A stretch of DNA of 64,000 bases from a virus, in IMG/VR virus record IMGVR_UViG_3300021962_000028, positions 94,623 through 158,622 of that record; one strand, written 5' to 3'. Positions 1 to 64,000 of this stretch are shown here, piece after piece. Positions within the stretch are counted from its first letter, which is position 1. Each line of letters starts with the position of its first letter. A program made the translations under genes and the position numbers. The notes beneath the pieces are model-generated. The model did not search any database. It worked only from the letters and a program-made list of their open reading frames with translations, and was not told the DNA's origin.

Positions 1-224
1 ATGACTTTCCAAACATTTTTTAACCCATTATTTTTAATATACTTAATATATTTAACATCATAATCCTCAAGATTATAAGGTTCTTTACTTCCATCATCAA
101 ATACGGTCACCAATATATTATATTGGGTATTTTTGAATATATCATCTAAAAGATTTTTTAACATCTCCTCCCGATTATAAGTTGTAATAATCACACAAAA
201 ATCGTATTTCTCTTTATCTTTCAT
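1..224 (-). CDS. Glycosyltransferase family 2, N-terminal part (runs off window)
   Basis: This is the first 74 residues or so of a GT-A fold sugar transferase; its C-terminus lies beyond the window edge. Near the start it reads CVIITTYNREEML, then VTVFDDGS about thirty residues later. These are the nucleotide-sugar-binding beta strand and the DxD-like end of the second strand typical of GT2 enzymes. The ATG overlaps the stop of the upstream methyltransferase-like gene as TAATG, so the two are probably translationally coupled. With the sugar dehydrogenase nearby it suggests a small glycan-modification module acting on host surface or phage components. The acceptor cannot be inferred. Confidence 0.75.
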   Translation of the reverse strand, partial: MKDKEKYDFCVIITTYNREEMLKNLLDDIFKNTQYNILVTVFDDGSKEPYNLEDYDVKYIKYIKNNGLKNVWKV

Positions 225-772
225 TAATGTAATATTGTAAATGTTTTTTTATCTTCACAAATTATAGATGAAGTTATGTTTTTATTTAGTTTTTCTGATA
301 AAAATATAGACATATTCTTATCATTTTCTCTATTAGTATCATCAATAATTATTGGTATGTCTGTTTTAAACATTTCATAATTATTAATAATATTAACTCT
401 GTTTTCCCCTATTGGACCGTCAATAAGTAATAAATTGTAATTGGTGGGTAATTCAGTTTTTAAAATTTCAACGTCGTACCATCCATCTACTAAAGGTGCG
501 TAGATATATTTTGAATCAGGTACTAAATCAACCCATTCAATATCGTGTTCAACACTATAAACATTATAAAATTTAACTAATTCTTTGGTACCATTACCAC
601 TACCTAATTCAAGAATAGTACTTCCTTTGGGTATGTTTTTAAAAATCCAATCAAACAGTTCTTTTGATATTGCCCAACCGCCAAATGAATCATAATTAAC
701 CTCACGTTTTAAGTCAGTGTTAGTAACTACTCTTTTTGTACCTACAACTCTTTTGTTGTTTATTCTATTCAT
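224..772 (-). CDS. Class I SAM-dependent methyltransferase-like protein
   Basis: A 182-residue cytoplasmic protein. Residues about 50-62 read STILELGSGNGTK, matching the glycine-rich motif I of class I methyltransferases. It is followed by an acidic strand (YSVEHD) where the SAM ribose is normally bound, and by LLLIDGP further on. The order strand, GxGxG loop, acidic strand fits the Rossmann-like methyltransferase fold, and the length is typical for FkbM-like or sugar O-methyltransferases. The stop codon overlaps the start of the downstream glycosyltransferase, suggesting both modify the same glycan. The substrate is unknown. Confidence 0.65.
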   Translation of the reverse strand: MNRINNKRVVGTKRVVTNTDLKREVNYDSFGGWAISKELFDWIFKNIPKGSTILELGSGNGTKELVKFYNVYSVEHDIEWVDLVPDSKYIYAPLVDGWYDVEILKTELPTNYNLLLIDGPIGENRVNIINNYEMFKTDIPIIIDDTNRENDKNMSIFLSEKLNKNITSSIICEDKKTFTILH

Positions 773-825
773 TTAATAACATTTCTATTTATAATTATAA
801 GTATAATTATTTTTAAATCTATAAT

Positions 826-1650
826 ATGGTAAAAACAGTAGGAGTAGTTGGTAATGGTTTTGTTGGGGAAACTATTGCGTTTGCATTTAGCCCAACATCT
901 AACGTAAAAATCTATGACGTTAACCCATTGAAAACAACCCATACATTAGAAGAGGTTATGGGACAAGAATTTATTTTTGTATGTCTACCAACCCCAATGT
1001 TAAGTGATGGGTCTCAAGACATTTCATTTATTGAAGACTTCTTCGGTAGTGTAATTTATAATGAAAATACTGTTTTTATTATAAAATCAACTATACTACC
1101 AGGCACTACGGAGTCTTTAATTAAGAAGTACGGTCATAATATTGTTTTTTCACCTGAGTTTTTAACCGAGAGAACTGCTAAGTTAGATATGTTAACACAA
1201 TCAAGAATTATTTTAGGAGGTGAACCATCTTTAACTAAACGAGTTGAAGAATTATTCAATGACCGATTTATGAATAGACACATTATTCATACCGATTCTA
1301 AAACTGCTGAGTTTGTGAAATATATGAACAACACATTCTTTGCGGCAAAAGTTAGTTTGATGAACGAATATTATCGACTAAGTCAATTAATTGGTGTTAA
1401 TTGGGACGACGCACTTTATGGGTTCGCGTCCGATGGTAGAATTGGAGATTCCCACTTACACGTACCAGGTCCTGATGGTAAATTAGGGTTTGGAGGAACT
1501 TGTTTTCCAAAAGACATAAACGCACTTATCACAATGGCAAAAGAAGTGGGTTGTAATATGAATGTATTAGAGTCCGCGTGGAAAACTAATTTGGAAGTCA
1601 GACCTGAACAAGATTGGAAATCTTTAAAGGGTAGGGCGGTTTCAGAATAA
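826..1650 (+). CDS. UDP-glucose/GDP-mannose dehydrogenase family protein, short form
   Basis: Predicted NAD-dependent nucleotide-sugar 6-dehydrogenase, which oxidises a sugar-nucleotide to the uronic acid. The N-terminus VGVVGNGFVGETIA is the Rossmann dinucleotide-binding loop. VCLPTPM and SPEFLTERTA are family landmarks, and GFGGTCFPKD places the catalytic cysteine at residue 226. At 274 residues it is much shorter than cellular enzymes (about 400-450) because the C-terminal UDP-binding domain is missing. The ORF ends soon after the central dimerisation helices, so it may be a reduced phage version or rely on another subunit. It is divergent from the leftward glycosyltransferase pair and probably supplies sugar precursors for them. 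Confidence 0.85.
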   Translation: MVKTVGVVGNGFVGETIAFAFSPTSNVKIYDVNPLKTTHTLEEVMGQEFIFVCLPTPMLSDGSQDISFIEDFFGSVIYNENTVFIIKSTILPGTTESLIKKYGHNIVFSPEFLTERTAKLDMLTQSRIILGGEPSLTKRVEELFNDRFMNRHIIHTDSKTAEFVKYMNNTFFAAKVSLMNEYYRLSQLIGVNWDDALYGFASDGRIGDSHLHVPGPDGKLGFGGTCFPKDINALITMAKEVGCNMNVLESAWKTNLEVRPEQDWKSLKGRAVSE

Positions 1651-1682
1651 GGACATATTTATAAGAAAGAAAACCGTAAATT

Positions 1683-1787
1683 ATGAAAACGTATAACAAC
1701 ACAGGTCTTTTGATACAGGATAACATTATCACATCGTTATGTGGCAATGGTATAGTGACCTTACGCGGTTTAGATAAACAAAAATAA
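1683..1787 (+). CDS. Hypothetical 34-residue peptide
   Basis: Short ORF MKTYNNTGLLIQDNII... ending in LRGLDKQK, placed between the sugar dehydrogenase and a strong hairpin terminator. It fills an otherwise empty gap and has an A-rich leader, but nothing in the sequence identifies a function. It could be a real small protein or part of an untranslated tail. Confidence 0.35.
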   Translation: MKTYNNTGLLIQDNIITSLCGNGIVTLRGLDKQK

Positions 1788-1815
1788 GATTAGTTAAACT
1801 AAAAACGTATAAAAG

Positions 1816-1846
1816 AAAGGTCACAAGAAATTGTGACCTTTTTTTG
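1816..1846 (+). terminator. Rho-independent terminator
   Basis: Perfect 11-bp stem AAAGGTCACAA/TTGTGACCTTT closed by a GAAA tetraloop and followed by a T run. It ends the transcript carrying the sugar dehydrogenase and the small ORF. Confidence 0.9.
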
Positions 1847-1865
1847 TTTTATTAAAAAAATGTAT

Positions 1866-1873
1866 TAAATTTG
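1866..1873 (+). promoter_or_regulatory. Bacteroidetes-type -7 element for the HNH gene
   Basis: TAAATTTG matches the TAnnTTTG -7 consensus of the Bacteroidetes primary sigma factor. It lies seven bases before the ATG, so the transcript would have almost no leader. Confidence 0.7.
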
Positions 1874-1880
1874 TACAGTT

Positions 1881-2378
1881 ATGGATAGAGTATTAGTATT
1901 AAATGCGGATTACACTCCGTTAAACGTGACTTCGTCTCAAAGGGGATTCAAGTTAGTGTTTAAAGGTAAAGCGGAAGTCTTAAAGAGTTCCGATAACCCT
2001 ATCTATGCAGGATATCAAAATTTTGTTCGTCCATTAATTATACGTTTATTGAAGTATGTAAAATACCGAGTTAGAAATATTAGGGTTAACAGAAATAGAA
2101 TTTATAGACGGGATGGTGGAGAGTGTGTTTATTGTGGTTCAACAAAACAATTAACTTTGGACCACGTTATACCAAAGTCTAAAGGAGGTAAGAATACTTG
2201 GAGTAATTTGGTTACTTGTTGTCATAAGTGTAACTTATACAAAGCGGATAGAAATCCACAAGAAGCTGGTATGAATATGAGGACAAAACCGTATGAACCA
2301 AGTCTGTTCTCAGACGTATTGAATAATTCAATTGAACGTGTGTGGATTGATTATAAAAGTTCGATGGGATTTGATTAA
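1881..2378 (+). CDS. HNH endonuclease
   Basis: A 165-residue HNH nuclease. The zinc knuckle is CVYC (residues 82-85) plus CHKC (114-117), with the catalytic pair DH at 94-95 and the central Asn at about 109 (WSNLVTC). The first 60 residues (RVLVLNADYTPL) are the extension seen in the common phage and bacterial HNH family of this size. Such enzymes cut DNA with a bound metal ion. Roles in phages include packaging, homing and degradation of competing DNA, and nothing here selects among them. It has its own promoter and precedes the tRNA genes. Confidence 0.9.
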   Translation: MDRVLVLNADYTPLNVTSSQRGFKLVFKGKAEVLKSSDNPIYAGYQNFVRPLIIRLLKYVKYRVRNIRVNRNRIYRRDGGECVYCGSTKQLTLDHVIPKSKGGKNTWSNLVTCCHKCNLYKADRNPQEAGMNMRTKPYEPSLFSDVLNNSIERVWIDYKSSMGFD

Positions 2379-2401
2379 TCCAAATTTATTTCGTACATTT
2401 G
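2371..2401 (+). promoter_or_regulatory. Promoter for the tRNA-Leu pair
   Basis: TTG (2371-2373) and TACATTTG (2394-2401) lie about 20 bases apart and about 20 bases before the first tRNA. This is the clearest full -33/-7 Bacteroidetes promoter in the window. Confidence 0.75.
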
Positions 2402-2420
2402 TACCATAGTTCTTTGAAAC

Positions 2421-2506
2421 GCTCGGGTGGTGGAATAGGTAGACACGTCAGACTTAAAATCTGATGGACCGTAAGGTCCGTGCGGGTTCGATTCCCGCCC
2501 CGAGTA
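2421..2506 (+). tRNA. tRNA-Leu (UAA)
   Basis: An 86-base class II tRNA. The acceptor GCTCGGG pairs with CCCGAGT, with one G-U pair. The T arm is GCGGG-TTCGATT-CCCGC, and the long variable arm (TGGACC...GGTCC) is typical of leucine tRNAs. Anticodon loop CTTAAAA gives UAA. CCA is not encoded. Confidence 0.95.
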
Positions 2507-2720
2507 CTAAGAGTAAGGGATACTCTGAAAGTTTGGTAACGTTCTTTATAAATGTTATAGTTGTCGCCTTCCACGACTTTAGAGAGGGGGTTCGTCGGAT
2601 CCTGGACGTAACAAATCCACCGAGTATGTTTGACTTTTATGTGCGGGTAAGACCGTCTCGTGTTTTCAATAGGAAAACAGAAGAAAAATCCACTCACCGT
2701 AATCTCAGGTGGGTACTCAC
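2507..2720 (+). other. Unassigned spacer between tRNA-Leu genes
   Basis: 214 bases co-transcribed with the tRNAs. I see no complete tRNA cloverleaf, although GGGGGTTCGTCGGATCC resembles a broken T arm. Short frames on both strands look like shadows. It may be a decayed tRNA or a processed leader. Confidence 0.3.
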
Positions 2721-2800
2721 ATCAGAGTGGTGGAATTGGTAGACACGTATGCCTTAGGAGCATATGCTACGGCGTGAGGGTTCGAGTCCCTCCTCTGATA
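2721..2800 (+). tRNA. tRNA-Leu (UAG)
   Basis: Acceptor ATCAGAG pairs with CTCTGAT, and the T arm is GAGGG-TTCGAGT-CCCTC. Anticodon loop CTTAGGA gives UAG, with a variable arm longer than in class I tRNAs. It shares the TGGTGGAATxGGTAGACACG D-arm region with the first tRNA, so the two are related. CCA is not encoded. Confidence 0.93.
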
Positions 2801-2819
2801 CTAAATTTAAAATTTAAAT

Positions 2820-3494
2820 ATGGATAACGCAAAAGAATTTAAATCGTACTACACGAAACACTTGTATAAACCATCAAGTCATTTGGATTACTACTCAAAA
2901 CAAATTGAGAATTCTATGACTCCATACATTTTGGAAGAAAGAGAAATGAGGGCGACTCAAATCGACATCTTCTCAAGATTAATGAGAGACCGTATCTTAT
3001 GGGTCGCTGGTGAAGTTAATGATAATATGTCAACTATTGTTCAGGCTCAGTTAATGTTCTTGGATTCTGCGGACAGTACAGACATCACAATGCACATTGA
3101 TAGTCCAGGTGGGTCGGTTAAATCAGGTCTAAGTATGGTTGACGTTATGGATTACATTAAATGTGATATCCGTACAGTAAACACAGGTATGGCAGCATCA
3201 ATGGGTTCAGTATTGTTAGGTGCAGGAACAAAGGGAAAACGTTCTTCATTACGTTTCTCAAGAACAATGTTACACCAATCTTCAGGTGGGTTCCGTGGAA
3301 ATATCCAAGATGCGGAAATCGATATGAAAGAATGGAAAAAAATCAACGAGACACTATTTGAATTACTTGGTAGTTACTGTGATAAAACGGCAAAACAAGT
3401 AATGAAAGATGCAAGTCGTGACTTATGGTTATCTTCACAAGAGGCACTTAATTACGGTATCATTGATGAAATCGTAAAATCTAAGAAGGGGTAA
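2820..3494 (+). CDS. clpP: ClpP-like serine protease (S14)
   Basis: 224-residue ClpP-family peptidase. The active-site serine is S127 in GMAASMGS, the histidine H152 in MLHQ and the aspartate D201 in SRDLWLSS. IDSPGGSV at about 93-100 is the oxyanion-hole segment. The length is close to cellular ClpP, with a divergent 45-residue N-terminus containing ILEE, which could be removed in processing. A true ClpP degrades proteins with an unfoldase; no ClpX or ClpA is seen here. S14-like proteases also serve as prohead proteases in some phages. That role is possible given the tag peptides but is inference. It directly follows the tRNAs and ends at a terminator. Confidence 0.9.
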   Translation: MDNAKEFKSYYTKHLYKPSSHLDYYSKQIENSMTPYILEEREMRATQIDIFSRLMRDRILWVAGEVNDNMSTIVQAQLMFLDSADSTDITMHIDSPGGSVKSGLSMVDVMDYIKCDIRTVNTGMAASMGSVLLGAGTKGKRSSLRFSRTMLHQSSGGFRGNIQDAEIDMKEWKKINETLFELLGSYCDKTAKQVMKDASRDLWLSSQEALNYGIIDEIVKSKKG

Positions 3495-3500
3495 AATGAA

Positions 3501-3526
3501 AAAAGGAGGTCAAATGACCTCCTTTT
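3501..3526 (+). terminator. Terminator after clpP
   Basis: 12-bp stem AAAAGGAGGTCA/TGACCTCCTTTT with a two-base loop, followed by a second T-rich tract at about 3548. It lies between clpP and the convergent leftward gene run and could act on both. Confidence 0.85.
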
Positions 3527-3578
3527 CCACAGGAAAAATTACCCTCCTTTTTTTTATCTATTTATAATAAACAATCAA

Positions 3579-4268
3579 TTACGATTGAGTATCCGAGTCA
3601 GCAGGAATCAAAGAAGATTTCATAGAATCTAATTGATTACCGAATTTTTCAGACATCTTATCCACTAATGGACAAACAATACCTGAAATCTTTTCTTTAA
3701 CTTTGTCACCAAAGTCACTACTTTTAATCACGTCATATAATGAATTTCTAACAAAGTCCATAAAATCACCGCCCATACCTTTTTCATACTCTAATTGTCT
3801 TAGGTATGCCTCAGGAATAGATTCTGATATTTTTTCTGTTAAAAACTCACAATCTGAAAATAATTTAGGGACATCTTTTAAATCCGTATTACCTAAAGCG
3901 GTAATTAAGAAATTTTTAAGGAAATTGTTATCTTCAATTCCTAATTTTTCTAATATCCATCTAACTCCTTTTTCTTTAAATAATTCAACCACTGCATTAG
4001 TACTTCCACCAAATAAGTTACCTAAAACGGTGAAAACACTTTCAGCATTTTCTTTAATTAAATTACTATCAAAACCTTGTTTATGTAAGTAAATCATCTC
4101 AGAAAGAAGATTCACAAAAGTATCATCTAATTGTTTTTTAGTTTTAATCTTAGAAGATTCTGCAATCATTAAGAATCTTGTTTGAATTATCTTAGATTCA
4201 CCTAACAATCGATTTTTACTTTCTTTAGTTTCGATTAACTGTTTTCTTATATTATTTTTAAGACTCAT
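3579..4268 (-). CDS. Hypothetical tagged protein, helical
   Basis: 229 residues with no recognised domain. The N-terminus NNIRKQLIETKES resembles the type A tag (IRKxLxE) carried by many proteins in this window. The body is mostly predicted helix (LFGGSTNAVVELFKEKGVRWILEKLG) with no clear membrane span. It is the last gene of a leftward cluster of four large proteins that all look virion-associated. The start is about 18 bases from the stop of the gene upstream, indicating one operon. An internal virion role is inferred only from tag and context. Confidence 0.7.
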   Translation of the reverse strand: MSLKNNIRKQLIETKESKNRLLGESKIIQTRFLMIAESSKIKTKKQLDDTFVNLLSEMIYLHKQGFDSNLIKENAESVFTVLGNLFGGSTNAVVELFKEKGVRWILEKLGIEDNNFLKNFLITALGNTDLKDVPKLFSDCEFLTEKISESIPEAYLRQLEYEKGMGGDFMDFVRNSLYDVIKSSDFGDKVKEKISGIVCPLVDKMSEKFGNQLDSMKSSLIPADSDTQS

Positions 4269-4285
4269 ATCTTTATATTCTTTTT

Positions 4286-5902
4286 TTATTGTAATGGTGG
4301 TTGGTCCATAGACTTCATAGAAGCAAAAGATACTTTATATCTATCTTCTAATCCTTCATCAGACAACGCACTTATTTGATTTCTATCTGTAATGATTCGT
4401 TTTCTAGCACAGTTAGCAACAACTTGTTTCATCGCTTTTAATTCACCAATTTCAAACGCTTCACAACTTGTAACACTTTCCGCTTTCTTCTTAAACAATC
4501 CTGTTTCTTGGTATTGTATACAATCTAATAATTTAGAAATTGTAGTTTTACAGAATTCTGCAGTTAACGTATTCCCTGCCATATATGCCGAAAGATTTTT
4601 ATCGATATTTGTTGTCGCGGCAGTTGTCATATTCTGACCCTTTATCACATACGCAGTGAATGGAACCGTAAACGGAGCTTTATCGAACTTAACCTCAGTA
4701 TAATTCATAATGTCTTGTTGAGGTGGGTTTGTTAAAGGATTCCAATTTGATTGATTACTTGTTTTCGCTAATTCGTTGGTTGCGGTAGTTATTGCACTTT
4801 TAAGTTGTGTAAAATTATCATTAACAACTGTAACATATCTTTGGTATTTTTCACCCATAGATGTATAAAAATCAATTAAATTTTCTAAGAAAGTCGCGTA
4901 ATATCCGAAACCATTACTTCTATATTTTGAATTAATACCTGAAATAACCGCTTCAGTGGCTTGTGTCAACTCAACAGAATTTAATCTATAATTACCTAAA
5001 ATAATTTTAAGCCCTAAATAATCATTAGTCTCTTTTACCATATCATAAGTTTCTGATTGGTCAGGTGTTAAATTAGACGCTTGATTACCTCCCATACCTA
5101 CAGGACCTACCGTGTAAGACGCTCCGTTATTATCTGTAATTGTTAAACCATTATTACAATTGTATAATAGATTAACTTTACCATTATCACCTTTAACCCC
5201 AACAGGTCTTGATACCGCTAAGTAATTACCACCCTGTCTCGGAGTTTTGGTAAAATAGATATCAACTTCAACACCTTTATTATCTTTTCCAACGGTATGG
5301 AACATTCCATAACCCTCAATTCTTTCAAATGACGTTACACAATTAGGGAAACCTGTTGCCCAATCACCTCCAGATGTTTGTTGATTAGTATTTGTACCAC
5401 CATAAGTAACTCTAACATCGTTGTCTCCATTACACGACCAAGTACCTGATGAATTATCACTTGTTGTGAATTTACCATCTTTACTGAATGTATATGTAAC
5501 ACTGTTAGCATTAACCACCCATTGTTTTTGAGTGTTTAATGAACCGCTTTGATTGTTAATATTAAGAATACATTTTTGAAAACCTTCTGCAGTACCCGCC
5601 TCAATATTACTTCTATTGGTGACATTAGAATTGTTTTGATTTTGATTTTGGTTTTGATTTTGGTTCTGATTTTGGTTCTGATTTTGGTTTTGATTTTGGT
5701 TTTGATTTTGGTTTTGATTTTGGTTAGTATTTCCTCCTTGGTCAAAAGGATTTCCCCCTTGGTCAAAAGGATTCCCCCCTTGGTCAAAAGGATTTTGTTC
5801 TACTAATACTTTACGCATACCCTCTATGTTATTTGGATTTTCATTTTCAAATAACTTATTAATGATTGAGGTTACGTTTGTTTTTTTATTTTTGTATCGC
5901 AT
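4286..5902 (-). CDS. Large low-complexity protein with NPFDQGG and (NQ)n repeats
   Basis: About 538 residues from the ATG at 5902; an in-frame ATG at 5944 would overlap the upstream gene more. The N-terminus contains SIINKLFENE and then GMRKVLVEQNPF, the second resembling type A tags (RKVLxE). It continues with three NPFDQGG copies and a long alternating Asn-Gln tract, probably a flexible linker. The remainder is a Gly/Asn/Thr-rich domain with beta-like spacing (FSKDGKFTTSDNSSGTW) followed by a helical C-terminus with several cysteines. No family is recognised. It lies in a cluster of large proteins and may be a virion or injected protein. Confidence 0.75.
   Translation of the reverse strand: MRYKNKKTNVTSIINKLFENENPNNIEGMRKVLVEQNPFDQGGNPFDQGGNPFDQGGNTNQNQNQNQNQNQNQNQNQNQNQNQNQNQNQNNSNVTNRSNIEAGTAEGFQKCILNINNQSGSLNTQKQWVVNANSVTYTFSKDGKFTTSDNSSGTWSCNGDNDVRVTYGGTNTNQQTSGGDWATGFPNCVTSFERIEGYGMFHTVGKDNKGVEVDIYFTKTPRQGGNYLAVSRPVGVKGDNGKVNLLYNCNNGLTITDNNGASYTVGPVGMGGNQASNLTPDQSETYDMVKETNDYLGLKIILGNYRLNSVELTQATEAVISGINSKYRSNGFGYYATFLENLIDFYTSMGEKYQRYVTVVNDNFTQLKSAITTATNELAKTSNQSNWNPLTNPPQQDIMNYTEVKFDKAPFTVPFTAYVIKGQNMTTAATTNIDKNLSAYMAGNTLTAEFCKTTISKLLDCIQYQETGLFKKKAESVTSCEAFEIGELKAMKQVVANCARKRIITDRNQISALSDEGLEDRYKVSFASMKSMDQPPLQ
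5630..5795 (-). repeat. Coding microsatellite: (NQ)n plus three 21-base NPFDQGG units
   Basis: About 96 bases of 6-base repeat (Asn-Gln) next to three near-identical 21-base units inside the preceding gene. The tract is prone to slippage, so its length is probably variable between relatives and hard to assemble. Confidence 0.9.
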
Positions 5903-7751
5903 AAGTCCCATCAGATTGTTTTTTAAATTTAAGTTCAATTTCAACTCCTTGACTATTTTTACCTTTAGCGATAATTAAAGTCTTATCTGACCCGTCAATT
6001 TCATATGATGTCATAACATTTTTATACGTTGGGTACTGTTGGTCAAACCACGTTTTAAATTCTTGTTTGTTTGCATCACCCGTTTGATTTTGGTTTTTAT
6101 TTTGGTTTGGGTCAGGAGGTGTGCTAGATACCGTAGACATTTTATGAGGTGTTAGACTCTCACTTCCAGCACCAATCGCGGCGTCACTAGGTTCAAATTT
6201 AAAAGTTGTATAAAGTTTACCATCAACCGAAATCCCTGGGTCTAACTGTATAGTACCTTCTTTAGCGGATAATACAGTAACCTTAGGTGTTTCGGTTCTT
6301 AAACCAGCGTTTGCCGATGCGTCTTTAGCACCGAAAATTGATGTTCCGTTAATTTTTGGGTCATCATATTTTAAAAATTCACCAACTTTTTCAGTTATTT
6401 GTTCGTTTGAAAGTGGGGTTAAATCATCAATATACCCTGTAAATTTTTCTACAGTTTGTCCACTCTTCTTCCACATCCATCCGATAGCTCCCGTAAATAA
6501 AACCGCACTATGTAGACAAACTACACCAAACGCTTTCCACCATTCCTTAGTTCCCATTTCACCAAGTTGAATCACTTTTACGTAATTTTTACTTAGACCC
6601 TCAAAGAAATTTCTTGTTTGACCACCTAATTTAGTAAGTGTTGTAGGAGCTTTAAATCCTTTACTTTCCAAATACTTTTCAAATGTGGGGAATTTTTGTT
6701 TTTCTCTAAAATTTGTATATTTTTTATCGTATTCAGCCCATTGAGTTAGTAAATTCGCGGTATCTTTAATACTTGGAGAATCTAAGGTAATTAATCTAAT
6801 TTGTTCTTGAGTGAAAGCCCCTTTTTCACTTAACTGTATAAACCAAGCTGCTTCCTCTTCACTAAGTTTTGTAAAATCTTTACCTTTTAATTTGTTAAAC
6901 CATTCATTCGCACTAACCTTTAACTCAGAAGCGTTCATATTTGATATTTTCTCAGCGATTAATTCACTTGTACTTAATTCTTCAACAGTCTCTTCAGCCT
7001 CTTTTTCTCCGTTTTCAATAACATCGTTAATAATTTCGTCATTAATTTCACCTTCAATTTCACCTTCAATTTCACCTTCAATACCTTGTTCTACCGATTT
7101 ACCAAAAGGAGTTCCTCCCGCTTCCTCAACATTTTTACTAATTTTTGCAATTGCATTATCTAAATCATCGGTTAATTCTTTCTTAACAACGTCTGATAAA
7201 TCTACTTGAGATTCTACAGATTTTCTTAATTTAGTTAAATCTTCTAAAGTTTCGTTGGCAAAACCAATATATTCCGAATCAACTTTAGTTCCGAAAGATT
7301 CCATACTCGCAGCAACTTCACCTCTAACTTTTGTAAATGCGTTTGAGTTACGTACTCCAGTATTTAATATTTTTTCAATGGCTCCTGAACCTCCTGATTG
7401 TTCCAATTCTTTAAGTGCTTGTTTAACAAACGCGTTTTTAATTGTCGCTACTTCAGCTCTTTCAATTCCTTTCTCACCAATTTTCGCCAAATCTTCTAAA
7501 GTTCTAATCCCTGCCGATTCAAGTTTTTTAGATATACCTGATTCAGTATCTTTACTTAACGCCTCAATCGCTCTTTCGCCTGCTTGGGTTAAGGAGGTTT
7601 TTTCGGCAGATTCAATACCTTTTTCAGTACCTAAAAATAGTTTTTCAAGGGCACTTTCTCCGTATTTCGATAATGGAGATTCGGTTAATAATTTAATACC
7701 CATCATTTCTCTTATTCGGGATACTTCAGTAAGTAACATATTATTTTTCAT
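5886..7751 (-). CDS. Large type C-tagged protein with one membrane span
   Basis: 621 residues. The N-terminus MKNNMLLTEVSRIREMMGIK is a clear type C tag, followed by LLTES at about residue 25. The next 200 residues are amphipathic helix with repeated GIESAEKT/GIERAEVA-like units. An acidic EGEI repeat follows, then a hydrophobic span near residue 410 (VCLHSAVLFTGAIGWMW) and a small beta-rich C-terminal domain after a PNQNKNQNQ linker. Helical rods with one span resemble internal or ejected phage proteins, but no family is recognised. A TATTTAT motif lies upstream of the ATG. The C-terminus overlaps the next gene by 17 bases. Confidence 0.78.
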   Translation of the reverse strand: MKNNMLLTEVSRIREMMGIKLLTESPLSKYGESALEKLFLGTEKGIESAEKTSLTQAGERAIEALSKDTESGISKKLESAGIRTLEDLAKIGEKGIERAEVATIKNAFVKQALKELEQSGGSGAIEKILNTGVRNSNAFTKVRGEVAASMESFGTKVDSEYIGFANETLEDLTKLRKSVESQVDLSDVVKKELTDDLDNAIAKISKNVEEAGGTPFGKSVEQGIEGEIEGEIEGEINDEIINDVIENGEKEAEETVEELSTSELIAEKISNMNASELKVSANEWFNKLKGKDFTKLSEEEAAWFIQLSEKGAFTQEQIRLITLDSPSIKDTANLLTQWAEYDKKYTNFREKQKFPTFEKYLESKGFKAPTTLTKLGGQTRNFFEGLSKNYVKVIQLGEMGTKEWWKAFGVVCLHSAVLFTGAIGWMWKKSGQTVEKFTGYIDDLTPLSNEQITEKVGEFLKYDDPKINGTSIFGAKDASANAGLRTETPKVTVLSAKEGTIQLDPGISVDGKLYTTFKFEPSDAAIGAGSESLTPHKMSTVSSTPPDPNQNKNQNQTGDANKQEFKTWFDQQYPTYKNVMTSYEIDGSDKTLIIAKGKNSQGVEIELKFKKQSDGTYAIQK

Positions 7752-7822
7752 ATCAATATTTTTTATTTATAAATACCTTAATAGGTCTAAATGTTTATTC
7801 TAATAGTTTATAATCTTTATAT

Positions 7823-9499
7823 TTAGTCAAAAGGGTTCGTCTCTGAATTTTGAGTTACAGGTGGTATTACCTGACTTTTAGACTTAGCAATTGAATCCAT
7901 AGCTTGTTGTCTCCTAATTCTATTTTTTTCAAATTCGTCAGCACTATTTTCAATATTTTGTAATTGTACTGAATAATATTCTTCAGCCGCCAACTTACTC
8001 TGTTTTACATCGGTTGACGTTTCTTCCCCAATTTTCTGAGCCGCCTCATAATTTTGTTTAATATTATCTAAATAAGTAATAGCCTCTTCTTGAGTAGGTT
8101 TACTTTCAGCCTCTTGTTTAATCTTAGTAAGTTCCTCTTGAGGCATTTCCTTACCGTAAAGTTTTTTGTAGGCAATTTTTACTCCTTCAGCACCTAATAT
8201 AATAGGTGTATCTACAGTTACTACTGCTTTACCCATTTTAACACTACCTTCTTTAATCTTAATACCAAATTTAGAAGCCTTTTGTGCAAAAGTTTTACCG
8301 ACAGTTGGATTTGTTGCGGCTTTAGCTGCATTAACCTTGTAAACTTCTTGAATAACCGTTTTAAATCCGTCGGGTTTTGTTTTTGCGGCTTTAGCAACAG
8401 TTTCATATAATTCTTGTGCGGGTTTTGACATACCTTCAAAAATCAATGGATTTGTACCATCAAACTTTCCTAAAGTTTCGACTATTTCTTTACATTCCGC
8501 TTCACCATATTTAACGGTGTTACCCAACCAACCTCTAATACCTGGTGCGTTATGTATAAGTGGTAACGCGGCAAATACAAATGACACTGTTGGGTCTAAA
8601 CCTCTGTCCATTTCATATAACCCGATACCTACGTTGAATGCTGCCTGAGTTAAGAAATCTAAACCTATCGTCACTAACTTGGCATTATTCATCACACTTA
8701 AGGCGGATGTTATTTCGGCCGATGCCGCAGTTGCAACCGCAACTCCTTCAGCTACCGCAACTCCCTCCGCAACAAAATAAGCCCCTACAATAATATCCGC
8801 AATACCTGCAGTTGCAATACCAATTAAAATTGCCCCACCAATCTGAACAATCCAACCGTATTCATCCCACCATTTATCACCAGTACTTCTTAAGTCGTCA
8901 GATGTCGGGGGTGAATAAGATACTTCTTTACCTCCTTCGGTTTTATAGTACCAAGGTTGCATAATCCAACCTCTATCATCCCTATCATTTTCGTTTTTAT
9001 AATGAATAGTCGCCCAATCGTAATTTTCGTCTTTTAATTCGATTAAGAAATGATAATTTTCGCCATTTTCGTGAGTAACTGTTGGTCCTGTTTTAAAGGA
9101 TTTAGGCCAATTCATCGCTGCAATTTCTTGCCAATACTTATTCGTCGGGAAAAATACTTTAGTCCCGTCATTCATTAATTTATACCAACCATATTTTGGG
9201 TCTTCTTTTAAACCTGGAAATAAAGTACCTGATGTGTCTGTATCTTTAAACATATCCCATTTAGTACCTTCAACTACGTCAATTTCTTGACCATTTAAAT
9301 AAGGCATTTTAATAGTAGTTCTTCTAGTCAAATAAGAACCGTCAGTGGTACCTCCAGGATTTTCTATAACACCATAGTTAGGTGCTCCTAAAACTGATTC
9401 GAGTATATTGATTTTTTTAATATTCTCGGTTAAAGTATCACCTACAGAATATTTCATTAATAATTTAATCCTATCTAAAGATTGTTCTTTATCACTCAT
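7823..9499 (-). CDS. Large protein with hydrophobic central segment, ends in NPFD
   Basis: 558 residues. The N-terminus SLDRIKLLMKYSVGDTLTE is a degenerate type C tag. Residues 60-210 look globular and aromatic. About residues 220-300 form a long Ala/Gly/Val hydrophobic block (GGAILIGIATAGIADIIVGA...), compatible with a membrane-inserting hairpin. The C-terminal part is a Lys-rich helix. The last residues, SETNPFD, match the NPFD of the repeats two genes downstream. No family is recognised. Membrane-penetrating ejected proteins of phages often have such a block, so I favour that reading at low certainty. Confidence 0.72.
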   Translation of the reverse strand: MSDKEQSLDRIKLLMKYSVGDTLTENIKKINILESVLGAPNYGVIENPGGTTDGSYLTRRTTIKMPYLNGQEIDVVEGTKWDMFKDTDTSGTLFPGLKEDPKYGWYKLMNDGTKVFFPTNKYWQEIAAMNWPKSFKTGPTVTHENGENYHFLIELKDENYDWATIHYKNENDRDDRGWIMQPWYYKTEGGKEVSYSPPTSDDLRSTGDKWWDEYGWIVQIGGAILIGIATAGIADIIVGAYFVAEGVAVAEGVAVATAASAEITSALSVMNNAKLVTIGLDFLTQAAFNVGIGLYEMDRGLDPTVSFVFAALPLIHNAPGIRGWLGNTVKYGEAECKEIVETLGKFDGTNPLIFEGMSKPAQELYETVAKAAKTKPDGFKTVIQEVYKVNAAKAATNPTVGKTFAQKASKFGIKIKEGSVKMGKAVVTVDTPIILGAEGVKIAYKKLYGKEMPQEELTKIKQEAESKPTQEEAITYLDNIKQNYEAAQKIGEETSTDVKQSKLAAEEYYSVQLQNIENSADEFEKNRIRRQQAMDSIAKSKSQVIPPVTQNSETNPFD

Positions 9500-9510
9500 A
9501 CTTTTAAATA

Positions 9511-9750
9511 TTACGTTAATTGATTTGCAGGACCATCTCTTTTAACCCTATCAGGTCTTTTCTCATTTGAAATCGGGTTTGCAGGACCTCTTGTTAGTTT
9601 AGAACCAACAATTCCTGACCAAGTTGTAACGTTACTTCCACCACCAGTTGACCCTCCAGCAGGAGCGTCTTCCTCCTCAATTTCGGTCTTATCATTTGAT
9701 GTGGTGTATTTTTCCATCAAACGTATTAAATAATCAACGTCTATCCTCAT
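9511..9750 (-). CDS. Small hypothetical protein, first gene of the large-protein cluster
   Basis: 79 residues starting MRIDVDYLIRLMEKYT, a possible weak tag. A Gly/Ser-rich stretch and a repeated GPAN(P/Q) motif follow (residues about 55-77). It lies 11 bases upstream of the next gene, so it probably heads the operon. TATTTAT is eight bases before the ATG. Function unknown. Confidence 0.6.
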   Translation of the reverse strand: MRIDVDYLIRLMEKYTTSNDKTEIEEEDAPAGGSTGGGSNVTTWSGIVGSKLTRGPANPISNEKRPDRVKRDGPANQLT

Positions 9751-9790
9751 AATTATCTATAAATATTTTGTTTTTATGGAAAAAAATCAA

Positions 9791-9798
9791 TACATTTG
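9791..9798 (+). promoter_or_regulatory. -7 element TACATTTG
   Basis: Four bases before the ATG at 9803. It overlaps the codons of a longer possible frame, which argues for the downstream start. Confidence 0.65.
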
Positions 9799-9802
9799 TC
9801 AT

Positions 9803-10309
9803 ATGAAAAATTTATTATTATTATTCGGGATTTTTGGTTTACTAATTTCTTGTGAGAAATACGAACAACCAACACTATTAAGTTTAAGTGGTGAGTATGT
9901 GATTGATAAAATTACATTTGAAAAAATAGATAACGCGGTAACTCCTGACGATACCATTTATCAACCTGGTACAATGTATATAAATCCTTTGGAAAGATTT
10001 CCTATGGATAGTATTAGTGTTGGGTTTACCAAATGGCATTTGGATTATTCAGTGATATCTATGAAACCAATACCGACAAATACGGGTCAATATATTTGGA
10101 CCAAACAATATTTCTATTCTGTAATTAACCATTATTCAAATTATGATTTAGGTTATTTAGATTTTAATTGTGAAGGTAGTAGACGAGTATTTAAAATTAT
10201 TGATGACCAAGCTGAGAGTATAACCTTAAGGTCCACAGGTCAGTGGGGTTATGCGGAAATAGGTCCTGATATTTCGGTTACATTACATTTAACCAGAATT
10301 GGTCCATAA
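9803..10309 (+). CDS. Predicted lipoprotein
   Basis: 168 residues from the second ATG, chosen because a TAnnTTTG promoter sits over the earlier one. MKNLLLLFGIFGLLISC is a lipoprotein signal with the lipidated cysteine at residue 17. The mature part (GEYVIDKITFEK...) has a strand-rich pattern like small Bacteroidetes lipocalin-type lipoproteins. It would be anchored in the inner or outer membrane, and superinfection exclusion is one plausible use. The host-type promoter suggests expression early in infection. It ends at a two-way terminator shared with the convergent gene. Confidence 0.75.
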   Translation: MKNLLLLFGIFGLLISCEKYEQPTLLSLSGEYVIDKITFEKIDNAVTPDDTIYQPGTMYINPLERFPMDSISVGFTKWHLDYSVISMKPIPTNTGQYIWTKQYFYSVINHYSNYDLGYLDFNCEGSRRVFKIIDDQAESITLRSTGQWGYAEIGPDISVTLHLTRIGP

Positions 10310-10310
10310 A

Positions 10311-10334
10311 AAAACCCTCAGAAATGAGGGTTTT
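10311..10334. terminator. Bidirectional terminator
   Basis: AAAACCCTCA-GAAA-TGAGGGTTTT, with A and T runs on the two sides, between convergent genes. Confidence 0.88.
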
Positions 10335-10339
10335 TTATT

Positions 10340-10636
10340 TTAGTATAAGTCTTTAGTTGGTAGTCTTTCAGGGTATATCATATAGTATTCATTTAAGAAT
10401 GCCAATAATTCATCTTCATCAACACCATCGTCTAAGTTCTCAACATCATCTTCGTCATCTTCATCATAGAAGTCTAAATCTTCCATTATTAGATTATAAC
10501 CAAAATCATCAGATTCACTTAATTCTATTTCATCGACACGAATCTCGTCGTTATTGTCTTCATTAAGTCTAAACTTTACTTCAATAGTATCTATTGAATG
10601 ATTAACGTAGTATGATATAATTTCTACTATTTCCAT
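10340..10636 (-). CDS. Small acidic hypothetical protein
   Basis: 98 residues, strongly acidic in the second half (DFYDEDDEDDVENLDD). The first third has alternating strands (TIEVKFRLNED). No domain recognised. Acidic small proteins of this kind are numerous in the window and may mimic DNA or bind basic host proteins, but there is no direct evidence. Confidence 0.6.
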   Translation of the reverse strand: MEIVEIISYYVNHSIDTIEVKFRLNEDNNDEIRVDEIELSESDDFGYNLIMEDLDFYDEDDEDDVENLDDGVDEDELLAFLNEYYMIYPERLPTKDLY

Positions 10637-10687
10637 AAAATATTATTTATAACAATAAAATATCTCAAAAAAATTAAAAATCCACTT

Positions 10688-11143
10688 TTAATTATATTTT
10701 TTAAATCTTTTGAACATATCTAAAGATTCCTGTAATTTCTCTTTGAAGTTGTCTTCTACTGAATCGTCCTCTAAGTATTCCGAGTTCATTTCTTCTTCCA
10801 TTCCACCACATTCAGTACATTCTTCTTCCTCAACGTAGTCAAACTCATCAGAACCTCCAATACCTTTAACTTGACCGTGTCCACATTCACAAACCTCTTC
10901 GTATAATCCACACTCATCACAAACGTTCTTAGATTCTTTCATATACATTTTATTGTTGTATTTTGACACATTACCTAAATGGTCTATCTGTAACCCATCT
11001 TTGTCATTTGCAAAATCTTGGGTATATAATGGAGTCATATTAGATTGTTGGTTATTTGTTGCATAACCGTCATACACTGTTTTGTGTTTATCTAATATGT
11101 TCTCTTTTTCTTCTTTTGTTATTGCTAAAAATAATCCGCTCAT
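10688..11143 (-). CDS. Type B-tagged cysteine-rich protein
   Basis: 151 residues. The N-terminus MSGLFLAITKEEKENIL is a divergent type B tag. In the middle, CDECGLYEEVCECG and later CTECGG give several CxxC pairs, suggesting a zinc ribbon. The C-terminus ESLDMFKRFKKYN is basic. A TATTTAT motif is upstream. Probably a zinc-binding protein of unknown function. Confidence 0.65.
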   Translation of the reverse strand: MSGLFLAITKEEKENILDKHKTVYDGYATNNQQSNMTPLYTQDFANDKDGLQIDHLGNVSKYNNKMYMKESKNVCDECGLYEEVCECGHGQVKGIGGSDEFDYVEEEECTECGGMEEEMNSEYLEDDSVEDNFKEKLQESLDMFKRFKKYN

Positions 11144-11227
11144 AATTTTTGTTTTTTTATATAAATATATTGACCTCTTGATTAATGTTTGTTATGTTTG
11201 ATATATAAGAATTGGGGAAGGGTTTTT

Positions 11228-11249
11228 GGTTTAATATCTTGGTAACTTA
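11228..11249. repeat. Dispersed 22-base repeat, copy 1
   Basis: GGTTTAATATCTTGGTAACT plus TA. Identical to 49449-49470 and close to 26301-26321. It lies downstream of a leftward gene. Confidence 0.75.
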
Positions 11250-11280
11250 TTTCTCTTTAATACTCTTCCCATTCTTTCTT

Positions 11281-11862
11281 TTAGTGGATTTTAATCCAAT
11301 AATTGAGCATTAGGGATGCGTACCTTTGAATATATCGATTAATTACGTTAATATCCATCTCTTTACCCTCTTTCTCAAGAACTTTCATAACACCTTTAAC
11401 CATTTCGTGTTGAGCTTTGTCTGCTAAGTCCAAAACTTCTTCAAATGATTCTTCATCACCAATATTCTTGTATTTAAATTCGTGTTCAATTCTTTCTTTA
11501 CCAAGATAAAGATACGGGGAAGCCCCGAACATATTAGTTATTCCTGACTCTCTTACCTTTTCCAAATATTGACCCAAAAATCTTGTATTAAAATTTTCAA
11601 CAATAGTTTTATTGTCAATAAACCATTTTGCTTTATCAAATGAATTTTCTTGAATAGGCTCTAATTTTCTCCAAGCGTCTGTTACAGATAATAAAGATAA
11701 TTGACTACCGTCCTCCCATCTAACACTATAAATCACTCCGTCCTTCTCAAAAGGGTCTCTACTTACTTTAATGACAGTACCTTTACTACCTGGCGACATC
11801 ATTTCACCTTCCATATGTAGTAACATTACTTTATCATCAACTTGTAACTCGGGATTTATCAT
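11281..11862 (-). CDS. Hypothetical protein with SH3-like N-terminal domain
   Basis: 193 residues. Residues 5-65 (VDDKVMLLHMEGEM...SKGTVIKVSRD...YSVRWEDGSQLSLL) have the strand pattern of a small KOW/SH3-like barrel. This fold often binds RNA, DNA or the ribosome. The rest is helical (EEVLDLADKAQHEMVKGVMKVL). No tag. The function cannot be named. Confidence 0.6.
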   Translation of the reverse strand: MINPELQVDDKVMLLHMEGEMMSPGSKGTVIKVSRDPFEKDGVIYSVRWEDGSQLSLLSVTDAWRKLEPIQENSFDKAKWFIDNKTIVENFNTRFLGQYLEKVRESGITNMFGASPYLYLGKERIEHEFKYKNIGDEESFEEVLDLADKAQHEMVKGVMKVLEKEGKEMDINVINRYIQRYASLMLNYWIKIH

Positions 11863-11905
11863 ATCTTTTTTTAATAATAAATATATTCATTATATTTATT
11901 GTTGT

Positions 11906-12526
11906 ATGAAAGTATTAATAACAGAGAATCAATATCGAACAATTCTATTAGAATCGTCTAAAAACTCATTAAATAATGTTTTAGAGGATTTAAAAGAGTT
12001 TGCAACAATGGTTATTGAAAAAACTCAACAGGATGTTGGAGTTAACTTAAAGATGTTATTAATATGGGGTGCTGGTGTAGGTGGAGTAATGGCTCCGTTA
12101 AATGAATTCATTCAGAATGGTGACTTCAATTTAAATGATTTTCAAATCGCATCTATATTATGTGCAACTACGGCAATTCTTTATGGTGAAAGTAAAAGTG
12201 TTATAAACGAATTACTTAAAGTTATAAAAGACGAGGGGATTGTAGATGAATTCAACAGAGTTTTATCGAAAGGTACTAAATTAAAGAAAGTATTTCTTAA
12301 TTTCATTCAAAGTCTTAATATGACTTTATCAAGTGTAACTAACATTATGAGTTACGCATTTATTATCCCTATTTTACCTATATTATGGGATATGTCTCAA
12401 ACAGGTGTTACTAAACCAGAGGTTAAAGAAATTGTGATTAGATTAATGTCATTTGGGTTAACCGCAATTTCAGGGAACACATTAAGAGAACTAGTGACAA
12501 AATTAGTCAACCGATTTAGGGACTAA
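11906..12526 (+). CDS. Type B-tagged integral membrane protein
   Basis: 206 residues from the internal ATG, chosen because MKVLITENQYRTILLES is a clear type B tag and TATTTAT lies six bases upstream. Four hydrophobic segments follow (about residues 45-65, 75-95, 145-165, 175-195; for example LLIWGAGVGGVMAPL and IMSYAFIIPILPILW). A membrane protein with this tag may be delivered into the host envelope or act late. No family recognised. It overlaps the convergent gene by 24 bases. Confidence 0.7.
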   Translation: MKVLITENQYRTILLESSKNSLNNVLEDLKEFATMVIEKTQQDVGVNLKMLLIWGAGVGGVMAPLNEFIQNGDFNLNDFQIASILCATTAILYGESKSVINELLKVIKDEGIVDEFNRVLSKGTKLKKVFLNFIQSLNMTLSSVTNIMSYAFIIPILPILWDMSQTGVTKPEVKEIVIRLMSFGLTAISGNTLRELVTKLVNRFRD

Positions 12527-13303
12527 TTTTCTAAAGTACTCTTCAATTTCATTCTCATCCATATCACCACCAGAATATAAATGAACTTTTTTACCACATA
12601 TTCTTTCAGGTATCAAATATAATGACAGATAATTTTCTTCGGTTTCACCCATACTAAACGCATCTGAAAATACCTGACGATAGGCCTCACCTTCCATAAA
12701 ATATCTAAGTTCTTCTAACTCGGTGTCGGTACTTTCCATCAATAATGTATATAACGACTCAACTAAATCTTGACTTACTGAAGTAATAACAACTTTTTTA
12801 TCTGAGTCATATCGTTTTAGTATTATTTTATCAATATTAAAACCACAATTAACAGTCACCTGATAGGAATGATTTTCAATATCATATAACCCGTCATACT
12901 TAACAATGAACATAACACCAAAGTCCTGATATGAAATACCAAAATCAGGTATTTTCTTAAACATACTTTCTAACTTATTCTCAAGTTTTAAAGGTAGATA
13001 ATAGTCACTTCCTTTAATTGGGGTCCCATTAACATAAATCCTATCTAAATTTACTGTCATATTACCTGACGAATCAATAAATTTAATTTTTTCATTAATT
13101 ATGTTATAAGCAAAAAATTCTAACATATAATGATTCCATCCTCTACCTTCAGGTACGGTACAATTAACATCTATTGATAATGTATCTTTTTTATGACCAG
13201 TATTATGAAACTTAAAGATAATTCCATTATCTTCATAATCTTTATGTGTCAATAACCTCTCAAGTAACTTGTACTCATTATCAGGAATATAATTATTTTC
13301 CAT
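12503..13303 (-). CDS. Hypothetical acidic protein
   Basis: 266 residues, no recognised domain, predicted mixed alpha/beta. It appears to contain two similar halves: the phrases MLEFFAYNIINEKIKFID and FDIDKIILKRYD-like segments flank repeated KL/SMFKKIPDFG patterns. Its C-terminus EEYFRKLVPKSVD resembles the ends of the small paralogues at 53-59 kb, which close with a helix and short strand. The start overlaps the end of the upstream metallopeptidase gene by 11 bases, so the two are coupled. Confidence 0.6.
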   Translation of the reverse strand: MENNYIPDNEYKLLERLLTHKDYEDNGIIFKFHNTGHKKDTLSIDVNCTVPEGRGWNHYMLEFFAYNIINEKIKFIDSSGNMTVNLDRIYVNGTPIKGSDYYLPLKLENKLESMFKKIPDFGISYQDFGVMFIVKYDGLYDIENHSYQVTVNCGFNIDKIILKRYDSDKKVVITSVSQDLVESLYTLLMESTDTELEELRYFMEGEAYRQVFSDAFSMGETEENYLSLYLIPERICGKKVHLYSGGDMDENEIEEYFRKLVPKSVD

Positions 13304-14282
13304 CTCGATAGTACTGTAATATTCTTTGGATTACCTTTTCTTGATGTTTATCATCTAAGGTATGTTTAGACTTGTTATTATTAAACCATTCCCGAGCACT
13401 TTGCTCAAACGGTTGTTTTCTTAACTTAGATATCCTTTTAAGACCCGCAACCTGAGCGTCTAACTCGTGTGGTTGTACGTAGTATTTTTTAGGGTTATTT
13501 GTAGTTTTTTTAGGTTTTTCATCACCTCTCTCCGCCTGTATTAAATGTTGTAGTTCGTGTCTAACTGTCTCATTTAAACTACCAACCAAGTCGTACATTT
13601 TTTGGGGGAAGTCGTTTTCATTATAAACTATTTCAATTTCCATAGTATCCTCATCATCATAATACCCCCCATCAAGTTCATAACCATCTACATCATCCGA
13701 CTTAACAATAGTTAGCTCAAGATTAAAATTAGTTTTTAAATTTGGGAAAGAATATGTGATGTCTTCACTAATATCTTCAGGTAATACATAATCACCTTCG
13801 CCCTGGCTTTTAAACACCCTAACGATGTCCTCAACAACTTTTCTAACTACGTTTCTTTTTTCTGATTTAGTTTCTTTAATCATTTCAGGATTTGATTCAA
13901 ATGGGTTATATTGTTTACCAACATATTCAATAGATTCTACACTAGGGTCGTCTTTAATACTAAAATGTTGTAAAACTCTCCAAATATATTGTGTTAACTC
14001 TCTAGTAAAATGATAGGACCTGTCCCAACATTTATTTCTTGTATCACAGTTGTCAAGTAAATCTGATAATTGGTGTGGAGTAAATTCTGTAACATAAACT
14101 TTTACCCCTACGTGATTTCTTGGTTCTCCCATATGTAATAATTCCACATCATTAACCAATTCTATCTTAAATGAACATTTAATAATGAAGTCAGGGGCTC
14201 CACTAACAAATGGACCCTCATATTGAAAGACTTTGTCTTTTATTACTCTATTAACTATTTTATATAAATCTTCATTATTCAT
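13293..14282 (-). CDS. Type A-tagged HExxH metallopeptidase
   Basis: 329 residues. The N-terminus MNNEDLYKIVNRVIKDK matches the type A tag, with Asp where others have Glu. A zinc site is seen at HELQH (242-246), with a likely third ligand in PHELDAQ (271-277), the usual layout of gluzincin-like peptidases. The upstream 230 residues are two similar alpha/beta segments of unknown role. TATTTAT lies four bases before ATG. A tagged protease may be packaged in the virion and act on host proteins or peptidoglycan peptides after entry; the target is unknown. Confidence 0.72.
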   Translation of the reverse strand: MNNEDLYKIVNRVIKDKVFQYEGPFVSGAPDFIIKCSFKIELVNDVELLHMGEPRNHVGVKVYVTEFTPHQLSDLLDNCDTRNKCWDRSYHFTRELTQYIWRVLQHFSIKDDPSVESIEYVGKQYNPFESNPEMIKETKSEKRNVVRKVVEDIVRVFKSQGEGDYVLPEDISEDITYSFPNLKTNFNLELTIVKSDDVDGYELDGGYYDDEDTMEIEIVYNENDFPQKMYDLVGSLNETVRHELQHLIQAERGDEKPKKTTNNPKKYYVQPHELDAQVAGLKRISKLRKQPFEQSAREWFNNNKSKHTLDDKHQEKVIQRILQYYRDGK

Positions 14283-14286
14283 ACTA

Positions 14287-14293
14287 ATAAATA
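14287..14293 (-). promoter_or_regulatory. Phage-type start-proximal motif TATTTAT
   Basis: TATTTAT on the gene strand, four bases before the ATG of the tagged peptidase. Same motif and spacing at 15612-15618, 44189-44195, 33846-33852, 52400-52406, 53842-53848 and 54478-54484. Confidence 0.55.
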
Positions 14294-14752
14294 CTATCGA
14301 TAGTAGGTTCCGTACCTATAAGGAATAGAAATTCCAAAACCAATATACGGTATGTCACTAACACCAACAGTAACAGATACATCCCATATGTCCTTATTAC
14401 GGGTTAAAAGTTTTATTGGTTGTAGTTTAACCATAACATCAGGGTAAAAAACAGGGTCTGGACCAATAGTTAAATCTGTTTTAACTCCTGCACCTAAAAC
14501 CACTCCACACTTTAAAAGTCCATAGGTTATACCTATTCTGTTAAAATAAGCATAAGGTGTGCGATAGATATAAGGATTTGAAGTCGCACCTATCTTATAG
14601 TAAGCGCCAATATAAAACCCAAAGTTATCATCGTTGATATTTTCAAACGAACAGATTACACTTCTATCTTCAGGAATAACGGTTAAACCTGAATATTGTC
14701 CGTACGACGGAACACTAATTAAAATCAAAAGGAATAATATTATTTTTTTCAT
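14294..14752 (-). CDS. Secreted outer-membrane beta-barrel-like protein
   Basis: 152 residues. Signal peptide MKKIILFLLILISVPSYGQ. The mature part alternates hydrophobic and polar residues with Gly/Tyr turns (GFYIGAYYKIG, GVVLGAGVKTD, ISIPYRYGTYYR), typical of a small Bacteroidetes outer-membrane barrel ending in an aromatic strand. It has its own host-type promoter, unlike the flanking tagged genes. Possible roles are surface modification or blocking of other phages. Confidence 0.7.
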   Translation of the reverse strand: MKKIILFLLILISVPSYGQYSGLTVIPEDRSVICSFENINDDNFGFYIGAYYKIGATSNPYIYRTPYAYFNRIGITYGLLKCGVVLGAGVKTDLTIGPDPVFYPDVMVKLQPIKLLTRNKDIWDVSVTVGVSDIPYIGFGISIPYRYGTYYR

Positions 14753-14756
14753 ACTA

Positions 14757-14764
14757 CAAAAATA
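14757..14764 (-). promoter_or_regulatory. -7 element TATTTTTG
   Basis: TAnnTTTG type, four bases before the ATG of the barrel protein. Confidence 0.65.
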
Positions 14765-14796
14765 CGATTTTATTTCTTATTTTACAAAAATATTTA

Positions 14797-14804
14797 TAAC
14801 TTTG
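14797..14804 (+). promoter_or_regulatory. -7 element TAACTTTG with overlapping TATTTAT
   Basis: TAACTTTG, four bases before ATG. TATTTAT also occurs directly upstream (14791-14797), so both motif classes coincide here. Confidence 0.65.
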
Positions 14805-14808
14805 TACT

Positions 14809-15039
14809 ATGAATAAACAAAATAACATTAAACCAGAGAAACCTACTAAATTCGAGAGAGTTTATGAGGATGAAGATACGATTAGTATTTGGAAATATGA
14901 TTTGAAAAAAACAACAACAGGTCCTGTTGAGGTTGAGATTAAATATAAGAAGGGGTATGTTCATCCTAAACCTGAGAAGAAAAAAACTTTAAAGGATTTG
15001 GTTGATGAGGAGAAAAAGTCTAAGAAGAAAGGGTCTTAA
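14809..15039 (+). CDS. Small charged hypothetical protein
   Basis: 76 residues, Lys/Glu-rich. The central strands are TISIWKYDLKKTTTGPVEVEIKYKKG cut into short pieces, and the tail is strongly basic (EEKKSKKKGS). No known domain. The Lys-rich tail may bind nucleic acid. It has a host-type promoter and overlaps the convergent neighbour by 20 bases. Confidence 0.65.
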   Translation: MNKQNNIKPEKPTKFERVYEDEDTISIWKYDLKKTTTGPVEVEIKYKKGYVHPKPEKKKTLKDLVDEEKKSKKKGS

Positions 15040-15607
15040 TTCTTTGTTCTATGGATTTTTTCATTATTAACAAATCCTGTAACTCTCTATTTTGAGATTC
15101 TGTTAAAACTTTTTTAGGCTTTCTTGACTCAACTAATGATGGTTTTCCAATATCATAAATTTCCCAATCACCTGATTCTGAGTCATATGTATCTTCATCT
15201 CTAAATTCACCATCATAGTAATCAAATCCGTGTGGGTCGTTATAAATGAACCCACTAACATAATCTTTAGAATAAGTATTAATACGATGTAAATATTTTT
15301 CTGTCGAAGATTTTCTAACGTCAACAGTTATGATAACAGGAAACACCATCATTTTAGGGATAGTAATGTCACCCTCACCATTAAAGTTATGGTTGTCCTG
15401 ATATAATTTCCAAAAAAACCCGTAGTCCTCCCAATTAATATCCATAATACCAAATTTCTTAAGCGAGGTATCAATTAACCCTAAAATAGTGTCATCATAA
15501 ACCTCATCATCAGTCCAACTAATATTTTCTTCAGTTGCTTGTTTATCGATTTCTTTGATAATCATTTTCAATATTGATACGGGTAATTCGTTTTCAAATC
15601 GTCTCAT
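15020..15607 (-). CDS. Hypothetical protein with internal tag-like end
   Basis: 195 residues. The N-terminus ELPVSILKMIIKEIDKQA has a weak type A flavour (MIIKE). Near the C-terminus, KKVLTESQNRELQDLL resembles a tag placed internally or C-terminally. The middle is acidic and aromatic. TATTTAT is four bases before the ATG. No function recognised. Confidence 0.6.
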   Translation of the reverse strand: MRRFENELPVSILKMIIKEIDKQATEENISWTDDEVYDDTILGLIDTSLKKFGIMDINWEDYGFFWKLYQDNHNFNGEGDITIPKMMVFPVIITVDVRKSSTEKYLHRINTYSKDYVSGFIYNDPHGFDYYDGEFRDEDTYDSESGDWEIYDIGKPSLVESRKPKKVLTESQNRELQDLLIMKKSIEQRIKTLSS

Positions 15608-15633
15608 ACAAATAAATACTTTGGAAATAAAAA

Positions 15634-15651
15634 AACCACCCGAAGGTGGTT
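15634..15651 (-). terminator. Hairpin terminator
   Basis: AACCACC-CGAA-GGTGGTT with a T run on the minus strand, just after the phosphoesterase gene. Confidence 0.8.
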
Positions 15652-15654
15652 CTT

Positions 15655-16353
15655 TTAATCATTACCCAAAAAAGTAACTTTGTTTGTGATTGGGTCCCAA
15701 TCAATATTCCAAGGAGTATGAGCGTAAAGATATCTTTCGTTCAATACTGATGCGTTGAAGTAATGAGTGTGTCCGTCAAAGTAGTGACCGTACCCAGTGT
15801 GGATATGACCACAAACGTGAATCTTTGGTTTGATAGTTTTAATTCTTTCAGCCAATAATTCACAACCTAAATGGTCTCCTCTGCGACCTTCAACATCATC
15901 CAAGAACCCCCAAGCTGGACCGTGAGTGATTAGGATGTCAGTATCCTCAGGAATCGCATTCCATTTTTCTAATAACTCAGAACCATTTTTAGGTAAATTG
16001 AACGCCCAATTATAAAATTCAGGTTGCCAAGGACTACCGTAAACTTTAACCATTTGTTTGTCATCACCAACTTTCAACCAATCATCTTGTAAATAATCAA
16101 CTGTTTTGTAAGAGTTTACAATTTGCATTGCTTTCTCAACGTTGTTTTGGAATCCCCAATCGTGATTACCCGCAATAAAGATTTTATGGTCGTAATTATC
16201 GATTTTATCAAACCATTTACAAAATTCGGTAATCTCGTGCTCATAACCCATAGAAGACATATCCCCTGCGTGGATTAACAAATCACCACCAGGTAAATCC
16301 TGAGTTATGTGTTTGTGTTTTGTGTGCGTATCTGATATAAATGTTATTTTCAT
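15655..16353 (-). CDS. Calcineurin-like metallophosphoesterase
   Basis: 232 residues with the full two-metal signature: SDTH (D8, H10), HAGD (D31), GNHD (N63, H64), ITHGPAWG and CGHIHTGYG near residue 195. The arrangement resembles bacterial YfcE-like or phage 3',5'-cyclic nucleotide and general phosphodiesterases. The substrate cannot be told from sequence. It is untagged with a TATATTTG promoter four bases before ATG, so likely early and cytoplasmic. A second phosphoesterase is at 60.1-60.8 kb. Confidence 0.9.
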   Translation of the reverse strand: MKITFISDTHTKHKHITQDLPGGDLLIHAGDMSSMGYEHEITEFCKWFDKIDNYDHKIFIAGNHDWGFQNNVEKAMQIVNSYKTVDYLQDDWLKVGDDKQMVKVYGSPWQPEFYNWAFNLPKNGSELLEKWNAIPEDTDILITHGPAWGFLDDVEGRRGDHLGCELLAERIKTIKPKIHVCGHIHTGYGHYFDGHTHYFNASVLNERYLYAHTPWNIDWDPITNKVTFLGND

Positions 16354-16357
16354 AGTA

Positions 16358-16365
16358 CAAATATA
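16358..16365 (-). promoter_or_regulatory. -7 element TATATTTG
   Basis: Four bases before the phosphoesterase ATG. Confidence 0.65.
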
Positions 16366-16376
16366 ATAAAATTATT

Positions 16377-16976
16377 TTAATCCCACCAACCTTTTATTCC
16401 CGAACCATCAAATTGTTCGTACCAATCTTTATCTTTATCAAATTTTGAAGTGTCTTGACCTTTCAAAATTGTAAAAAGTTCATCCCATTCCTGATTCTCA
16501 ATTTCACGAGCCCTGTCAAATACTTTACGATTGTGAATTTTTTCTTCTTCAGTATCTTTATCGATTAAACGACTATAACCTGGTTTATCCTCAATAGGTT
16601 CAAACTCCCAATCGTGATGTACTATTTCACCAAGTTCTTTTTCCGCCATCTCAATGTAGTTATCCTGATTGTAATTTTTAATTAACTCAATCGCTCTACG
16701 CATCGCGGCAACTTTCTTTAAACGAGATTCATCAATTTCATTTCCGTGTTTCTCAACAGTGTCAGAAATGTTAGTTAGACCAATCTCAAGGAATTTTAAA
16801 GTTCCGTGATGGTCAAACCAATAATGACTCCATAACGCTTTTCTAAATGTCCAAACATTCTTGAAAAATCTTGGTAAGTCATATCTGAATAACTCGTATG
16901 TTTTATACCACCAAGTTTGGTGTCGTATTAATGTCTTAAGACTATCCCCAAAACTATCTGCAAATCCTACCTTCAT
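16377..16976 (-). CDS. Hypothetical protein, Trp/Phe-rich N-terminus
   Basis: 199 residues. The first 70 residues are rich in Trp, Tyr, Phe and basic residues (RHQTWWYKTYELFRYDLP, FRKALWSHYWFDHHG). The rest is acidic helix with an HDWEFEPIED motif. It is probably soluble. Promoter TATCTTTG lies at 16992-16999. No family can be named. Confidence 0.65.
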   Translation of the reverse strand: MKVGFADSFGDSLKTLIRHQTWWYKTYELFRYDLPRFFKNVWTFRKALWSHYWFDHHGTLKFLEIGLTNISDTVEKHGNEIDESRLKKVAAMRRAIELIKNYNQDNYIEMAEKELGEIVHHDWEFEPIEDKPGYSRLIDKDTEEEKIHNRKVFDRAREIENQEWDELFTILKGQDTSKFDKDKDWYEQFDGSGIKGWWD

Positions 16977-16991
16977 AACTTTAATTTTTTA

Positions 16992-16999
16992 CAAAGATA
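16992..16999 (-). promoter_or_regulatory. -7 element TATCTTTG
   Basis: Fifteen bases before the ATG of the Trp-rich protein, giving a short leader. Confidence 0.6.
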
Positions 17000-17027
17000 G
17001 TAAATTTAAACCAAATACCAAATAAAA

Positions 17028-17053
17028 AAGACCTAAGATTTCTCTCAGGTCTT
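17028..17053 (-). terminator. Hairpin terminator
   Basis: AAGACCTAAGA-TTTC-TCTCAGGTCTT, with a T run on the minus strand; downstream of the ImmA/IrrE-like gene. Confidence 0.75.
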
Positions 17054-17125
17054 TCGATACAGGATATATATAGACACCCAAAGAAGGGCGGATGTTTTAA
17101 TAAATATAACAAATTTTTAAAAAAA

Positions 17126-17560
17126 TCAATCTTCAGAGTCTTCTAAACCCAATTTTTTTGATATTTGGGGTAATAATTCTTCATTAAACTCAATACCGTG
17201 TCTTTCTTTGAAGTGTTTCAATAATAATTCAATAGGTTTTTCATATCCGTGATGTTGTAAAATAACGTACGCACCTAAATCCGCTTCAAGTTCTTCTCTC
17301 TCGTCTCTTGGGCCTGAATGGTCTAAAAGTATGTGAGAAACTTCGTGAGCTTCAATGAATTTTAAAACTCCCTCATTACCCTCGTCCATTAATACCTCAC
17401 CATCAATAATGACCAAATTTTTATTTGGTACCATAAACCCGTAACCATATTCGTTAAAATATTCTTTCACTTGAGGGTATAATGGGTCGTCATTGAATAC
17501 CACAACGATAGTTACGTCTGGTAAAAACTCGCTTTTATATTCTAATTGTGTTTGTTCCAT
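17126..17560 (-). CDS. ImmA/IrrE-like HExxH metallopeptidase
   Basis: 144 residues. The zinc site is HEVSH (72-76), with EELEADLGAY (89-98) supplying the third ligand in the layout of COG2856 (ImmA/IrrE, M78-like) peptidases. A substrate strand lies upstream (LVIIDGEVLM). ImmA cleaves repressors in other systems. Here no partner repressor is adjacent, so the target could be a host regulator. It is untagged. Confidence 0.7.
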   Translation of the reverse strand: MEQTQLEYKSEFLPDVTIVVVFNDDPLYPQVKEYFNEYGYGFMVPNKNLVIIDGEVLMDEGNEGVLKFIEAHEVSHILLDHSGPRDEREELEADLGAYVILQHHGYEKPIELLLKHFKERHGIEFNEELLPQISKKLGLEDSED

Positions 17561-17580
17561 AATTTAAAAAATGGGGTGGT

Positions 17581-17808
17581 TTAGTTCCACCCCAAGGTAT
17601 TTCTTTTGTGCGCTAAGATAATCTGAAACTTTTCATCATATTCGTATGTTAGTTTATCCATTTGACTATCCTTTGATTTCAATAAATTTGACCATTTATA
17701 TTTAAATTGTTTATAACACTTTTCAGTGGTGTCTAACTGACCTTGTTTTGTACAAGACTCTAATACGTTGATTATCCAATCATAATCTTTTTTGAAATTT
17801 TCAATCAT
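17581..17808 (-). CDS. Small hypothetical helical protein
   Basis: 75 residues from the ATG at 17808 (MIENFKKDYDWII). A TTG further upstream overlaps the promoter element and is rejected. Predicted two-helix, Lys-rich protein of unknown function, 20 bases upstream of the metallopeptidase gene and probably in one operon with it. Confidence 0.6.
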   Translation of the reverse strand: MIENFKKDYDWIINVLESCTKQGQLDTTEKCYKQFKYKWSNLLKSKDSQMDKLTYEYDEKFQIILAHKRNTLGWN

Positions 17809-17835
17809 ATATGTGTTATTATTAATTATACAAAA

Positions 17836-17843
17836 CAAAGATA
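17836..17843 (-). promoter_or_regulatory. -7 element TATCTTTG
   Basis: Host-type promoter for the two-gene unit ending at 17126; about 27 bases of leader. Confidence 0.65.
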
Positions 17844-17870
17844 CGTATTTTTTTTTAAATCAACTAAATT

Positions 17871-18692
17871 TTATACTAAAAGTGAATAATATTCTTTAAA
17901 ATGTTTTAATCTGTCGGCTAAACCGATTGTTCCACCATTAACTCTTTTTGTCACCGCAGTAACTGTTGCATCATCAGCACCTTTATCACATATCGCCCAT
18001 AACTTGTTAGAATCAAAGAAAAAAGCCGCAGATGCTAAAGGATATTTTGTCGCAACTAAATCAGGATTTGATACCGTATCTTCACCAATAAATTTTGCGA
18101 AGTTAGTATAGTTTGATTTACCTGTTAATTGAATGTATCCTCTACCACGGAATTTATAACCTTCTTTAGACGCTTCATCACCATTACCCATTCTACTACC
18201 GTAAACACGAGATGCAATTTTTTCAGGTTGTCTTGCATAAGACTCTGCTAAGTTACCTGGAAAATATTTGCCAAAGATTTTTTTAAGACCATCAGCAGAA
18301 TAATTAACGTTTTCACTAACCGCTTTGAACCCTCCACTCTCGTGACCACATTGTGCTAAGAAATGTGCTAATCTTAATGGTGTGGTAATATTGAATTTAG
18401 CTGCGGTTTCAGGAATCTGAGCAATAACCGCATCAGGAATATGACCTTTTAATTTTTCTAATTTTAATGGACCTCCTGTTGGGATTACAACATCTTCTTT
18501 AATTACCTCACCCGCAAACATTTTACTCCAAGTGCCATCACCAACGATACCATCGGCGGTTAATCCATTGGCCGCCTGCCATTGTTTAACTTTTGTTTCA
18601 GTACCAGGACCAAAATCTCCATCGGCAGTTAGACCTAATTTTGATTGTAATTTTTTTACGTCTTCACCTTTAGAACCTTTTTTTAATAACAT
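17871..18692 (-). CDS. Endolysin: peptidoglycan-binding domain plus GH19 muramidase
   Basis: 273 residues. Residues 2-58 (GSKGEDVKKLQSKLGL...DGDFGPGTETKVKQWQ) are a PG_binding_1 repeat. Residues about 80-273 are a glycoside hydrolase 19 domain with the catalytic Glu at 118 (CGHESGGF) and a second acidic residue nearby (SENVNYSADGL), then YKFRGRGYIQLTG. It cleaves the glycan strand of host peptidoglycan at lysis. There is no signal peptide, so export needs a holin; candidates are at 22.9-23.3 and 31.4-31.7 kb. TATTTAT lies upstream, suggesting late expression. Confidence 0.93.
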   Translation of the reverse strand: MLLKKGSKGEDVKKLQSKLGLTADGDFGPGTETKVKQWQAANGLTADGIVGDGTWSKMFAGEVIKEDVVIPTGGPLKLEKLKGHIPDAVIAQIPETAAKFNITTPLRLAHFLAQCGHESGGFKAVSENVNYSADGLKKIFGKYFPGNLAESYARQPEKIASRVYGSRMGNGDEASKEGYKFRGRGYIQLTGKSNYTNFAKFIGEDTVSNPDLVATKYPLASAAFFFDSNKLWAICDKGADDATVTAVTKRVNGGTIGLADRLKHFKEYYSLLV

Positions 18693-18751
18693 TGTTTTAA
18701 TATTTTATAATAGTTTATTTACTATAAATATTTAAAAAACAACATTATATC

Positions 18752-19153
18752 CTATATTACACCTTTTCTCTTTAAATACGCTCTACATTTTGGGTACTGT
18801 GATTTCTCAAACTTCCTCGCGTCAATTTCTAAAGGATGGTTTTCATAATCATACTCCTCACACAATTTAGAATATTGTGACATATTATTTATTTTAGGCA
18901 TTTGTAGAAAATGTCTATATTCGTGAATAACTGTTCGGATAATTAACGTCTCAGTTTCACATACTAACGGGAAAACAGTTATAACTCTATTATAATATAA
19001 ACCGTAATTATATTTGTTGGATTTATTGAATGAGACCTTTAAAGAGGGTTCCAATGTTTTAAGTGGGTTACCAAACTTGCTAAGACACCATATGAAAGTT
19101 TCTTTAGCGATTTCTTTACATTGTTGTTTAGTTAAAAATTTTCCCGTTTTCAT
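18752..19153 (-). CDS. Small HExxH metallopeptidase-like protein
   Basis: 133 residues. HEYRH (77-81), with HPLEIDARKFE at 106-116 as the likely third-ligand segment, resembles SprT/gluzincin-like arrangements. It is untagged and has a TATCTTTG promoter four bases before ATG. The similar 'HPxExDA' phrase occurs in the tagged peptidase at 13.3-14.3 kb (PHELDAQ), so they may share ancestry. Substrate unknown. Confidence 0.68.
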   Translation of the reverse strand: MKTGKFLTKQQCKEIAKETFIWCLSKFGNPLKTLEPSLKVSFNKSNKYNYGLYYNRVITVFPLVCETETLIIRTVIHEYRHFLQMPKINNMSQYSKLCEEYDYENHPLEIDARKFEKSQYPKCRAYLKRKGVI

Positions 19154-19157
19154 AACA

Positions 19158-19165
19158 CAAAGATA
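19158..19165 (-). promoter_or_regulatory. -7 element TATCTTTG
   Basis: Four bases before ATG of the small metallopeptidase. Confidence 0.7.
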
Positions 19166-19196
19166 CGAAAAATGGTTTAAATTAACAAAAAAACTT

Positions 19197-20894
19197 TTAA
19201 TAACCTAAAATAGTGTTATTTGAATATCCTGTGTTAATTAAATAATAATTTGCACTACCTCCACTCACTGGTGATGAAATGGTAATACTTTGTACACCTG
19301 GATATGTACTTCTTAAGTCATTTGTTGACGTATTAATTATTGAAAATTGGGATGAGGTAAATAATCTAACGCTTGGTAGTGAGGGTCCCCAACTTGAAAA
19401 TCTTCCATTCTTTTTCATAAAAATGTAATACTCGTCAGATACCGTAATATTACCATCATTATTAACATCGTACTTATAAAAATCTAAAGAAGTGAAGGAC
19501 CTAGTTATTGCTTTTGTAGCGGCACCTATTGCGTCAATATTTTGTAGACCTGTAATTGTGGTAGGAGCGTCTAATTGAATATACCACTCAACTGATGGGT
19601 TAGTGGATTCATTAATTGTGTATTTACCTGTAACATCCGTATATACGGTTTTAAATAACACCCAAGGTGTGAAGGTAACTATATAATCAAATTCAAGTAC
19701 ATAAGGTAACGAAACATTATTAGGTAAGTCGTTCCATAGACCCGCACCAACGAATTGTGCGTAATCTTCACCCCCCGCATTATTTGGTTCTCCACCATTC
19801 CAAGATAGATATGGGTTTATACCAAACCTGTAAGATAGTGACATATAATTTCTATTTATCTCATCCGAAGTTAAAGAAGTGTTATATACTTGGAATGAGC
19901 CTAATCTGAACGACCCATAACCACCGTGACCCATATGAGTCCCATCCGCCAATCCTAGTGCAAACACTTGGTCACCCCCACCATTTAAATGAGGTGCTAA
20001 TCTATTAAACGTTGAACTACCAAAAGACACTCCATTTTTATATCCTGTCATTGTTGACCCATCATAGGTTAACGCCACCATACACCACTGATTTAATGTA
20101 ATACTTGTGGATATTTGAGTAATTCCCGTTCCATTCCAAAAACCACATCTTAATGTATTACCACCTGTAATTTCAATAACTGACTCGTGCCATCCTGAGG
20201 TTGTCGATGTCGTACCCAATTCATCTAATATAATACCATTACCTGTTGGGTACACCCATAGTATTAATGTAATGACTTTTGAATTTGTGAAATGACTTGT
20301 TAAACTTGGTGTAATACCATAGTTATTAACACCATTAAATGTTAGGTATTTTCCCCCGCCTGTAGTTAGAACTGGTGAATTATATAATGTAATATTTTTT
20401 GAATTTTTTAAATCCGTTAAAACACTACCTGAATTATAACTATTAACATCGTAATTGTTGGTTTGAGTGGTTGTTACATAATTCTCAGTCCACCTCCACC
20501 CACCTAAGGGTTCTGAATAAAAGGCTCCTGTTTTATCCTGATAATAACCTATCCACCCTGAAGGCCAAGTGTTAAAAAGAAAATTTTTCTCGGAAACATC
20601 TGATATTGTCGCCAAATGCCCGTTCATATTTTCACAAGCGGTTTTTGCATCTAACCAAAACATTGAGCCTGTTGAACGATAATATGAGTGACCGTTATAG
20701 TTGGTTTGAGACGTAAATCCGTTTAATGATGGTGTTGTTCGCTTATATAATTTCACAGGAACATTCGACGCTCCAACCCCATTTGAATTGTAGATATACC
20801 CTGAATAAGTAAAATTTTGACCCATCACAACATTGGTGAAGAACAAAACCAAAACACATATAATGTTTCTAACCTTAGATTTTATTAACTGCAT
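19197..20894 (-). CDS. Secreted C-type lectin interrupted by a LamG-like domain, with dockerin-like module
   Basis: 565 residues with a signal peptide (IICVLVLFFTNVVMGQ). Residues about 45-140 are the first half of a C-type lectin domain (GHSYYRSTG, CENMNGHLATISD, WIGYYQ, WRWTE). A concanavalin/LamG-like domain follows at about 150-355 (LTDLKNSKNITLYNSP, FNGVNNYGITPSL, LILWVYPTGNG). Then the second lectin half appears (WNGGEPNNAGGEDYAQF, LWNDLPNN). A CNA-B-like segment and a dockerin-like EF loop (DVNNDGNITVSDEY) come next. It likely binds sugars outside the cell. It is the last gene of the CsgG operon and overlaps the preceding gene by 20 bases. Confidence 0.85.
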   Translation of the reverse strand: MQLIKSKVRNIICVLVLFFTNVVMGQNFTYSGYIYNSNGVGASNVPVKLYKRTTPSLNGFTSQTNYNGHSYYRSTGSMFWLDAKTACENMNGHLATISDVSEKNFLFNTWPSGWIGYYQDKTGAFYSEPLGGWRWTENYVTTTQTNNYDVNSYNSGSVLTDLKNSKNITLYNSPVLTTGGGKYLTFNGVNNYGITPSLTSHFTNSKVITLILWVYPTGNGIILDELGTTSTTSGWHESVIEITGGNTLRCGFWNGTGITQISTSITLNQWCMVALTYDGSTMTGYKNGVSFGSSTFNRLAPHLNGGGDQVFALGLADGTHMGHGGYGSFRLGSFQVYNTSLTSDEINRNYMSLSYRFGINPYLSWNGGEPNNAGGEDYAQFVGAGLWNDLPNNVSLPYVLEFDYIVTFTPWVLFKTVYTDVTGKYTINESTNPSVEWYIQLDAPTTITGLQNIDAIGAATKAITRSFTSLDFYKYDVNNDGNITVSDEYYIFMKKNGRFSSWGPSLPSVRLFTSSQFSIINTSTNDLRSTYPGVQSITISSPVSGGSANYYLINTGYSNNTILGY

Positions 20895-21327
20895 TAATTA
20901 AAGCCTTTTTCAAACCTGCCGAAAATGAAGATTTTTCAAATGGTATATTTTCATCTTGTAATTCAATAAAAGTTGATTTGACATCAATTTTACTCTCCCC
21001 AACACCAATATAATCTTTATCGTCGATAGTCACTCTTAATGTTACTATAGTAACCTTTCTTTTTTTCTCGAATGGACCTATTGAGATACCAGTAGTTGGT
21101 GCCTCAATACTTTCAATCACAACTGAAACAGGTTTACCGTCTTCACATATGGAATATTTTTCAGATAATACCTCTTCAGTTATTTGTTTTACCCCCAATG
21201 TAAATCGTTTAGGGCTAATCCCTTGAATACTGTCTTTAGTTTGAACACTTTTAACAGTAAAACACGACTGAGAGTAAGATGTTATTGACATTAAAGTCGT
21301 CAATGTAATTAATAATAATATTTTCAT
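20875..21327 (-). CDS. Secreted protein, possible partner of the CsgG-like channel
   Basis: 150 residues from the ATG two bases past the upstream gene's stop. Signal peptide MKILLLITLTTLMSITSYSQ. The mature part ends with GVGESKIDVKS... and FSAGLKKALINAVNKI. This Gly-then-Ala-helix ending is shared with CsgG-like and other periplasmic lipoprotein-associated folds. Its place in the operon with CsgG and an outer-membrane barrel makes it a candidate accessory factor, in the manner of CsgE or CsgF, but I see no direct match to those families. Confidence 0.65.
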   Translation of the reverse strand: MKILLLITLTTLMSITSYSQSCFTVKSVQTKDSIQGISPKRFTLGVKQITEEVLSEKYSICEDGKPVSVVIESIEAPTTGISIGPFEKKRKVTIVTLRVTIDDKDYIGVGESKIDVKSTFIELQDENIPFEKSSFSAGLKKALINAVNKI

Positions 21328-21328
21328 T

Positions 21329-22921
21329 TTATAATAAAGCTTTAGCTCCAAGTAATACTTGGTAATTTAATGTGGCATCTTTTACTTGTTGTACACCACT
21401 GAAACTTAAATTTAATTTAAATTTACTACTTATTCGATAATCAAATGCGGTGAATGGTACTGCTAACCATCCTGATTCGTACCACAACCCTTCATAATAA
21501 TATACATATGGTGAGTATACAAATACTAACATAGTTGTGTTATTTATTTTTTTAGTAACTTTAAAAGTACCTATTAATCCACCTAATGCCGATAAACTTT
21601 GGAATCTTGCGGAACCTAAGTTACCTGTCGTGTAATTAACCCCTAAAGTACCTGTAATATTTTTATATTTATAAGATTCCATTATTGAGGTTGTGTTGAA
21701 AAAATCCTTTTCAAAGTTCAACATTGATGAATTAGCAATAATTGATGTTAAATTTTTTCTTCGGTATCCCGCGAAAAAAGTGATGTTTGAATTGTTAATA
21801 GAACTAGTAAAATTAAGTAACGCACCTCTAACAAATGTATTATCGGTGTTTGACTTTGTGAAACTCATATTAACTCTAAACTGTTGAGCTTCGTCACCCG
21901 ACGCACTACTAATCGCTACAATATCACCCGTTAATAAAATCCCACCTTGTTTTGCATTCGCAACTTTAGATTTAACTTGGGCCGAGTTAGATGATGAGGT
22001 TTTGGTCATATCATTTAACTTATCCTCATTTGGGGTTTCATTCCCGTTGTTAGTAGTGTTACCACCTGAACCTTGAGAATTACCTCCATTTGTCGTTACA
22101 GACGATTGAGTCGTTTGACTTCCTCCTTGAGTTGGGTTACCTGTATTTGTAGTGTTTCCTCCTGTTGTTGACGTTGTAGTTCCTTGACTTGAATTACCTC
22201 CTCCAGTGTTTTGGTTATTTCCATTACTTGTTTGTGATTGCGGGTTCGTTTGATTTCCTCCAGAAGTAGATGAACCTCCTCCATTGTTATTTGTGGTACC
22301 ATTATTTTGTGTTTGATTGTTAATGGTCGACGAACCTGAATTTGAGGTTGTCTGACCGTTAGAACCACCACTTTGATTTGAATTTCCGTTGGTTGTTCCG
22401 TTGGTTGTTTGAGGACTAGACCCCTGAGAACCACCATTTTGTGTGGTTGTCTGTGTATTCCCTCCGATGGTTGATGAACCCTGATTAGGTTTAGATTTAT
22501 TATCTTCAGAGTTGGACTTTTCCTTAGCTTCGATAATACCTCCGATATTCGAACCACCGATTGATGATATGTCGTTTAACGCGGATAAAACATTTGTTAA
22601 AACCGCAATATTGTTAGCCGCAATAATTGCATTCATTGTTGTATTTTGATATAATGCAACACCACTACAAGGACCCGAAGGATTTGATGAATTAATTTGA
22701 GTAATCCATTGCTCCAAAGCACCTGATTGTAATTGAGTGGGGGTAAAACTTTGCACCTGACCATAATACATTAAGGCAACATTTCCATTAGGGTTATTAA
22801 TGAAAAGTTCTTTAATTTTATTAGTACAGGGGTCCGTATATGTATACGAAAACCCCTGTCCAAATACCATTAATGTTGTGAACAGAAAACTTAGTGTTAT
22901 TAAAATTTTCTTAATGTTCAT
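21329..22921 (-). CDS. Outer-membrane protein: N-terminal domain, long Gly/Ser/Asn/Gln linker, C-terminal beta-barrel
   Basis: 530 residues from MNIKKILITLSFLF..., a signal peptide ending near FGQ. An N-terminal domain with two cysteines (DPCTNKIKE, SGPCSGVALY) is followed by about 165 residues almost entirely of G, S, N, T and Q (residues about 155-320). The C-terminal 200 residues alternate polar and hydrophobic strands with aromatic girdles (FFAGYRRKNLTSI, TLGVNYTTGNLG, YSPYVYYYEGLWY), as in a beta-barrel. It sits between a two-TM protein and the putative CsgG partner with 1-4 base spacing, so it is probably part of one surface apparatus. Confidence 0.75.
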   Translation of the reverse strand: MNIKKILITLSFLFTTLMVFGQGFSYTYTDPCTNKIKELFINNPNGNVALMYYGQVQSFTPTQLQSGALEQWITQINSSNPSGPCSGVALYQNTTMNAIIAANNIAVLTNVLSALNDISSIGGSNIGGIIEAKEKSNSEDNKSKPNQGSSTIGGNTQTTTQNGGSQGSSPQTTNGTTNGNSNQSGGSNGQTTSNSGSSTINNQTQNNGTTNNNGGGSSTSGGNQTNPQSQTSNGNNQNTGGGNSSQGTTTSTTGGNTTNTGNPTQGGSQTTQSSVTTNGGNSQGSGGNTTNNGNETPNEDKLNDMTKTSSSNSAQVKSKVANAKQGGILLTGDIVAISSASGDEAQQFRVNMSFTKSNTDNTFVRGALLNFTSSINNSNITFFAGYRRKNLTSIIANSSMLNFEKDFFNTTSIMESYKYKNITGTLGVNYTTGNLGSARFQSLSALGGLIGTFKVTKKINNTTMLVFVYSPYVYYYEGLWYESGWLAVPFTAFDYRISSKFKLNLSFSGVQQVKDATLNYQVLLGAKALL

Positions 22922-22922
22922 C

Positions 22923-23270
22923 TTAAACGTCTGTAGTGTTCGATAAAGACACACCGTCTTCTTCGTCAACCTTTTGAATTAACATTTTATCTCTGTCCTC
23001 AGAATTGAACCAGTAATCAACAACTTTATTTAAGTTACCTACGAATGCTCCTAAAAGGATTAATAACATTTCTTTCCAATCCTCTTTAATTTCAATACCA
23101 AAGAATACCGCGGAATTAATTCCTGCAATTATAAAGAAAAACAAACCTAATACGATGGCAGTAATTCTCCAACGATTAGATTGCATTTGTTGTAACATAT
23201 AATAGAAACGATTTTTATCTTCTACTTTCACCATTTTGGTTTCACCCATTAATAAACTTTTTAAACTCAT
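22923..23270 (-). CDS. Two-TM holin-like or membrane-anchor protein
   Basis: 115 residues from the ATG at 23270; an upstream GTG would overlap the CsgG gene. Two spans: about residues 37-58 (ITAIVLGLFFFIIAGINSAVFF) and 65-85 (MLLILLGAFVGNLNKVV). A charged tail follows (FNSEDRDKMLIQKVDEEDG). The size and topology suit a class II holin, but its place inside the secretion operon allows a structural role instead. Confidence 0.65.
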   Translation of the reverse strand: MSLKSLLMGETKMVKVEDKNRFYYMLQQMQSNRWRITAIVLGLFFFIIAGINSAVFFGIEIKEDWKEMLLILLGAFVGNLNKVVDYWFNSEDRDKMLIQKVDEEDGVSLSNTTDV

Positions 23271-23274
23271 TTTT

Positions 23275-23991
23275 TTAAGATTTAAAGACACCCTTTTTTA
23301 TTAATTTTGACACAACTCTTGACGATGCCGTTTCAAGAGCCTTTTTTGTCGAAATACCTATAGTTGATTGATTAAATTTGATATCATCAACATCTGACAA
23401 CAATGATGATGTTTTAACCGTTGACGCCTCACCTAAACCACTACCTGTGTAAATTTCGCCCGTTTCAGCGTCCACAAATCTTACTTGTAAACCTAAACGA
23501 GTTATTTGAGTTGTTTTTGCACCATCAGAAGCTTTAATGACTTCATCTTCAGACACTGAAAAATCATATACTTCGATGTACACAAAATATTTAGCTAAAA
23601 TTACATTACCTTTAACTTCTATTTTATTACTCGAAATCCCTTTATCTGATGCTTTGTCTTGAGCAATCATTTTTTGTTTAATTTCCTCTTTATCTTCAGT
23701 AAATTTAAATCTATCTGTTGATTCAAGATATTCTAAAACTATGTTAGCAACACCTAATCCCACTCTTTTATCTTTAAGTTCAGGATACATAGAATATAGT
23801 TCTTCATTAATACCAATTTTAAGAACTTGGATAGGTATTACGATAGTATCAGTATAGTCTGATACTACAGAAATGGATTGTTTCTTTTCAAAATCCGCTT
23901 GATACTGTTCGGTTTTAACCGTACCTATTTGACCACTTACTTTACAAGAAAGTAATATTATGGGTAATAGGGTATACAATAACTTTTTCAT
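23275..23991 (-). CDS. CsgG-family outer-membrane secretion channel
   Basis: 238 residues. The ATG at 23991 overlaps the upstream stop as TAATG, which decides the start over a TTG upstream. Signal or lipoprotein peptide MKKLLYTLLPIILLSCKVSG with a possible lipidated Cys. Core features of CsgG: YMYPELKDKRVGLGVANIVLEYL-like helix, VIEVYDFSVSEDEV, LQVRFVDAETGEIYTGSGLGEAS, and the C-terminal helix ALETASSRVVSKL. In curli systems CsgG forms a nonameric pore for unfolded protein. CsgG-like genes are known from marine tailed phages; their role is not settled. Here it is embedded in an operon with a barrel and a lectin. Confidence 0.82.
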   Translation of the reverse strand: MKKLLYTLLPIILLSCKVSGQIGTVKTEQYQADFEKKQSISVVSDYTDTIVIPIQVLKIGINEELYSMYPELKDKRVGLGVANIVLEYLESTDRFKFTEDKEEIKQKMIAQDKASDKGISSNKIEVKGNVILAKYFVYIEVYDFSVSEDEVIKASDGAKTTQITRLGLQVRFVDAETGEIYTGSGLGEASTVKTSSLLSDVDDIKFNQSTIGISTKKALETASSRVVSKLIKKGVFKS

Positions 23992-24329
23992 TACCAAGAA
24001 TCCTCTTCTTTTTTAACAGGTTTAGCAGGTTCAGTTGTCTGAGCTGCAGGTTTTTCAATAATACGTTCTTTAATGATTGTATTTGTACCACCACCGTTTT
24101 CAACTTTTTGTTTATTTTCTTGATTTTGTTGTACGTTAACTATAACTGGTGCGGGTGCCGCAGTTTGTTCTGTTTTAGGTTCTTCTTTTTCTTCTGAATG
24201 ACCACCAAATAACATTGTTGATACCCATACCCCACCGCCAGCAATTACTGTAGTTAGTGTTCCGATTATTGTTTTCTTTAACCCTGACCAAGTTCCATCT
24301 GATTCAGGTACGTTTGTTTCCTCTGACAT
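23991..24329 (-). CDS. Single-TM protein with Pro/Glu-rich tail, first gene of the CsgG operon
   Basis: 112 residues. One span at about 17-42 (TIIGTLTTVIAGGGVWVSTMLFGG), then a long charged tail of EEPKTEQTAAPAPVI and IIKERIIEKPAAQT types. The N-terminus is acidic. It is coupled to CsgG by TAATG. It could anchor or energise the apparatus, or be a spanin-like or pinholin-like lysis factor; the sequence does not decide. Confidence 0.65.
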   Translation of the reverse strand: MSEETNVPESDGTWSGLKKTIIGTLTTVIAGGGVWVSTMLFGGHSEEKEEPKTEQTAAPAPVIVNVQQNQENKQKVENGGGTNTIIKERIIEKPAAQTTEPAKPVKKEEDSW

Positions 24330-24371
24330 AATATTTGTTTGTTTTAATTTAGTTTATTGTTTAAAGGCTAA

Positions 24372-24392
24372 GAGGTCACAAATTGTGACCTC
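24372..24392 (-). promoter_or_regulatory. Perfect 10-bp inverted repeat between the T9SS gene and CsgG operon
   Basis: GAGGTCACAA-A-TTGTGACCTC. The same core (GGTCACAA/TTGTGACC) forms the terminator at 1816-1841. There is no long T run here, so it is a weak terminator, an operator, or an RNA processing site. Confidence 0.5.
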
Positions 24393-24397
24393 ATTTA

Positions 24398-26299
24398 TTA
24401 TTTTAAAATTATTTTACTTGTTAGTTGTATGTCACTTCGTTTAAGAACCGCAACATAAACACCTGCAGGTAAATAACCAAGGTTAGTACTGTACTGATAA
24501 TCACCTTCAGGCATCTTATCATTAACCATTACTTTATATTCTTTACCATCAACACCGTAAACCGATAACCTAACGTTACCATATTCTTTTACTTCAAATT
24601 TAACAGTAACATAATCTTGGGTCGGGTTAGGGTACACTATCATACCATCAATACTTGTCATATTTCCATTTATCATTTTGTAAACTTGAATAACTCCGTT
24701 AGTAGGTGTTATTTCCAAATCTTTACATTGGTTGTCACCAGCGAATTTATCGGTAGTCCAAAGAGGACTTTCGTCCCATAAATTTTGTGGTTGTTTTGCG
24801 ATAAATTTTAAAGTCACCACTTCATCGTTATTACGAATAGGTTTTAAATGATTACTATTATCGTAACCACCCCAAGTAATAATGTTATCATTAGTATTCA
24901 AGTATGTTAACCAACTTGATGCTGATGATTTAGAATCAATACCTTTGAATTCTAATAATGTGTCATTATATTTTAACCCAAACTGTAATGAACCTAAGTC
25001 AGTACCACTTGTAAAAACTTTTACAGGTATATTAACTAGATTACCTTCTTGTACTGATAATCTCGGTACGTTAACTTCTATCGAAGTTGTTGGGAAATCA
25101 TACTCAACTCTATTGTCAATCACATTATATATTTGAGATTCAACACCAGGTTGAGGGTTAATTAAAACCTCAATCGGGGTCACACGAGCCATATGATAAC
25201 CTGTTCCGTTAGCGTCACCAGGTACTAACACGTAGAATGTTGGGGATGGTGCTCCCGCAATAATATTAAATGTGAAGTTGGTTGTACCAGGGATTGATGA
25301 CAAATAGTTTGTGGATGAACCGTTAATTGTCGTGTATTCAGACGCAGTGAAGAATTTAACATCTTTAACACTGTTAGGCCAAACTGAGAATCTACCTGAG
25401 ATTCTACCAAATACACCGTAAGCGTCCGATATAGTTATATTATTATCACCGTTAACATCCGCAGCGTAGTAATCAAACCCTGTCGGTGTTTGAGTTCCTA
25501 ATACATAGTCATTAACTTTTTGAGCATCAGCCGTAGAAATAACATTACCTACTGACATAGTATCACCAACAATTTTAATACGAACATCATAACCTGTAGT
25601 ATCAACCGCAATATCGTTAAACGCGAAGATACCTGAGTTATTAGTTAATGTACTAGTTACTGATGTCCAAGACCCACTAGGTCTAAGTTTTTTCTCAAGA
25701 CCAACTGTTAAGTTTTTAGCCCCTGTACCTGTAACGTTTGTAAACGTACCCGTAAAAGAAAATGTCTGAGGTAACATAACCCCACCAAAGTTTTGTAAGG
25801 TTAACGAATTATCAGTACCATCTTGTTTTGTAGAAATAGATGGATATGTGTTTATACCACTAAACGACATATTACCTACAGATGTTAATGATGAGAATCC
25901 TGCGATATGTTGTAATTTCAATTGTACAAATGCACCGTCAGGAATCTCAAAAGTAGATAAACTACCTGTATAAGATAATGTAATTGTTACATAACCATTT
26001 GCAGGGTTATCTACATATTGTAAATACTGAGAATACGATGTGTTTAATGAGGTAACTGTGTCGACACCTGAAAAGGCAAGTTTGTCGTAGTATACTCTGA
26101 ATTGAGCCGCGGTAATTAGAGTTGTAGTGTTATTGTAGAAACACAAACCTACGTTAGTAAAACCAGCTGCCGACGGTGCCAATTGGTAATTTGAATCTAA
26201 CGTAACGAAGACCCCTGTTGTGGTCGGGGTAGGACACGTTTGAGAGAATCCGATTGCACTCATTAATAGAAATGAGGCAACCGCTAAGAGTTTTTTCAT
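24398..26299 (-). CDS. T9SS cargo protein with cohesin-like and dockerin-like modules
   Basis: 633 residues. Signal peptide MKKLLAVASFLLMSAIGFSQ. Residues about 25-165 form a cohesin-like beta sandwich (FRVYYDKLAFSGVD, FVQLKLQHIAG). A dockerin-like segment near 255-300 has an EF loop (ADVNGDNNITISDAYG). A second cohesin-like domain lies at about 390-500 (VNIPVKVFTSGTDLGSLQFG, ITWGGYDNS). The last 80 residues (IVYPNPTQDYVTVKFEV, LSVYGVDGKE, LPAGVYVAVL) are a type A type IX secretion sorting domain. Host T9SS would export it to the cell surface. It is rare for a phage to encode such a cargo. Dispersed repeat and TATTTAT lie upstream. Confidence 0.88.
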   Translation of the reverse strand: MKKLLAVASFLLMSAIGFSQTCPTPTTTGVFVTLDSNYQLAPSAAGFTNVGLCFYNNTTTLITAAQFRVYYDKLAFSGVDTVTSLNTSYSQYLQYVDNPANGYVTITLSYTGSLSTFEIPDGAFVQLKLQHIAGFSSLTSVGNMSFSGINTYPSISTKQDGTDNSLTLQNFGGVMLPQTFSFTGTFTNVTGTGAKNLTVGLEKKLRPSGSWTSVTSTLTNNSGIFAFNDIAVDTTGYDVRIKIVGDTMSVGNVISTADAQKVNDYVLGTQTPTGFDYYAADVNGDNNITISDAYGVFGRISGRFSVWPNSVKDVKFFTASEYTTINGSSTNYLSSIPGTTNFTFNIIAGAPSPTFYVLVPGDANGTGYHMARVTPIEVLINPQPGVESQIYNVIDNRVEYDFPTTSIEVNVPRLSVQEGNLVNIPVKVFTSGTDLGSLQFGLKYNDTLLEFKGIDSKSSASSWLTYLNTNDNIITWGGYDNSNHLKPIRNNDEVVTLKFIAKQPQNLWDESPLWTTDKFAGDNQCKDLEITPTNGVIQVYKMINGNMTSIDGMIVYPNPTQDYVTVKFEVKEYGNVRLSVYGVDGKEYKVMVNDKMPEGDYQYSTNLGYLPAGVYVAVLKRSDIQLTSKIILK

Positions 26300-26300
26300 A

Positions 26301-26321
26301 GTTTAATATCTTGGTAATTTA
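26301..26321. repeat. Dispersed repeat, copy 2 (one base different)
   Basis: GTTTAATATCTTGGTAATTT plus A, directly before the T9SS gene's ATG; nearly identical to 11228-11249 and 49449-49470. A shorter relative (ATATCTTGGTAG) precedes the ATG at 31683. The rest of 26322-26520 is AT-rich with no gene seen. Confidence 0.7.
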
Positions 26322-26520
26322 TTTCCTAATAAATATTTTATTTATACGGATTATTACATTAAACTATTAAACTATTTCTAAAAATGGGAAAATTATTACT
26401 TTAAAAGTAATTATATGTGTAAAAATTATGAGAAGTATTATATATAAAACCTACCTTACCACTACAAGAGTAATGATTTACTCAATTGACATTATGCAAA
26501 GATTTTTTTTAATTTAAAAA

Positions 26521-27312
26521 TTACACCATACCCGTGGTTTGGTAATAGTTTTTAAGGTCACCAACTGTTAGGGGAGTTCCTTTTTCCTTACCTAAAACTC
26601 TATTAAACACAGGATTAGCATCCGCAACTGTTTTTGCCGATAAATCTCTACTTTTTAAAACAAAATCGTCCGATTTACCTGCTGCAATAGGGAAAAAATT
26701 ATATATGTATAAATCTTCAGGTTCTTTTATCTTACCATTCTCATAACCTTTAACCCAAAAGTCTTTAATTGCATCCATCTGAGCACTTAAATCATTTCTT
26801 AGGTCTTCTAAAGAGTATGATTTACCATTAATTGTTTTTGTACCTCCACCACTAGGACAAAATTGAATTAAACCAACACAACCAATACTATTTTTGATTT
26901 TAGGGTCTAATCCCGATTCGTGGTTCATTAACTTAATTATATATTTTTCATCAATATTAATTGCGTTGGATATTTCTTCTAACTTTTCTTGGAAAATCTT
27001 ATTATCAAGTAATTTTTGACCTTTTTCACTAATGTTATCCAATTCTAAATCTTTTAATTCTTTTTCTGAATCAGGACCTTTGAATAAATCTTTTAGTTTT
27101 TTAATAATACTAGTTTCCTCATCTTTTTTATCACCATCTAAGTCAATTGATTTAATTTTTTTAACTAAATCAGTGCCTTTCAAATAATCAACGGCTTTTG
27201 ACCCTAAGTCTTTAATATCATCAATTAAATCTTCATTAACTGAAGATTCTTGCAAATTAGATAGTTTTCTAAATCGATTTATCTCTTCTAATATTTTCTT
27301 ATTGTCATTCAT
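26521..27312 (-). CDS. Type C-tagged lytic transglycosylase
   Basis: 263 residues. The N-terminus ILEEINRFRKLSNLQESS is a type C tag. Residues about 30-110 are charged helix. The C-terminal domain has the SLT/lysozyme-fold signature: catalytic E132 in LMNHESGLDP, then SIGCVGLIQF. It would cleave peptidoglycan between MurNAc and GlcNAc. A tag on a wall-degrading enzyme fits a virion-borne protein that opens the cell wall during DNA entry. It lies six bases after the small membrane protein gene upstream. Confidence 0.85.
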   Translation of the reverse strand: MNDNKKILEEINRFRKLSNLQESSVNEDLIDDIKDLGSKAVDYLKGTDLVKKIKSIDLDGDKKDEETSIIKKLKDLFKGPDSEKELKDLELDNISEKGQKLLDNKIFQEKLEEISNAINIDEKYIIKLMNHESGLDPKIKNSIGCVGLIQFCPSGGGTKTINGKSYSLEDLRNDLSAQMDAIKDFWVKGYENGKIKEPEDLYIYNFFPIAAGKSDDFVLKSRDLSAKTVADANPVFNRVLGKEKGTPLTVGDLKNYYQTTGMV

Positions 27313-27317
27313 AGTAT

Positions 27318-27536
27318 CTACTCTTTTTTAGAATAAATATCATCAGGATTAGAATTATCAAGAATCTTAACTACATACAAATCTAATAACAACGCATAAA
27401 CGTACCACTGAGCCTCATCTAAAGAAATTTCTGGATTATTAAACGACACCTTTAAATAATAGAATAATTTAAAAACCAGATACAACCTAACCACAACTAT
27501 CAATGCGGTAAACATTATTTTAAGTATTCTTATCAT
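27318..27536 (-). CDS. Small membrane protein
   Basis: 72 residues. The first 35 are hydrophobic (MFTALIVVVRLYLVFKLFYYL), with a second moderately hydrophobic helix (WYVYALLLDLYVVKIL). It is coupled to the upstream kinase by an ATGA overlap. Function unknown. Confidence 0.6.
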   Translation of the reverse strand: MIRILKIMFTALIVVVRLYLVFKLFYYLKVSFNNPEISLDEAQWYVYALLLDLYVVKILDNSNPDDIYSKKE

Positions 27537-27940
27537 AATTTAAATTCAAATCTATTACGCATTATTTCTAATTTATCTTCAGGAACTCCGTGTACATTTT
27601 CACCACCGTGTCTATTTTCAACCACAATAGTAAAAACAGTATATCCCCATTCTTTCGCCATTTCAATATACGGGACCATTTCCCATTCTTGAGTAAATGT
27701 GTTAGACACCACAATTACATTGTTTAGGTTACCTGTTGTGTAGTTAATTAACATCGCGTTACTAACTTGTCCCTGACACCATTTATGGGCATCTTTTAAT
27801 TTAGTCACGTCAAATTTATATTCTCCGTCAACCATAAAATATTGGTCGGCCTCAAAATGAACACCACCTAATGTTTTTGCAAAAGTAGTTTTACCACTAC
27901 CTGGTATCCCTCTAACTATATATAATATTTTTTTTCCCAT
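27533..27940 (-). CDS. P-loop kinase/NTPase, polynucleotide-kinase-like
   Basis: 135 residues. Walker A GIPGSGKTTFA (10-20) is followed by VHFEADQYFM, the Asp-containing strand of the AAA_33/zeta-toxin-like kinase family. Short length and this layout resemble phage polynucleotide-kinase 5' domains and NEDD4BP2-like ATPases. The substrate may be RNA, DNA or a small molecule. It is untagged, with host-type promoter TACATTTG at 27958-27965. Confidence 0.75.
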   Translation of the reverse strand: MGKKILYIVRGIPGSGKTTFAKTLGGVHFEADQYFMVDGEYKFDVTKLKDAHKWCQGQVSNAMLINYTTGNLNNVIVVSNTFTQEWEMVPYIEMAKEWGYTVFTIVVENRHGGENVHGVPEDKLEIMRNRFEFKL

Positions 27941-27957
27941 ATTTTAGTATTTAACCA

Positions 27958-27965
27958 CAAATGTA
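27958..27965 (-). promoter_or_regulatory. -7 element TACATTTG
   Basis: Seventeen bases before the kinase ATG, in the short divergent gap with the next rightward gene. Confidence 0.55.
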
Positions 27966-28011
27966 ATGTTTTATTATGGTTAAATCAAATAATTCCGATA
28001 TTTATTTTAAA

Positions 28012-28386
28012 ATGAAAACTATGGACTTAGAAAGTATAATCAAACAAGTTTTACGTGAAGAATTTGGAACTAATAAATTCATTTATGAAGATGAATTTGG
28101 TTCAGTAGAACAAACAACAATAACTGAAGCTGAGTATAAAGGAAGAAAAGTTCAGTTAGGTAAAATAATGCAAGGTGACGTTAAGAAATTTAAAGTATAC
28201 GTTAAAAACGATAAAGGAAACGTTGTTAAAGTTAACTTTGGGTTTGGTGGTAAATCTGCCAAGGGTAAACGAATGGTCATCAAGAAAAATAACCCTGAAA
28301 GAAGAAAAAGTTTTAGAGCGAGAATGAGATGTGATAATCCAGGTCCTAGATGGAAACCACGTTATTGGGCGTGTAGAACTTGGTAA
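28012..28386 (+). CDS. Type A-tagged protein with conserved C-terminal phage domain
   Basis: 124 residues from the ATG at 28012, preferred over 27976 because MKTMDLESIIKQVLREEFG matches the tag (VLRE) and TATTTAT lies just upstream. The C-terminal 75 residues are a basic domain seen widely in marine phages (FKVYVKNDKGNVVKVNFG, RRKSFRARMRCDNPG, PRWKPRYWACRTW). Two Cys and many Arg/Trp suggest a compact nucleic-acid-binding or virion-maturation domain; I do not know its role. It ends at a strong terminator. Confidence 0.75.
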   Translation: MKTMDLESIIKQVLREEFGTNKFIYEDEFGSVEQTTITEAEYKGRKVQLGKIMQGDVKKFKVYVKNDKGNVVKVNFGFGGKSAKGKRMVIKKNNPERRKSFRARMRCDNPGPRWKPRYWACRTW

Positions 28387-28392
28387 TAATAT

Positions 28393-28419
28393 AAAAACCC
28401 CCTTAATTGGGGGTTTTTT
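28393..28419. terminator. Bidirectional terminator
   Basis: AAAAACCCCC-TTAATT-GGGGGTTTTTT between convergent genes. Confidence 0.9.
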
Positions 28420-28421
28420 AT

Positions 28422-29561
28422 TTATATCGATTCCCGAGGTACATCATCGGGATACATTTGAACAACTCTCCCACCATTTTCTTGGTGTGTTCTCTCCACC
28501 AAATTCTCAAGTATATTATTCAGTCTATTAATTATAGGCTCCCCAACGTCATAACCCATAGATTCTTCCATAGATTCTTCCATAGATTCTTCCATAGATT
28601 CTTCCATTACCATTTCACCTATTGACCTATCTATCTCCTCATTTGTTATATCAACTTGGATATTTTCCAAAATTCTCAAAGGCCTTTCAATATCCATACC
28701 CACGGCTCTTGGAATCTCCCTATTAGACATTCTCTTTTGACCATAATATTCGTTTTCTAACCACAATAGTTGTCTATTTCGTTCTTCGTCAGTTAAACTA
28801 TTCCAATTAGATACTTTGACATTATGGAATTGGTCTTTAAAGATATCCATAATATTATTAGGTAATCCTGTTTCTAACGAGTCAATTCTTTGGTCCACAA
28901 TATCCCAAAAAGAAGTTTCTCTTTCGTACGATGAATCAAGGTTTTTGAACCCCGCAACTTTATTTCCTGTTTTTTTATTAATTACATAGATTAAGATACC
29001 TCTTTTTACGTATTTGTAATAGTAGTCAGGTTCTCTATCAGATGCGGTACACCATTTAGTAGACGCTCCGTATTTTTTAGATGATAAGTAGGATAAAGGT
29101 TTTAAAACTAACCATTCATCATTTTCAAACAATTTTTCAATTTGTTTTTCCATTTCTTTGTCAACTAATTTTAAGTCGGCTAAAGACATTTGTAACTCTA
29201 ATTCTTCAAATGTTTTATATGAAGTTAAATCGGAATTTTCAATTAACTTTCTTTCATTCATCTCAATGAATTTAGTTAAAGTTGTATAGTTACTATACCC
29301 GATAAAATCACTAATAACTCTATGATAATTTTGTAATTCAAAAAATGACATATCATTAACTTTATCTTCAGATATTTTGTATTCACGTATTAATTCGTTA
29401 CGAATATCACTAGCGTGAGATTCTTTAGATTCAAACTTATGTTTGATTAAATTAACCATCATCTCAGTATATTTTGGTTTAATTACCAAATTATTCATAA
29501 GGTCAATAAGATTAATCCCGAATAAAGGATTTTGTTTTTTTAATTCATCAATTCTAGACAT
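28422..29561 (-). CDS. Helical-repeat protein with 'STKWCT' module
   Basis: 379 residues. An N-terminal helical region contains phrases like KVNDMSFFELQNYHRVI that also occur in the larger protein at 38.7-40.5 kb. Residues 165-210 (YGASTKWCTASD..., GILIYVINKKTGNKVAGFK) form a module also found there (GRGWCTSREG, TLYYVIDED). The C-terminal third has four MEES units and is acidic. It is untagged. The invariant W-C-T followed by a Tyr-rich strand suggests a shared fold or active site, but I cannot name the family. Confidence 0.68.
   Translation of the reverse strand: MSRIDELKKQNPLFGINLIDLMNNLVIKPKYTEMMVNLIKHKFESKESHASDIRNELIREYKISEDKVNDMSFFELQNYHRVISDFIGYSNYTTLTKFIEMNERKLIENSDLTSYKTFEELELQMSLADLKLVDKEMEKQIEKLFENDEWLVLKPLSYLSSKKYGASTKWCTASDREPDYYYKYVKRGILIYVINKKTGNKVAGFKNLDSSYERETSFWDIVDQRIDSLETGLPNNIMDIFKDQFHNVKVSNWNSLTDEERNRQLLWLENEYYGQKRMSNREIPRAVGMDIERPLRILENIQVDITNEEIDRSIGEMVMEESMEESMEESMEESMGYDVGEPIINRLNNILENLVERTHQENGGRVVQMYPDDVPRESI
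28557..28604 (-). repeat. Four 12-base tandem repeats (MEES)
   Basis: CATAGATTCTTC repeated four times without change in the coding sequence above. Confidence 0.9.
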
Positions 29562-29573
29562 TTTTAATATATA

Positions 29574-30599
29574 TTATTTGTTAAAACGTTTAAGTGCGTT
29601 TTCAGTTATGAAAACAAATTCAGAATCTTTAAATGATTCTAATGTTAGTGAGTTAGTGTATGACATCGCAGATTTCAAATAATCCTTGAAGTTTGTAACC
29701 CATTGCTCCAAAGTATAATCAATTTTATTTGATTTAGAAATACCCTCTGAGGTTTTTAACACTCCTTTATTCCATTTTCTCTGAACATCTTTAGTACTCA
29801 TTCCTCTAAAAGATTTGTACATATATTTTCTAAATTTAGGGTATCTATACCATATGTATTCTGACTGACTATTGGTTAAGTTGATTTTATTAAACAATCT
29901 AGTTTGTCCGCAAGATTCTAAACATTTATTTAAAACTCCTCCCAACATAACATAATCAGCACCTAACGCAAGAGCTTTAATTATATCATCATAATTTCTA
30001 AACCCTCCATCAGCAACAATTTTAGTATCATACCCATTCTCTTTTTTAATCTGATAACATTCGTGAATTAATGATGCCATAGGATAATGAATACCTGTAT
30101 TTGCCGAGGTCAAACAACCTGAACCTCCACCAATTCCCACTCTCACATAATCAACTCCAATTTTTGAAAGTTGTTTATACGTTTTAGGATTGGCAATATT
30201 CCCAACCATTAAAGTATGTAATGATTTATCTCTGTTTTTGATGAATTTTTTACATAAATCGTGTAATTTTTTAATATGACCATTGGCAATATCTACTAAA
30301 ATATTAACCTTCATATTAATCTCTTCTCTTAAATAAAAATTAACAATGGTCTCGAATTCATCTAATGAAACTGAATAAAATGTATCGTCAACCATATCTT
30401 CACCTCTAGGTAAACACACAGGAATTTTTTGGTTTAAATATTTTCTATAGTTGTCTAAATCAACAACGGTATCCATAGGGGATACCATTATAGGTAATTC
30501 TCCATTTTCATTTAAAATATTAACTTCACTTCTACTACTAATTGAGGAAATTGTTTCTGGAATTATTGTTATGTCTTTAAAGTCAAATTTTTTTTTCAT
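29574..30599 (-). CDS. IMP dehydrogenase/GMP reductase family protein
   Basis: 341 residues. TIM-barrel markers: PIMVSPMDTVV (36-46), MVGNIANPKTY, and the active-site loop GIGGGSGCLTSANTG with Cys162. Then IVADGGFRNYDDIIKALALGADYVMLGG, the phosphate-binding strands cut here by length, and SFRGMSTK. There is no CBS domain, and the size is near GMP reductase (about 340). It would interconvert IMP/XMP or GMP/IMP and shift the guanine pool during infection. Several consensus positions differ (G instead of P-G-S-I), so it may be a divergent specificity. Confidence 0.85.
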   Translation of the reverse strand: MKKKFDFKDITIIPETISSISSRSEVNILNENGELPIMVSPMDTVVDLDNYRKYLNQKIPVCLPRGEDMVDDTFYSVSLDEFETIVNFYLREEINMKVNILVDIANGHIKKLHDLCKKFIKNRDKSLHTLMVGNIANPKTYKQLSKIGVDYVRVGIGGGSGCLTSANTGIHYPMASLIHECYQIKKENGYDTKIVADGGFRNYDDIIKALALGADYVMLGGVLNKCLESCGQTRLFNKINLTNSQSEYIWYRYPKFRKYMYKSFRGMSTKDVQRKWNKGVLKTSEGISKSNKIDYTLEQWVTNFKDYLKSAMSYTNSLTLESFKDSEFVFITENALKRFNK

Positions 30600-30728
30600 T
30601 ATCTTTTTTTATTATTTGTTTTGTTTGGAATATACAACATATTCAATCATATAAAACTATTTATTAGTAAACAAGCCTCCTCATTAAATTGGGGACTTTT
30701 AGGACCGTTACCGTTGTGGTAACAAACG

Positions 30729-30755
30729 AAAAGGGGAATTCGCTACTCCCCTTTT
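30729..30755 (-). terminator. Terminator after the small membrane ORF
   Basis: AAAAGGGGA...TCCCCTTTTT hairpin, four bases past the stop of the 48-residue ORF. From there to 30600 I see only AT-rich sequence with no gene. Confidence 0.8.
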
Positions 30756-30759
30756 TACT

Positions 30760-30906
30760 TTAAAAAAATACCCCCCAAATCTTTAAGAAGACCCACTTAG
30801 CAATATACACACAAGACATTAGCATTACTAATGACAAACCAACTATTAATCCGACTAAACTTAGTCCGACAGTTGTTAATCCTATTTTCATCAATTTTGA
30901 GTTCAT
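30760..30906 (-). CDS. 48-residue single-TM protein
   Basis: MNSKLMKIGLTTVGLSLVGL, then IVGLSLVMLMSCVYIAKW: one long hydrophobic helix and a short basic end. Promoter TATCTTAG lies four bases before ATG and a terminator directly follows, so it is a complete small transcription unit. Role unknown; small phage membrane peptides can modulate host envelope proteins. Confidence 0.65.
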   Translation of the reverse strand: MNSKLMKIGLTTVGLSLVGLIVGLSLVMLMSCVYIAKWVFLKIWGVFF

Positions 30907-30910
30907 ACTG

Positions 30911-30918
30911 CTAAGATA
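30911..30918 (-). promoter_or_regulatory. -7 element TATCTTAG
   Basis: One mismatch to TAnnTTTG, four bases before ATG of the small membrane ORF. Confidence 0.55.
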
Positions 30919-30930
30919 TAATAATTTTTT

Positions 30931-31344
30931 TTATTCGCCAAAATTATTTTCCTCAATTAATCTTGCAATTCTACTTCTACCCTTTTCATTAATTGGGATT
31001 GGATTACCTTCCTCGTCAATTCTAACAAATCTGATATGTGTTTTTAAAACAACCGCCTGATTACCTGTGTAAACATTATGGGCTCTTGCCTCCATATATA
31101 AACTAACTGAAGTATTACCTAATTTACTTGGGTACCCATAGATTTTTAAAAGTTGACCCTCTTTTGCGGGTTTCTCAAAAAAACATTTATCGATAGATAC
31201 TGTGACCATTCTTGGTGAGTCACATAATTGCATTGAATAACCCGCGGCTGCGGCGTCAATCCAGGCCAAAAGTTTTCCTCCAAATAAGTTTCCGTGAAAA
31301 CCTAAATCGGATTTTTTAATTGGGTGAGTGTTTAAAAGTTCCAT
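30931..31344 (-). CDS. Acyl-CoA thioesterase, hotdog fold (YciA-like)
   Basis: 137 residues. HGNLFGGKLLAWIDAAAAG (17-35) is the conserved hotdog signature with the catalytic Asp at 30. A C-terminal strand is VVLKTHIRFVRID. Related enzymes hydrolyse acyl-CoA thioesters and act as hexamers. In a phage it could change membrane lipid or CoA pools. The TATATTTG promoter is four bases before ATG. It is an unusual auxiliary gene with no lipid-related neighbour. Confidence 0.87.
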   Translation of the reverse strand: MELLNTHPIKKSDLGFHGNLFGGKLLAWIDAAAAGYSMQLCDSPRMVTVSIDKCFFEKPAKEGQLLKIYGYPSKLGNTSVSLYMEARAHNVYTGNQAVVLKTHIRFVRIDEEGNPIPINEKGRSRIARLIEENNFGE

Positions 31345-31348
31345 AACC

Positions 31349-31356
31349 CAAATATA
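31349..31356 (-). promoter_or_regulatory. -7 element TATATTTG
   Basis: Four bases before the thioesterase ATG, directly next to the upstream unit's terminator. Confidence 0.68.
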
Positions 31357-31360
31357 ATAA

Positions 31361-31389
31361 AAAACCCCCGATGAATCAAAGGGGGTTTT
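31361..31389 (-). terminator. Terminator of the holin-like gene
   Basis: AAAACCCCC...GGGGGTTTT with a T run on the minus strand. Confidence 0.82.
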
Positions 31390-31410
31390 AATTTTTTTAG
31401 AAGAAATATA

Positions 31411-31683
31411 TTAATTAGTTTCCTCTTCTTTAGTTGCGTTTGCAACATCTTTTTTCATTGCAATAAATTTATCCGCAGAAGATAAACCTAAACAACCAAA
31501 TGCTAATAATGCAACTGCGTTAACTAAAGAATCCGCAGGTTTAATATCCCCGTGAGAATAACTGTTCACATACATAGTAATACATAGTGTTAATGCACAT
31601 ACAATACCTACAAATCTTTTAGATGAAGGTATTCCGTTTTCGTCTTTAAAAAGTCCTGAGACCCAGTCAATAATTTTTTTCAT
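31411..31683 (-). CDS. Holin-like two-TM protein
   Basis: 90 residues. Opens with MKKIIDWVSGLFKDENGIPS, a start seen in several phage holin-like proteins. Two spans follow: residues about 27-43 (FVGIVCALTLCITMYVN) and 53-70 (LVNAVALLAFGCLGLSSA). The tail is charged. It probably forms lesions for the GH19 endolysin. TATTTAT and the 'ACCAAGATAT' repeat fragment precede ATG, and a terminator follows. Confidence 0.72.
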   Translation of the reverse strand: MKKIIDWVSGLFKDENGIPSSKRFVGIVCALTLCITMYVNSYSHGDIKPADSLVNAVALLAFGCLGLSSADKFIAMKKDVANATKEEETN

Positions 31684-32070
31684 ATCTTGGTAGTTTTTAT
31701 ACCTATAAATACTTTCAAAAACTAAAAAAGGGAGACCGTCGTCTCCCTTGTACTTTCCCCGTCAGGAAATTTTTAGAAATTTTACTTAGGACTTCTTAGT
31801 TCCTGTGTGGGTTGAACATCCACCACTTTTATTTAGGAAGAAAAGTGAGTAAAAAACCTGGCAACTTTAAACTTATTTTAGTGTACACTAGGATGTAGTT
31901 AAGGTATTTCCAACCTATAAACCTTATCACTTTGCGTTCGTTTTGTCTTTTAGTTTTGAGAGGTTGGACAAAATCTGCGGGTGTAGTGATTGAAAACCCT
32001 TGAAAAAGAATACCTCTGTTCAATATTTAAATGATAAGTACATTATTTTAAAATGTCAAATCTTTTTTTG
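31684..32070 (-). other. Unassigned stretch between tRNA and holin-like gene, ends in a terminator
   Basis: On the minus strand this follows the tRNA and ends at the hairpin GGGAGAC-GACG-GTCTCCC with six T (31729-31749). It holds a 64-codon frame with no protein-like features. Several inverted segments (for example GGTGG...CCACC near 31807-31835) hint at a structured RNA, but I do not recognise tmRNA, RNase P or a known riboswitch. Confidence 0.35.
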
Positions 32071-32144
32071 TGGTAGGGATTGGAATCGAACCAATGGCAC
32101 ACCGTTGTTCAAACGGATGCTCTGCCTTCTGAGCTACCTCTACC
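32071..32144 (-). tRNA. Atypical tRNA, probable anticodon GAA (Phe)
   Basis: 74 bases. The T arm ATTGG-TTCGATT-CCAAT and D arm GCTC...GAGC are regular. The acceptor GGTAGAG/CCCTACC has one mismatch and the linker before the D arm is one base long. The anticodon arm can be read as loop TTGAACA, giving GAA, but the stem then has four pairs, and a 5-bp stem with a 5-base loop is also possible. The isotype is therefore uncertain. CCA is not fully encoded. Confidence 0.7.
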
Positions 32145-32217
32145 AAATGTTTTAAAGAACAACAATATAAAGATAATAACTTTTTTTCAATCAGTCAAAT
32201 TTTAAACAAAAAAAAAG

Positions 32218-32236
32218 GAAGATTTTCATCTTCCTT
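32218..32236 (-). terminator. Terminator overlapping the stop codon of the small basic gene
   Basis: GGAAGAT-GAAA-ATCTTCC followed by nine T; the TGA stop lies inside the hairpin. Confidence 0.82.
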
Positions 32237-32357
32237 GTCCTCTGTAATTTTTTTCAGATTTGTCGTGTTTGTTACGTTTTTTTTGGTACTTACCTTTTTT
32301 CTTTTTACCGAAAGAAACTTTCATACCATTAGATGAACTGCCTTTAGTCTTCGCCAT
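32226..32357 (-). CDS. 43-residue very basic protein
   Basis: MAKTKGSSSNGMKVSFGKKK and then GKYQKKRNKHDKSEKNYRGQ: nearly half Lys/Arg. It lies between the tagged protein at 32.4-33.4 kb and the tRNA and ends in a terminator hairpin. Likely binds nucleic acid or ribosomes; similar tiny basic ORFs are known in aquatic phages. No tag. Confidence 0.65.
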   Translation of the reverse strand: MAKTKGSSSNGMKVSFGKKKKGKYQKKRNKHDKSEKNYRGQGR

Positions 32358-32369
32358 TTTCTAATTTTA

Positions 32370-33383
32370 TTACTCAAATTTTATGTGAACGTATTCACCT
32401 AGTGGACCTGCGGCTTTTAACACATAAGGAGCACTATTCAATTCGGGAATTGCGTTTTTCAACTCATTATACGTTTTATATGCCTTAGCCTTACACAACT
32501 GTAGATTACCTGTTCCATCGTCATTGTTTCCAACAACTAAATCATCATAGTTCATAGTATCCGACCACTTTGGTTTAGTCCCGTCATTATCAATATGTCC
32601 AGCAGGTACTTTAGATGTTGATGCGTTAATCATAAGTCGATTAATTTTACCCCCATCCGCAATATGTTTTTTAATAGTGTCAATAAATGATGCGGTATGT
32701 AAATTGTGAGGAGTATCACTATTTTCCGCGAAAAAATCACCAATATTATACGTTTTTGGTAATTTTAACATATTTTGATTAACCCCAAAATCTTTTAAAG
32801 ATATTGGTTGTCCGTGCATTGAGACCTCAAGTCGAATACCATAATCCTTACCGTGTTTAAATGCCGATTGTTGGAAGAATATCTTATTTCCTGGTTTTGC
32901 GTCGATGGTATTTAATCTACCCTCAACACCATCAGGGAATTCTGTACCAACAACAAACCCACCTAAGGTTGGTGCCATATATTTTTGAGAATAAAACACA
33001 ATTGGTAACATACTACCGAAGTTGGCAATCGCTTCATTTTTACCGTAGATATACTTACCGTAATTAATTGCATTTTTCATTTTTTGGTCAAAATTAAGAC
33101 CTGATAATTCTTTCCCTTTAATATTTTCATCGTCAACTTCTTGAGTCTTTTGAGTCCACTCTGCGGATATTTCATTTGTGGACGGGAATTCAACTGACAT
33201 ATTAGGACTTAACTCTCCTGTTGATTTATCCGCCAAACACATTCTACCATTATCAACATAAAAATAAAAACCACCAAGAGCGAAATATTCCCCTGCGTGA
33301 TTTAAACTGTCATCGTGTTCCTTAATAACTCTAGTGACAATTCTTCTTAAGTCAGATTCGGTTAATTTTATAATTTTTTTCAT
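32370..33383 (-). CDS. Type A-tagged hypothetical protein
   Basis: 337 residues. MKKIIKLTESDLRRIVTRVI followed by KE is the archetype of the type A tag, ending in VIKE. The body is mixed alpha/beta with no known domain; phrases such as IDAKPGNKIFFQQSAFKHG and LMINASTSKVPAGHIDNDG have a periplasmic-enzyme look. INASTSKVPAG could resemble an OmpA-like or peptidase loop, but not enough to name. TATTTAT lies upstream. The tag suggests packaging into virions. Confidence 0.72.
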   Translation of the reverse strand: MKKIIKLTESDLRRIVTRVIKEHDDSLNHAGEYFALGGFYFYVDNGRMCLADKSTGELSPNMSVEFPSTNEISAEWTQKTQEVDDENIKGKELSGLNFDQKMKNAINYGKYIYGKNEAIANFGSMLPIVFYSQKYMAPTLGGFVVGTEFPDGVEGRLNTIDAKPGNKIFFQQSAFKHGKDYGIRLEVSMHGQPISLKDFGVNQNMLKLPKTYNIGDFFAENSDTPHNLHTASFIDTIKKHIADGGKINRLMINASTSKVPAGHIDNDGTKPKWSDTMNYDDLVVGNNDDGTGNLQLCKAKAYKTYNELKNAIPELNSAPYVLKAAGPLGEYVHIKFE

Positions 33384-33423
33384 AATATACTGTTGTTTAT
33401 AAATACTTGTCTACATACGAATG

Positions 33424-33819
33424 TTATTCGTATAATTTATCTTCAATCTCTTTATGGCTTTTAGCAAATTTCTTAATTAGAATTCCTGCGACCGCGTTTG
33501 CGTGATTTTCGGACCACCCTCCTATTTTTAATTTTTTCATAGAATCGGTTAACCCCATTTTCTGATGTTGATACTCGTGGACCCATTCGTGAGCCAAAGT
33601 TCTTAGAACATCTATAAACATTCTACCATCCTTCAAGACTTTAATGTGATGTTTTTTCATTCTAACACCCGTTGTCATATTTTCATCCTTATTGTTATTA
33701 AAATCAACAGTAATATCATCATTTAACGGAAGTTCTTTATTTAAAAATTTAAAAAATTCGTCAATTAAAGGATATTCTTCCTGACTAATATTACCCTTAT
33801 GTTTAATTTTAACCTTCAT
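33424..33819 (-). CDS. Small HExxH metallopeptidase-like protein
   Basis: 131 residues from the ATG at 33819; the longer frame overlaps the divergent gene and is rejected. HEWVHEYQH (77-85) gives HExxH plus a further His, and GWSENHANAVAG (101-112) holds the likely third ligand. TATTTAT lies five bases before ATG. No tag, but KVKIKHKGN is a short strand-rich start. Fourth HExxH protein of this kind in the window. Confidence 0.7.
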   Translation of the reverse strand: MKVKIKHKGNISQEEYPLIDEFFKFLNKELPLNDDITVDFNNNKDENMTTGVRMKKHHIKVLKDGRMFIDVLRTLAHEWVHEYQHQKMGLTDSMKKLKIGGWSENHANAVAGILIKKFAKSHKEIEDKLYE

Positions 33820-33856
33820 ACTATATAAATACCAAGAATTTATTATATTTATTGGT

Positions 33857-34438
33857 ATGTCTAATAATATAGTTGATTTTATAAAAAAACAAGATAATCT
33901 ATTTGATGCCGCAAAGTATTTTGGGGGTATAAATAAATTACGTGAACTATCAAAAAATAATGACGAATTAAAATCTTTCATTAAAAGTTTATCCGAGGGT
34001 CGGTTATCCATTAAAGCTAGTAACGGTAAAAGATACTATTTTGATTTTAATATCTTAGATTTTGATATTGATGATTATGATGCGGACCAACATATTATGA
34101 TTATTGCGGATTTAATAATTGATTATCCTAATTTAACTAATGATGAATTATTAACTATAGGTAAATGGGCTTCTGAATATCTTGAAGATGATTCCCCATA
34201 CGAAATTTCAACACCTGAGGGGTTATTTGATGATGATGTACACTCGTATTATAGAGTAACTGTTAGAGAAGTTAATAGTGAAAAGGTTCCTTGGGAACAA
34301 GAAAGGTTATTAGATGACCCTGATTTAATTATACCTGATGAAACTGTTGAAGAGTTAATTCAGAAAAGTAAAATATCTAAAGAACCTGTAACTGAATCGT
34401 TAATTCAATTACGAAATTTATTTAATAAAGTTCTTTAA
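33857..34438 (+). CDS. Hypothetical acidic protein with tag-like C-terminus
   Basis: 193 residues. The N-terminus NIVDFIKKQDNLFDAAKYFG is helical. The middle is acidic with many Asp/Tyr. The C-terminus EPVTESLIQLRNLFNKVL resembles a reversed or displaced tag (VTES...). TATTTAT is four bases before ATG. Overlaps the convergent gene by 21 bases. Unknown function. Confidence 0.62.
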   Translation: MSNNIVDFIKKQDNLFDAAKYFGGINKLRELSKNNDELKSFIKSLSEGRLSIKASNGKRYYFDFNILDFDIDDYDADQHIMIIADLIIDYPNLTNDELLTIGKWASEYLEDDSPYEISTPEGLFDDDVHSYYRVTVREVNSEKVPWEQERLLDDPDLIIPDETVEELIQKSKISKEPVTESLIQLRNLFNKVL

Positions 34439-34672
34439 CTTTCTAACCAAGTTATGGTAACCTCTTCTAGATGTTGGTGACAACCAAAAATACAATCCAA
34501 AGAACAACCCCGAAAGGCAATAGAAAATTAAATCCGTAGTCCAATAAGACCCTGTCCACTTCATTATTAGTGCAAACAGAGCGTCGAACCCTAACGGATT
34601 GAAGAACGTTGCGAGGATTAAACTCGTCATCGCCAATTTTCTCTTTATGTTTTTCTTCCCTATAACTGTCAC
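34418..34672 (-). CDS. Small two-TM protein
   Basis: 84 residues from a GTG; an ATG 42 bases downstream would give 70. Hydrophobic segments MTSLILATFFNPLGFDALFA and LIFYCLSGLFFGLYFWL, basic C-terminus KLKNFIK. The reading frame has clear membrane-protein composition, unlike an overlapping frame starting seven bases upstream. Function unknown. Confidence 0.6.
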   Translation of the reverse strand: MTVIGKKNIKRKLAMTSLILATFFNPLGFDALFALIMKWTGSYWTTDLIFYCLSGLFFGLYFWLSPTSRRGYHNLVRKLKNFIK

Positions 34673-34761
34673 TGTCCATAAAATAATATCTAAAGATTTA
34701 TCTCTTTCGAGTACTTTTAAAAAGTTGTTTACAATAAATATAACAATAATATATTTAATAG

Positions 34762-34862
34762 TGAAACCTTGTTACTGAGGTCCACCCGTTTTTATGACGG
34801 TTGAGTTGGGTAGATACCAACGAAGTGGGGTTCAATAAACATAAAAATTAAAATAAGGAAAA
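34762..34862 (+). promoter_or_regulatory. Structured 5' leader complementary to the 3' end of its own gene
   Basis: TGAAACCTTGTTA (34762-34774) is the exact reverse complement of TAACAAGGTTTCA just after the stop (35679-35691). GTGGGGTT later in the leader can pair with the 5' arm of the terminator. Local hairpins CCGT/ACGG and TTGG/CCAA lie between. Possible long-range RNA pairing or autoregulation. Confidence 0.5.
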
Positions 34863-35669
34863 ATGTATTATCAAACAAAAACTGCAACGCCTTGTGCGTT
34901 CATCACAAAAGACAAACAACGTCTTAAACAATTTGGACAAAATGTCTATCTTAAAAATGGGGCGGAATTCGAACTAGAATTATTTAACCCATCTCAATCA
35001 ACAGTATTATCAAAAATTAAAATTAACGGAAATTACCTTTCAGGTGGTGGTATTGTTATTAAACCTGGCCAAAGAATATATCTTGAAAGATATTTGGACG
35101 ATGCGAAAAAATTCAAATTTGAAACTTATGAAGTCGATGGTACTTCTAATGAAGTCTTAGAAGCAATATCATCTAACGGTGATGTAATTATTGAGTTTTA
35201 TGAAGAGTATATTAAACCAAACTATTCACAACCTGTCTTGGTTAATAATTTAAAAAATTATCCATCCACAAACCCATATCCTTACTATGGGCCAACATTT
35301 ACAACAACAGGTGGGGTAGGGTTTAACACCTCATCGGTTAATTACTCATCAACAAATATAGTGTCATCTTACCACAGTAATTCAAGTAACACATTCGAGG
35401 GTCCAAATAAAAGAGATATTCCAAGAAGTAGAAAACTTAAAAGTTTAGAAACAGGTAGGGTTGAGAAAGGTGGTAATAGTAACCAATCTTTTAAAACCGT
35501 TAACTTAGATTTTAATTCTTGGACGGTATCAAAATCTGTTTGGAAAATTTTACCTGAATCGGTTAAACCATATGAAGTAAAAGATTTAAAAGTTTACTGT
35601 ACTGAATGTGGTAGTAAGAGAAAAAAAGATTCTCATAAATTTTGTCCATCCTGCGGAACAAAATATTAA
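34863..35669 (+). CDS. Zinc-ribbon protein of a phage-conserved type
   Basis: 268 residues. The N-terminal 120 residues form a beta-rich domain (YLKNGAEFELELFNPSQSTV, KINGNYLSGGGIVIKPGQR, IYLERYLDDAKKFKF, cut here into short pieces). A flexible Ser/Asn/Tyr-rich linker follows. The C-terminus is a zinc ribbon CTECGSKRKKDSHKFCPSCG. Such proteins recur in large aquatic phages and look structural or DNA-binding; the role is not known. It is untagged and has an unusual leader. Confidence 0.75.
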   Translation: MYYQTKTATPCAFITKDKQRLKQFGQNVYLKNGAEFELELFNPSQSTVLSKIKINGNYLSGGGIVIKPGQRIYLERYLDDAKKFKFETYEVDGTSNEVLEAISSNGDVIIEFYEEYIKPNYSQPVLVNNLKNYPSTNPYPYYGPTFTTTGGVGFNTSSVNYSSTNIVSSYHSNSSNTFEGPNKRDIPRSRKLKSLETGRVEKGGNSNQSFKTVNLDFNSWTVSKSVWKILPESVKPYEVKDLKVYCTECGSKRKKDSHKFCPSCGTKY

Positions 35670-35691
35670 TTAAAATAATAACAAGGTTTCA

Positions 35692-35725
35692 AACCCCCAC
35701 TCAAAAGGTGGGGGTTCTTTTTTTT
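35692..35725 (+). terminator. Strong terminator
   Basis: AACCCCCAC-TCAAAAG-GTGGGGGTT followed by C and eight T. Confidence 0.9.
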
Positions 35726-35754
35726 ACTAACTCATATTTATATTAAAAAAAGTT

Positions 35755-36351
35755 ATGAGTTACACAAGAGAACAAATTGAATCCGCAGTAAAATCAAAAG
35801 GTTATGTTTGGTTTGAGGGCGCAAAAGACTTCGATGTTAATATCGTTGGGGTTAGAAACTCGGCAACGGGTGATAAAGTTACAAACGTATTTGACGACAC
35901 TATGACTGTGTCTTACAAAGAGGGTGGAGTATGGAAATTCCATCAATGGAATATCACAACTGACCCAGGTAAAAAGGCGATGTTAGAATACCATAACGCT
36001 AATGGTGTTGCAAGATTGGTTGAAGGTCAATATCGTGGCTCACATACTATCGGTTTACACCAAGGAAAGTACGAAGCGTTAAGACAGGCTAAAAACGTTA
36101 AAGTATATCGAGATAAAGATAAAGATATGCAATACGATGAGAACGTAATTCAAGAAGGAATATTTGGAATTAATATTCACCGTAGTTCTGCAACAGGTAC
36201 GTCGACATTTGTTGAAAACTGGTCTGAAGGATGTCAAGTATTTGCAAATGTAAAAGATTTTGATTCTTTTATGTCAATTTGTAAAAAAGCTAGAGACATT
36301 CACGGTAATAGTTTCACTTACACACTAATAGAATCATCTGACATTAAATAA
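35755..36351 (+). CDS. L,D-transpeptidase-like (YkuD-type) protein
   Basis: 198 residues. GINIHRSSATG with H142 and WSEGCQVF with Cys160 give the His...Ser-x-Gly-Cys arrangement of YkuD-like enzymes, with spacing similar to phage and bacterial examples. Such enzymes join or cut peptide cross-links at meso-DAP in peptidoglycan. No signal peptide or tag. It might help virion entry or lysis together with the GH19 endolysin. TATTTAT precedes the ATG by about 18 bases. Confidence 0.68.
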   Translation: MSYTREQIESAVKSKGYVWFEGAKDFDVNIVGVRNSATGDKVTNVFDDTMTVSYKEGGVWKFHQWNITTDPGKKAMLEYHNANGVARLVEGQYRGSHTIGLHQGKYEALRQAKNVKVYRDKDKDMQYDENVIQEGIFGINIHRSSATGTSTFVENWSEGCQVFANVKDFDSFMSICKKARDIHGNSFTYTLIESSDIK

Positions 36352-36376
36352 AAAAACCCCCGAAAGGGGGTTTTTT
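36351..36376. terminator. Bidirectional terminator
   Basis: AAAAAACCCCC-GAAA-GGGGGTTTTTT at the convergence of two genes. Confidence 0.9.
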
Positions 36377-36377
36377 G

Positions 36378-36596
36378 TTATCTTTTAGGTAAATTTTTAA
36401 ACAAACTACCAATAATTTTCATTGATTCCGCCATTTGTTTTGGGTCTCCAATATTAGGAGAGTTACCAATAAATGGGTTATTATTTACCTTATTTACTAT
36501 TTTTTTACCAAATTTCTTCCAAATATAGACGATTCCGACTAAAAAAGTTAATAAAATTAAACACAATACCGTTAAAATAAAATTCAAATAGACCAT
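36378..36596 (-). CDS. Small single-TM protein
   Basis: 72 residues. N-terminal span LNFILTVLCLILLTFLVGIV, basic KKFGKKIVNKV, then a polar tail with NPFIGNSPNIGDPKQ. Likely inner-membrane, N-out. Unknown function. Confidence 0.6.
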   Translation of the reverse strand: MVYLNFILTVLCLILLTFLVGIVYIWKKFGKKIVNKVNNNPFIGNSPNIGDPKQMAESMKIIGSLFKNLPKR

Positions 36597-36664
36597 AATT
36601 ACATTTTTATCTAAACATAGTAGACAAAAATTAATAAATCAAGTACCTCGTAAATAAGTTAATA

Positions 36665-37522
36665 TTACTTACAAGATTTTTTAGCAATCTCCACCTGTTC
36701 GTCAGATAAATTATGAGCTAACACATATTCATCCCAAGTAAATCCATTATATCGACTTGCCTCATTTTTAATTACACCATCCACTAAATAATTACAATAA
36801 AAATTATTGGCATCTTTTTGTTTTGTATCATTTTCGTTAACATCGGTTGTCGTGCTCGTATTTGTTGTGGTAGAATTTGTTGTAGAATTAGACTGCGGAT
36901 TTGTAACAGTTATTGTCGAATTTTCAGGTTTTTTATTTAACTCGTAATTATAATTTTTTTGTTGACTTTTAAGTAAATTGTCAGATTCCGATGAGGTTTT
37001 TGGTTTCACAGGTTCTTGAAATTTAGGAGGGCCTACAATATCACCAAGTTGGGATTGTACACTATTATCTGTCGACTTAACCCATCCTGAAGTTACTTTA
37101 CTATTCCAAACATACGTTTTATCGTCAAGTTGTCCTGATAAATCGCTTAATTTTACAGGTCCCATTTGTTTACCATCTTTATAATAATACCACCCGTCCT
37201 CAACTTTGTTAGAACCCCCACTATTATTCGCATTATTATTAGCGTTTAATCTAACTAAAAAAGCGTCCTTATATGATTGCCAAACACCATTAGTTGCAAC
37301 ACCATATGTTCCCATATCTTTTTCAGGTAAAGTACCGCCATTAAACCATTTAGGGTCTTCTCCGTTCATATATTTTTGAAACGCGATTATTTTATCCTTA
37401 GTGTCTAATTCGGCTGGTGGAGTAAACGTTTGTTCATTTAATGATGAATTTTTAGAACCGTATATCGTTCTAATGTGACTTCTATCGTTTTCTGTAATAA
37501 CTAATGCTAAACTATTTTTCAT
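36665..37522 (-). CDS. Type B-tagged protein with GYF_2-like domain
   Basis: 285 residues. MKNSLALVITENDRSHIRTI is a type B tag. Residues about 105-150 (DGWYYYKDGKQMGPVKLSDL, VWNSKVTSGWVKSTD) match the GYF_2 (DUF4339) domain, which binds membrane or peptide partners. The N-terminal part resembles a peptidoglycan-binding repeat (GTYGVATNGVWQSYKDAF). A Thr/Asn/Ser-rich linker precedes a Cys-containing tail. It lies directly after another tagged gene. Confidence 0.72.
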   Translation of the reverse strand: MKNSLALVITENDRSHIRTIYGSKNSSLNEQTFTPPAELDTKDKIIAFQKYMNGEDPKWFNGGTLPEKDMGTYGVATNGVWQSYKDAFLVRLNANNNANNSGGSNKVEDGWYYYKDGKQMGPVKLSDLSGQLDDKTYVWNSKVTSGWVKSTDNSVQSQLGDIVGPPKFQEPVKPKTSSESDNLLKSQQKNYNYELNKKPENSTITVTNPQSNSTTNSTTTNTSTTTDVNENDTKQKDANNFYCNYLVDGVIKNEASRYNGFTWDEYVLAHNLSDEQVEIAKKSCK

Positions 37523-37524
37523 AT

Positions 37525-38073
37525 TTAATTTGTTTTATAATCAGGACCCGCCATCGTTATCCCTCTCGACGAACTAGGTGTACCATTACCACCTTTTTCA
37601 GTTTTCTTTTTATCTTGTTGAAGCATATAAAACCATTCAGGTGCAAAACAATTACGTTTACTATCTACATTTCCGTAATACCCTGAAAAGTTTAAAGTTT
37701 CTTTAGTTTTATCTCTCCTGAAACAAGCGGTAAATTTTTGACCTTTCCAAGAGAATGACCGAGTTCCATTAGGTGCCCCAACATTCTGAATATCATAAAT
37801 CATTTTTTTTTGTAAGTTTAAACATTCTTCTGAAGATATGTTGTAAAACTTACTACTTGGGTTTTTTATGGCTTTATTACAATATTCTTGGAATACGTCA
37901 GCGTTTATTTTATCAAAAGAAGATGGAAGGGCTCCTATAGTACTAATATTAGTAATACTTTCACCTCCAAATATACTAGGTAATGGTCTACCCATATAGT
38001 CAACATAACTACCTTCTGTAGTTTGTTCTTCCGCTTCTAATAAAACCTTTCTTATTATTTTTCTAATATTCAT
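37525..38073 (-). CDS. Type A-tagged hypothetical protein
   Basis: 182 residues. MNIRKIIRKVLLEAEEQTTE carries the short tag form ending in VLLE followed by A, an ideal T4-type prohead cleavage context. The body has several cysteines (YCNKAIKNP, EECLNLQKK, ACFRRD, NCFAPEWF), suggesting disulfides or metal. Unknown function. TATTTAT lies upstream; the next gene starts two bases downstream. Confidence 0.7.
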   Translation of the reverse strand: MNIRKIIRKVLLEAEEQTTEGSYVDYMGRPLPSIFGGESITNISTIGALPSSFDKINADVFQEYCNKAIKNPSSKFYNISSEECLNLQKKMIYDIQNVGAPNGTRSFSWKGQKFTACFRRDKTKETLNFSGYYGNVDSKRNCFAPEWFYMLQQDKKKTEKGGNGTPSSSRGITMAGPDYKTN

Positions 38074-38103
38074 TTTTAATAATATTACTATAAATACTTA
38101 ACT

Positions 38104-38412
38104 TTAATCAAATCGATTAACATCAATATAGTATTTTATTGTTCTTCTTGCGATGTTAGTATCTAAATTTGGGAACTCGTCTTCAATCTCGTTGAAAATT
38201 CGACTAACTAAGTATTTTTTATTATCATCCAAATTTCTACCCTTATCGTCAATCATAATAGCCCTATGGACAAACGGTTTGTCCCCAAAGTTATATTCTG
38301 TTTTATGTATTGGGAAATGTCTTTTAAGATAGTTTAAAAGTCTTTTGTCGGTATTATCTGTATACTTACTGATAATGTCTTTTTTCTCCTCCTCTGTGAT
38401 AATAAGTCTCAT
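38104..38412 (-). CDS. Type B-tagged small protein
   Basis: 102 residues. MRLIITEEEKKDIISKYTD is a type B tag of the ITEEEKK form. The rest is a short alpha/beta segment. TATTTAT precedes the ATG. Unknown. Confidence 0.66.
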   Translation of the reverse strand: MRLIITEEEKKDIISKYTDNTDKRLLNYLKRHFPIHKTEYNFGDKPFVHRAIMIDDKGRNLDDNKKYLVSRIFNEIEDEFPNLDTNIARRTIKYYIDVNRFD

Positions 38413-38456
38413 AGTTATAAATACACTTAATTCTAATTATAGTTATAATTATCAAT

Positions 38457-38726
38457 ATGAAAAGAATGCTTGAACATCTTATTAATGTAATCCAAAGGGA
38501 AGACCTCGAACTAATGTTTGGTAAGGGGAGTAAGGTGGTTGTAGAATCTGTAACATATTCCACAAATACAAAAAAAATCGTAATCCATTCTAAAGTACTT
38601 GCAACTGATGTTGATGACTCAATAGACATTTTCCCAACAGGTTTAAATATGTTAGTAAACGAGGGTTGGAAATATATGGGATATAACGAAGAATTAACTT
38701 TAATAAACTCGTTAGACGTTCTTTAG
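38457..38726 (+). CDS. Small hypothetical protein
   Basis: 89 residues, MKRMLEHLINVIQREDLELM then strands (KVVVESVTYSTNTKKIVIHS). It is divergent from the tagged gene to the left and overlaps the convergent gene by four bases. No known domain. Confidence 0.58.
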   Translation: MKRMLEHLINVIQREDLELMFGKGSKVVVESVTYSTNTKKIVIHSKVLATDVDDSIDIFPTGLNMLVNEGWKYMGYNEELTLINSLDVL

Positions 38727-40516
38727 AAACTCTTAGTATAGAATCCTGACCCCTCATTGTTAAACTTGTCTTGGAATCCTTCAGGTAGTTTAGGTTCTGA
38801 ACCTTTTAAATTAATAAACATTAAGTTTGGTAAATTTAATACTGATGACGGAATACTTTCTAAGTTAGGATTGTCAGGTAATGCTAAGAATGATAAATTA
38901 GATAATTGACCTACTTCTTCAGGAATACTACTTACACAATTCATTAATAATAGAGCTTCTAAATTTTTAAATCGACTAATACTTTTAGGTAATGCGAATG
39001 TAAAATTATCTTTTGATTTATTATTAAATAAGAAATTAGTAATATCTGATGGTAAACTCGCGAATAATTCATCAAATCCATATAACGCAACAAATTTAGA
39101 TGAGTTACCGCTAGGGTATTCAATTTCAACTTTAGTTCCGTTAACCGCCAAATCTTTACCAAATTTAGGTTTCATTTCTTCCTTAAGTTTTCTTAACATA
39201 GGTGTGTTAAGTAACGCAATGTCTTCAGTACTTAATTGATTAACATTAGTTTGTTTTAATTTTTCAATTTTCTTACCAATATAATATCTAATCACTTCAG
39301 GTTCTGAAGACCCAATCATACTTGTACTTAAACTCATACCTAAAGCAATGTATTTTTTCTTTAAATCAGGTGTTAAATGAGCATATTGTTCGTCAGAAAG
39401 TCTAGGACTGTTATATTCTAACCACATCTCAACCTCCTGAGGTGAGTTAAAAGACTTCATAGGGTTGTCACCAACTCTGGCGTTTCTAACCGTATTGATT
39501 AACTGTCTTTCTTCTTGTGTGAGAGGTTTTGGTTCAAAAATATACTCTAATCCTTCTAATTTTGGAACTTTTGACACAATTTCACTAAATGGTATATTTG
39601 TACTACCACCATATCTACCTGAGTTAGATTTATCAGCCATAGACATTCTACCATTTGGGTCCACAAGGATTACCGTGGCGAAGTTTAAATCATCGAATGG
39701 TTTGTCCTCATCGATTACGTAATAAAGTGTTCTCTCGTGACCTAATCTGTAGTTATAATACATATTTCCACTACCTTCACGACTTGTACACCAACCTCGA
39801 CCGTTTCTTAATCTAATACATTGGTCTTTAGTTAGTGGTGCGAAAATTTTTAATCCATTTTCATCATATTTTAAATCAATGTTTCCAAAATCTTCTTTTT
39901 CTTTATCGGAAGCACTTTTCTTTCCTTGTAAACCATCTAAAAGGTGTTCTAATTCACTAAAAGACATCTTGTCAATACCTTTAGTATCAAAAGGAATTAA
40001 GTCGAAATTTTCCCCATAAGAATCAATATAATAAAGTATTTGGTCTTGAGTTAAATTAGGATTTTCTTTAGAAAACTTATTAATCATTTTCTTAGTTAAT
40101 AGTCTTGGATATAAATCGTCAACCATTTTAACTAAATTTAAAAAACTATACTTTAAAATGTTTTGTTTTTCTTTTGGTAATTCAGATTGAATTTCTAAAA
40201 ACTTTTTGATATATCTCTTAAGGTTATTATTTTCAATACCCTTTTCTTTTTTCTTAAATTCAGTAAAGATATCATCCATACTTCTCGCAGATTGTTTGGA
40301 CTGAATTAAAGATTTTAAATCATTATAAGAATATCTCATAATATCTCTCTTCTCAGCAGGCAAACCTTGTTTGTATCTGTCAAATAAATCGATATTAGAA
40401 ATTATTTCTTCACGGCTATCTGTAGTGTCAGCACTAAATTTGGAGTATAACTGATTTTTAACTTTTTCAGAAACCTCCAGTATAATATTTTTACTTAATA
40501 AGTTTAATAATTTCAT
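38723..40516 (-). CDS. LRR protein with helical repeats and 'WCT' module
   Basis: 597 residues. The start MKLLNLLSKNIILEVSEKVK is a weak tag (IILE). Residues 35-195 have three helical repeats with a shared phrase (IMRYSYNDLKSLI, ILKYSFLNLVKMV, IDKMSFSELEHLL). Residues 236-270 (GRGWCTSREGSG, TLYYVIDED) are the WCT module also at 28.4-29.6 kb. Residues about 495-590 are leucine-rich repeats (FKNLEALLLMN, LSNLSFLALPDNPNLESIP, LPNLMFINLKG), which usually bind protein partners. A phage LRR protein could bind host factors. Cellular location unclear; no signal peptide. Confidence 0.75.
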   Translation of the reverse strand: MKLLNLLSKNIILEVSEKVKNQLYSKFSADTTDSREEIISNIDLFDRYKQGLPAEKRDIMRYSYNDLKSLIQSKQSARSMDDIFTEFKKKEKGIENNNLKRYIKKFLEIQSELPKEKQNILKYSFLNLVKMVDDLYPRLLTKKMINKFSKENPNLTQDQILYYIDSYGENFDLIPFDTKGIDKMSFSELEHLLDGLQGKKSASDKEKEDFGNIDLKYDENGLKIFAPLTKDQCIRLRNGRGWCTSREGSGNMYYNYRLGHERTLYYVIDEDKPFDDLNFATVILVDPNGRMSMADKSNSGRYGGSTNIPFSEIVSKVPKLEGLEYIFEPKPLTQEERQLINTVRNARVGDNPMKSFNSPQEVEMWLEYNSPRLSDEQYAHLTPDLKKKYIALGMSLSTSMIGSSEPEVIRYYIGKKIEKLKQTNVNQLSTEDIALLNTPMLRKLKEEMKPKFGKDLAVNGTKVEIEYPSGNSSKFVALYGFDELFASLPSDITNFLFNNKSKDNFTFALPKSISRFKNLEALLLMNCVSSIPEEVGQLSNLSFLALPDNPNLESIPSSVLNLPNLMFINLKGSEPKLPEGFQDKFNNEGSGFYTKSF

Positions 40517-40599
40517 TATAATAATAATTTAAAAAATATAGTAATCTAGTTGCACTAGAAAGCTATAACTAGTAATAAATATCTATTTTTTGCAAAATT

Positions 40600-40836
40600 C
40601 TAATCTCTGAACACATTAAATTCATATCCTGTATATAAACTTAGTTTTTCACTGACATCTATTGATTGACTCGGGTATGAATTCATAGTAACTCCAATAA
40701 ATATTGCAGGGGTATCATCAACCCATTCTTGATTCTCGTTTAATTGTTGTCTTGGTAATACCTCAAAAGAAATAATCTCCATACCCAAGTCAGGGTACAG
40801 AGATTTTAAAATTTTTTCAACTAAGGGTTTATCCAT
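40600..40836 (-). CDS. Small paralogue-family protein
   Basis: 78 residues from the ATG at 40836, preferred over an upstream TTG. The phrase PLVEKILKSLYPDLGMEIIS resembles IEFFLKTLYPGLEF (44.2 kb) and LLLDSVFPDLSVKK (58.5 kb), so it may be an untagged relative of the small proteins clustered at 53-59 kb. Function unknown. Confidence 0.55.
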   Translation of the reverse strand: MDKPLVEKILKSLYPDLGMEIISFEVLPRQQLNENQEWVDDTPAIFIGVTMNSYPSQSIDVSEKLSLYTGYEFNVFRD

Positions 40837-40872
40837 AGTCAAATAATAAATGTTATTGTATAATAATAAAGA

Positions 40873-41472
40873 TTACGGTTTTTTAGAAGTCACCATATCT
40901 TCAATTGACAACGCAATACCTTTACCGTATTCATTCCTTCTTGAAGGTTTCTCTTTAATAAAATAATCGTAACCTGTAATTACTTCTCCGTCTTTAAGTG
41001 GATGCCCGTCACCTTTAGTGTCTAACATACCTTTGATAGGTAAATCCCCACTTACTCTTAATTTTCCTTTAGTTGGTATTCCTTCATCATTAACAAAAAA
41101 TATCCAATTACCTTTCGCTCTTTCCATTGAAGGTGTGATTAATCTAGCCACATTATTTCCATTAAGACCTTCATCATTATTTTTAAAGTTTGCATTACTT
41201 TCATTATAACTTACACCTAGTTCATCCAAAGTAGGTAATTGTTTACCAGTATCGACAACTCTTCCTATTGAACCATCTTTTTTGTATTCTTTCATCCAAA
41301 CATCAAAACTATCTCCGTTAGAAATAAAATATAACTCTTCGGCAACTGTAGGTTCATTAACACCATCGTTCCTTCTGAAAATATAATCAAACGTTGGTAG
41401 GGCGTTTTCTGAAATAACCTTTCTAACAATCCTAACTAAGTCAGATTCTGTTAACTTTATAACTTTTTTCAT
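40873..41472 (-). CDS. Type A-tagged hypothetical protein
   Basis: 199 residues from the internal ATG at 41472: MKKVIKLTESDLVRIVRKVI followed by SE is almost identical to the tag at 33.4 kb while the rest of the protein is unrelated. The body is a mixed alpha/beta region (YIFRRNDGVNEPTVAEELYF). TATTTAT lies upstream. Strong example of a shared tag on a different protein. Confidence 0.72.
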   Translation of the reverse strand: MKKVIKLTESDLVRIVRKVISENALPTFDYIFRRNDGVNEPTVAEELYFISNGDSFDVWMKEYKKDGSIGRVVDTGKQLPTLDELGVSYNESNANFKNNDEGLNGNNVARLITPSMERAKGNWIFFVNDEGIPTKGKLRVSGDLPIKGMLDTKGDGHPLKDGEVITGYDYFIKEKPSRRNEYGKGIALSIEDMVTSKKP

Positions 41473-41522
41473 TAAATTTTGTTTTATAGTAATAAATATT
41501 TTGGTTTTTAGAAAAAAAGTAG

Positions 41523-41530
41523 TATCTTCG
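41523..41530 (+). promoter_or_regulatory. -7 element TATCTTCG
   Basis: One mismatch to TAnnTTTG, upstream of the secreted protein gene. Confidence 0.5.
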
Positions 41531-41555
41531 TATTGTATAATTAAATAAGTCCTAT

Positions 41556-41954
41556 ATGAAAAAAGTAATCTCATTAATCGCCTTCCTTTTTGTAGTACAA
41601 TTTGGATTCTCTCAAGTTTTCTACAACCAAACTTCTAAAAATTTACGTTACGCAGGTGGTATGAGACCTGAGGTAATGGAATTACTCACTCCTGATGAAA
41701 AAACTATGTTGAATGACTGCATTGTTGAGTGTGGTGTTAACCCTGATTCTGTTGTATGGGTTACTAAAGAAGTGTACGATAAGTTGGATAACCCTGATTA
41801 TTACAATACTAAAGTTGTTTATAAAACAACTTCTAATCGATTAGGTGGTGTAAATGAGTATATTGGCCAAAATACCTTGGAAAAACCTCAATTTATGGTC
41901 TTTATAGACCGATATAATGGTGAATTTGAGGTAATCCTACAAATGTATCATTAA
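41556..41954 (+). CDS. Secreted hypothetical protein
   Basis: 132 residues. Signal peptide MKKVISLIAFLFVVQFGFSQ. The mature part has two cysteines (NDCIVECG) and a strand-rich end (PQFMVFIDRYNGEFEVILQM). It may be a periplasmic or outer-membrane protein. Untagged, host-type promoter, terminator after it. Confidence 0.65.
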   Translation: MKKVISLIAFLFVVQFGFSQVFYNQTSKNLRYAGGMRPEVMELLTPDEKTMLNDCIVECGVNPDSVVWVTKEVYDKLDNPDYYNTKVVYKTTSNRLGGVNEYIGQNTLEKPQFMVFIDRYNGEFEVILQMYH

Positions 41955-41960
41955 AACAAA

Positions 41961-41983
41961 AAACCCTCATTACTGAGGGTTTT
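41961..41983. terminator. Bidirectional terminator
   Basis: AAACCCTCA-TTAC-TGAGGGTTT with T run. Confidence 0.85.
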
Positions 41984-41987
41984 TTTA

Positions 41988-42377
41988 TTATTTTTCTTTT
42001 CCTGTTGAACAATCAACTTCCCAATTGGCTTGTTTCTGTCCATTATACTCTAAAATAGACCAACATCTACCTGTCATTGGGATATCAGCCCCTAAACAAG
42101 TACCAATACTATCACTTTCTCCATTATTAAATACATCTTTACCAACTCTAGGTTCTTTAATAAAGGTAATTACAGGTTTACCGTCTTCAGATACAATATC
42201 GGTTAAAGTGTAACTTTCAGGGTCGATAAGAGCTTCCCCACCTTCACATCTTTGGTAATAAATGTCACCTAAAGAGTCCTCAACAGTTTTTTGTTGTGGT
42301 TGTTCTGAAATTACTACACCTCTTTTGTAACCAAGAAGGTATTTCATCTCGTGTATTTCGTTAATGACTGACCTCAT
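41988..42377 (-). CDS. Type C-tagged hypothetical protein
   Basis: 129 residues from the ATG at 42377, which follows the upstream stop (TAATATG). MRSVINEIHEMKYLLGYKRG and then VVISEQ form a type C tag that ends in ISEQ. The body has three Cys and a compact beta-rich look (VITFIKEPRVGKDVF, CLGADIPMTGRCWSIL). Unknown. Confidence 0.68.
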   Translation of the reverse strand: MRSVINEIHEMKYLLGYKRGVVISEQPQQKTVEDSLGDIYYQRCEGGEALIDPESYTLTDIVSEDGKPVITFIKEPRVGKDVFNNGESDSIGTCLGADIPMTGRCWSILEYNGQKQANWEVDCSTGKEK

Positions 42378-42378
42378 A

Positions 42379-42657
42379 TTATGATAATTTATAAAGTTCT
42401 TTATCTCCAACTCTACAAAGTTTAGGACATCCATTTTCCATAACCATCATAACAACTCTACCATCAGTATTAAATATTTTACCACCAATAGTTTTCGCTA
42501 ATTCAAATTCTGAACAGTTTGGTTGTGATGTTTGTTTTACGCATTTTTCAGAATCAGTACCTGTAGGTGCCGCAGGTGCCGCAGGTTGTTCTAATATTAC
42601 ACTTTTGATTAACTGAGTTAATTCTCTCTCGTTAAGTCTTACTATTCTTTTTGCCAT
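42379..42657 (-). CDS. Type A-tagged small protein
   Basis: 92 residues. MAKRIVRLNERELTQLIKSV and then ILEQPAAPAAP: the tag ends VILE and is followed by a Pro/Ala linker, as if made for cleavage. Four cysteines are in the remainder. TATTTAT upstream. Forms an operon with the downstream type C-tagged gene. Confidence 0.68.
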   Translation of the reverse strand: MAKRIVRLNERELTQLIKSVILEQPAAPAAPTGTDSEKCVKQTSQPNCSEFELAKTIGGKIFNTDGRVVMMVMENGCPKLCRVGDKELYKLS

Positions 42658-42694
42658 AATTTTATAATTTTTTATTATAAATATCTATAGAAAC

Positions 42695-42726
42695 AAAAAA
42701 CCCCACTTAATTGTGGGGATTTTTTT
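42695..42726 (-). terminator. Hairpin terminator
   Basis: CCCCAC-TTAATT-GTGGGG flanked by A and T runs. Confidence 0.85.
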
Positions 42727-42910
42727 ATTCAAATAAATTTCTAATTTTTGCCATTATCTCAACTTGTCGGTTCTCTAAAGTCCTAACTTTTTGAATCTGT
42801 TCCTGATTTAATTCAAAATTCTCTGATTTAATATCTGAGATTTGATTTGAAAGTCGTCTATGTTCGTTTAGAAGGTTTCCGTAGTCTTGGGCTTTTTGTT
42901 CTTGGTTCAT
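42725..42910 (-). CDS. Small coiled-coil protein
   Basis: 61 residues, Gln/Glu/Asn-rich helix (LLNEHRRLSNQISDIKSENF) with heptad spacing. Likely a short oligomerisation helix; role unknown. Confidence 0.55.
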   Translation of the reverse strand: MNQEQKAQDYGNLLNEHRRLSNQISDIKSENFELNQEQIQKVRTLENRQVEIMAKIRNLFE

Positions 42911-42956
42911 AATTTCTTTTTTTATAATAATAATTCTTTTAGTGATTTAATAAATA

Positions 42957-43337
42957 CTAATCCTGTTCTTTTGTAACTGATTTAATGGGTATTTTTACAG
43001 GATAAACACTATTAAACCATTCTTTTAATAACGGCTCAAAATAATCACCAAACATTATGATAATGTTTCTAAAGTCCCATTCGGAGTATCTTAATATCGG
43101 AAGTTCAAGGTCTTCACCAGCGTCCCCTCTGTCGTATTGTACTTGTAATATCCAAGAGTCATCTTCCCATCCATCTTCAATATCCTCATAATAATTAAAG
43201 ACATCTAAATCAACATACCTATTTTTTTCGTGAACCCAAAAATCATAACTTCTTTCACCCTCATCTAAATTAGAATAATTCCCCATTACCGTAGTAAAGA
43301 CTTTAAGTAATTGTTCGTTTGTAACTTTATAATCCAT
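42957..43337 (-). CDS. Tag-paralogue small acidic protein
   Basis: 126 residues. MDYKVTNEQLLKVFTTVMGN resembles type B (VTNEQL). It ends with FEPLLKEWFNSVYPVKIPIK, the closing helix plus strand shared with the array at 53-59 kb. Two bases downstream of the next tagged gene. Function unknown. Confidence 0.62.
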   Translation of the reverse strand: MDYKVTNEQLLKVFTTVMGNYSNLDEGERSYDFWVHEKNRYVDLDVFNYYEDIEDGWEDDSWILQVQYDRGDAGEDLELPILRYSEWDFRNIIIMFGDYFEPLLKEWFNSVYPVKIPIKSVTKEQD

Positions 43338-43338
43338 A

Positions 43339-44184
43339 TTAATTGTCTACTCTAACGATTTCAGGACTGTATCCTAAATCTCTCACTAATTCACGTGCTT
43401 TATCGGTAACCTCACGTTGTGTGGAATATCCACAACTACTTTGGAATACTAATTTAAGTTTAATATTAAAATTGTTACGTTCGTACCTGATTGAGTGTAT
43501 CCGAGAACCTCCTGGTATTTGTTTAATCTCCTTTTTAATCACTTTATTAAGAACTTTTTTAATCCATTCTTCCTCACCTATCATATTTGGACTACTACTA
43601 AATCTAAAATCTAATAATCCGTGAGATGGATTACCGTAAGACACTCCTAAAAAGTGTTCAAAATTATCTCTTAACGTACTACTAATTTTATTAATTGCTC
43701 GATACTCTTCAGTAGTTATATTTGAGTTAACAAATTTATTAAAATCGACATCAACACTACCGTACACCATATAAGGTCTTTCTTCCTCAAATTTAATAGT
43801 AACAAAATCAGGCAAATCTAAATTTTTAACTAAAATTTGTATCCCTTTCTTATATTTTTCAGTAAATTTATCTTTTTTAGCTAAAGATGGTAGTTTATGT
43901 AGACCTTTTTCAACCATTTCTTTACCCGCTGAAGCCATTTTAGCTGCAGGTCCACCGTATGACCTCGCATAAAGGTCAAATTCTTTACAAAATTCTTCAA
44001 AATAAGTCCTAACAATTAGTGACATAGGGTATCCACCGATGTCATCACCGTGTTTTTCTTTAACCCAAGGTCTAAACTTATGAATAAAAACCTCAATAAA
44101 GTCCTCATCGGAGTAATCGTTGAGGTGAATTTCGGTTATAACCTGTTTAACCACACTGTTTATGTCAAAATTGTTGTAATTCAT
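43339..44184 (-). CDS. Type A-tagged hypothetical protein
   Basis: 281 residues. MNYNNFDINSVVKQVITEIH carries the tag ending VITE. The body is helical then strand-rich (MVYGSVDVDFNKFVNSN). Residues near the end (SIRYERNNFNIKLKLVFQSS) look like a beta domain. TATTTAT is four bases before ATG. Unknown. Confidence 0.66.
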   Translation of the reverse strand: MNYNNFDINSVVKQVITEIHLNDYSDEDFIEVFIHKFRPWVKEKHGDDIGGYPMSLIVRTYFEEFCKEFDLYARSYGGPAAKMASAGKEMVEKGLHKLPSLAKKDKFTEKYKKGIQILVKNLDLPDFVTIKFEEERPYMVYGSVDVDFNKFVNSNITTEEYRAINKISSTLRDNFEHFLGVSYGNPSHGLLDFRFSSSPNMIGEEEWIKKVLNKVIKKEIKQIPGGSRIHSIRYERNNFNIKLKLVFQSSCGYSTQREVTDKARELVRDLGYSPEIVRVDN

Positions 44185-44210
44185 ACTGATAAATACTCAA
44201 TAATTTTTAA

Positions 44211-44585
44211 TTATGCGTAATTTACAGTTCGGTTATTATGATAATTGTCCTTAATATACTGTTTACGATATAAATCAATAAAGTGTCCATCCTCTTTTAC
44301 AAAAAAAATAGAATCTATTTTATCAAATAGAGTAGGTGCGAATGATAATAACATTTCCCCTATGGTTACATAGTCAAAAATATCCCCATTTGTAAGTTTA
44401 AACGTTGGATTAAAGGTTTGAGGGTCATAAACCATATATGGATTGATATTCAAAGCCTCAACACTATAAGTCCAAGTATGAGGTAAATCCATATCAGTAT
44501 GATTCTTCCATTGTGGATGCAAATGAAATTCCAACCCAGGGTATAGGGTTTTTAAAAAGAATTCTATTTGTTGAATTGTGGTCAT
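44211..44585 (-). CDS. Small hypothetical protein
   Basis: 124 residues from the ATG at 44585, preferred over an upstream GTG. TTIQQIEFFLKTLYPGLEF resembles other small proteins here, and the strand-rich remainder is unknown. Host-type promoter TATCTTTG five bases before ATG. Confidence 0.58.
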   Translation of the reverse strand: MTTIQQIEFFLKTLYPGLEFHLHPQWKNHTDMDLPHTWTYSVEALNINPYMVYDPQTFNPTFKLTNGDIFDYVTIGEMLLSFAPTLFDKIDSIFFVKEDGHFIDLYRKQYIKDNYHNNRTVNYA

Positions 44586-44590
44586 ATCCA

Positions 44591-44598
44591 CAAAGATA
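44591..44598 (-). promoter_or_regulatory. -7 element TATCTTTG
   Basis: Five bases before the ATG at 44585. Confidence 0.65.
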
Positions 44599-44622
44599 CA
44601 AATAAATTAAAGACAAAACAAA

Positions 44623-45006
44623 TTATTTTGTGATGTAGGGAACAATCCCTTTACAATGTTCTTCAGTATTAATAAGAAATTTATCACTAAAAATCATCTT
44701 GTGATGTTCAAATATATTTGTGTTGGGAATTACCGATGTTATGATTAAAAACAACATATTAGAAAAATCAATCCCAATATTTTGATTATGTTCATTATTT
44801 TCAGGATTTAATGAAAAATCAATACAAATAACAAAATCTAAAGTGGGTACTAAATATGTTTGTCTATTAGGGTTAAATAATGAATTGAAAGATTCGGGTG
44901 TTACTCCTACATATTTGGCGTCAGGATACTTAGATAACAGGGTTTTTGAGAGAAGTCTCATAACCATTTCGTAATTGTCCTTAATTTCTTTTGAGTACCA
45001 TTTCAT
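44623..45006 (-). CDS. Small hypothetical protein
   Basis: 127 residues, helical N-terminus (DNYEMVMRLLSKTLLSKYPD) and beta-rich middle (YLVPTLDFVICIDFSLN). It starts two bases past the stop of the tagged gene upstream, so they are co-transcribed. Unknown. Confidence 0.6.
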   Translation of the reverse strand: MKWYSKEIKDNYEMVMRLLSKTLLSKYPDAKYVGVTPESFNSLFNPNRQTYLVPTLDFVICIDFSLNPENNEHNQNIGIDFSNMLFLIITSVIPNTNIFEHHKMIFSDKFLINTEEHCKGIVPYITK

Positions 45007-45007
45007 A

Positions 45008-45475
45008 TTAACAAATCGGCATTTGTTTTATCTTCACCTTACCAAATATATCTGAAATAATGACATTTAACAACCCTCCATTCGGTTTTGTTCTAATATA
45101 TTCATATAATTTATCCACCATTTCTTTTGGAACGGTAACATTTGGACCAATCATCTTCAATAACAGTCCCATACCACCTGTTTTTTGTTGTTCCCAATTA
45201 TCGTGAACATATTTGATTGCTTCTCCCTCAGGCATTTTACTATCGGCACTAATCTTCACCAATAAATCATCAATTTGACCATAAATCGGTTTTAAATATC
45301 CGTCCACGTTACCACAAATTTTATTAACAGGGGTATTTTCCAATATGTCCCCCATAGAATTAACCATATTACTGATAATATCTTTATAATTGAACAAATT
45401 AAACCCTGTTTTCTCTTGTTCGTGTAGTCTCAAAATTGATTTCTTTTCCTCCTCGGTGATTATAAATTTTCCCAT
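45008..45475 (-). CDS. Type B-tagged hypothetical protein
   Basis: 155 residues. MGKFIITEEEKKSILRLHEQ is the clearest GKFIITEE form; another copy is at 50.2 kb. The body is helical (YLKPIYGQIDDLLVKISADS) with a C-terminal GKVKIKQMPIC. TATTTAT upstream. Unknown. Confidence 0.66.
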   Translation of the reverse strand: MGKFIITEEEKKSILRLHEQEKTGFNLFNYKDIISNMVNSMGDILENTPVNKICGNVDGYLKPIYGQIDDLLVKISADSKMPEGEAIKYVHDNWEQQKTGGMGLLLKMIGPNVTVPKEMVDKLYEYIRTKPNGGLLNVIISDIFGKVKIKQMPIC

Positions 45476-45510
45476 AATAAATTATATTACCATAAATAGT
45501 TAAATAAACA

Positions 45511-45539
45511 AAAAACCCCACTCATAAGAATGGGGTTTA
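45511..45539 (-). terminator. Hairpin terminator
   Basis: AAACCCCA...TGGGGTTT, T run on the minus strand. Confidence 0.8.
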
Positions 45540-45560
45540 ATTTTTTTTTCGTTAATTAGA

Positions 45561-45812
45561 TTACGCTTTAACTGTGCTTTCGATAACGTCATATCTATCA
45601 ACACCTTCCATATACAAACCACCGTTTGTATTATCTGCAATGTATTGTTCAACTTGTTCGAAAGTCATACCAGCAAACTGTGGAAAGTTTGCAGTAACGA
45701 AATCGAATTTAGTTCTCAATGTATGAGTACTTTCTGTAGTATCACCATCTTCAATACGAGTTATTTGCCAAGTCGTAGCTGCCGCCAATGTAGTAATTAA
45801 ATTTTCTTCCAT
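45561..45812 (-). CDS. Small hypothetical protein
   Basis: 83 residues. NFPQFAGMTFEQVEQYIADN resembles NYPELEGMTEDEMKEYIRSN in the protein at 47.2 kb, so both carry one small module. TATTTAT lies upstream. Unknown function. Confidence 0.58.
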   Translation of the reverse strand: MEENLITTLAAATTWQITRIEDGDTTESTHTLRTKFDFVTANFPQFAGMTFEQVEQYIADNTNGGLYMEGVDRYDVIESTVKA

Positions 45813-45865
45813 AATAATGTTTTTTGTTTATCATAAATATTCAGATATCGTGGAAATCCACCACG

Positions 45866-46975
45866 TTATCTTAAATTTGTTAATGGTGGGTTCTTAAAGA
45901 TTGCGAAGTGATTATTTTCCACTCTATAGTTTTTATTATCAAATATCAATAATCCTTTAGGACCCGCAAAGATGAGGTATTGTACTGGTTTACTCTTATA
46001 GTTTTTCATTTGATAGGAGTTCACAACATACTCTTTGGTATTCTCATCAACCTTATACCAACTAAGTGGTTTAACCTGAGCATAACTCTCACCACTTTCA
46101 GTAGTAATTTCAAGGTCCTTACCGTCATATCTATCTTGTTTTGAACCCGAACAGAATTGTTTAATGTTCTTTGGGTCAATATTATACGGAGACTCAGTTA
46201 ATTTCTTAATTGCCAAGTTTTCAGTTTTGGTTCCCGAGTCATATGATTTAAGATTAATCTCAACAAGTTCTTCCATATACTTACCTCCCTTGAACAATCC
46301 TTCCGCATTATCATAAATCCATTGTTGGAAACTTTTAATACTAACTCCATCAGGGGTTTCCATATTATTAAACACTCCACGCATATACCATTCAATAAGT
46401 TTTTTGATAACCATTGGATTGGTGTCAAAATAATTAAGGATTGACCAAGCTTGACCTGGTATGTTTGTGTTTGGAATATCAATTAATCCGTCTTCACTAT
46501 TACAAATACCTTCACTATCGGTAAACCTATTTTTTCCAATATTACTTGGATATAATTTGTACAACGTGTCCAACATAAACTTAGGAAATCCTGAACTTGA
46601 TTTTTTCAAGAAATTCTCATCCAATTTAATATCGTGAGTTTCTAAAGTTTTCTTAATCTTGTCATACTCATCACTCAAAATATAAGGGGCTCCCGTAGAT
46701 TTTGTAAAATTAATTTTATCTACAGTGAAGTCAAACGCCTCCTTAGTTAAAACATTACTAAGTTTAACGGTAGAATTCGAATTGGCGTCTTTCATCTCCT
46801 TAATCTTCTCCGCATCTTCCTTAGACATTCCGTTTATATAAACAAATGATTTTTGATTTTTCGTATCAGGATTAAAGTTAGTAAAACGTACGACAATCTC
46901 ATTCGGAAATTCAATCTCCGTCTGTTGTTCAATAATTAAATTTTTATACTGACTCTCAGTTATTACTATCTTCAT
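45866..46975 (-). CDS. Type B-tagged, possible nuclease-fold protein
   Basis: 369 residues from the ATG at 46975, which follows TATTTAT and begins MKIVITESQYKNLIIEQ, a type B tag. A large helical middle is followed by a C-terminal strand region YDGKDLEITTESGESYAQVK (near residues 280-300). This D...LE(I)...QxK layout resembles the PD-(D/E)xK nuclease core, but I cannot confirm it. A tagged nuclease injected with phage DNA would be consistent with attack on host or rival DNA. Confidence 0.62.
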   Translation of the reverse strand: MKIVITESQYKNLIIEQQTEIEFPNEIVVRFTNFNPDTKNQKSFVYINGMSKEDAEKIKEMKDANSNSTVKLSNVLTKEAFDFTVDKINFTKSTGAPYILSDEYDKIKKTLETHDIKLDENFLKKSSSGFPKFMLDTLYKLYPSNIGKNRFTDSEGICNSEDGLIDIPNTNIPGQAWSILNYFDTNPMVIKKLIEWYMRGVFNNMETPDGVSIKSFQQWIYDNAEGLFKGGKYMEELVEINLKSYDSGTKTENLAIKKLTESPYNIDPKNIKQFCSGSKQDRYDGKDLEITTESGESYAQVKPLSWYKVDENTKEYVVNSYQMKNYKSKPVQYLIFAGPKGLLIFDNKNYRVENNHFAIFKNPPLTNLR

Positions 46976-47238
46976 ACAATTTTTATTTATAAATACTTCG
47001 ACCTCCTTGTTTAGGATGACCAATTAATAGTTTACAGTAGACAGTTTACTGTAAACAGTCAATAGTCCAATAAATACCCGAAGGGGTTCGGACGGTCGGA
47101 AACGTCGGGGGGTAGGGGGGGACCGAGAAAATTCCGACGAAGTCGGTGAACGGTTACTGGCATACAATCAAAAGTATGAAATTATTCTACCAAACATAAA
47201 AAACCCCCACAATAAGTGAGGGTTATGTGATGAGGTTC
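46976..47238 (-). other. GC-enriched gap with inverted repeats and a terminator
   Basis: Near 47029-47055 GTTTACAGT...ACTGTAAAC forms a 9-bp inverted repeat. Near 47083-47150 there are G-rich tracts and CCGAC-GAA-GTCGG. A terminator-like hairpin with T run lies at 47200-47223. No ORF with protein-like composition is visible. Confidence 0.45.
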
Positions 47239-47499
47239 TTATTCCCCGTCGAAGATGATACCCATTTCCTCACCGTAGATTTTATCTCTACGAATGTCCA
47301 TCTGATTTAACTCCTCTTCCAAGTTATCATAATACTCCTCGTTAGTAGGTTTCATTTCATAGGCGTTAGAACGGATGTATTCTTTCATCTCATCTTCGGT
47401 CATACCCTCCAATTCAGGGTAATTGTCTGTATCAACCTCAAGTGGCTCTCGGCAGATAAACGTACAGTAGGACTCAGTCCCGTAAACATTAATTTTCAT
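47239..47499 (-). CDS. Small acidic hypothetical protein
   Basis: 86 residues. Has NYPELEGMTEDEMKEYIRSN, shared with the protein at 45.6 kb. Begins with strands MKINVYGTESYCTFICREPL. Unknown. Confidence 0.58.
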   Translation of the reverse strand: MKINVYGTESYCTFICREPLEVDTDNYPELEGMTEDEMKEYIRSNAYEMKPTNEEYYDNLEEELNQMDIRRDKIYGEEMGIIFDGE

Positions 47500-47530
47500 A
47501 TATAGTTGTTTTTGTTAATTATACAAATTA

Positions 47531-48166
47531 TTAATCACACTGACAAGTACCGTCCCCACCATTATCGGGGTGACACTTACAAAGATTAGGGTTATATTCA
47601 ATAACAGGTTCCTCCTTAAAGATAAAAACGTTAGAAGATTTTCCAACACTATCCAAATAGTCATAGACTTCCAACTCCTGACCCTTATACTGAATCCCAT
47701 CAATAATCTCCCAAAAACCTTCGGGGGTGTCAATAACATTCTGAGTATAAGTGAAGTCGACAATCTCGGGAACAACATCAGATTCAAAATCATAAGAGAA
47801 GATTCCACCCTTGTTCTCATCAACAGTAAAGAACACATCCTCAGTCTTAGTAGGGAAGACATCATACGATGTCAACTCAACATCGGAGGGGATTACCTCA
47901 TCGATATCAAATTTCAAAACAACATCACCATTTGCATCAATCAATTCAAAGTGAACGGTACCGTTATTAAACGGTCGGTTAATGTGAACCAAATCACCAT
48001 CCCAAATATCAAACTCCATCTCGTCATCGATGTCGAATCGAATCTCCCATAGTTCTTCGACCCCACGGTCCTCCTTTAGTTTTTCAATCTGTTCAGTTTC
48101 ATTTTTAGAGAGGGATTTCCCAATGAACTCCCCACTCCATCCGTAAGTATTTAATGTGTATTTCAT
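47531..48166 (-). CDS. Acidic hypothetical protein with Cys tail
   Basis: 211 residues, very acidic; ends LCKCHPDNGGDGTCQCD with four Cys, a likely metal knuckle. MKYTLNTYGWSGEFIGKSLS looks like a beta-hairpin start. No tag. Codon use here is richer in C than in the genes around 53-60 kb. Confidence 0.6.
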   Translation of the reverse strand: MKYTLNTYGWSGEFIGKSLSKNETEQIEKLKEDRGVEELWEIRFDIDDEMEFDIWDGDLVHINRPFNNGTVHFELIDANGDVVLKFDIDEVIPSDVELTSYDVFPTKTEDVFFTVDENKGGIFSYDFESDVVPEIVDFTYTQNVIDTPEGFWEIIDGIQYKGQELEVYDYLDSVGKSSNVFIFKEEPVIEYNPNLCKCHPDNGGDGTCQCD

Positions 48167-48169
48167 AAG

Positions 48170-48421
48170 TTATTTGTTTTGATGAATTGGGTTTTTACAA
48201 TTACCCTTATGTGAACCCCATTGTTGTTTACCAGCTCCAACGACAATGTACTCACAACCTTCCAAACTATAGACTCTATAATTTTGGTCGTAGTATTCTG
48301 AGGTGTTATCCAACTCCATTCGATGAGGGTTGGGGGCATATGGTTTATCCTCACAGGACATAAACAATAGAGCGGCACCCAATACCATAAGTGCAATTCC
48401 AATAAACAATATTTTCTTCAT
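48170..48421 (-). CDS. Small predicted lipoprotein
   Basis: 83 residues. MKKILFIGIALMVLGAALLF followed by MSCEDKP: lipobox with lipid Cys at residue 23. A small mature part with Cys pairs. Could be a superinfection or lysis-related lipoprotein. Confidence 0.65.
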   Translation of the reverse strand: MKKILFIGIALMVLGAALLFMSCEDKPYAPNPHRMELDNTSEYYDQNYRVYSLEGCEYIVVGAGKQQWGSHKGNCKNPIHQNK

Positions 48422-48425
48422 ATAT

Positions 48426-48788
48426 TTAAAAATTAATTTTCCCTTTATATTCTCTTTTTATTTTATCCAAATATTCCTGCATCCCAATAAGACACTGTTT
48501 ATAATCAGTAACCTCTCCCAACTTGAAACGGATATTCTCTTCCTCTCTCTTGAATAAATCCATAATGGAATTATTAATATCAGATAGAATCTCCTGATAT
48601 ATACGTTCTTTATCTCTATGTTCTTTTACTTGGGATTCCAATTCAAACACCTCGCCCTCCAATCTCTGTATCTCACTCTCTTGGAAGAACTCATCCATTT
48701 CCACATTCTTATGGTTATCGATGAATTCCTTAAGTCCCCGTTTTTTCTCCTCACCAAAGATATCCTCTAACTTAATCTCTTTTCCCAT
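48426..48788 (-). CDS. Coiled-coil protein
   Basis: 120 residues from the ATG at 48788; a TTG six bases upstream is less likely because the TAAATTTG promoter ends there. Heptads such as SEIQRLEGEVFELESQVKEH suggest a parallel coiled coil. Unknown role. Confidence 0.6.
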   Translation of the reverse strand: MGKEIKLEDIFGEEKKRGLKEFIDNHKNVEMDEFFQESEIQRLEGEVFELESQVKEHRDKERIYQEILSDINNSIMDLFKREEENIRFKLGEVTDYKQCLIGMQEYLDKIKREYKGKINF

Positions 48789-48936
48789 TTCCAAATTTAT
48801 AAAAGTTTAAAAACATCATCATCCCCAAACACAAATTGGTCATAGGGTGTAACAATCTATCGTTATATTCATAACACAATACATTCCCCAAGATAACTAA
48901 CAAGATACCCAAAATCAAAAACACTTTCTTTATCAT
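48772..48936 (-). CDS. 54-residue single-TM protein
   Basis: MIKKVFLILGILLVILGNVL, then CYEYNDRLLHPMTNL and a second hydrophobic stretch. It has a TACCTTTG promoter and overlaps the start of the coiled-coil gene by 17 bases. Small membrane peptide of unknown role. Confidence 0.6.
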   Translation of the reverse strand: MIKKVFLILGILLVILGNVLCYEYNDRLLHPMTNLCLGMMMFLNFYKFGNGKRD

Positions 48937-48949
48937 CACTACTTTTTTA

Positions 48950-48957
48950 CAAAGGTA
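48950..48957 (-). promoter_or_regulatory. -7 element TACCTTTG
   Basis: Upstream of the 54-residue ORF. Confidence 0.65.
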
Positions 48958-49042
48958 GTAAATTATATAAAATTTTCCAAAAATTTTTTTTCAGTATTTG
49001 AGGTCAAAATAAAAAGGGGGGTCGTGTTTATAGAAAATAAAA

Positions 49043-49068
49043 AATCCCCACCTATAAAGATGGGGATT
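49043..49068 (-). terminator. Hairpin terminator
   Basis: AATCCCCA...TGGGGATT with a T run on the minus strand. Confidence 0.82.
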
Positions 49069-49084
49069 AGTTAACACTCTTCGT

Positions 49085-49171
49085 TCATTTACCCTTAACA
49101 ATATCGTACCCGACTACTAAGGTTATAAGGAATACAATTACAATAAAAAAATAAAAACCATTCTCTTCCAT
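49085..49171 (-). CDS. 28-residue single-TM peptide
   Basis: MEENGFYFFIVIVFLITLVV then GYDIVKGK. Directly downstream of the next ORF with five bases between, followed by a terminator. Unknown. Confidence 0.45.
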   Translation of the reverse strand: MEENGFYFFIVIVFLITLVVGYDIVKGK

Positions 49172-49176
49172 TGTAA

Positions 49177-49269
49177 TTACTTTTTCTTTTCGTCACTTTT
49201 CCCTAAGACGTATCCCACGGAAAAAACTCCAATCACACTTACAGTTATATAAAATATTTGTTCTCCCAT
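49177..49269 (-). CDS. 30-residue single-TM peptide
   Basis: MGEQIFYITVSVIGVFSVGY then VLGKSDEKKK. First of two tandem tiny membrane peptides before a terminator. Unknown. Confidence 0.45.
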   Translation of the reverse strand: MGEQIFYITVSVIGVFSVGYVLGKSDEKKK

Positions 49270-49296
49270 TATAATATATACTTACACAAAACAAAA

Positions 49297-49320
49297 AACC
49301 CCTCCGTTGAAGAAGGGGTT
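49297..49320 (-). terminator. Hairpin terminator
   Basis: AACCCCT...AGGGGTT type hairpin with T run on the minus strand, downstream of the 24-residue peptide. Confidence 0.78.
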
Positions 49321-49326
49321 AATGTC

Positions 49327-49401
49327 TTACAAACCACACCATCCAAGACAGACCTTACCAAATGTAATTTTTTTAACGAATAAACATAAATTCTTTTTCA
49401 T
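49327..49401 (-). CDS. 24-residue basic Cys-containing peptide
   Basis: MKKNLCLFVKKITFGKVCLG then WCGL. It lies between two terminators as a separate tiny unit with an A/T-rich start region. Could be a host-targeting micro-peptide or a chance ORF. Confidence 0.4.
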   Translation of the reverse strand: MKKNLCLFVKKITFGKVCLGWCGL

Positions 49402-49429
49402 ATCATATTGTTTTTCTATAAATATAAAA

Positions 49430-49453
49430 AAACCTATTCAAAAGAATAGGTTT
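49430..49453 (-). terminator. Hairpin terminator
   Basis: AACCTATTC-AAAA-GAATAGGTT followed by T run on the minus strand, just past the stop of the gene at 49468. Confidence 0.85.
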
Positions 49454-49470
49454 AATATCTTGGTAACTTA
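49449..49470. repeat. Dispersed 22-base repeat, copy 3
   Basis: Identical to 11228-11249. Overlaps the stop codon of the tagged gene and one arm of its terminator. Confidence 0.75.
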
Positions 49471-50217
49471 CATAAAGTTTCCGTCCATTCCAAAACGTCT
49501 AACTAATTTACGTCTACGTTTACAAGGACTACTATGTCTTCTTGAACTCTTAACGATTATTGAAATTATGATTATGAATAATAGTAACGCCCCGATGGCA
49601 ATTAATAAACTCGCAGTTATACTAACCCCTCCGATAACAAGAAGTGGAGCAACTTGTTCATCCACTCTTTTACCCTTAAGTAATTCTTTCGCCTTAGAGA
49701 TAGAATCCTTAATCTTTGATTTCATATCCTGTAGAGATTCCACACTTTGAGATTGAGCCCATTCCCATACTTTAGATAATACATTGTCCTCCTCAGGATT
49801 ACCCGTTTGTGGTGCCGTACATAATGGTTCAGTTGGGTCCACGATTTCCCCCACAGGAACTGACACCCCATTGTTCTCTAATTCAGTTTGGATTAATTCC
49901 ATTTCCTCAGACTCCATTACTAATCTTGAATTAGATTCATTAACCATCTTTTCCCACACCGCTTTACAATAGTTAGTTTCACTAACATCTATCTTGATTG
50001 GATTTACATATCCTTTCTCTCTCGCCAAATTACCTGTCATTTTCTGACACATATTCTTATCCCCACTATTAGGCGTTTTAATTATACAGATTTGTTTAGA
50101 CGCATCTGTGATATTTGATTTACACCATTCGTTTTCCTCAGGTGTTGTAATAACAGTAGATTCATATAATCCACGTATATGTTTTTTATCTTCTTCAGTA
50201 ATTATAAATTTTCCCAT
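49468..50217 (-). CDS. Type B-tagged protein with C-terminal membrane span
   Basis: 249 residues from the ATG at 50217 (MGKFIITEEDKKHIRGLYES), chosen for the tag and TATTTAT upstream. The body is charged with several Cys (ENEWCKSNITDASKQICII). A hydrophobic span near 205-228 (LLVIGGVSITASLLIAIGAL) is followed by a basic tail RRHSSPCKRRRKLVRR. Possibly an envelope-inserting protein. It is the last tagged gene before the gene-poor region. Confidence 0.68.
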   Translation of the reverse strand: MGKFIITEEDKKHIRGLYESTVITTPEENEWCKSNITDASKQICIIKTPNSGDKNMCQKMTGNLAREKGYVNPIKIDVSETNYCKAVWEKMVNESNSRLVMESEEMELIQTELENNGVSVPVGEIVDPTEPLCTAPQTGNPEEDNVLSKVWEWAQSQSVESLQDMKSKIKDSISKAKELLKGKRVDEQVAPLLVIGGVSITASLLIAIGALLLFIIIISIIVKSSRRHSSPCKRRRKLVRRFGMDGNFM

Positions 50218-50591
50218 AATATATTGTTTCCTAATAAATACCAAAATTTTCCGAAAATTTATTTTTAGAATTCCACCCTTCCATATAAACAAGGGTCCAT
50301 TTTTGGAAAAAAATTGCGCAAACTTCATTTAAGGGATTACCCCCCCTTTTGGGACTGACAAAACGTCATATATGGGGGGGATACGGAGGGGGGGAGGGGG
50401 TACACCCCCCCATAGGGAGGGGGCATAGGGGGTATGCCAAACTTTACCCCCCTGTCAAGATGACAATACCAAATAAAGTTATCAACATAGGGGTGTTTAT
50501 AACTTCCCCCTGACAATGTGACTGTGTATAACTTTATTTGTTTATTCCAAATAGTATTTGTATCTTCGTAGACATTTAAATTTATTCCCCT
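50218..50591 (+). other. G/C-tract region with DnaA-box-like 9-mers
   Basis: From 50338 to 50460 there are many runs of five to seven C or G in an AT-rich genome. TTATCAACA (50479-50487), TGTTTATAA (50494-50502) and TGTGTATAA (50523-50531) resemble TTATCCACA. The promoter-like TATCTTCG at 50561-50568 precedes the next gene. Confidence 0.5.
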
Positions 50592-51017
50592 ATGTATTTT
50601 GGTCCTGTATATAATCTTACTAAAGAACAACGTGATGAGTGTAAAGTCAAACAGAAGGATTATGCCAAGAAGGTAACCAAGATGATTAAGAACCGTGAGT
50701 ATACAGTGGGGAATGACTGTGAGAGAATCACCTTCCGTATTGTCAGTGTTCTCCCTGCTCGATACAAATATGATGTCAATGAATATCGTCTCAATATAGA
50801 GATAACTAAGGTGGAACATTCATATAGAAATGGGGATTGGAGTAACCGTACCCCATACAAGGATGAGAGAGTACGTAAGTATCTTATGAATAGATACAAA
50901 GATTGGATTGAAGGTGAACTTGGGGGTTTCCTAAACATCTTTGGATTTGGTAGACGTTACAATAGTAATGGTGCAACAATTTATCTTGAGACCCCCAAAA
51001 TAATTAACCGTAGATAA
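50592..51017 (+). CDS. Hypothetical basic protein next to the origin-like region
   Basis: 141 residues, Arg/Lys-rich (KVTKMIKNREYTVGND, RVRKYLMNRYKDWIEG) with a C-terminal strand NGATIYLETPKIINRR. Preceded by TATCTTCG. Its place within the putative origin suggests a replication or DNA-binding role, but nothing in the sequence proves it. Confidence 0.6.
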   Translation: MYFGPVYNLTKEQRDECKVKQKDYAKKVTKMIKNREYTVGNDCERITFRIVSVLPARYKYDVNEYRLNIEITKVEHSYRNGDWSNRTPYKDERVRKYLMNRYKDWIEGELGGFLNIFGFGRRYNSNGATIYLETPKIINRR

Positions 51018-51024
51018 TTTGGTA

Positions 51025-51040
51025 GTGTCAAATATTATCA
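51025..51040. repeat. 16-base direct repeat, copy 1
   Basis: GTGTCAAATATTATCA; the second copy is at 51464-51479, flanking the small RNA and the leftward gene. Confidence 0.7.
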
Positions 51041-51041
51041 C

Positions 51042-51049
51042 TACCTTTG
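51042..51049 (+). promoter_or_regulatory. Promoter of the probable small RNA
   Basis: TACCTTTG with TTG at 51019-51021, 20 bases upstream. A full Bacteroidetes-type promoter followed by a non-coding, hairpin-rich segment. Confidence 0.6.
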
Positions 51050-51051
51050 TA

Positions 51052-51140
51052 GTGTTGTTATAGGGGAGACCCTAGCAAAGGGTTCGACTCTTCAGTCGCA
51101 GAGGGTAGACTCCGACCTACCTTATATTTTTTTTATAAGG
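51052..51140 (+). ncRNA. Probable small non-coding RNA with three hairpins
   Basis: Three tandem hairpins are visible: CCCT/AGGG, CGACT-CTTC-AGTCG and GGTAG...CTACC. They are followed by the CCTTATA/TATAAGG hairpin and T run at 51120-51140. No ORF of note. In or next to a candidate origin it may regulate or prime replication, but that is a guess. Confidence 0.5.
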
Positions 51141-51150
51141 GTCCCCACAT

Positions 51151-51480
51151 TTATTCTATGTGTGCCGTGTTGTCGTGTAGGTGAGAAGCCACTAATGATA
51201 TGGCGTTAGACTTAATAGTATTGACCAATACTTCCCCCATATTAAGTGGGAGATTGTGTGTGGCCATTACATATCCTATTAGATTATTTAAATCCATTGA
51301 ACTAATGGTGATAATATCCTGAGGGACCTTCCCCTCCTTACGTGTACTATTAGTTCGGATGATTCCGAGAGCTAATCCCCCATCTTTACCATAGTATCTT
51401 ACAGTACAATCCCCATTAATACAGAATGTCCTTGGGGTTAAATCACTTAAAAAGTCTGTCATTGTGTCAAATATTATCAT
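51151..51480 (-). CDS. Small hypothetical protein in origin-like region
   Basis: 109 residues (or 103 from an ATG at 51462). Strand-rich N-terminus, helical end (LPLNMGEVLVNTIKSNAISL). Function unknown. The 16-base direct repeat lies at its start. Confidence 0.5.
   Translation of the reverse strand: MIIFDTMTDFLSDLTPRTFCINGDCTVRYYGKDGGLALGIIRTNSTRKEGKVPQDIITISSMDLNNLIGYVMATHNLPLNMGEVLVNTIKSNAISLVASHLHDNTAHIE
51464..51479. repeat. 16-base direct repeat, copy 2
   Basis: GTGTCAAATATTATCA, identical to 51025-51040. Confidence 0.7.
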
Positions 51481-52410
51481 AAGTATACAGTGGGGTACAA
51501 TAAAGTACAGTTATTAACATAATAAATTGTTGATAACTTTTTTTCCACATTGGTCCTGACAGTCTGTCAGAGGGGATTGTTGATAACTTTTTATTAAAAA
51601 TAAGTGTTAAAAAATTTGGATTTGTCAAAATGTCAGTCACGCTTTCGCTAAGGGATAGTCCCTTCACGGGGTTTTGGTCCCCACTCTGTATACACTCTCC
51701 CCCACAATTTACCACCACTATCCTTGCTGGTCATACTGTAAAGACCACTTTTCCCCCTCTGACGGTACTAAAAACAAAGGTTTTTTAGGTATATGTGAAC
51801 TCCAGAGAAAAATAGAAGTAATGGTACAGTAGCGGTGGGAACACGTAGTGTGTTAGGATTCTACCTCAACGGACCCTCGTTAGAGGGGAATAATATCACA
51901 TATAATAGACCATATTAGTCCCCTTCGTAGTGACTATTCATAGACAGATAACTTAGTGGTAGAAAGTGGGGATTATATCTAATAACATATAGTTTTATAC
52001 CGTAGGTATCTTTTATATGTTATCTCATATAATCCCTTCGTACCTCATCCTGTACTCTATAAATGTTCAGGTTATTCCCTTGTTCAGTGTAACTGAACAT
52101 CATCTTATACTGAACACAATCTAAGAGTATTATATCTGTCCCTCACATAGTCACCTCATATATGGGGGACACAGTAAAATGGGGGGATTTTACCGTATGG
52201 TAATAATCTGATGGTAACTAAGGGATTTATATAGTAATATTACTGAACGGGAATATACATTACAGTAATGTGGATTACGATAAATGGAATGATGAACTAA
52301 GGAATAAAGATTCTAATGGAACGGAACGTAGTGTAGTGGAATGGTCACGACAGTGAAGAATCGGAATGACTTAGTTCATTGTTTCATTTATTTTCATTAT
52401 ATTTATTAAT
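51481..52410 (+). other. Candidate replication origin: gene-free, repeat-rich
   Basis: 930 bases with no convincing ORF. TGTTGATAA occurs at 51528-51536 and 51578-51586 inside a longer repeat (ATTGTTGATAACTTTTT); TTATTAACA is at 51511-51519. CTGACAGTCTGTCAG (51556-51570) is an inverted repeat. TGTTCAG-type iterons are at 52064, 52081, 52093 (inverse), 52110 (inverse) and 52242 (partial). CATTACAGTAATG is at 52258-52270. Genes point left on one side and right on the other, as expected around a bidirectional origin. Confidence 0.6.
52400..52406 (+). promoter_or_regulatory. Phage-type motif TATTTAT, first of the rightward array
   Basis: Four bases before ATG at 52411. Same arrangement at 53842, 54478 and (five bases) 61489. 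Confidence 0.55.
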
Positions 52411-52776
52411 ATGAAATATCTTATCACAGAATCACAAATAGATAGAATGGTGTTTAAATATCTTGACAGTCAGGACTTTATTATTAAAGGTGATGACACA
52501 AGTTTATTCTTTATTAATTCAGAAGATGATGACACAAGTTTATTCTTTATTAATTCAGAAGATGATGAGCTCGCTAAAATTAGATATGATGAATATGATG
52601 GGTTTTGTTACATTAATATTGATTTAAATAAAGAAGTTTCTTCTATATTTTCTTTAGGACGAGATAATACTCAGAGAGTTATCAGTAGGTGGGTTGAAAA
52701 TACTTTACAGATGAAAGTTATAAAAACCACCGACGCATATATGAACATTGATTCTTGGTTGAGAATCCCTAACTAA
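52411..52776 (+). CDS. Type B-tagged small acidic protein with internal duplication
   Basis: 121 residues. MKYLITESQIDRMVFKYLDS is a type B tag. DDTSLFFINSED is perfectly repeated. The closing segment RVISRWVENTLQMKVIKTT matches the helix-strand ending of the paralogue family. First gene right of the origin-like region. Function unknown. Confidence 0.72.
   Translation: MKYLITESQIDRMVFKYLDSQDFIIKGDDTSLFFINSEDDDTSLFFINSEDDELAKIRYDEYDGFCYINIDLNKEVSSIFSLGRDNTQRVISRWVENTLQMKVIKTTDAYMNIDSWLRIPN
52492..52563 (+). repeat. Perfect 36-base tandem duplication
   Basis: Two identical 36-base copies in frame, giving two copies of a 12-residue unit; probably recent. Confidence 0.92.
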
Positions 52777-52798
52777 TATTATTTGGGGTCCGATTAAT

Positions 52799-52830
52799 AA
52801 AAGACCCCCACGTTTATAGTGAGGGTCTTT
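52799..52830. terminator. Bidirectional terminator
   Basis: AAAGACCC...GGGTCTTT hairpin between convergent genes. Confidence 0.82.
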
Positions 52831-52850
52831 TGTATTGTTGTGTTATCTTA

Positions 52851-53378
52851 TTAGAATCCTGATTCAGTAACCATCTCTTCCACTACTTCTTCCATCATCT
52901 GAATATCCATAGATAAAGTTACGTTCTCACTTACTAATACTCCACCTGTTTCTAATGGTGCGTTCCATACAAGTCCGAAATCATTTCTATTGATTGTACC
53001 TGTGATTTCCCATCCGTGTTTTGTATTTCCCCACGGGTCTACACTTTTACCATTATACTCAGTGTTTAATGTGATTTCTTTGGTGATACCTTTGATTGTT
53101 ACCTCTCCTGTAACTGTAGTCATATCTTCACTAATCTTACCACCGAAAGTGATTGTAGGGAATTCTACCACATTAAAGAAGTCTTCTCCTTTAAGGTGAT
53201 TATCTCTATCTACATTTCCTGTGTTAACTGAATCTACATTCATAGATACAAATACACTACCATCTTCTTGGATACCACCACCGTATGTGGCGAAGTTACC
53301 CTTAACGGTAGAAATCATTAAGTGTTTTACTTTAAACCCAATCTCTGAATGGGCACTGTCAATTGTCATTTTCTTCAT
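52851..53378 (-). CDS. YceI-like lipid-binding protein
   Basis: 175 residues. DSAHSEIGFKVKHLMISTVK and then KGNFATYGGGI are the YceI N-terminal signature; FFNVVEFPTITFGGKI and VTGEVTIKGITKEITL match the core beta-barrel, and NRNDFGLVWN the C-terminal strand. YceI proteins bind isoprenoid or lipid chains in a lipocalin-like barrel. Usual members are periplasmic with a signal peptide; here none is seen, so it acts in the cytoplasm. A lipid-binding gene in a phage is uncommon, and the acyl-CoA thioesterase at 31 kb may be related in purpose. Confidence 0.85.
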   Translation of the reverse strand: MKKMTIDSAHSEIGFKVKHLMISTVKGNFATYGGGIQEDGSVFVSMNVDSVNTGNVDRDNHLKGEDFFNVVEFPTITFGGKISEDMTTVTGEVTIKGITKEITLNTEYNGKSVDPWGNTKHGWEITGTINRNDFGLVWNAPLETGGVLVSENVTLSMDIQMMEEVVEEMVTESGF

Positions 53379-53439
53379 AATATATTTTTTATGTAGTAAT
53401 GATAATGAATTCCCCCCGTTGTGTCAATAGAGTATTGGA

Positions 53440-53736
53440 TTATCTTGGTAAAAGTACACTATCCACCTCTACATTAAACTTATTTGAAAACCACCCCTTT
53501 ATATGCTTGGCAAACATATAATCACTCACGGGTATTAATTTCTTTATATTTTCTCGGTCGCTCTTTCTATATGAAAGATATCTCCTGCTATATGCGGTTT
53601 CTATGTAAAACAATCTATCCCTATTGTTATTATAATAACACATTCTCCTGTCTAAGTTGTAGTCATTAATATCTACAACATCATAGTAAGAATCAAATAA
53701 CTTGTATATTAAATTTTTTACGTCTTCTTTCTTCAT
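53440..53736 (-). CDS. Untagged relative of the small-paralogue array
   Basis: 98 residues. MKKEDVKNLIYKLFDSYYDV start, and the C-terminal FAKHIKGWFSNKFNVEVDSV has the W-F motif and strand of the array proteins to the right. It runs opposite to them. Promoter-like TATCTTAG at 53753-53760. Unknown. Confidence 0.58.
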   Translation of the reverse strand: MKKEDVKNLIYKLFDSYYDVVDINDYNLDRRMCYYNNNRDRLFYIETAYSRRYLSYRKSDRENIKKLIPVSDYMFAKHIKGWFSNKFNVEVDSVLLPR

Positions 53737-53852
53737 AACTCACTTTGAAATGCTAAGATACTAATTTAATTTGAATCGTACAAATCTCCCCCGATATAAG
53801 TTTAAAACCTTATAATGTGTATTTATAAGGACATAACCTTATATTTATTACT

Positions 53853-54164
53853 ATGGAATATATCATCACAAAAGCTCAGTTATATAGAGTAATGACTAAG
53901 TTCTTAGATAACTTTAAGAATACTCACGAGGAAACTTTTTTTGAGGACTTCATTTGGCTTTCAAAACCTAATGTTGAGGATTTTATTTTGGATATGCAAT
54001 ATGAATATAAAAACGGTAATTTGACTATTGATATTGATTGGTTAGAGGACTTGATGAATTGGTTCCCCATAAGTAAAGAAGACGCCAAAGACTTCATTAA
54101 AGATTGGTTTGAACAAACATATGATGTTACCGTTCAGTCTGTAGATTCTTATGACTTAATATAA
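53853..54164 (+). CDS. Small-paralogue array, member 1 (tagged)
   Basis: 103 residues. MEYIITKAQLYRVMTKFLDN is a type B tag. The C-terminus reads AKDFIKDWFEQTYDVTVQSV, the array signature. Acidic. TATTTAT is four bases before ATG. Start of the tandem rightward array. Confidence 0.7.
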   Translation: MEYIITKAQLYRVMTKFLDNFKNTHEETFFEDFIWLSKPNVEDFILDMQYEYKNGNLTIDIDWLEDLMNWFPISKEDAKDFIKDWFEQTYDVTVQSVDSYDLI

Positions 54165-54169
54165 AGATA

Positions 54170-54472
54170 ATGGATTATATAATACCACAAGAGAGATTAA
54201 AGAACCTTATGACATCATTCTTAGATGAGAAGTTATCAGGCGGTATAAGTGAAATAGATAACTTTATCGTTATATATTACCACGACCTGAATGATGATTA
54301 TTATGACTCCGAAGTTCTTATGGAGTTTGATAGTTCAGATGGTAGATTATATATTGATAAATCCTTTATCAACACCTTTGATAAGTTATTCCCCTTCGGT
54401 AAGTCTCAGTTATTTATTGAGGAGTGGTTTGAAAACTATTTCGGTGTTGAGGTAGAATACGTAGAAACTTAA
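54170..54472 (+). CDS. Small-paralogue array, member 2 (weakly tagged)
   Basis: 100 residues. MDYIIPQERLKNLMTSFLDE; the tag is degenerate, with Pro replacing Thr and no (I/L)xE. C-terminal FIEEWFENYFGVEVEYVET keeps the array signature. Five bases after the previous gene. Confidence 0.66.
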   Translation: MDYIIPQERLKNLMTSFLDEKLSGGISEIDNFIVIYYHDLNDDYYDSEVLMEFDSSDGRLYIDKSFINTFDKLFPFGKSQLFIEEWFENYFGVEVEYVET

Positions 54473-54488
54473 AAATATATTTATTACT

Positions 54489-55565
54489 ATGAGAAATTTA
54501 GTTACAGAAGTAAGTAAGATGAAAAAGATAATGGGATTGGACGAAGCGTCCAAACCTACCTATAGTCCTGAAGTAAAAACAATTATCGGGATTTTAAAAG
54601 ATAATAAAGTTTACAGTGCCCAAATTCAGAAATTAATTAATAAGATTGAGTATCATTCTAAACAAGGATTGGTAGACTTTGGTTTATTAACAAGAGGGAT
54701 TAAAAAAACATTAGAATTAAAAGGTAATAAAAATATTAATATATTCGAGTTCTTTAAACAAATTACAAAATCATTAGACAAGAGAACAACCAAAAAAGAA
54801 GTTGTTAAACCTGAGGAAGAACCATCCATTTTGGATAAAGACATCTATAAGAAAGAATTGTTTTTCTTACAGGTAGAACTTCTAAAACTACAGGAGTGGT
54901 TAAAACAAACAAGTAAGACTGTTATCATTGTATTTGAAGGAAGAGACTCCGCAGGTAAAGGTTCCACTATTAAGAAGTTCACCGAGAACTTAAATCCTAG
55001 ATACTATAAGGTCGTTGCTCTTGGTATTCCTACACCTGACGAAAGAAAGAATTGGTGGGATAGGTATAGAAAACAAATTGAAAAAGGTAAGATAAACTTC
55101 TTTGATAGAAGTTGGTACAATAGAGGATTGGTTGAACCTGTTATGGGTTATGGTACAACCGAAGAATATGAGGACTTTATGGAAAACGTTCAGGACTTTG
55201 AAGAGTCATTGGTTGTTGATGGAGATTACTTATTTAAACTTTGGTTCTCTATAGATAAAGAAACTCAGGCAAATAGATTTGATTTCAGACAGAAGTCCCC
55301 ATTAAAATATTGGAAGTATTCTGAGAATGATGAGAAGATGCAAGATGTGTGGGAAAAGTTTACTGAGTACAAACAAAAACTATTTGATAAAACGTCAACC
55401 GTAAACCATCCGTGGGTTGTTTTGGATTCTAACGATAAAAAGATTTCAGGATTAAATTCTATCAGATATATTCTACAGAACATTCCTTATGCTAATAAGG
55501 ATGAAGATGTTTTAAATAAAGAATTTCCTGAAGCAATGACGGTATTAAAACCAAAAGTTAATTAA
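54489..55565 (+). CDS. Type C-tagged polyphosphate kinase 2
   Basis: 358 residues. The tag is MRNLVTEVSKMKKIMGLDEA. A 120-residue helical extension precedes the kinase, which is the PPK2 fold: Walker A FEGRDSAGKGST (149-160), Walker B region INFFDRSWYNRGLVEPVMG (202-220), and a lid such as RFDFRQKSPLKYWKYS. PPK2 uses polyphosphate to make NTPs from NDPs (or the reverse). Early nucleotide regeneration in an injected enzyme would be useful to a phage. TATTTAT is four bases before ATG. PPK2 on a phage with a virion-type tag is unusual. Confidence 0.92.
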   Translation: MRNLVTEVSKMKKIMGLDEASKPTYSPEVKTIIGILKDNKVYSAQIQKLINKIEYHSKQGLVDFGLLTRGIKKTLELKGNKNINIFEFFKQITKSLDKRTTKKEVVKPEEEPSILDKDIYKKELFFLQVELLKLQEWLKQTSKTVIIVFEGRDSAGKGSTIKKFTENLNPRYYKVVALGIPTPDERKNWWDRYRKQIEKGKINFFDRSWYNRGLVEPVMGYGTTEEYEDFMENVQDFEESLVVDGDYLFKLWFSIDKETQANRFDFRQKSPLKYWKYSENDEKMQDVWEKFTEYKQKLFDKTSTVNHPWVVLDSNDKKISGLNSIRYILQNIPYANKDEDVLNKEFPEAMTVLKPKVN

Positions 55566-55569
55566 GTTA

Positions 55570-55872
55570 ATGAGATATCAGGTATCACATACTCAGCTTC
55601 TTCGTCTTATGGATATGTACTTATCTAAGACCGAATATATCTTGATTGGTGGTGAATTTGTTGGTGAGTTAATTCTTCTACAAAAAGGAACTAAAGACTA
55701 CCACGACTTTATTTATACATACGAAGATGAACGTTTATTGGTAGAGACAAATATCGTGTGGGCGTTATCAGGTTTCTTTAATATATCAGAAGAAGATATG
55801 TTGGACTATATTGGAGAATGGTTTGAGAATAAATATGAACTACCCGTTTCAGAAATAATTAATTGGACATAA
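55570..55872 (+). CDS. Small-paralogue array, member 3 (degenerate tag)
   Basis: 100 residues. MRYQVSHTQLLRLMDMYLSK, then acidic body and MLDYIGEWFENKYELPVSEI, the array signature. Unknown. Confidence 0.65.
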   Translation: MRYQVSHTQLLRLMDMYLSKTEYILIGGEFVGELILLQKGTKDYHDFIYTYEDERLLVETNIVWALSGFFNISEEDMLDYIGEWFENKYELPVSEIINWT

Positions 55873-55873
55873 T

Positions 55874-56197
55874 ATGAAATACATTATAACCGAATCTAAA
55901 ATGAATAATATGATTAAGGATTATATCCTTAAGAACTATGATGTTGCCGATGTTGAGTTTGGGACCAAACGTGTTCAGTTGGGTTCAGGTCCAAATGATA
56001 AGGGTGAGTCAATTATTAATAGAAAAGTAATCACCATTACCATTAATAATCTTAATAAAAGAATGAATATTGATGAGGTTAAAGAAATTAAGAATTCTAT
56101 TTTAAGAAACCTAAATAACGTTTTTAATATAGATTCAGGGGTTTATGGTTCTGAATGGGAACTAAAATTCTATCAAATAAAGAAAATAGAAATATAA
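55874..56197 (+). CDS. Small tagged protein, array member 4
   Basis: 107 residues. MKYIITESKMNNMIKDYILK tag. The body is beta-rich (KGESIINRKVITITINNLN), with no W-F ending. One base after member 3's stop, so co-translated. Unknown. Confidence 0.66.
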   Translation: MKYIITESKMNNMIKDYILKNYDVADVEFGTKRVQLGSGPNDKGESIINRKVITITINNLNKRMNIDEVKEIKNSILRNLNNVFNIDSGVYGSEWELKFYQIKKIEI

Positions 56198-56198
56198 T

Positions 56199-56609
56199 AT
56201 GAAATACATTATAACAGAAAGTAAATTGAACTCCTCCGTATATAATTTTATGGATAATTTATTTGCATCAAAAGATGGTAATCCTGAAATATATAAACTT
56301 GACTCTGTCGATTCTGATGGCGCGTCATTGATTGACTCATTTGATTTTGTTAACTCCGATTATTATAGTGATGAAGGTTCTGAATATCTTTTTAGCTGGA
56401 CAGGTAAAGAATATTTTAAGACTATTCATAGTCAAGGTTATATAACTAAAACTGAGTATGAAAAGTTCTTATCAGAATCACCTATGGTTGTTATTTTAGA
56501 TAAAATTGCAAAAGAAGAATTAAATAATTTTTTTGGTGATTTGTGGAAGCCCGTATTTAAACAATGGTTTAAAGATAAAACAGGATTGGATTATAAAACT
56601 TTAGACTAA
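56199..56609 (+). CDS. Small-paralogue array, member 5
   Basis: 136 residues. MKYIITESKLNSSVYNFMDN tag. C-terminus FFGDLWKPVFKQWFKDKTGLD with the W-F motif. The stop overlaps the next ATG (TAATG), so coupled. Confidence 0.68.
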   Translation: MKYIITESKLNSSVYNFMDNLFASKDGNPEIYKLDSVDSDGASLIDSFDFVNSDYYSDEGSEYLFSWTGKEYFKTIHSQGYITKTEYEKFLSESPMVVILDKIAKEELNNFFGDLWKPVFKQWFKDKTGLDYKTLD

Positions 56610-56938
56610 TGAAATACATTATAACAGAATCACAAGTGGACGTAATGAAGAAGTATATGTACGATATACTCGATAAGGATTCTGAATCTTGGGATGTAGA
56701 ACACTTTAAGTTTAGAGAGATGAGAGTAACTGATGAGTCAGGAGATGTTCTGTTTAACTACTCTACTAATAATGAAATGTATCAGGGCGAAATGTCCGAT
56801 ATATTAACTATATCCCCCAAACTACTTAGAAAAATAGAAGGATTTCTTCCTATTATGGATGAGTACTATATCTCTGATTGGTTTAGTGAGAAGTACAAAC
56901 GTAGAGTGGATGAAATAATGATTAATGACGAAGATTAA
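56609..56938 (+). CDS. Small-paralogue array, member 6
   Basis: 109 residues. MKYIITESQVDVMKKYMYDI tag. Ending YYISDWFSEKYKRRVDEIMI. Coupled on both sides with one to zero bases spacing. Confidence 0.68.
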   Translation: MKYIITESQVDVMKKYMYDILDKDSESWDVEHFKFREMRVTDESGDVLFNYSTNNEMYQGEMSDILTISPKLLRKIEGFLPIMDEYYISDWFSEKYKRRVDEIMINDED

Positions 56939-56939
56939 T

Positions 56940-57263
56940 ATGAAGTTACAAGAGAACATACATAGAATACAAACTATGATGGGTTTAATTAATGAATCAG
57001 AATCTAAATTCTTTATTAGAAGAGCCGATTTAGATAAGGTTAAAAAATTACTGCCGATTAATTCAGACCAAGTATTCCACGAGACAGATAGTTATAAACA
57101 ATTTAAATATGAATTAACATTAAGAGCCGTGGAAGCGGTATTATGGAATGAACACGAACTCGGGTGGGAAGATTTACCTTCTGATGAGGAAATAGAGTTT
57201 GTTAATGATGTTTCTAATATGTTTGAAGACTTAATTAAAAAATTATATAAATCACATTCTTAA
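56940..57263 (+). CDS. Type C-tagged small protein, array member 7
   Basis: 107 residues from the ATG at 56940. MKLQENIHRIQTMMGLINES tag of the C class, with INES. The body is acidic helix (SDEEIEFVNDVSNMFEDLIK). Unknown. Confidence 0.65.
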   Translation: MKLQENIHRIQTMMGLINESESKFFIRRADLDKVKKLLPINSDQVFHETDSYKQFKYELTLRAVEAVLWNEHELGWEDLPSDEEIEFVNDVSNMFEDLIKKLYKSHS

Positions 57264-57271
57264 AAATAGAT

Positions 57272-58045
57272 ATGAATTTACACGAAAATATACAAAGAAT
57301 TAAAGATATGATGATTTCTGAGGAAATGGTACAATCAGACGCTTGGAAATCAATAAAGAAAACATTAGATATTCTTAAAAAGAAAAAGAAAGTTTTATTA
57401 TTAAGTTGTTCAAACAGATACAATTTTGATGAAAAGAATATTGATATCCCTAAATCAAAAATGATAGCAATGTATCTAAATGAAGAGTTAAAAGATAACT
57501 CAGTTTTAATAGATGTTACCGACCTTAAAATACTACCTTGTGAAGGTAATGTTTCTAGAAAAGACGGTAATAGTTGTGGACTAAAAGAATCTACCCTTAA
57601 AGACAAAGATAAGAACCCTACAGGTAATCATAGATGTTGGGTTAATATTAATAACAAGTCAGACGAGTTATGGAAAATATCTAAAGAGTTATTTGAATCA
57701 GACGCAGTCATATTCTTTAGTTCAGTAAGATGGGGTCAAGCAAATATGTACTATCAAAATTTAATTGAAAGATTAAATTGGTTAGAAAATAGACATACAA
57801 CATTAGGAGAATCTAACATTATCAAAAACATTGAAACAGGATTTATTTGTGTTGGTCAAAATTGGAATGGTGAAAACGTGACTGAGACTCAGAAAGAAGT
57901 TCATAGGTTCTACGGATTTAAACCTAACAATAATTTGTATTGGAATTGGCAATACACAAAAGATGAGAATGATGAAACTCAAAAATCATATAAAGACTCT
58001 CATAAAAAGTTTATTAAAGACACTAAACTCCCCGATACTGAATAA
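57272..58045 (+). CDS. Type C-tagged NAD(P)H-dependent flavodoxin-fold reductase
   Basis: 257 residues. The tag is MNLHENIQRIKDMMISEEM. A flavodoxin-like fold follows: KKVLLLSCSNRYNFDE, VLIDVTDLKILPCEGNVS, DAVIFFSSVRWGQANMYYQN, which lines up with the flavin phosphate loops of FMN_red/Flavodoxin_2 proteins; GFICVGQNWNGENV is the fourth strand. It probably reduces flavins or quinones with NAD(P)H. Two cysteines in GNVSRKDGNSCG and NHRCWVN are notable. A packaged redox enzyme is unusual. Confidence 0.75.
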   Translation: MNLHENIQRIKDMMISEEMVQSDAWKSIKKTLDILKKKKKVLLLSCSNRYNFDEKNIDIPKSKMIAMYLNEELKDNSVLIDVTDLKILPCEGNVSRKDGNSCGLKESTLKDKDKNPTGNHRCWVNINNKSDELWKISKELFESDAVIFFSSVRWGQANMYYQNLIERLNWLENRHTTLGESNIIKNIETGFICVGQNWNGENVTETQKEVHRFYGFKPNNNLYWNWQYTKDENDETQKSYKDSHKKFIKDTKLPDTE

Positions 58046-58046
58046 T

Positions 58047-58487
58047 ATGAAATACGTTATAACTGAAAGTAAAATGATTAGCATCCTTCACAAACTACTT
58101 AATATGGAGTTTGATGGGTTTGACGACATATATTATAGTTGGGCTAACTACAACTGTGGTATGGGAGAATGTTGCGACCCTTACGCTATTGGTTTTGTAT
58201 TACCTAAGAACCACTACGATGATTATCTATTTAAATTGGTTGACGGTAACAACTACTCTCCTGATGGTGAGAGAGATTACCCTAAAGAGTTTATGGAAGA
58301 TTTACCTGAACCTTGTTATGAATCCCCTGATATTAAAGACCCTAACTTTGACACATACATTGGTTATTCAGAACTAATGGAGAATATTGAGAGTTATTTG
58401 GGGTCACCTGATAATTGGGAACAAGAACTGTTATATTTATTAAATAAAAAGTTTCACTCAGAAGCCAAACAAATAATATTTATCTAA
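58047..58487 (+). CDS. Small tagged protein, array member 8, Cys-rich
   Basis: 146 residues from the ATG at 58047 (TAATATG after the previous stop). MKYVITESKMISILHKLLNM tag; NYNCGMGECCDPYAIGF holds several Cys. No W-F ending; ends LLNKKFHSEAKQIIFI, a similar helix-strand. Unknown. Confidence 0.65.
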   Translation: MKYVITESKMISILHKLLNMEFDGFDDIYYSWANYNCGMGECCDPYAIGFVLPKNHYDDYLFKLVDGNNYSPDGERDYPKEFMEDLPEPCYESPDIKDPNFDTYIGYSELMENIESYLGSPDNWEQELLYLLNKKFHSEAKQIIFI

Positions 58488-59402
58488 ATGAATTTTGTAA
58501 TTAACGAATCTCAATTATTCTTATTGTTGGACAGTGTCTTCCCTGACTTGTCTGTTAAGAAAATACGTTCACGAAATTCTGCCCATACTTACATTATCGA
58601 ATCTAATGATGATGAGATGTTTCACTATGAGAATGGTACTCTTAATGTTAACCCTGACTTTGTTAAAATGTTAAATAGGTTTGCACCTATCAAAATAACT
58701 GACGATATTATATCCACTCTTGGTAAATGGATTCATAAGAAGGCGGGGTTAAAACCTAGAACTATTTGGATTGGTCTTAAATCATACGATGTTAGTAATA
58801 GTATGAATGAATCGTTTGATAAATTACGTGCAAGAAGATTTATGCACATTGCTAACGATTATTTTGAATCGTTGTCACCATCAGATGTTTGTAACTATTG
58901 GAAATCTGAGGAAGTTGAGGATTACGTTAATGAAACTATGTCTGAAATGGTTCGTTTCATTACTGATGAATATCCTGATGTTTCTGCTGAGGATTGGCAC
59001 GACACCTATGATGGTATCTATGGGATGTTGGAAGGTGTTGGTTATTCTAATAAGGTAAGAGATTTCTTTTACGACTCTTTAGATAACTGTAATCTAAATG
59101 AATCTGAGGAAAAAAGAATTAAGAGATTTGACAGAAGTCTTGTAAAAGATTACGGTAAGTACGGTAAAAAAATTGAGTCTTTAGCTCGTACATACTTAGA
59201 TGATATGGGAAAATCTATCTGTGATTTAGTTTGTTTATGTTCAGAGGTTAACGGTAAAGAAAATTATATTGTATTAATTATCTCATCACACTACTTATCA
59301 TCAAATTTTGAAACAAAGCTAACTAATTATATCACTAACTTTATTCCCGTAGATGTTTGGGTTATGGTAAATGTTAATCACCACTGTAATAGTTTGGATT
59401 AG
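58488..59402 (+). CDS. Larger tagged protein of the array
   Basis: 304 residues. MNFVINESQLFLLLDSVFPD is a tag variant. Residues 1-95 are a single array unit (GKWIHKKAGLKPRTIWI as ending). A second tag-like start SMNESFDKLRARRFMHIAND begins at about residue 105, so two units are fused. The C-terminal half is helical and then a strand-rich ending. Adjacent to the previous stop without gap. Unknown. Confidence 0.66.
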   Translation: MNFVINESQLFLLLDSVFPDLSVKKIRSRNSAHTYIIESNDDEMFHYENGTLNVNPDFVKMLNRFAPIKITDDIISTLGKWIHKKAGLKPRTIWIGLKSYDVSNSMNESFDKLRARRFMHIANDYFESLSPSDVCNYWKSEEVEDYVNETMSEMVRFITDEYPDVSAEDWHDTYDGIYGMLEGVGYSNKVRDFFYDSLDNCNLNESEEKRIKRFDRSLVKDYGKYGKKIESLARTYLDDMGKSICDLVCLCSEVNGKENYIVLIISSHYLSSNFETKLTNYITNFIPVDVWVMVNVNHHCNSLD

Positions 59403-59427
59403 TGGAAAATAACTTCCATTTTTATCA

Positions 59428-59799
59428 TTATAGTGGAAAATAATTACCGTTTTCGATTGGTTCCCCCTCTATAATGGAAAATTCTCCTCGTAAGTACTCT
59501 AAGAATACACCCTTATCATTTACATATGTAATATACTCAGGGTTGTGATACCCCGAGTTTATTAAACTTATTCTTTTTTCACACTGTAAGTACCACAGGG
59601 CTAACTTTAATGATTTCGTCATTGTTTCGTATACATCCCCGAACTCGTGGTTGTCGTTAAACCATCCTGTCTGTGTGTTGTGGTTTCTAAACTCTATAGA
59701 GAAACATAAATTAGTTCCGTCTTTATAATGTTCTGCGTTGTAATGAATGTAAACGCCATTATCTTCTAACGTTTTATAAGTTTCTAAGGTAACCTCCAT
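59428..59799 (-). CDS. Hypothetical protein
   Basis: 123 residues, mixed alpha/beta. MEVTLETYKTLEDNGVYIHY. TATTTAT lies upstream. No tag. The short gap to the right-hand gene contains two copies of AGTGGAAAATAA. Unknown. Confidence 0.58.
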   Translation of the reverse strand: MEVTLETYKTLEDNGVYIHYNAEHYKDGTNLCFSIEFRNHNTQTGWFNDNHEFGDVYETMTKSLKLALWYLQCEKRISLINSGYHNPEYITYVNDKGVFLEYLRGEFSIIEGEPIENGNYFPL

Positions 59800-59837
59800 A
59801 AATAAATGTTTAGTAATAAATATTTAACATTTGTTGA

Positions 59838-60119
59838 TTAATCGTTATTCTCCATATGATTGTACATTAACCTCATCACCCACGCATTCTCAAACTCATA
59901 CATTCCACATACAGTAGACGCTTCATCTAAAGTATCATAGTAGTTTATATTACCATCCTTATCTTTCATATAGTCCATATTTCTAAGGTCTATAATGACG
60001 TACTTGTATTTCTGTTGACTTAACGTTTCCATTATCTGTCTCGTTAAATGCCCTGCGGTCTTGGTCCCATCATTACTCCATCGAATGATAAGATTTTCTA
60101 TTTCAGAATATAATTCCAT
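59838..60119 (-). CDS. Hypothetical protein
   Basis: 93 residues. MELYSEIENLIIRWSNDGTK start, small alpha/beta region. One base separates it from the phosphoesterase upstream (TAATATG), so it is co-transcribed. Unknown. Confidence 0.58.
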   Translation of the reverse strand: MELYSEIENLIIRWSNDGTKTAGHLTRQIMETLSQQKYKYVIIDLRNMDYMKDKDGNINYYDTLDEASTVCGMYEFENAWVMRLMYNHMENND

Positions 60120-60120
60120 A

Positions 60121-60801
60121 TTATAAATCTAATACTAAGTACTCGTCACTTGTTCCTAAACAATCAATTAAGATTAAGTTATCTTCTTCCATTACGGTAA
60201 CTCCTTTAACTTGAGTGTGTCCTACAATACATATGATGTCATCCACCATATCTTTAACTAATGATTGAGGTCTAACCCATATTGGTGTTTGGGTTATATC
60301 GTTACCTCCGTAACTGTAATTATCACCCATTGTGAATTTGAATTTAGTAATATCATTACGGAACAACTCGTTAACCGAGTCTTCTAAATTATTCATATCG
60401 ATATTATTGTTATTCGCCCACGTTTTGGTTAACCCAGCGTGACTGAAGAAGTAACTACTATATTGATAACACATCTGTAACAATCCCTCATCTACTGCAG
60501 GTTGTAACACACTGTTAATGTCTTTGGCATAACCAAACTGATAAGATGAATATGTTTCATTTACCCCATTTAAATAATGGAAGTCGTGATTCCCTATTAA
60601 TAGAACAACCTTACTTGGATTGTCTCTCTTAAATTGTACAATCTCTTTAAAGTTTTCTATCTGTCGGTTGGCACTATAACCTCCGTCTTTGGCATCGAAA
60701 TAATCCCCGATAAACACAATCATATCGGCATCTTTCTGTTCTACAACAATCTCTTTCCACTTACTTCTTCCGTGGGTATCCCCTAACGCAACTATTTTCA
60801 T
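60121..60801 (-). CDS. Second calcineurin-like metallophosphoesterase
   Basis: 226 residues. GDTHGRS (D8, H10), IGDYFDAKD (D33), LIGNHDFHYL (N71, H72), SHAGLTKTW and CIVGHTQVKGV. The GDTHGRS/GHTQ form resembles PPP-family serine/threonine phosphatases and ApaH-like enzymes more than the phosphoesterase at 15.7-16.4 kb. It could remove phosphates from proteins or Np4N. Untagged. Confidence 0.9.
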   Translation of the reverse strand: MKIVALGDTHGRSKWKEIVVEQKDADMIVFIGDYFDAKDGGYSANRQIENFKEIVQFKRDNPSKVVLLIGNHDFHYLNGVNETYSSYQFGYAKDINSVLQPAVDEGLLQMCYQYSSYFFSHAGLTKTWANNNNIDMNNLEDSVNELFRNDITKFKFTMGDNYSYGGNDITQTPIWVRPQSLVKDMVDDIICIVGHTQVKGVTVMEEDNLILIDCLGTSDEYLVLDL

Positions 60802-60900
60802 AACACTAATATATAATTTTCACACAACACCAAAATATAACTTTTGTACATTGTTATAGACAAATATACAACCATAGTTTGGTATAATCAATATTTTGTC

Positions 60901-60908
60901 TATCTTTG
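60901..60908 (+). promoter_or_regulatory. -7 element TATCTTTG
   Basis: Four bases before the ATG at 60913; this decides the start over a longer frame. Confidence 0.72.
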
Positions 60909-60912
60909 TCCT

Positions 60913-61428
60913 ATGGAAATGGATTTATCAAAATATAGCATAGATGAACTTGTTGAGTTGCGTAACACAATTAATGGTGTAATTAGTGACTATAGAGACG
61001 GTTACTTCTATATCTGTAACGTTCGTTCATACGGTCGTAATTGGGTTGATAAGTGGATTCACAATACCCACACTCTTCAGGAATTATGTTATCAATATGA
61101 TGGTGAAGATGGAATCGTTGATGTATTCTCTAACAACCCTGACTTATCTAAGATAGATAACTATGGTAATGTTATGTATGTCCCTACTATCGAGGATTAT
61201 GAGAAGTCCAAAAAATACGATTTTTTAGTTAGAATTATTCCCGAAGCCGAGGAGACCTTGGCCGAATGGGGAAATCGTGATAACATACCATTTCAGTATC
61301 GTCCGAGATTTGAACCATTTTATACTCGTGAAGTTATTGACAGATTTAAATCAGAATTAGAGAATTTTGATATGTCTTTTGTCGCACCTGTCCCTGTAAA
61401 AAGAATTTATGACGATGAAGAGGAATAA
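60913..61428 (+). CDS. Hypothetical acidic protein
   Basis: 171 residues. The first 25 residues (MDLSKYSIDELVELRNTING) form a helix similar to the start of regulatory helices, then an aromatic alpha/beta body. No tag and host-type promoter, so probably early. Unknown. Confidence 0.62.
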   Translation: MEMDLSKYSIDELVELRNTINGVISDYRDGYFYICNVRSYGRNWVDKWIHNTHTLQELCYQYDGEDGIVDVFSNNPDLSKIDNYGNVMYVPTIEDYEKSKKYDFLVRIIPEAEETLAEWGNRDNIPFQYRPRFEPFYTREVIDRFKSELENFDMSFVAPVPVKRIYDDEEE

Positions 61429-61500
61429 AATCTGTCGTTGTGCGGCTACCGTTCCGTAATCCCCCAACCCCCTTTTTTATTTTCCATATATTTATTCTAT

Positions 61501-61851
61501 ATGAAGTACCTCATCACAGAATCCAAAATGGATAGTGTTATTGTTAATTACTTAACACATTATATTCACCCTGACTATAATTGGGGTCCTGAGTTGCACG
61601 ATTTCTATCAGGAAGATGTTAAGAAATATGGAATGTATGATTTCCTTATTAATGATGATGTCGCCTACACTTATCACGGTTATCAAGGTTATGCTGGTAG
61701 TGATGAAGTTGAAGAGATTGGTATTTTATATATTCAAAAATGGTTAGTTGATAAACTAACAACCTTATTTGGTAATTTTTGGATACCTATTTTTGAGAAA
61801 TGGTTTGAGGAAAACTCAGGTCTTAAAGTTAAAAAAATGATTGCAGAATAA
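61501..61851 (+). CDS. Small-paralogue array, member 9
   Basis: 116 residues from the ATG at 61501, five bases after TATTTAT. MKYLITESKMDSVIVNYLTH tag. Ends FWIPIFEKWFEENSGLKVKK, the W-F array ending. Confidence 0.7.
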   Translation: MKYLITESKMDSVIVNYLTHYIHPDYNWGPELHDFYQEDVKKYGMYDFLINDDVAYTYHGYQGYAGSDEVEEIGILYIQKWLVDKLTTLFGNFWIPIFEKWFEENSGLKVKKMIAE

Positions 61852-61855
61852 TACT

Positions 61856-62344
61856 ATGAAAGGATTAATTAAAAAAGTACTAAAAGAATCTACGGAAGAA
61901 TTACTTAGATACCGTAAATTGTTCAGTGATTTTGAAATACCTGAAGAAGGTCTTAAAGGTAATGAAAATGGAGCAACTAATGTTGATGATTTCTTTTGGA
62001 ATTTTGTTGATATGGCGAACTATAAATCGGATAATGATTATAGAAGAATTAGTGACATATTAAAAGATTTAAATAAGTTTGCAGGTGTACCTGCTGAAAA
62101 GATACTTATTCTCGCTAAAGTACTTAATTTCAAAACAAAAGCCATCGATAAAAAATGGGGTGACGACATTTATAATGTTGGTGATGATAGTTGGTCAGAC
62201 CTTAGATGTGATGTAGTATCTCGTGGAAAAGAATTCTATAATAAATCTTTGGTCGATTATGATTTAGTCCAACGTATGGCAAATGAAGACGACTATAAAG
62301 AATCTTTTTCCTACGCAATACCTTATACCAGTGATTTAATTTAA
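61856..62344 (+). CDS. Type A-tagged hypothetical protein
   Basis: 162 residues from ATG at 61856. MKGLIKKVLKESTEELLRYR is a short tag form ending VLKES. Acidic helical body (ISDILKDLNKFAGVPAEKIL). Four bases after the previous stop. Unknown. Confidence 0.66.
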   Translation: MKGLIKKVLKESTEELLRYRKLFSDFEIPEEGLKGNENGATNVDDFFWNFVDMANYKSDNDYRRISDILKDLNKFAGVPAEKILILAKVLNFKTKAIDKKWGDDIYNVGDDSWSDLRCDVVSRGKEFYNKSLVDYDLVQRMANEDDYKESFSYAIPYTSDLI

Positions 62345-62348
62345 TTAT

Positions 62349-63029
62349 ATGAAAAATAACTTACTAACCGAAATTAATAGATTTAAAACCCTTTCAAATA
62401 TTAATGAACCACAAAACATTAATGAACAAGAGTTATTGAATAATATTAAAAACCTAATCTCTATCGCATCTGACAATGTAAAAGATAATGAAACGTATAA
62501 AGACTTAATGTCTTTCTTTAAGTCAGTAACTTCTGATGAATCATCCGATGATGAAGTAATATCAGGTAGTTATAGTGCTGAAGGACAAAAGAACGCATAT
62601 GACGCATTACACTCATTCCAATCTCGAGTGTCAGATAAGTTTGGAGGTAAAATCAATACAAAGGTGAAGGAAGGTATTGAACGGTATAAAGATTTAAATG
62701 ATGTTGAATCAGTAGATATTAAAAAGGTTGAGATTGGCATCGACCCTGATACTTTAACTGTAGATTGGGAAGTAACTATAGGTCCAAGTAATGATGGTTA
62801 TACATACGAAGAATTTGATAGTAGAGGAAGTGCTGGCGGTGGTGAATCTGCGGTTGATGGTCAATTAAATCGTATGCACTCACTTCATTCAGGAACACCT
62901 AAATTAGTATATCATTATAATGAAACAATACCCGTATGTTTCAATTCAGACGGAACTAAAAAAACTAATGGTTGTAGTGGTAAAATTAACATACAACAAA
63001 AGTTCTTTAAATACGGTAAGAAAATATGA
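62349..63029 (+). CDS. Type C-tagged hypothetical protein
   Basis: 226 residues. MKNNLLTEINRFKTLSNINE is the cleanest type C tag. The body has a beta-rich segment (VDIKKVEIGIDPDTLTVDW, EVTIGPSNDGYTYEEFD). Two Cys near the C-terminus. The stop overlaps the next ATG (ATGA). Unknown. Confidence 0.7.
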   Translation: MKNNLLTEINRFKTLSNINEPQNINEQELLNNIKNLISIASDNVKDNETYKDLMSFFKSVTSDESSDDEVISGSYSAEGQKNAYDALHSFQSRVSDKFGGKINTKVKEGIERYKDLNDVESVDIKKVEIGIDPDTLTVDWEVTIGPSNDGYTYEEFDSRGSAGGGESAVDGQLNRMHSLHSGTPKLVYHYNETIPVCFNSDGTKKTNGCSGKINIQQKFFKYGKKI

Positions 63030-63325
63030 AATACGTTATAACCGAAAATCAATATAAGTTAATCAGAAGAGAATCTGATATGGAACGTAGGATTGATAGA
63101 TTACTTATGATGGCGAAACTTCAAAATGATTTATATTTTGTACCTTTAGACCATCTAATCTTACATATCGCAGATAATGTCGCAGTCGAGATGGCAAACG
63201 AATCTAATGTTGAGGGTGATGACTATATCACATTTAGAAATCAAATAAAACAATATATTCGTAGTAATTTTTACGGACATATTAAAGACTTTTTGGAGAA
63301 AAATAAAGAGAAATATGTCAGCTAA
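63026..63325 (+). CDS. Type B-tagged small protein
   Basis: 99 residues. MKYVITENQYKLIRRESDME tag, helical body. Overlaps the previous gene by four bases and the next by 11. Unknown. Confidence 0.66.
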   Translation: MKYVITENQYKLIRRESDMERRIDRLLMMAKLQNDLYFVPLDHLILHIADNVAVEMANESNVEGDDYITFRNQIKQYIRSNFYGHIKDFLEKNKEKYVS

Positions 63326-63650
63326 GAAAACAATTAACTTAATCACAAACTTAATTGAGAAGTTAGTAATACCTAAGTTCCCCGTAATTGATAGTATTGA
63401 GAATATTGAACACTTCTCATCAGGGTTCAGAGGTGATTCTTACTTTGTTAACATAATAACATCAGAATGTTTAAGTATGGAAGAACAGGTTAGTATCGAC
63501 ACCTTAGTTAAACAGTTGTTTAAAATGGCATCTTTAGATTCATCAAATGATAACTCATTTAAATTAGAGTCTGATGATATCAAAGTATTCTTTGACTGTC
63601 AAGATGGTGAGGGGTTTAACTTCCACTCACCATACGGTTACAAACACTAA
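63315..63650 (+). CDS. Small hypothetical protein
   Basis: 111 residues. MSAKKTINLITNLIEKLVIP, then beta-rich middle and GEGFNFHSPYGYKH end. Not tagged, but SAKKTINLITNLIEKL has an amphipathic start. Overlaps the convergent partial gene by four bases. Confidence 0.6.
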   Translation: MSAKKTINLITNLIEKLVIPKFPVIDSIENIEHFSSGFRGDSYFVNIITSECLSMEEQVSIDTLVKQLFKMASLDSSNDNSFKLESDDIKVFFDCQDGEGFNFHSPYGYKH

Positions 63651-64000
63651 CTATTTAAACCCCAATTCATACCTTTGGTTGTCTTTACACCAAATTCAAT
63701 AGTCTCGTTAAGATATTCATTAAACGGTTTTGTTCTGTCATCTTTACCGTGGTAATAGTTACCCCAATCTCTATTTCCATCTTGTGCTGGTAGTGGTTGT
63801 ATCTCTTTAATACCATTCCTAAGTATTTCTCTTATGTATCCACATTCACCACTAGGGAAGTTAGTTGGGTTGGTTTCTTTAATTCCATTTTTAACGGTAT
63901 CTTCAACATCTTCTTTACTAAAGAATTTATCAACGTATGGCGTTCCCATCATAAACCCTTCGTGACTTTCTAACGCGGGTTTTGTTTTCACCCCATTTTG
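63647..64000 (-). CDS. Partial hypothetical protein (5' end beyond window)
   Basis: At least 117 codons are open to the window edge; an internal GTG could start a 114-residue version, but no stop is visible upstream. Phrases KNGIKETNPTNFPSGECGYI and RNGIKEIQPLPAQD repeat the pattern NGIKE. Unknown. Confidence 0.5.
   Translation of the reverse strand, partial: QNGVKTKPALESHEGFMMGTPYVDKFFSKEDVEDTVKNGIKETNPTNFPSGECGYIREILRNGIKEIQPLPAQDGNRDWGNYYHGKDDRTKPFNEYLNETIEFGVKTTKGMNWGLNS

What the first reader, a model, noticed from the sequence alone, without database searches (positions are those of the whole stretch)
26521..58045. Tagged enzymes form a set that would suit injection at the start of infection
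Tags are found on a wall-cutting transglycosylase (26.5 kb), a polyphosphate kinase (54.5 kb), an NAD(P)H-flavin-type reductase (57.3 kb), a zinc peptidase (13.3 kb) and a possible PD-(D/E)xK protein (45.9 kb). By contrast, many untagged enzymes (phosphoesterases, IMPDH-like, thioesterase, kinase) appear to be normal cytoplasmic gene products.
Basis: inference. Interest (0 to 1): 0.85.

Follow-up and report, generated by a model that had tools for sequence, protein, structure and literature searches.

The report
Head-loading leaders on phage enzymes
A freshwater phage, probably of Bacteroidetes, marks about a quarter of the genes in this window, including a polyphosphate kinase and a wall-cutting enzyme, with short interchangeable front-end tags that look like the T4 phage's packing labels, so these enzymes are probably loaded into the phage head and delivered into the next cell.

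Summary
The tags are real. Leader types A to D (10-30 aa) recur at the N-termini of unrelated proteins. At profile score 10 or more, type A is on 31 families against 1 for internal-Met decoys. Of 95 called window genes, 26 carry one.

Leaders usually end at [LIV]xE, the T4 gp21 cut motif. PPK2 keeps such a site in 46/47 relatives although spacing varies. The phage has gp21-type protease, gp23-type capsid and portal; the capsid protein has an invariant LINE|A at residue 60. Leaders swap between relatives of one enzyme: the transglycosylase has type D or A. PPK2-lysozyme fusions join at [IV]NE|Q, 7/7.

Best reading: T4-like capsid-targeting sequences, new and greatly expanded. Packaging is well supported; injection is inferred from T4.

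Enzyme list: PPK2 and SLT solid; FMN-reductase-like probable, but few orthologues have a recognised leader; PD-(D/E)xK tagged but weakly identified; zinc peptidase has HELQH but no clean leader. Untagged enzymes stay untagged (phosphoesterase 0/19, endolysin 0/27). No proteomics available.

The parts
54489..54545 (+). type D leader of PPK2, MRNLVTEVSKMKKIMGLDE|A (predicted cut after E19)
   Evidence: score 26.0; [LIVM]xE at the leader end in 46/47 relatives (43 by the script, 3 more SLTE by eye)
54489..55565 (+). PPK2 polyphosphate kinase, leader-bearing, Walker motifs intact
   Evidence: Pfam PF03976 2.4e-71; motifs
27247..27312 (-). type D leader of the transglycosylase, MNDNKKILEEINRFRKLSNLQE|S
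   Evidence: score 20.1; relatives L313 and L314 carry type A-like leaders instead
26521..27312 (-). SLT lytic transglycosylase, leader-bearing
   Evidence: Pfam SLT 1.1e-5
57272..57322 (+). type D leader of the reductase-like protein, MNLHENIQRIKDMMISE|E
   Evidence: score 22.9; recognised in only 1 of 14 relatives
57272..58045 (+). FMN-reductase-like flavodoxin-fold protein
45866..46975 (-). type B leader (MKIVITESQYKNLIIE|Q) on a possible PD-(D/E)xK protein; true start probably 46975
13293..14282 (-). HELQH metallopeptidase-like fusion protein; leader degenerate or absent
32370..33383 (-). type A leader protein MKKIIKLTESDLRRIVTRVIKE|H, unknown function
   Evidence: score 42; 3/3 family members leader-bearing
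40873..41472 (-). type A leader protein MKKVIKLTESDLVRIVRKVISE|N
42379..42657 (-). type A leader protein MAKRIVRLNERELTQLIKSVILE|Q
41988..42377 (-). type D variant leader protein MRSVINEIHEMKYLLGYKRGVVISE|Q
   Evidence: same leader on other families
5886..7751 (-). type D leader protein MKNNMLLTEVSRIREMMGIKLLTE|S (621 aa)
62349..63029 (+). type D leader protein MKNNLLTEINRFKTLSNINE|P
56925..57263 (+). type D leader protein MTKINMKLQENIHRIQTMMGLINE|S
45008..45475 (-). type C leader protein MGKFIITEEEKKSILRLHE|Q
49468..50217 (-). type C leader protein MGKFIITEEDKKHIRGLYE|S; true start probably 50217
38104..38412 (-). type C leader protein
10688..11143 (-). type C leader protein
36665..37522 (-). 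weak type C leader (ends SLNE|Q) on a protein with a GYF_2 match
   Evidence: score 8.5
11906..12526 (+). type B leader protein MKVLITENQYRTILLE|S; B-type leader recognised in 26 of 32 family members
52411..52776 (+). type B (MKYLITESQ) small protein
55874..56938 (+). three consecutive type B (MKYIITES) small proteins
58047..59402 (+). two type B proteins (58047-58487, 58488-59402)
61501..61851 (+). type B protein (start at internal Met)
63026..63325 (+). type B protein MKYVITENQYKLIRRE|S

Best explanation
The tags are capsid-targeting sequences that work like those of T4 internal proteins. Shown by sequence: several different short leaders, each with the pattern of an amphipathic N-terminal helix, precede unrelated proteins, and they usually end at an (L/I/V)xE motif. 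Inferred: the leader binds the prohead scaffold core; the gp21-type protease cuts after the E while it trims the capsid protein and the core, and so frees the mature enzyme inside the head; the cargo then leaves with the DNA at infection. Cargo in this phage includes PPK2 (nucleotide phosphorylation from polyphosphate) and a peptidoglycan transglycosylase. Enzymes without the leader are made and used in the cytoplasm.
For: N-terminal 4-mers ITES, LTES, RLTE, TESD and TESQ occur in 11-16 families against 0.2-2 in internal windows. Profile hits by family at score 10: A 31 vs 1 decoy, B 21 vs 1, C 28 vs 3, D 14 vs 0. Across 84 tagged families the only nearly invariant columns are M1 and one leader E. 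PPK2 leader end [LIVM]xE in 46/47 (43 scored, 3 SLTE added by eye) vs 13% of control windows. Protease phrog_207, capsid phrog_138 and portal phrog_213 present. Capsid protein SFLINE|A at residue 60 in 27/27 and protease IIKE|S at residue 35 in 49/49. Leader swap: SLT with D or A; families 0, 54, 126 and 135 with two types. Fusion junctions [IV]NE|Q in 7/7. Leader genes just downstream of the capsid gene 33/134 vs 5/225 upstream, p 4e-11. All 13 large tagged contigs with a gp23-type capsid also have the protease. Codon use at conserved leader residues is broadly that of the genome, so selection is mainly on protein. Cultured Immutovirus has its own recurrent LxE-ended leaders. T4 CTS and gp21 L/I-x-E: PMC9026906; T4 Ips share only the leader: PMC12373910.
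Against: No virion proteomics and no cleavage data. Type B leaders on small proteins often lack a clear second LxE. The reductase family mostly lacks a recognised leader (1/14). Most T4-type phages are not known to load so many proteins. The untagged comparison set (largest families) differs in size from the tagged set.
Confidence: 0.76

Rival explanations
1. The leaders load proteins into the prohead, but the cargo serves head assembly or stays inside; it is not injected.
For: Leader genes sit by the capsid gene; T4 IPIII also affects head assembly (PMC9026906).
Against: Cargo includes PPK2 and several wall-binding or wall-cutting domains, which suit entry or early infection more than assembly.
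Confidence: 0.14
2. The leaders are tail/baseplate or export signals; wall-cutting cargo acts at the tail tip or in lysis.
For: The SLT domain resembles baseplate-hub and tail lysins; wall-active domains are common among tagged families with a Pfam match.
Against: PPK2 does not belong in a tail; the leaders are charged and amphipathic, not Sec-like; the lysis endolysin has no leader in 27 relatives; LxE ends fit a prohead protease.
Confidence: 0.06
3. The shared N-terminus is a DNA or RNA element (translation start favoured by the phage bS21, or a recombination site), not a peptide signal.
For: These phages encode bS21 (PMC9723584).
Against: Codons at conserved residues vary broadly with genome usage (LTE: five Leu and four Thr codons) and upstream DNA shows no common motif in the 15 examples read.
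Confidence: 0.02
4. For the small MKYIITES proteins (52.4-63.3 kb) the shared N-terminus is simply part of one paralogous family.
For: They lie in arrays of about 100-aa proteins with similar C-termini by eye.
Against: The same B leader also precedes larger unrelated proteins (11906-12526, 45866-46975) and swaps with A and C elsewhere.
Confidence: 0.1

Closest known systems
T4 capsid targeting sequence (CTS) of IPI, IPII, IPIII and Alt, cut by gp21 (PMC9026906)
   Same: Short N-terminal leader shared by unrelated proteins, ends at L/I-x-E; gp21-type protease, gp23-type capsid and gp20-type portal present
   Different: At least four leader types per genome instead of one; dozens of cargo families; cargo includes PPK2 and peptidoglycan enzymes; leaders about 16-30 residues instead of about 10; leader sequences not evidently related to the T4 CTS
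Phage P1 DarB N-terminal packaging signal (PMC9024508)
   Same: N-terminal signal sufficient for head loading of a protein that enters the host
   Different: P1 has no consensus among Dar N-termini and appears to have no separate scaffold system
phiKZ/SPN3US ejection proteins (PMC5694885, PMC10052503)
   Same: Many proteins packed in the head and cut after an xxE motif by a gp21-related protease
   Different: S/A-x-E cut motif in phiKZ; to my knowledge no recurrent short leader code described there

Membership tests
T4-type CTS cargo | short N-terminal leader shared by otherwise unrelated proteins | tested here: met
T4-type CTS cargo | leader ends in an (L/I)xE prohead-protease site | tested here: met
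   PPK2 46/47; most of 36 type A families end [LIV]xE at residues 20-24; weaker for type B
T4-type CTS cargo | phage encodes gp21-type protease with gp23/gp20-type head | tested here: met
T4-type CTS cargo | leader exchangeable between cargos | tested here: met
   natural swaps
T4-type CTS cargo | leader sequence related to the T4 CTS | not tested
   no evident similarity beyond the LxE end, but no formal comparison was made
T4-type CTS cargo | cargo found cut inside mature heads and delivered to the host | not testable with these tools
   no virion proteomics found
PPK2 | PPK2 domain with Walker A and B motifs | tested here: met
SLT transglycosylase | SLT domain above Pfam cut-off | tested here: met
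   25.4 vs 21.3 bits
NADPH-dependent FMN reductase | FMN_red profile match above cut-off | tested here: inconclusive
   15.8 vs 24 bits; fold hits agree but low-confidence model
PD-(D/E)xK nuclease | fold and catalytic D...(D/E/Q)xK | tested here: inconclusive
   motif conserved in 5/5; fold match weak

The most novel reading that the evidence does not exclude
A whole group of bS21-type large Bacteroidetes phages uses a multi-leader head-loading code with interchangeable leaders of separate origin, delivering dozens of enzymes, among them a ready-made polyphosphate kinase (sometimes made as one chain with a lysozyme and split in the prohead), so that nucleotide metabolism and wall opening start before any phage gene is expressed.
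Probability: 0.5. Interest if true: 0.85.

Novelty: new variant of a known kind. Interest (0 to 1): 0.68.

Why it matters
If right, the leaders let one predict from sequence alone which of hundreds of unknown phage proteins are carried in the virion and delivered to the cell, for an abundant freshwater phage group. It extends the T4 capsid-targeting idea from a few small inhibitors to metabolic and wall-cutting enzymes, and offers ready-made leaders for loading proteins into phage heads. It makes testable why a phage would bring PPK2 with it.

Tried and rejected
A DNA- or RNA-level element: rejected on synonymous variation. A 22-aa type A consensus against cultured phages gave no tblastn hit, so these leaders were not detected there at that sensitivity; the cultured relative Immutovirus has different leaders. 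Tags without a T4-type head: six of 21 large tagged contigs lack the protease match; three of them have a tail-sheath match, one (G010) is rich in leaders, and G014 and the weak-match contig G019 gave no other head type in the proteins scanned. Proteomics of Immutovirus: not found. PPK2 in bacterial genomes: no close relative with that query, so a tag-free cellular comparison was not obtained. PDB sequence searches for the reductase and PD-(D/E)xK families: nothing.

Full report
What was checked. The window is the last 64 kb of a 158,622-base virus record (G000:C1:94623-158622). The finding says that a sequence tag marks a set of enzymes that would suit injection. I read the tags as N-terminal leaders and tested them against related phage DNA: 160 viral loci found with PPK2 and with the capsid protein.

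The tag is real. Counting by protein family to avoid counting one gene many times, the 4-mers IITE, ITES, LTES, RLTE, TESD and TESQ sit at N-termini of 11-16 families against about 0.2-2 in internal windows. Profiles of four leader types, seeded from this genome, hit 31, 21, 28 and 14 families at score 10, against 1, 1, 3 and 0 for windows that start at internal methionines. When 84 proteins from different families are aligned, the only nearly invariant columns are M1 and one leader glutamate. In the window 26 of 95 called genes carry a leader; in the left 94.6 kb only four do.

The leader ends at a protease site. Type A has [LIV]xE at residues 20-24 in most of 36 families. PPK2 has [LIVM]xE at the leader end in 43 of 47 relatives by script; three more read SLTE, where the search window cut the motif, giving 46 of 47, although the spacing after MG varies; control windows give 13%. 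T4 gp21 cuts after L/I-x-E and T4 internal proteins carry such a removable capsid-targeting sequence (PMC9026906). This phage has the T4-type protease, capsid and portal. Its capsid protein has five invariant LxE sites in the first 60 residues, the last being SFLINE|A, matching in form leader ends such as GLINE|S and GLDE|A; the protease and a small core protein also carry invariant sites.

Leaders are modules. The transglycosylase has a type D leader here and in L312, and type A-like leaders in L313 and L314 with 76% and 66% identity in the enzyme. Families 0, 54, 126 and 135 also show two types. In some close relatives PPK2 is fused to a phage lysozyme; in all seven the junction is [IV]NE|Q exactly where the unfused protein stops, as expected for a chain split by the same protease. 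Synonymous codons at conserved leader residues follow genome use broadly, so the selection is mainly on the peptide.

Place and company. Same-strand leader genes lie within 4 kb downstream of the capsid gene (33 of 134 genes) far more than upstream of it (5 of 225; p 4e-11). Of 21 large contigs chosen for a type A leader, 15 have the gp21-type protease and all 13 with a gp23-type capsid do. No background rate of that protease among large contigs without leaders was obtained, because the control pattern found none. The record carries a bS21-like ORF opposite the head genes (G000 62094-62327, by eye), the layout of freshwater Bacteroidetes bS21 phages (PMC9723584); so the host is probably a Bacteroidetes. 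Its cultured relative, Flavobacterium phage immuto 2-6A, has different recurrent leaders: one of the form MKKQILSEQF.RMQ.LAGIITE|S on two proteins and one of the form F.L..FL.EN.LT.N on four, so the principle may be wider than these sequences.

The enzyme list. PPK2 and SLT are solid. 57272-58045 is probably a flavodoxin-fold FMN or quinone reductase, but relatives mostly start differently and only 1 of 14 has a recognised leader. 45866-46975 is tagged; PD-(D/E)xK is a weak call. 13293-14282 has HELQH but no clean leader; in relatives the stand-alone peptidase domain does start with an LxE leader. Untagged enzymes here are Clp protease, UDPG dehydrogenase, HNH, YceI, two phosphoesterases, IMPDH, thioesterase, AAA_33 kinase and the GH19 endolysin; phosphoesterase 0/19 and endolysin 0/27 have leaders in relatives. 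Across 84 tagged families the Pfam matches are mainly wall-related (PG_binding_1, VanY, LysM, lysozymes, SLT) plus PPK2, whereas 84 untagged families match 44 Pfam families of ordinary phage functions. The sets differ in family size, so this contrast is suggestive (p about 0.02 at best).

Verdict. Packaging by T4-like capsid-targeting leaders is the best explanation (about 0.76). Injection follows by analogy with T4 Ips, which share only such a leader and are injected (PMC12373910), and is not shown here. No paper describing these leaders was found in the searches made.

Noticed in passing
L010, L011, L016, L020, L022, L023, L024 (PPK2 locus): PPK2 is fused to a C-terminal phage lysozyme domain in close relatives; the junction is [IV]NE|Q in 7 of 7, while the window's PPK2 stops at that point.
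   Followed up: partly
window 24398-26299 (-): Phage protein with signal-peptide-like start, cohesin domain and a type IX secretion C-terminal sorting domain (Por_Secre_tail 5.6e-11): would use the host's own secretion system.
   Followed up: no
G000 62094-62327 (+), left of the window: bS21-like ORF opposite the head genes, as in the freshwater Bacteroidetes bS21 phages (identified by eye).
   Followed up: partly
window 2820-3494 (+): Clp protease (2.7e-58), no leader.
   Followed up: no
L170-L173 (Flavobacterium phage immuto 2-6A): Its own recurrent leaders, e.g. on gp076 and on gp077 (annotated cob(I)alamin adenosyltransferase), directly upstream of the terminase gene.
   Followed up: partly
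window 38723-40516 (-): 597-aa protein starting MKLLNLLSKNIILE|V, LxE-ended like a leader but of no recognised type; weak leucine-rich-repeat match.
   Followed up: no
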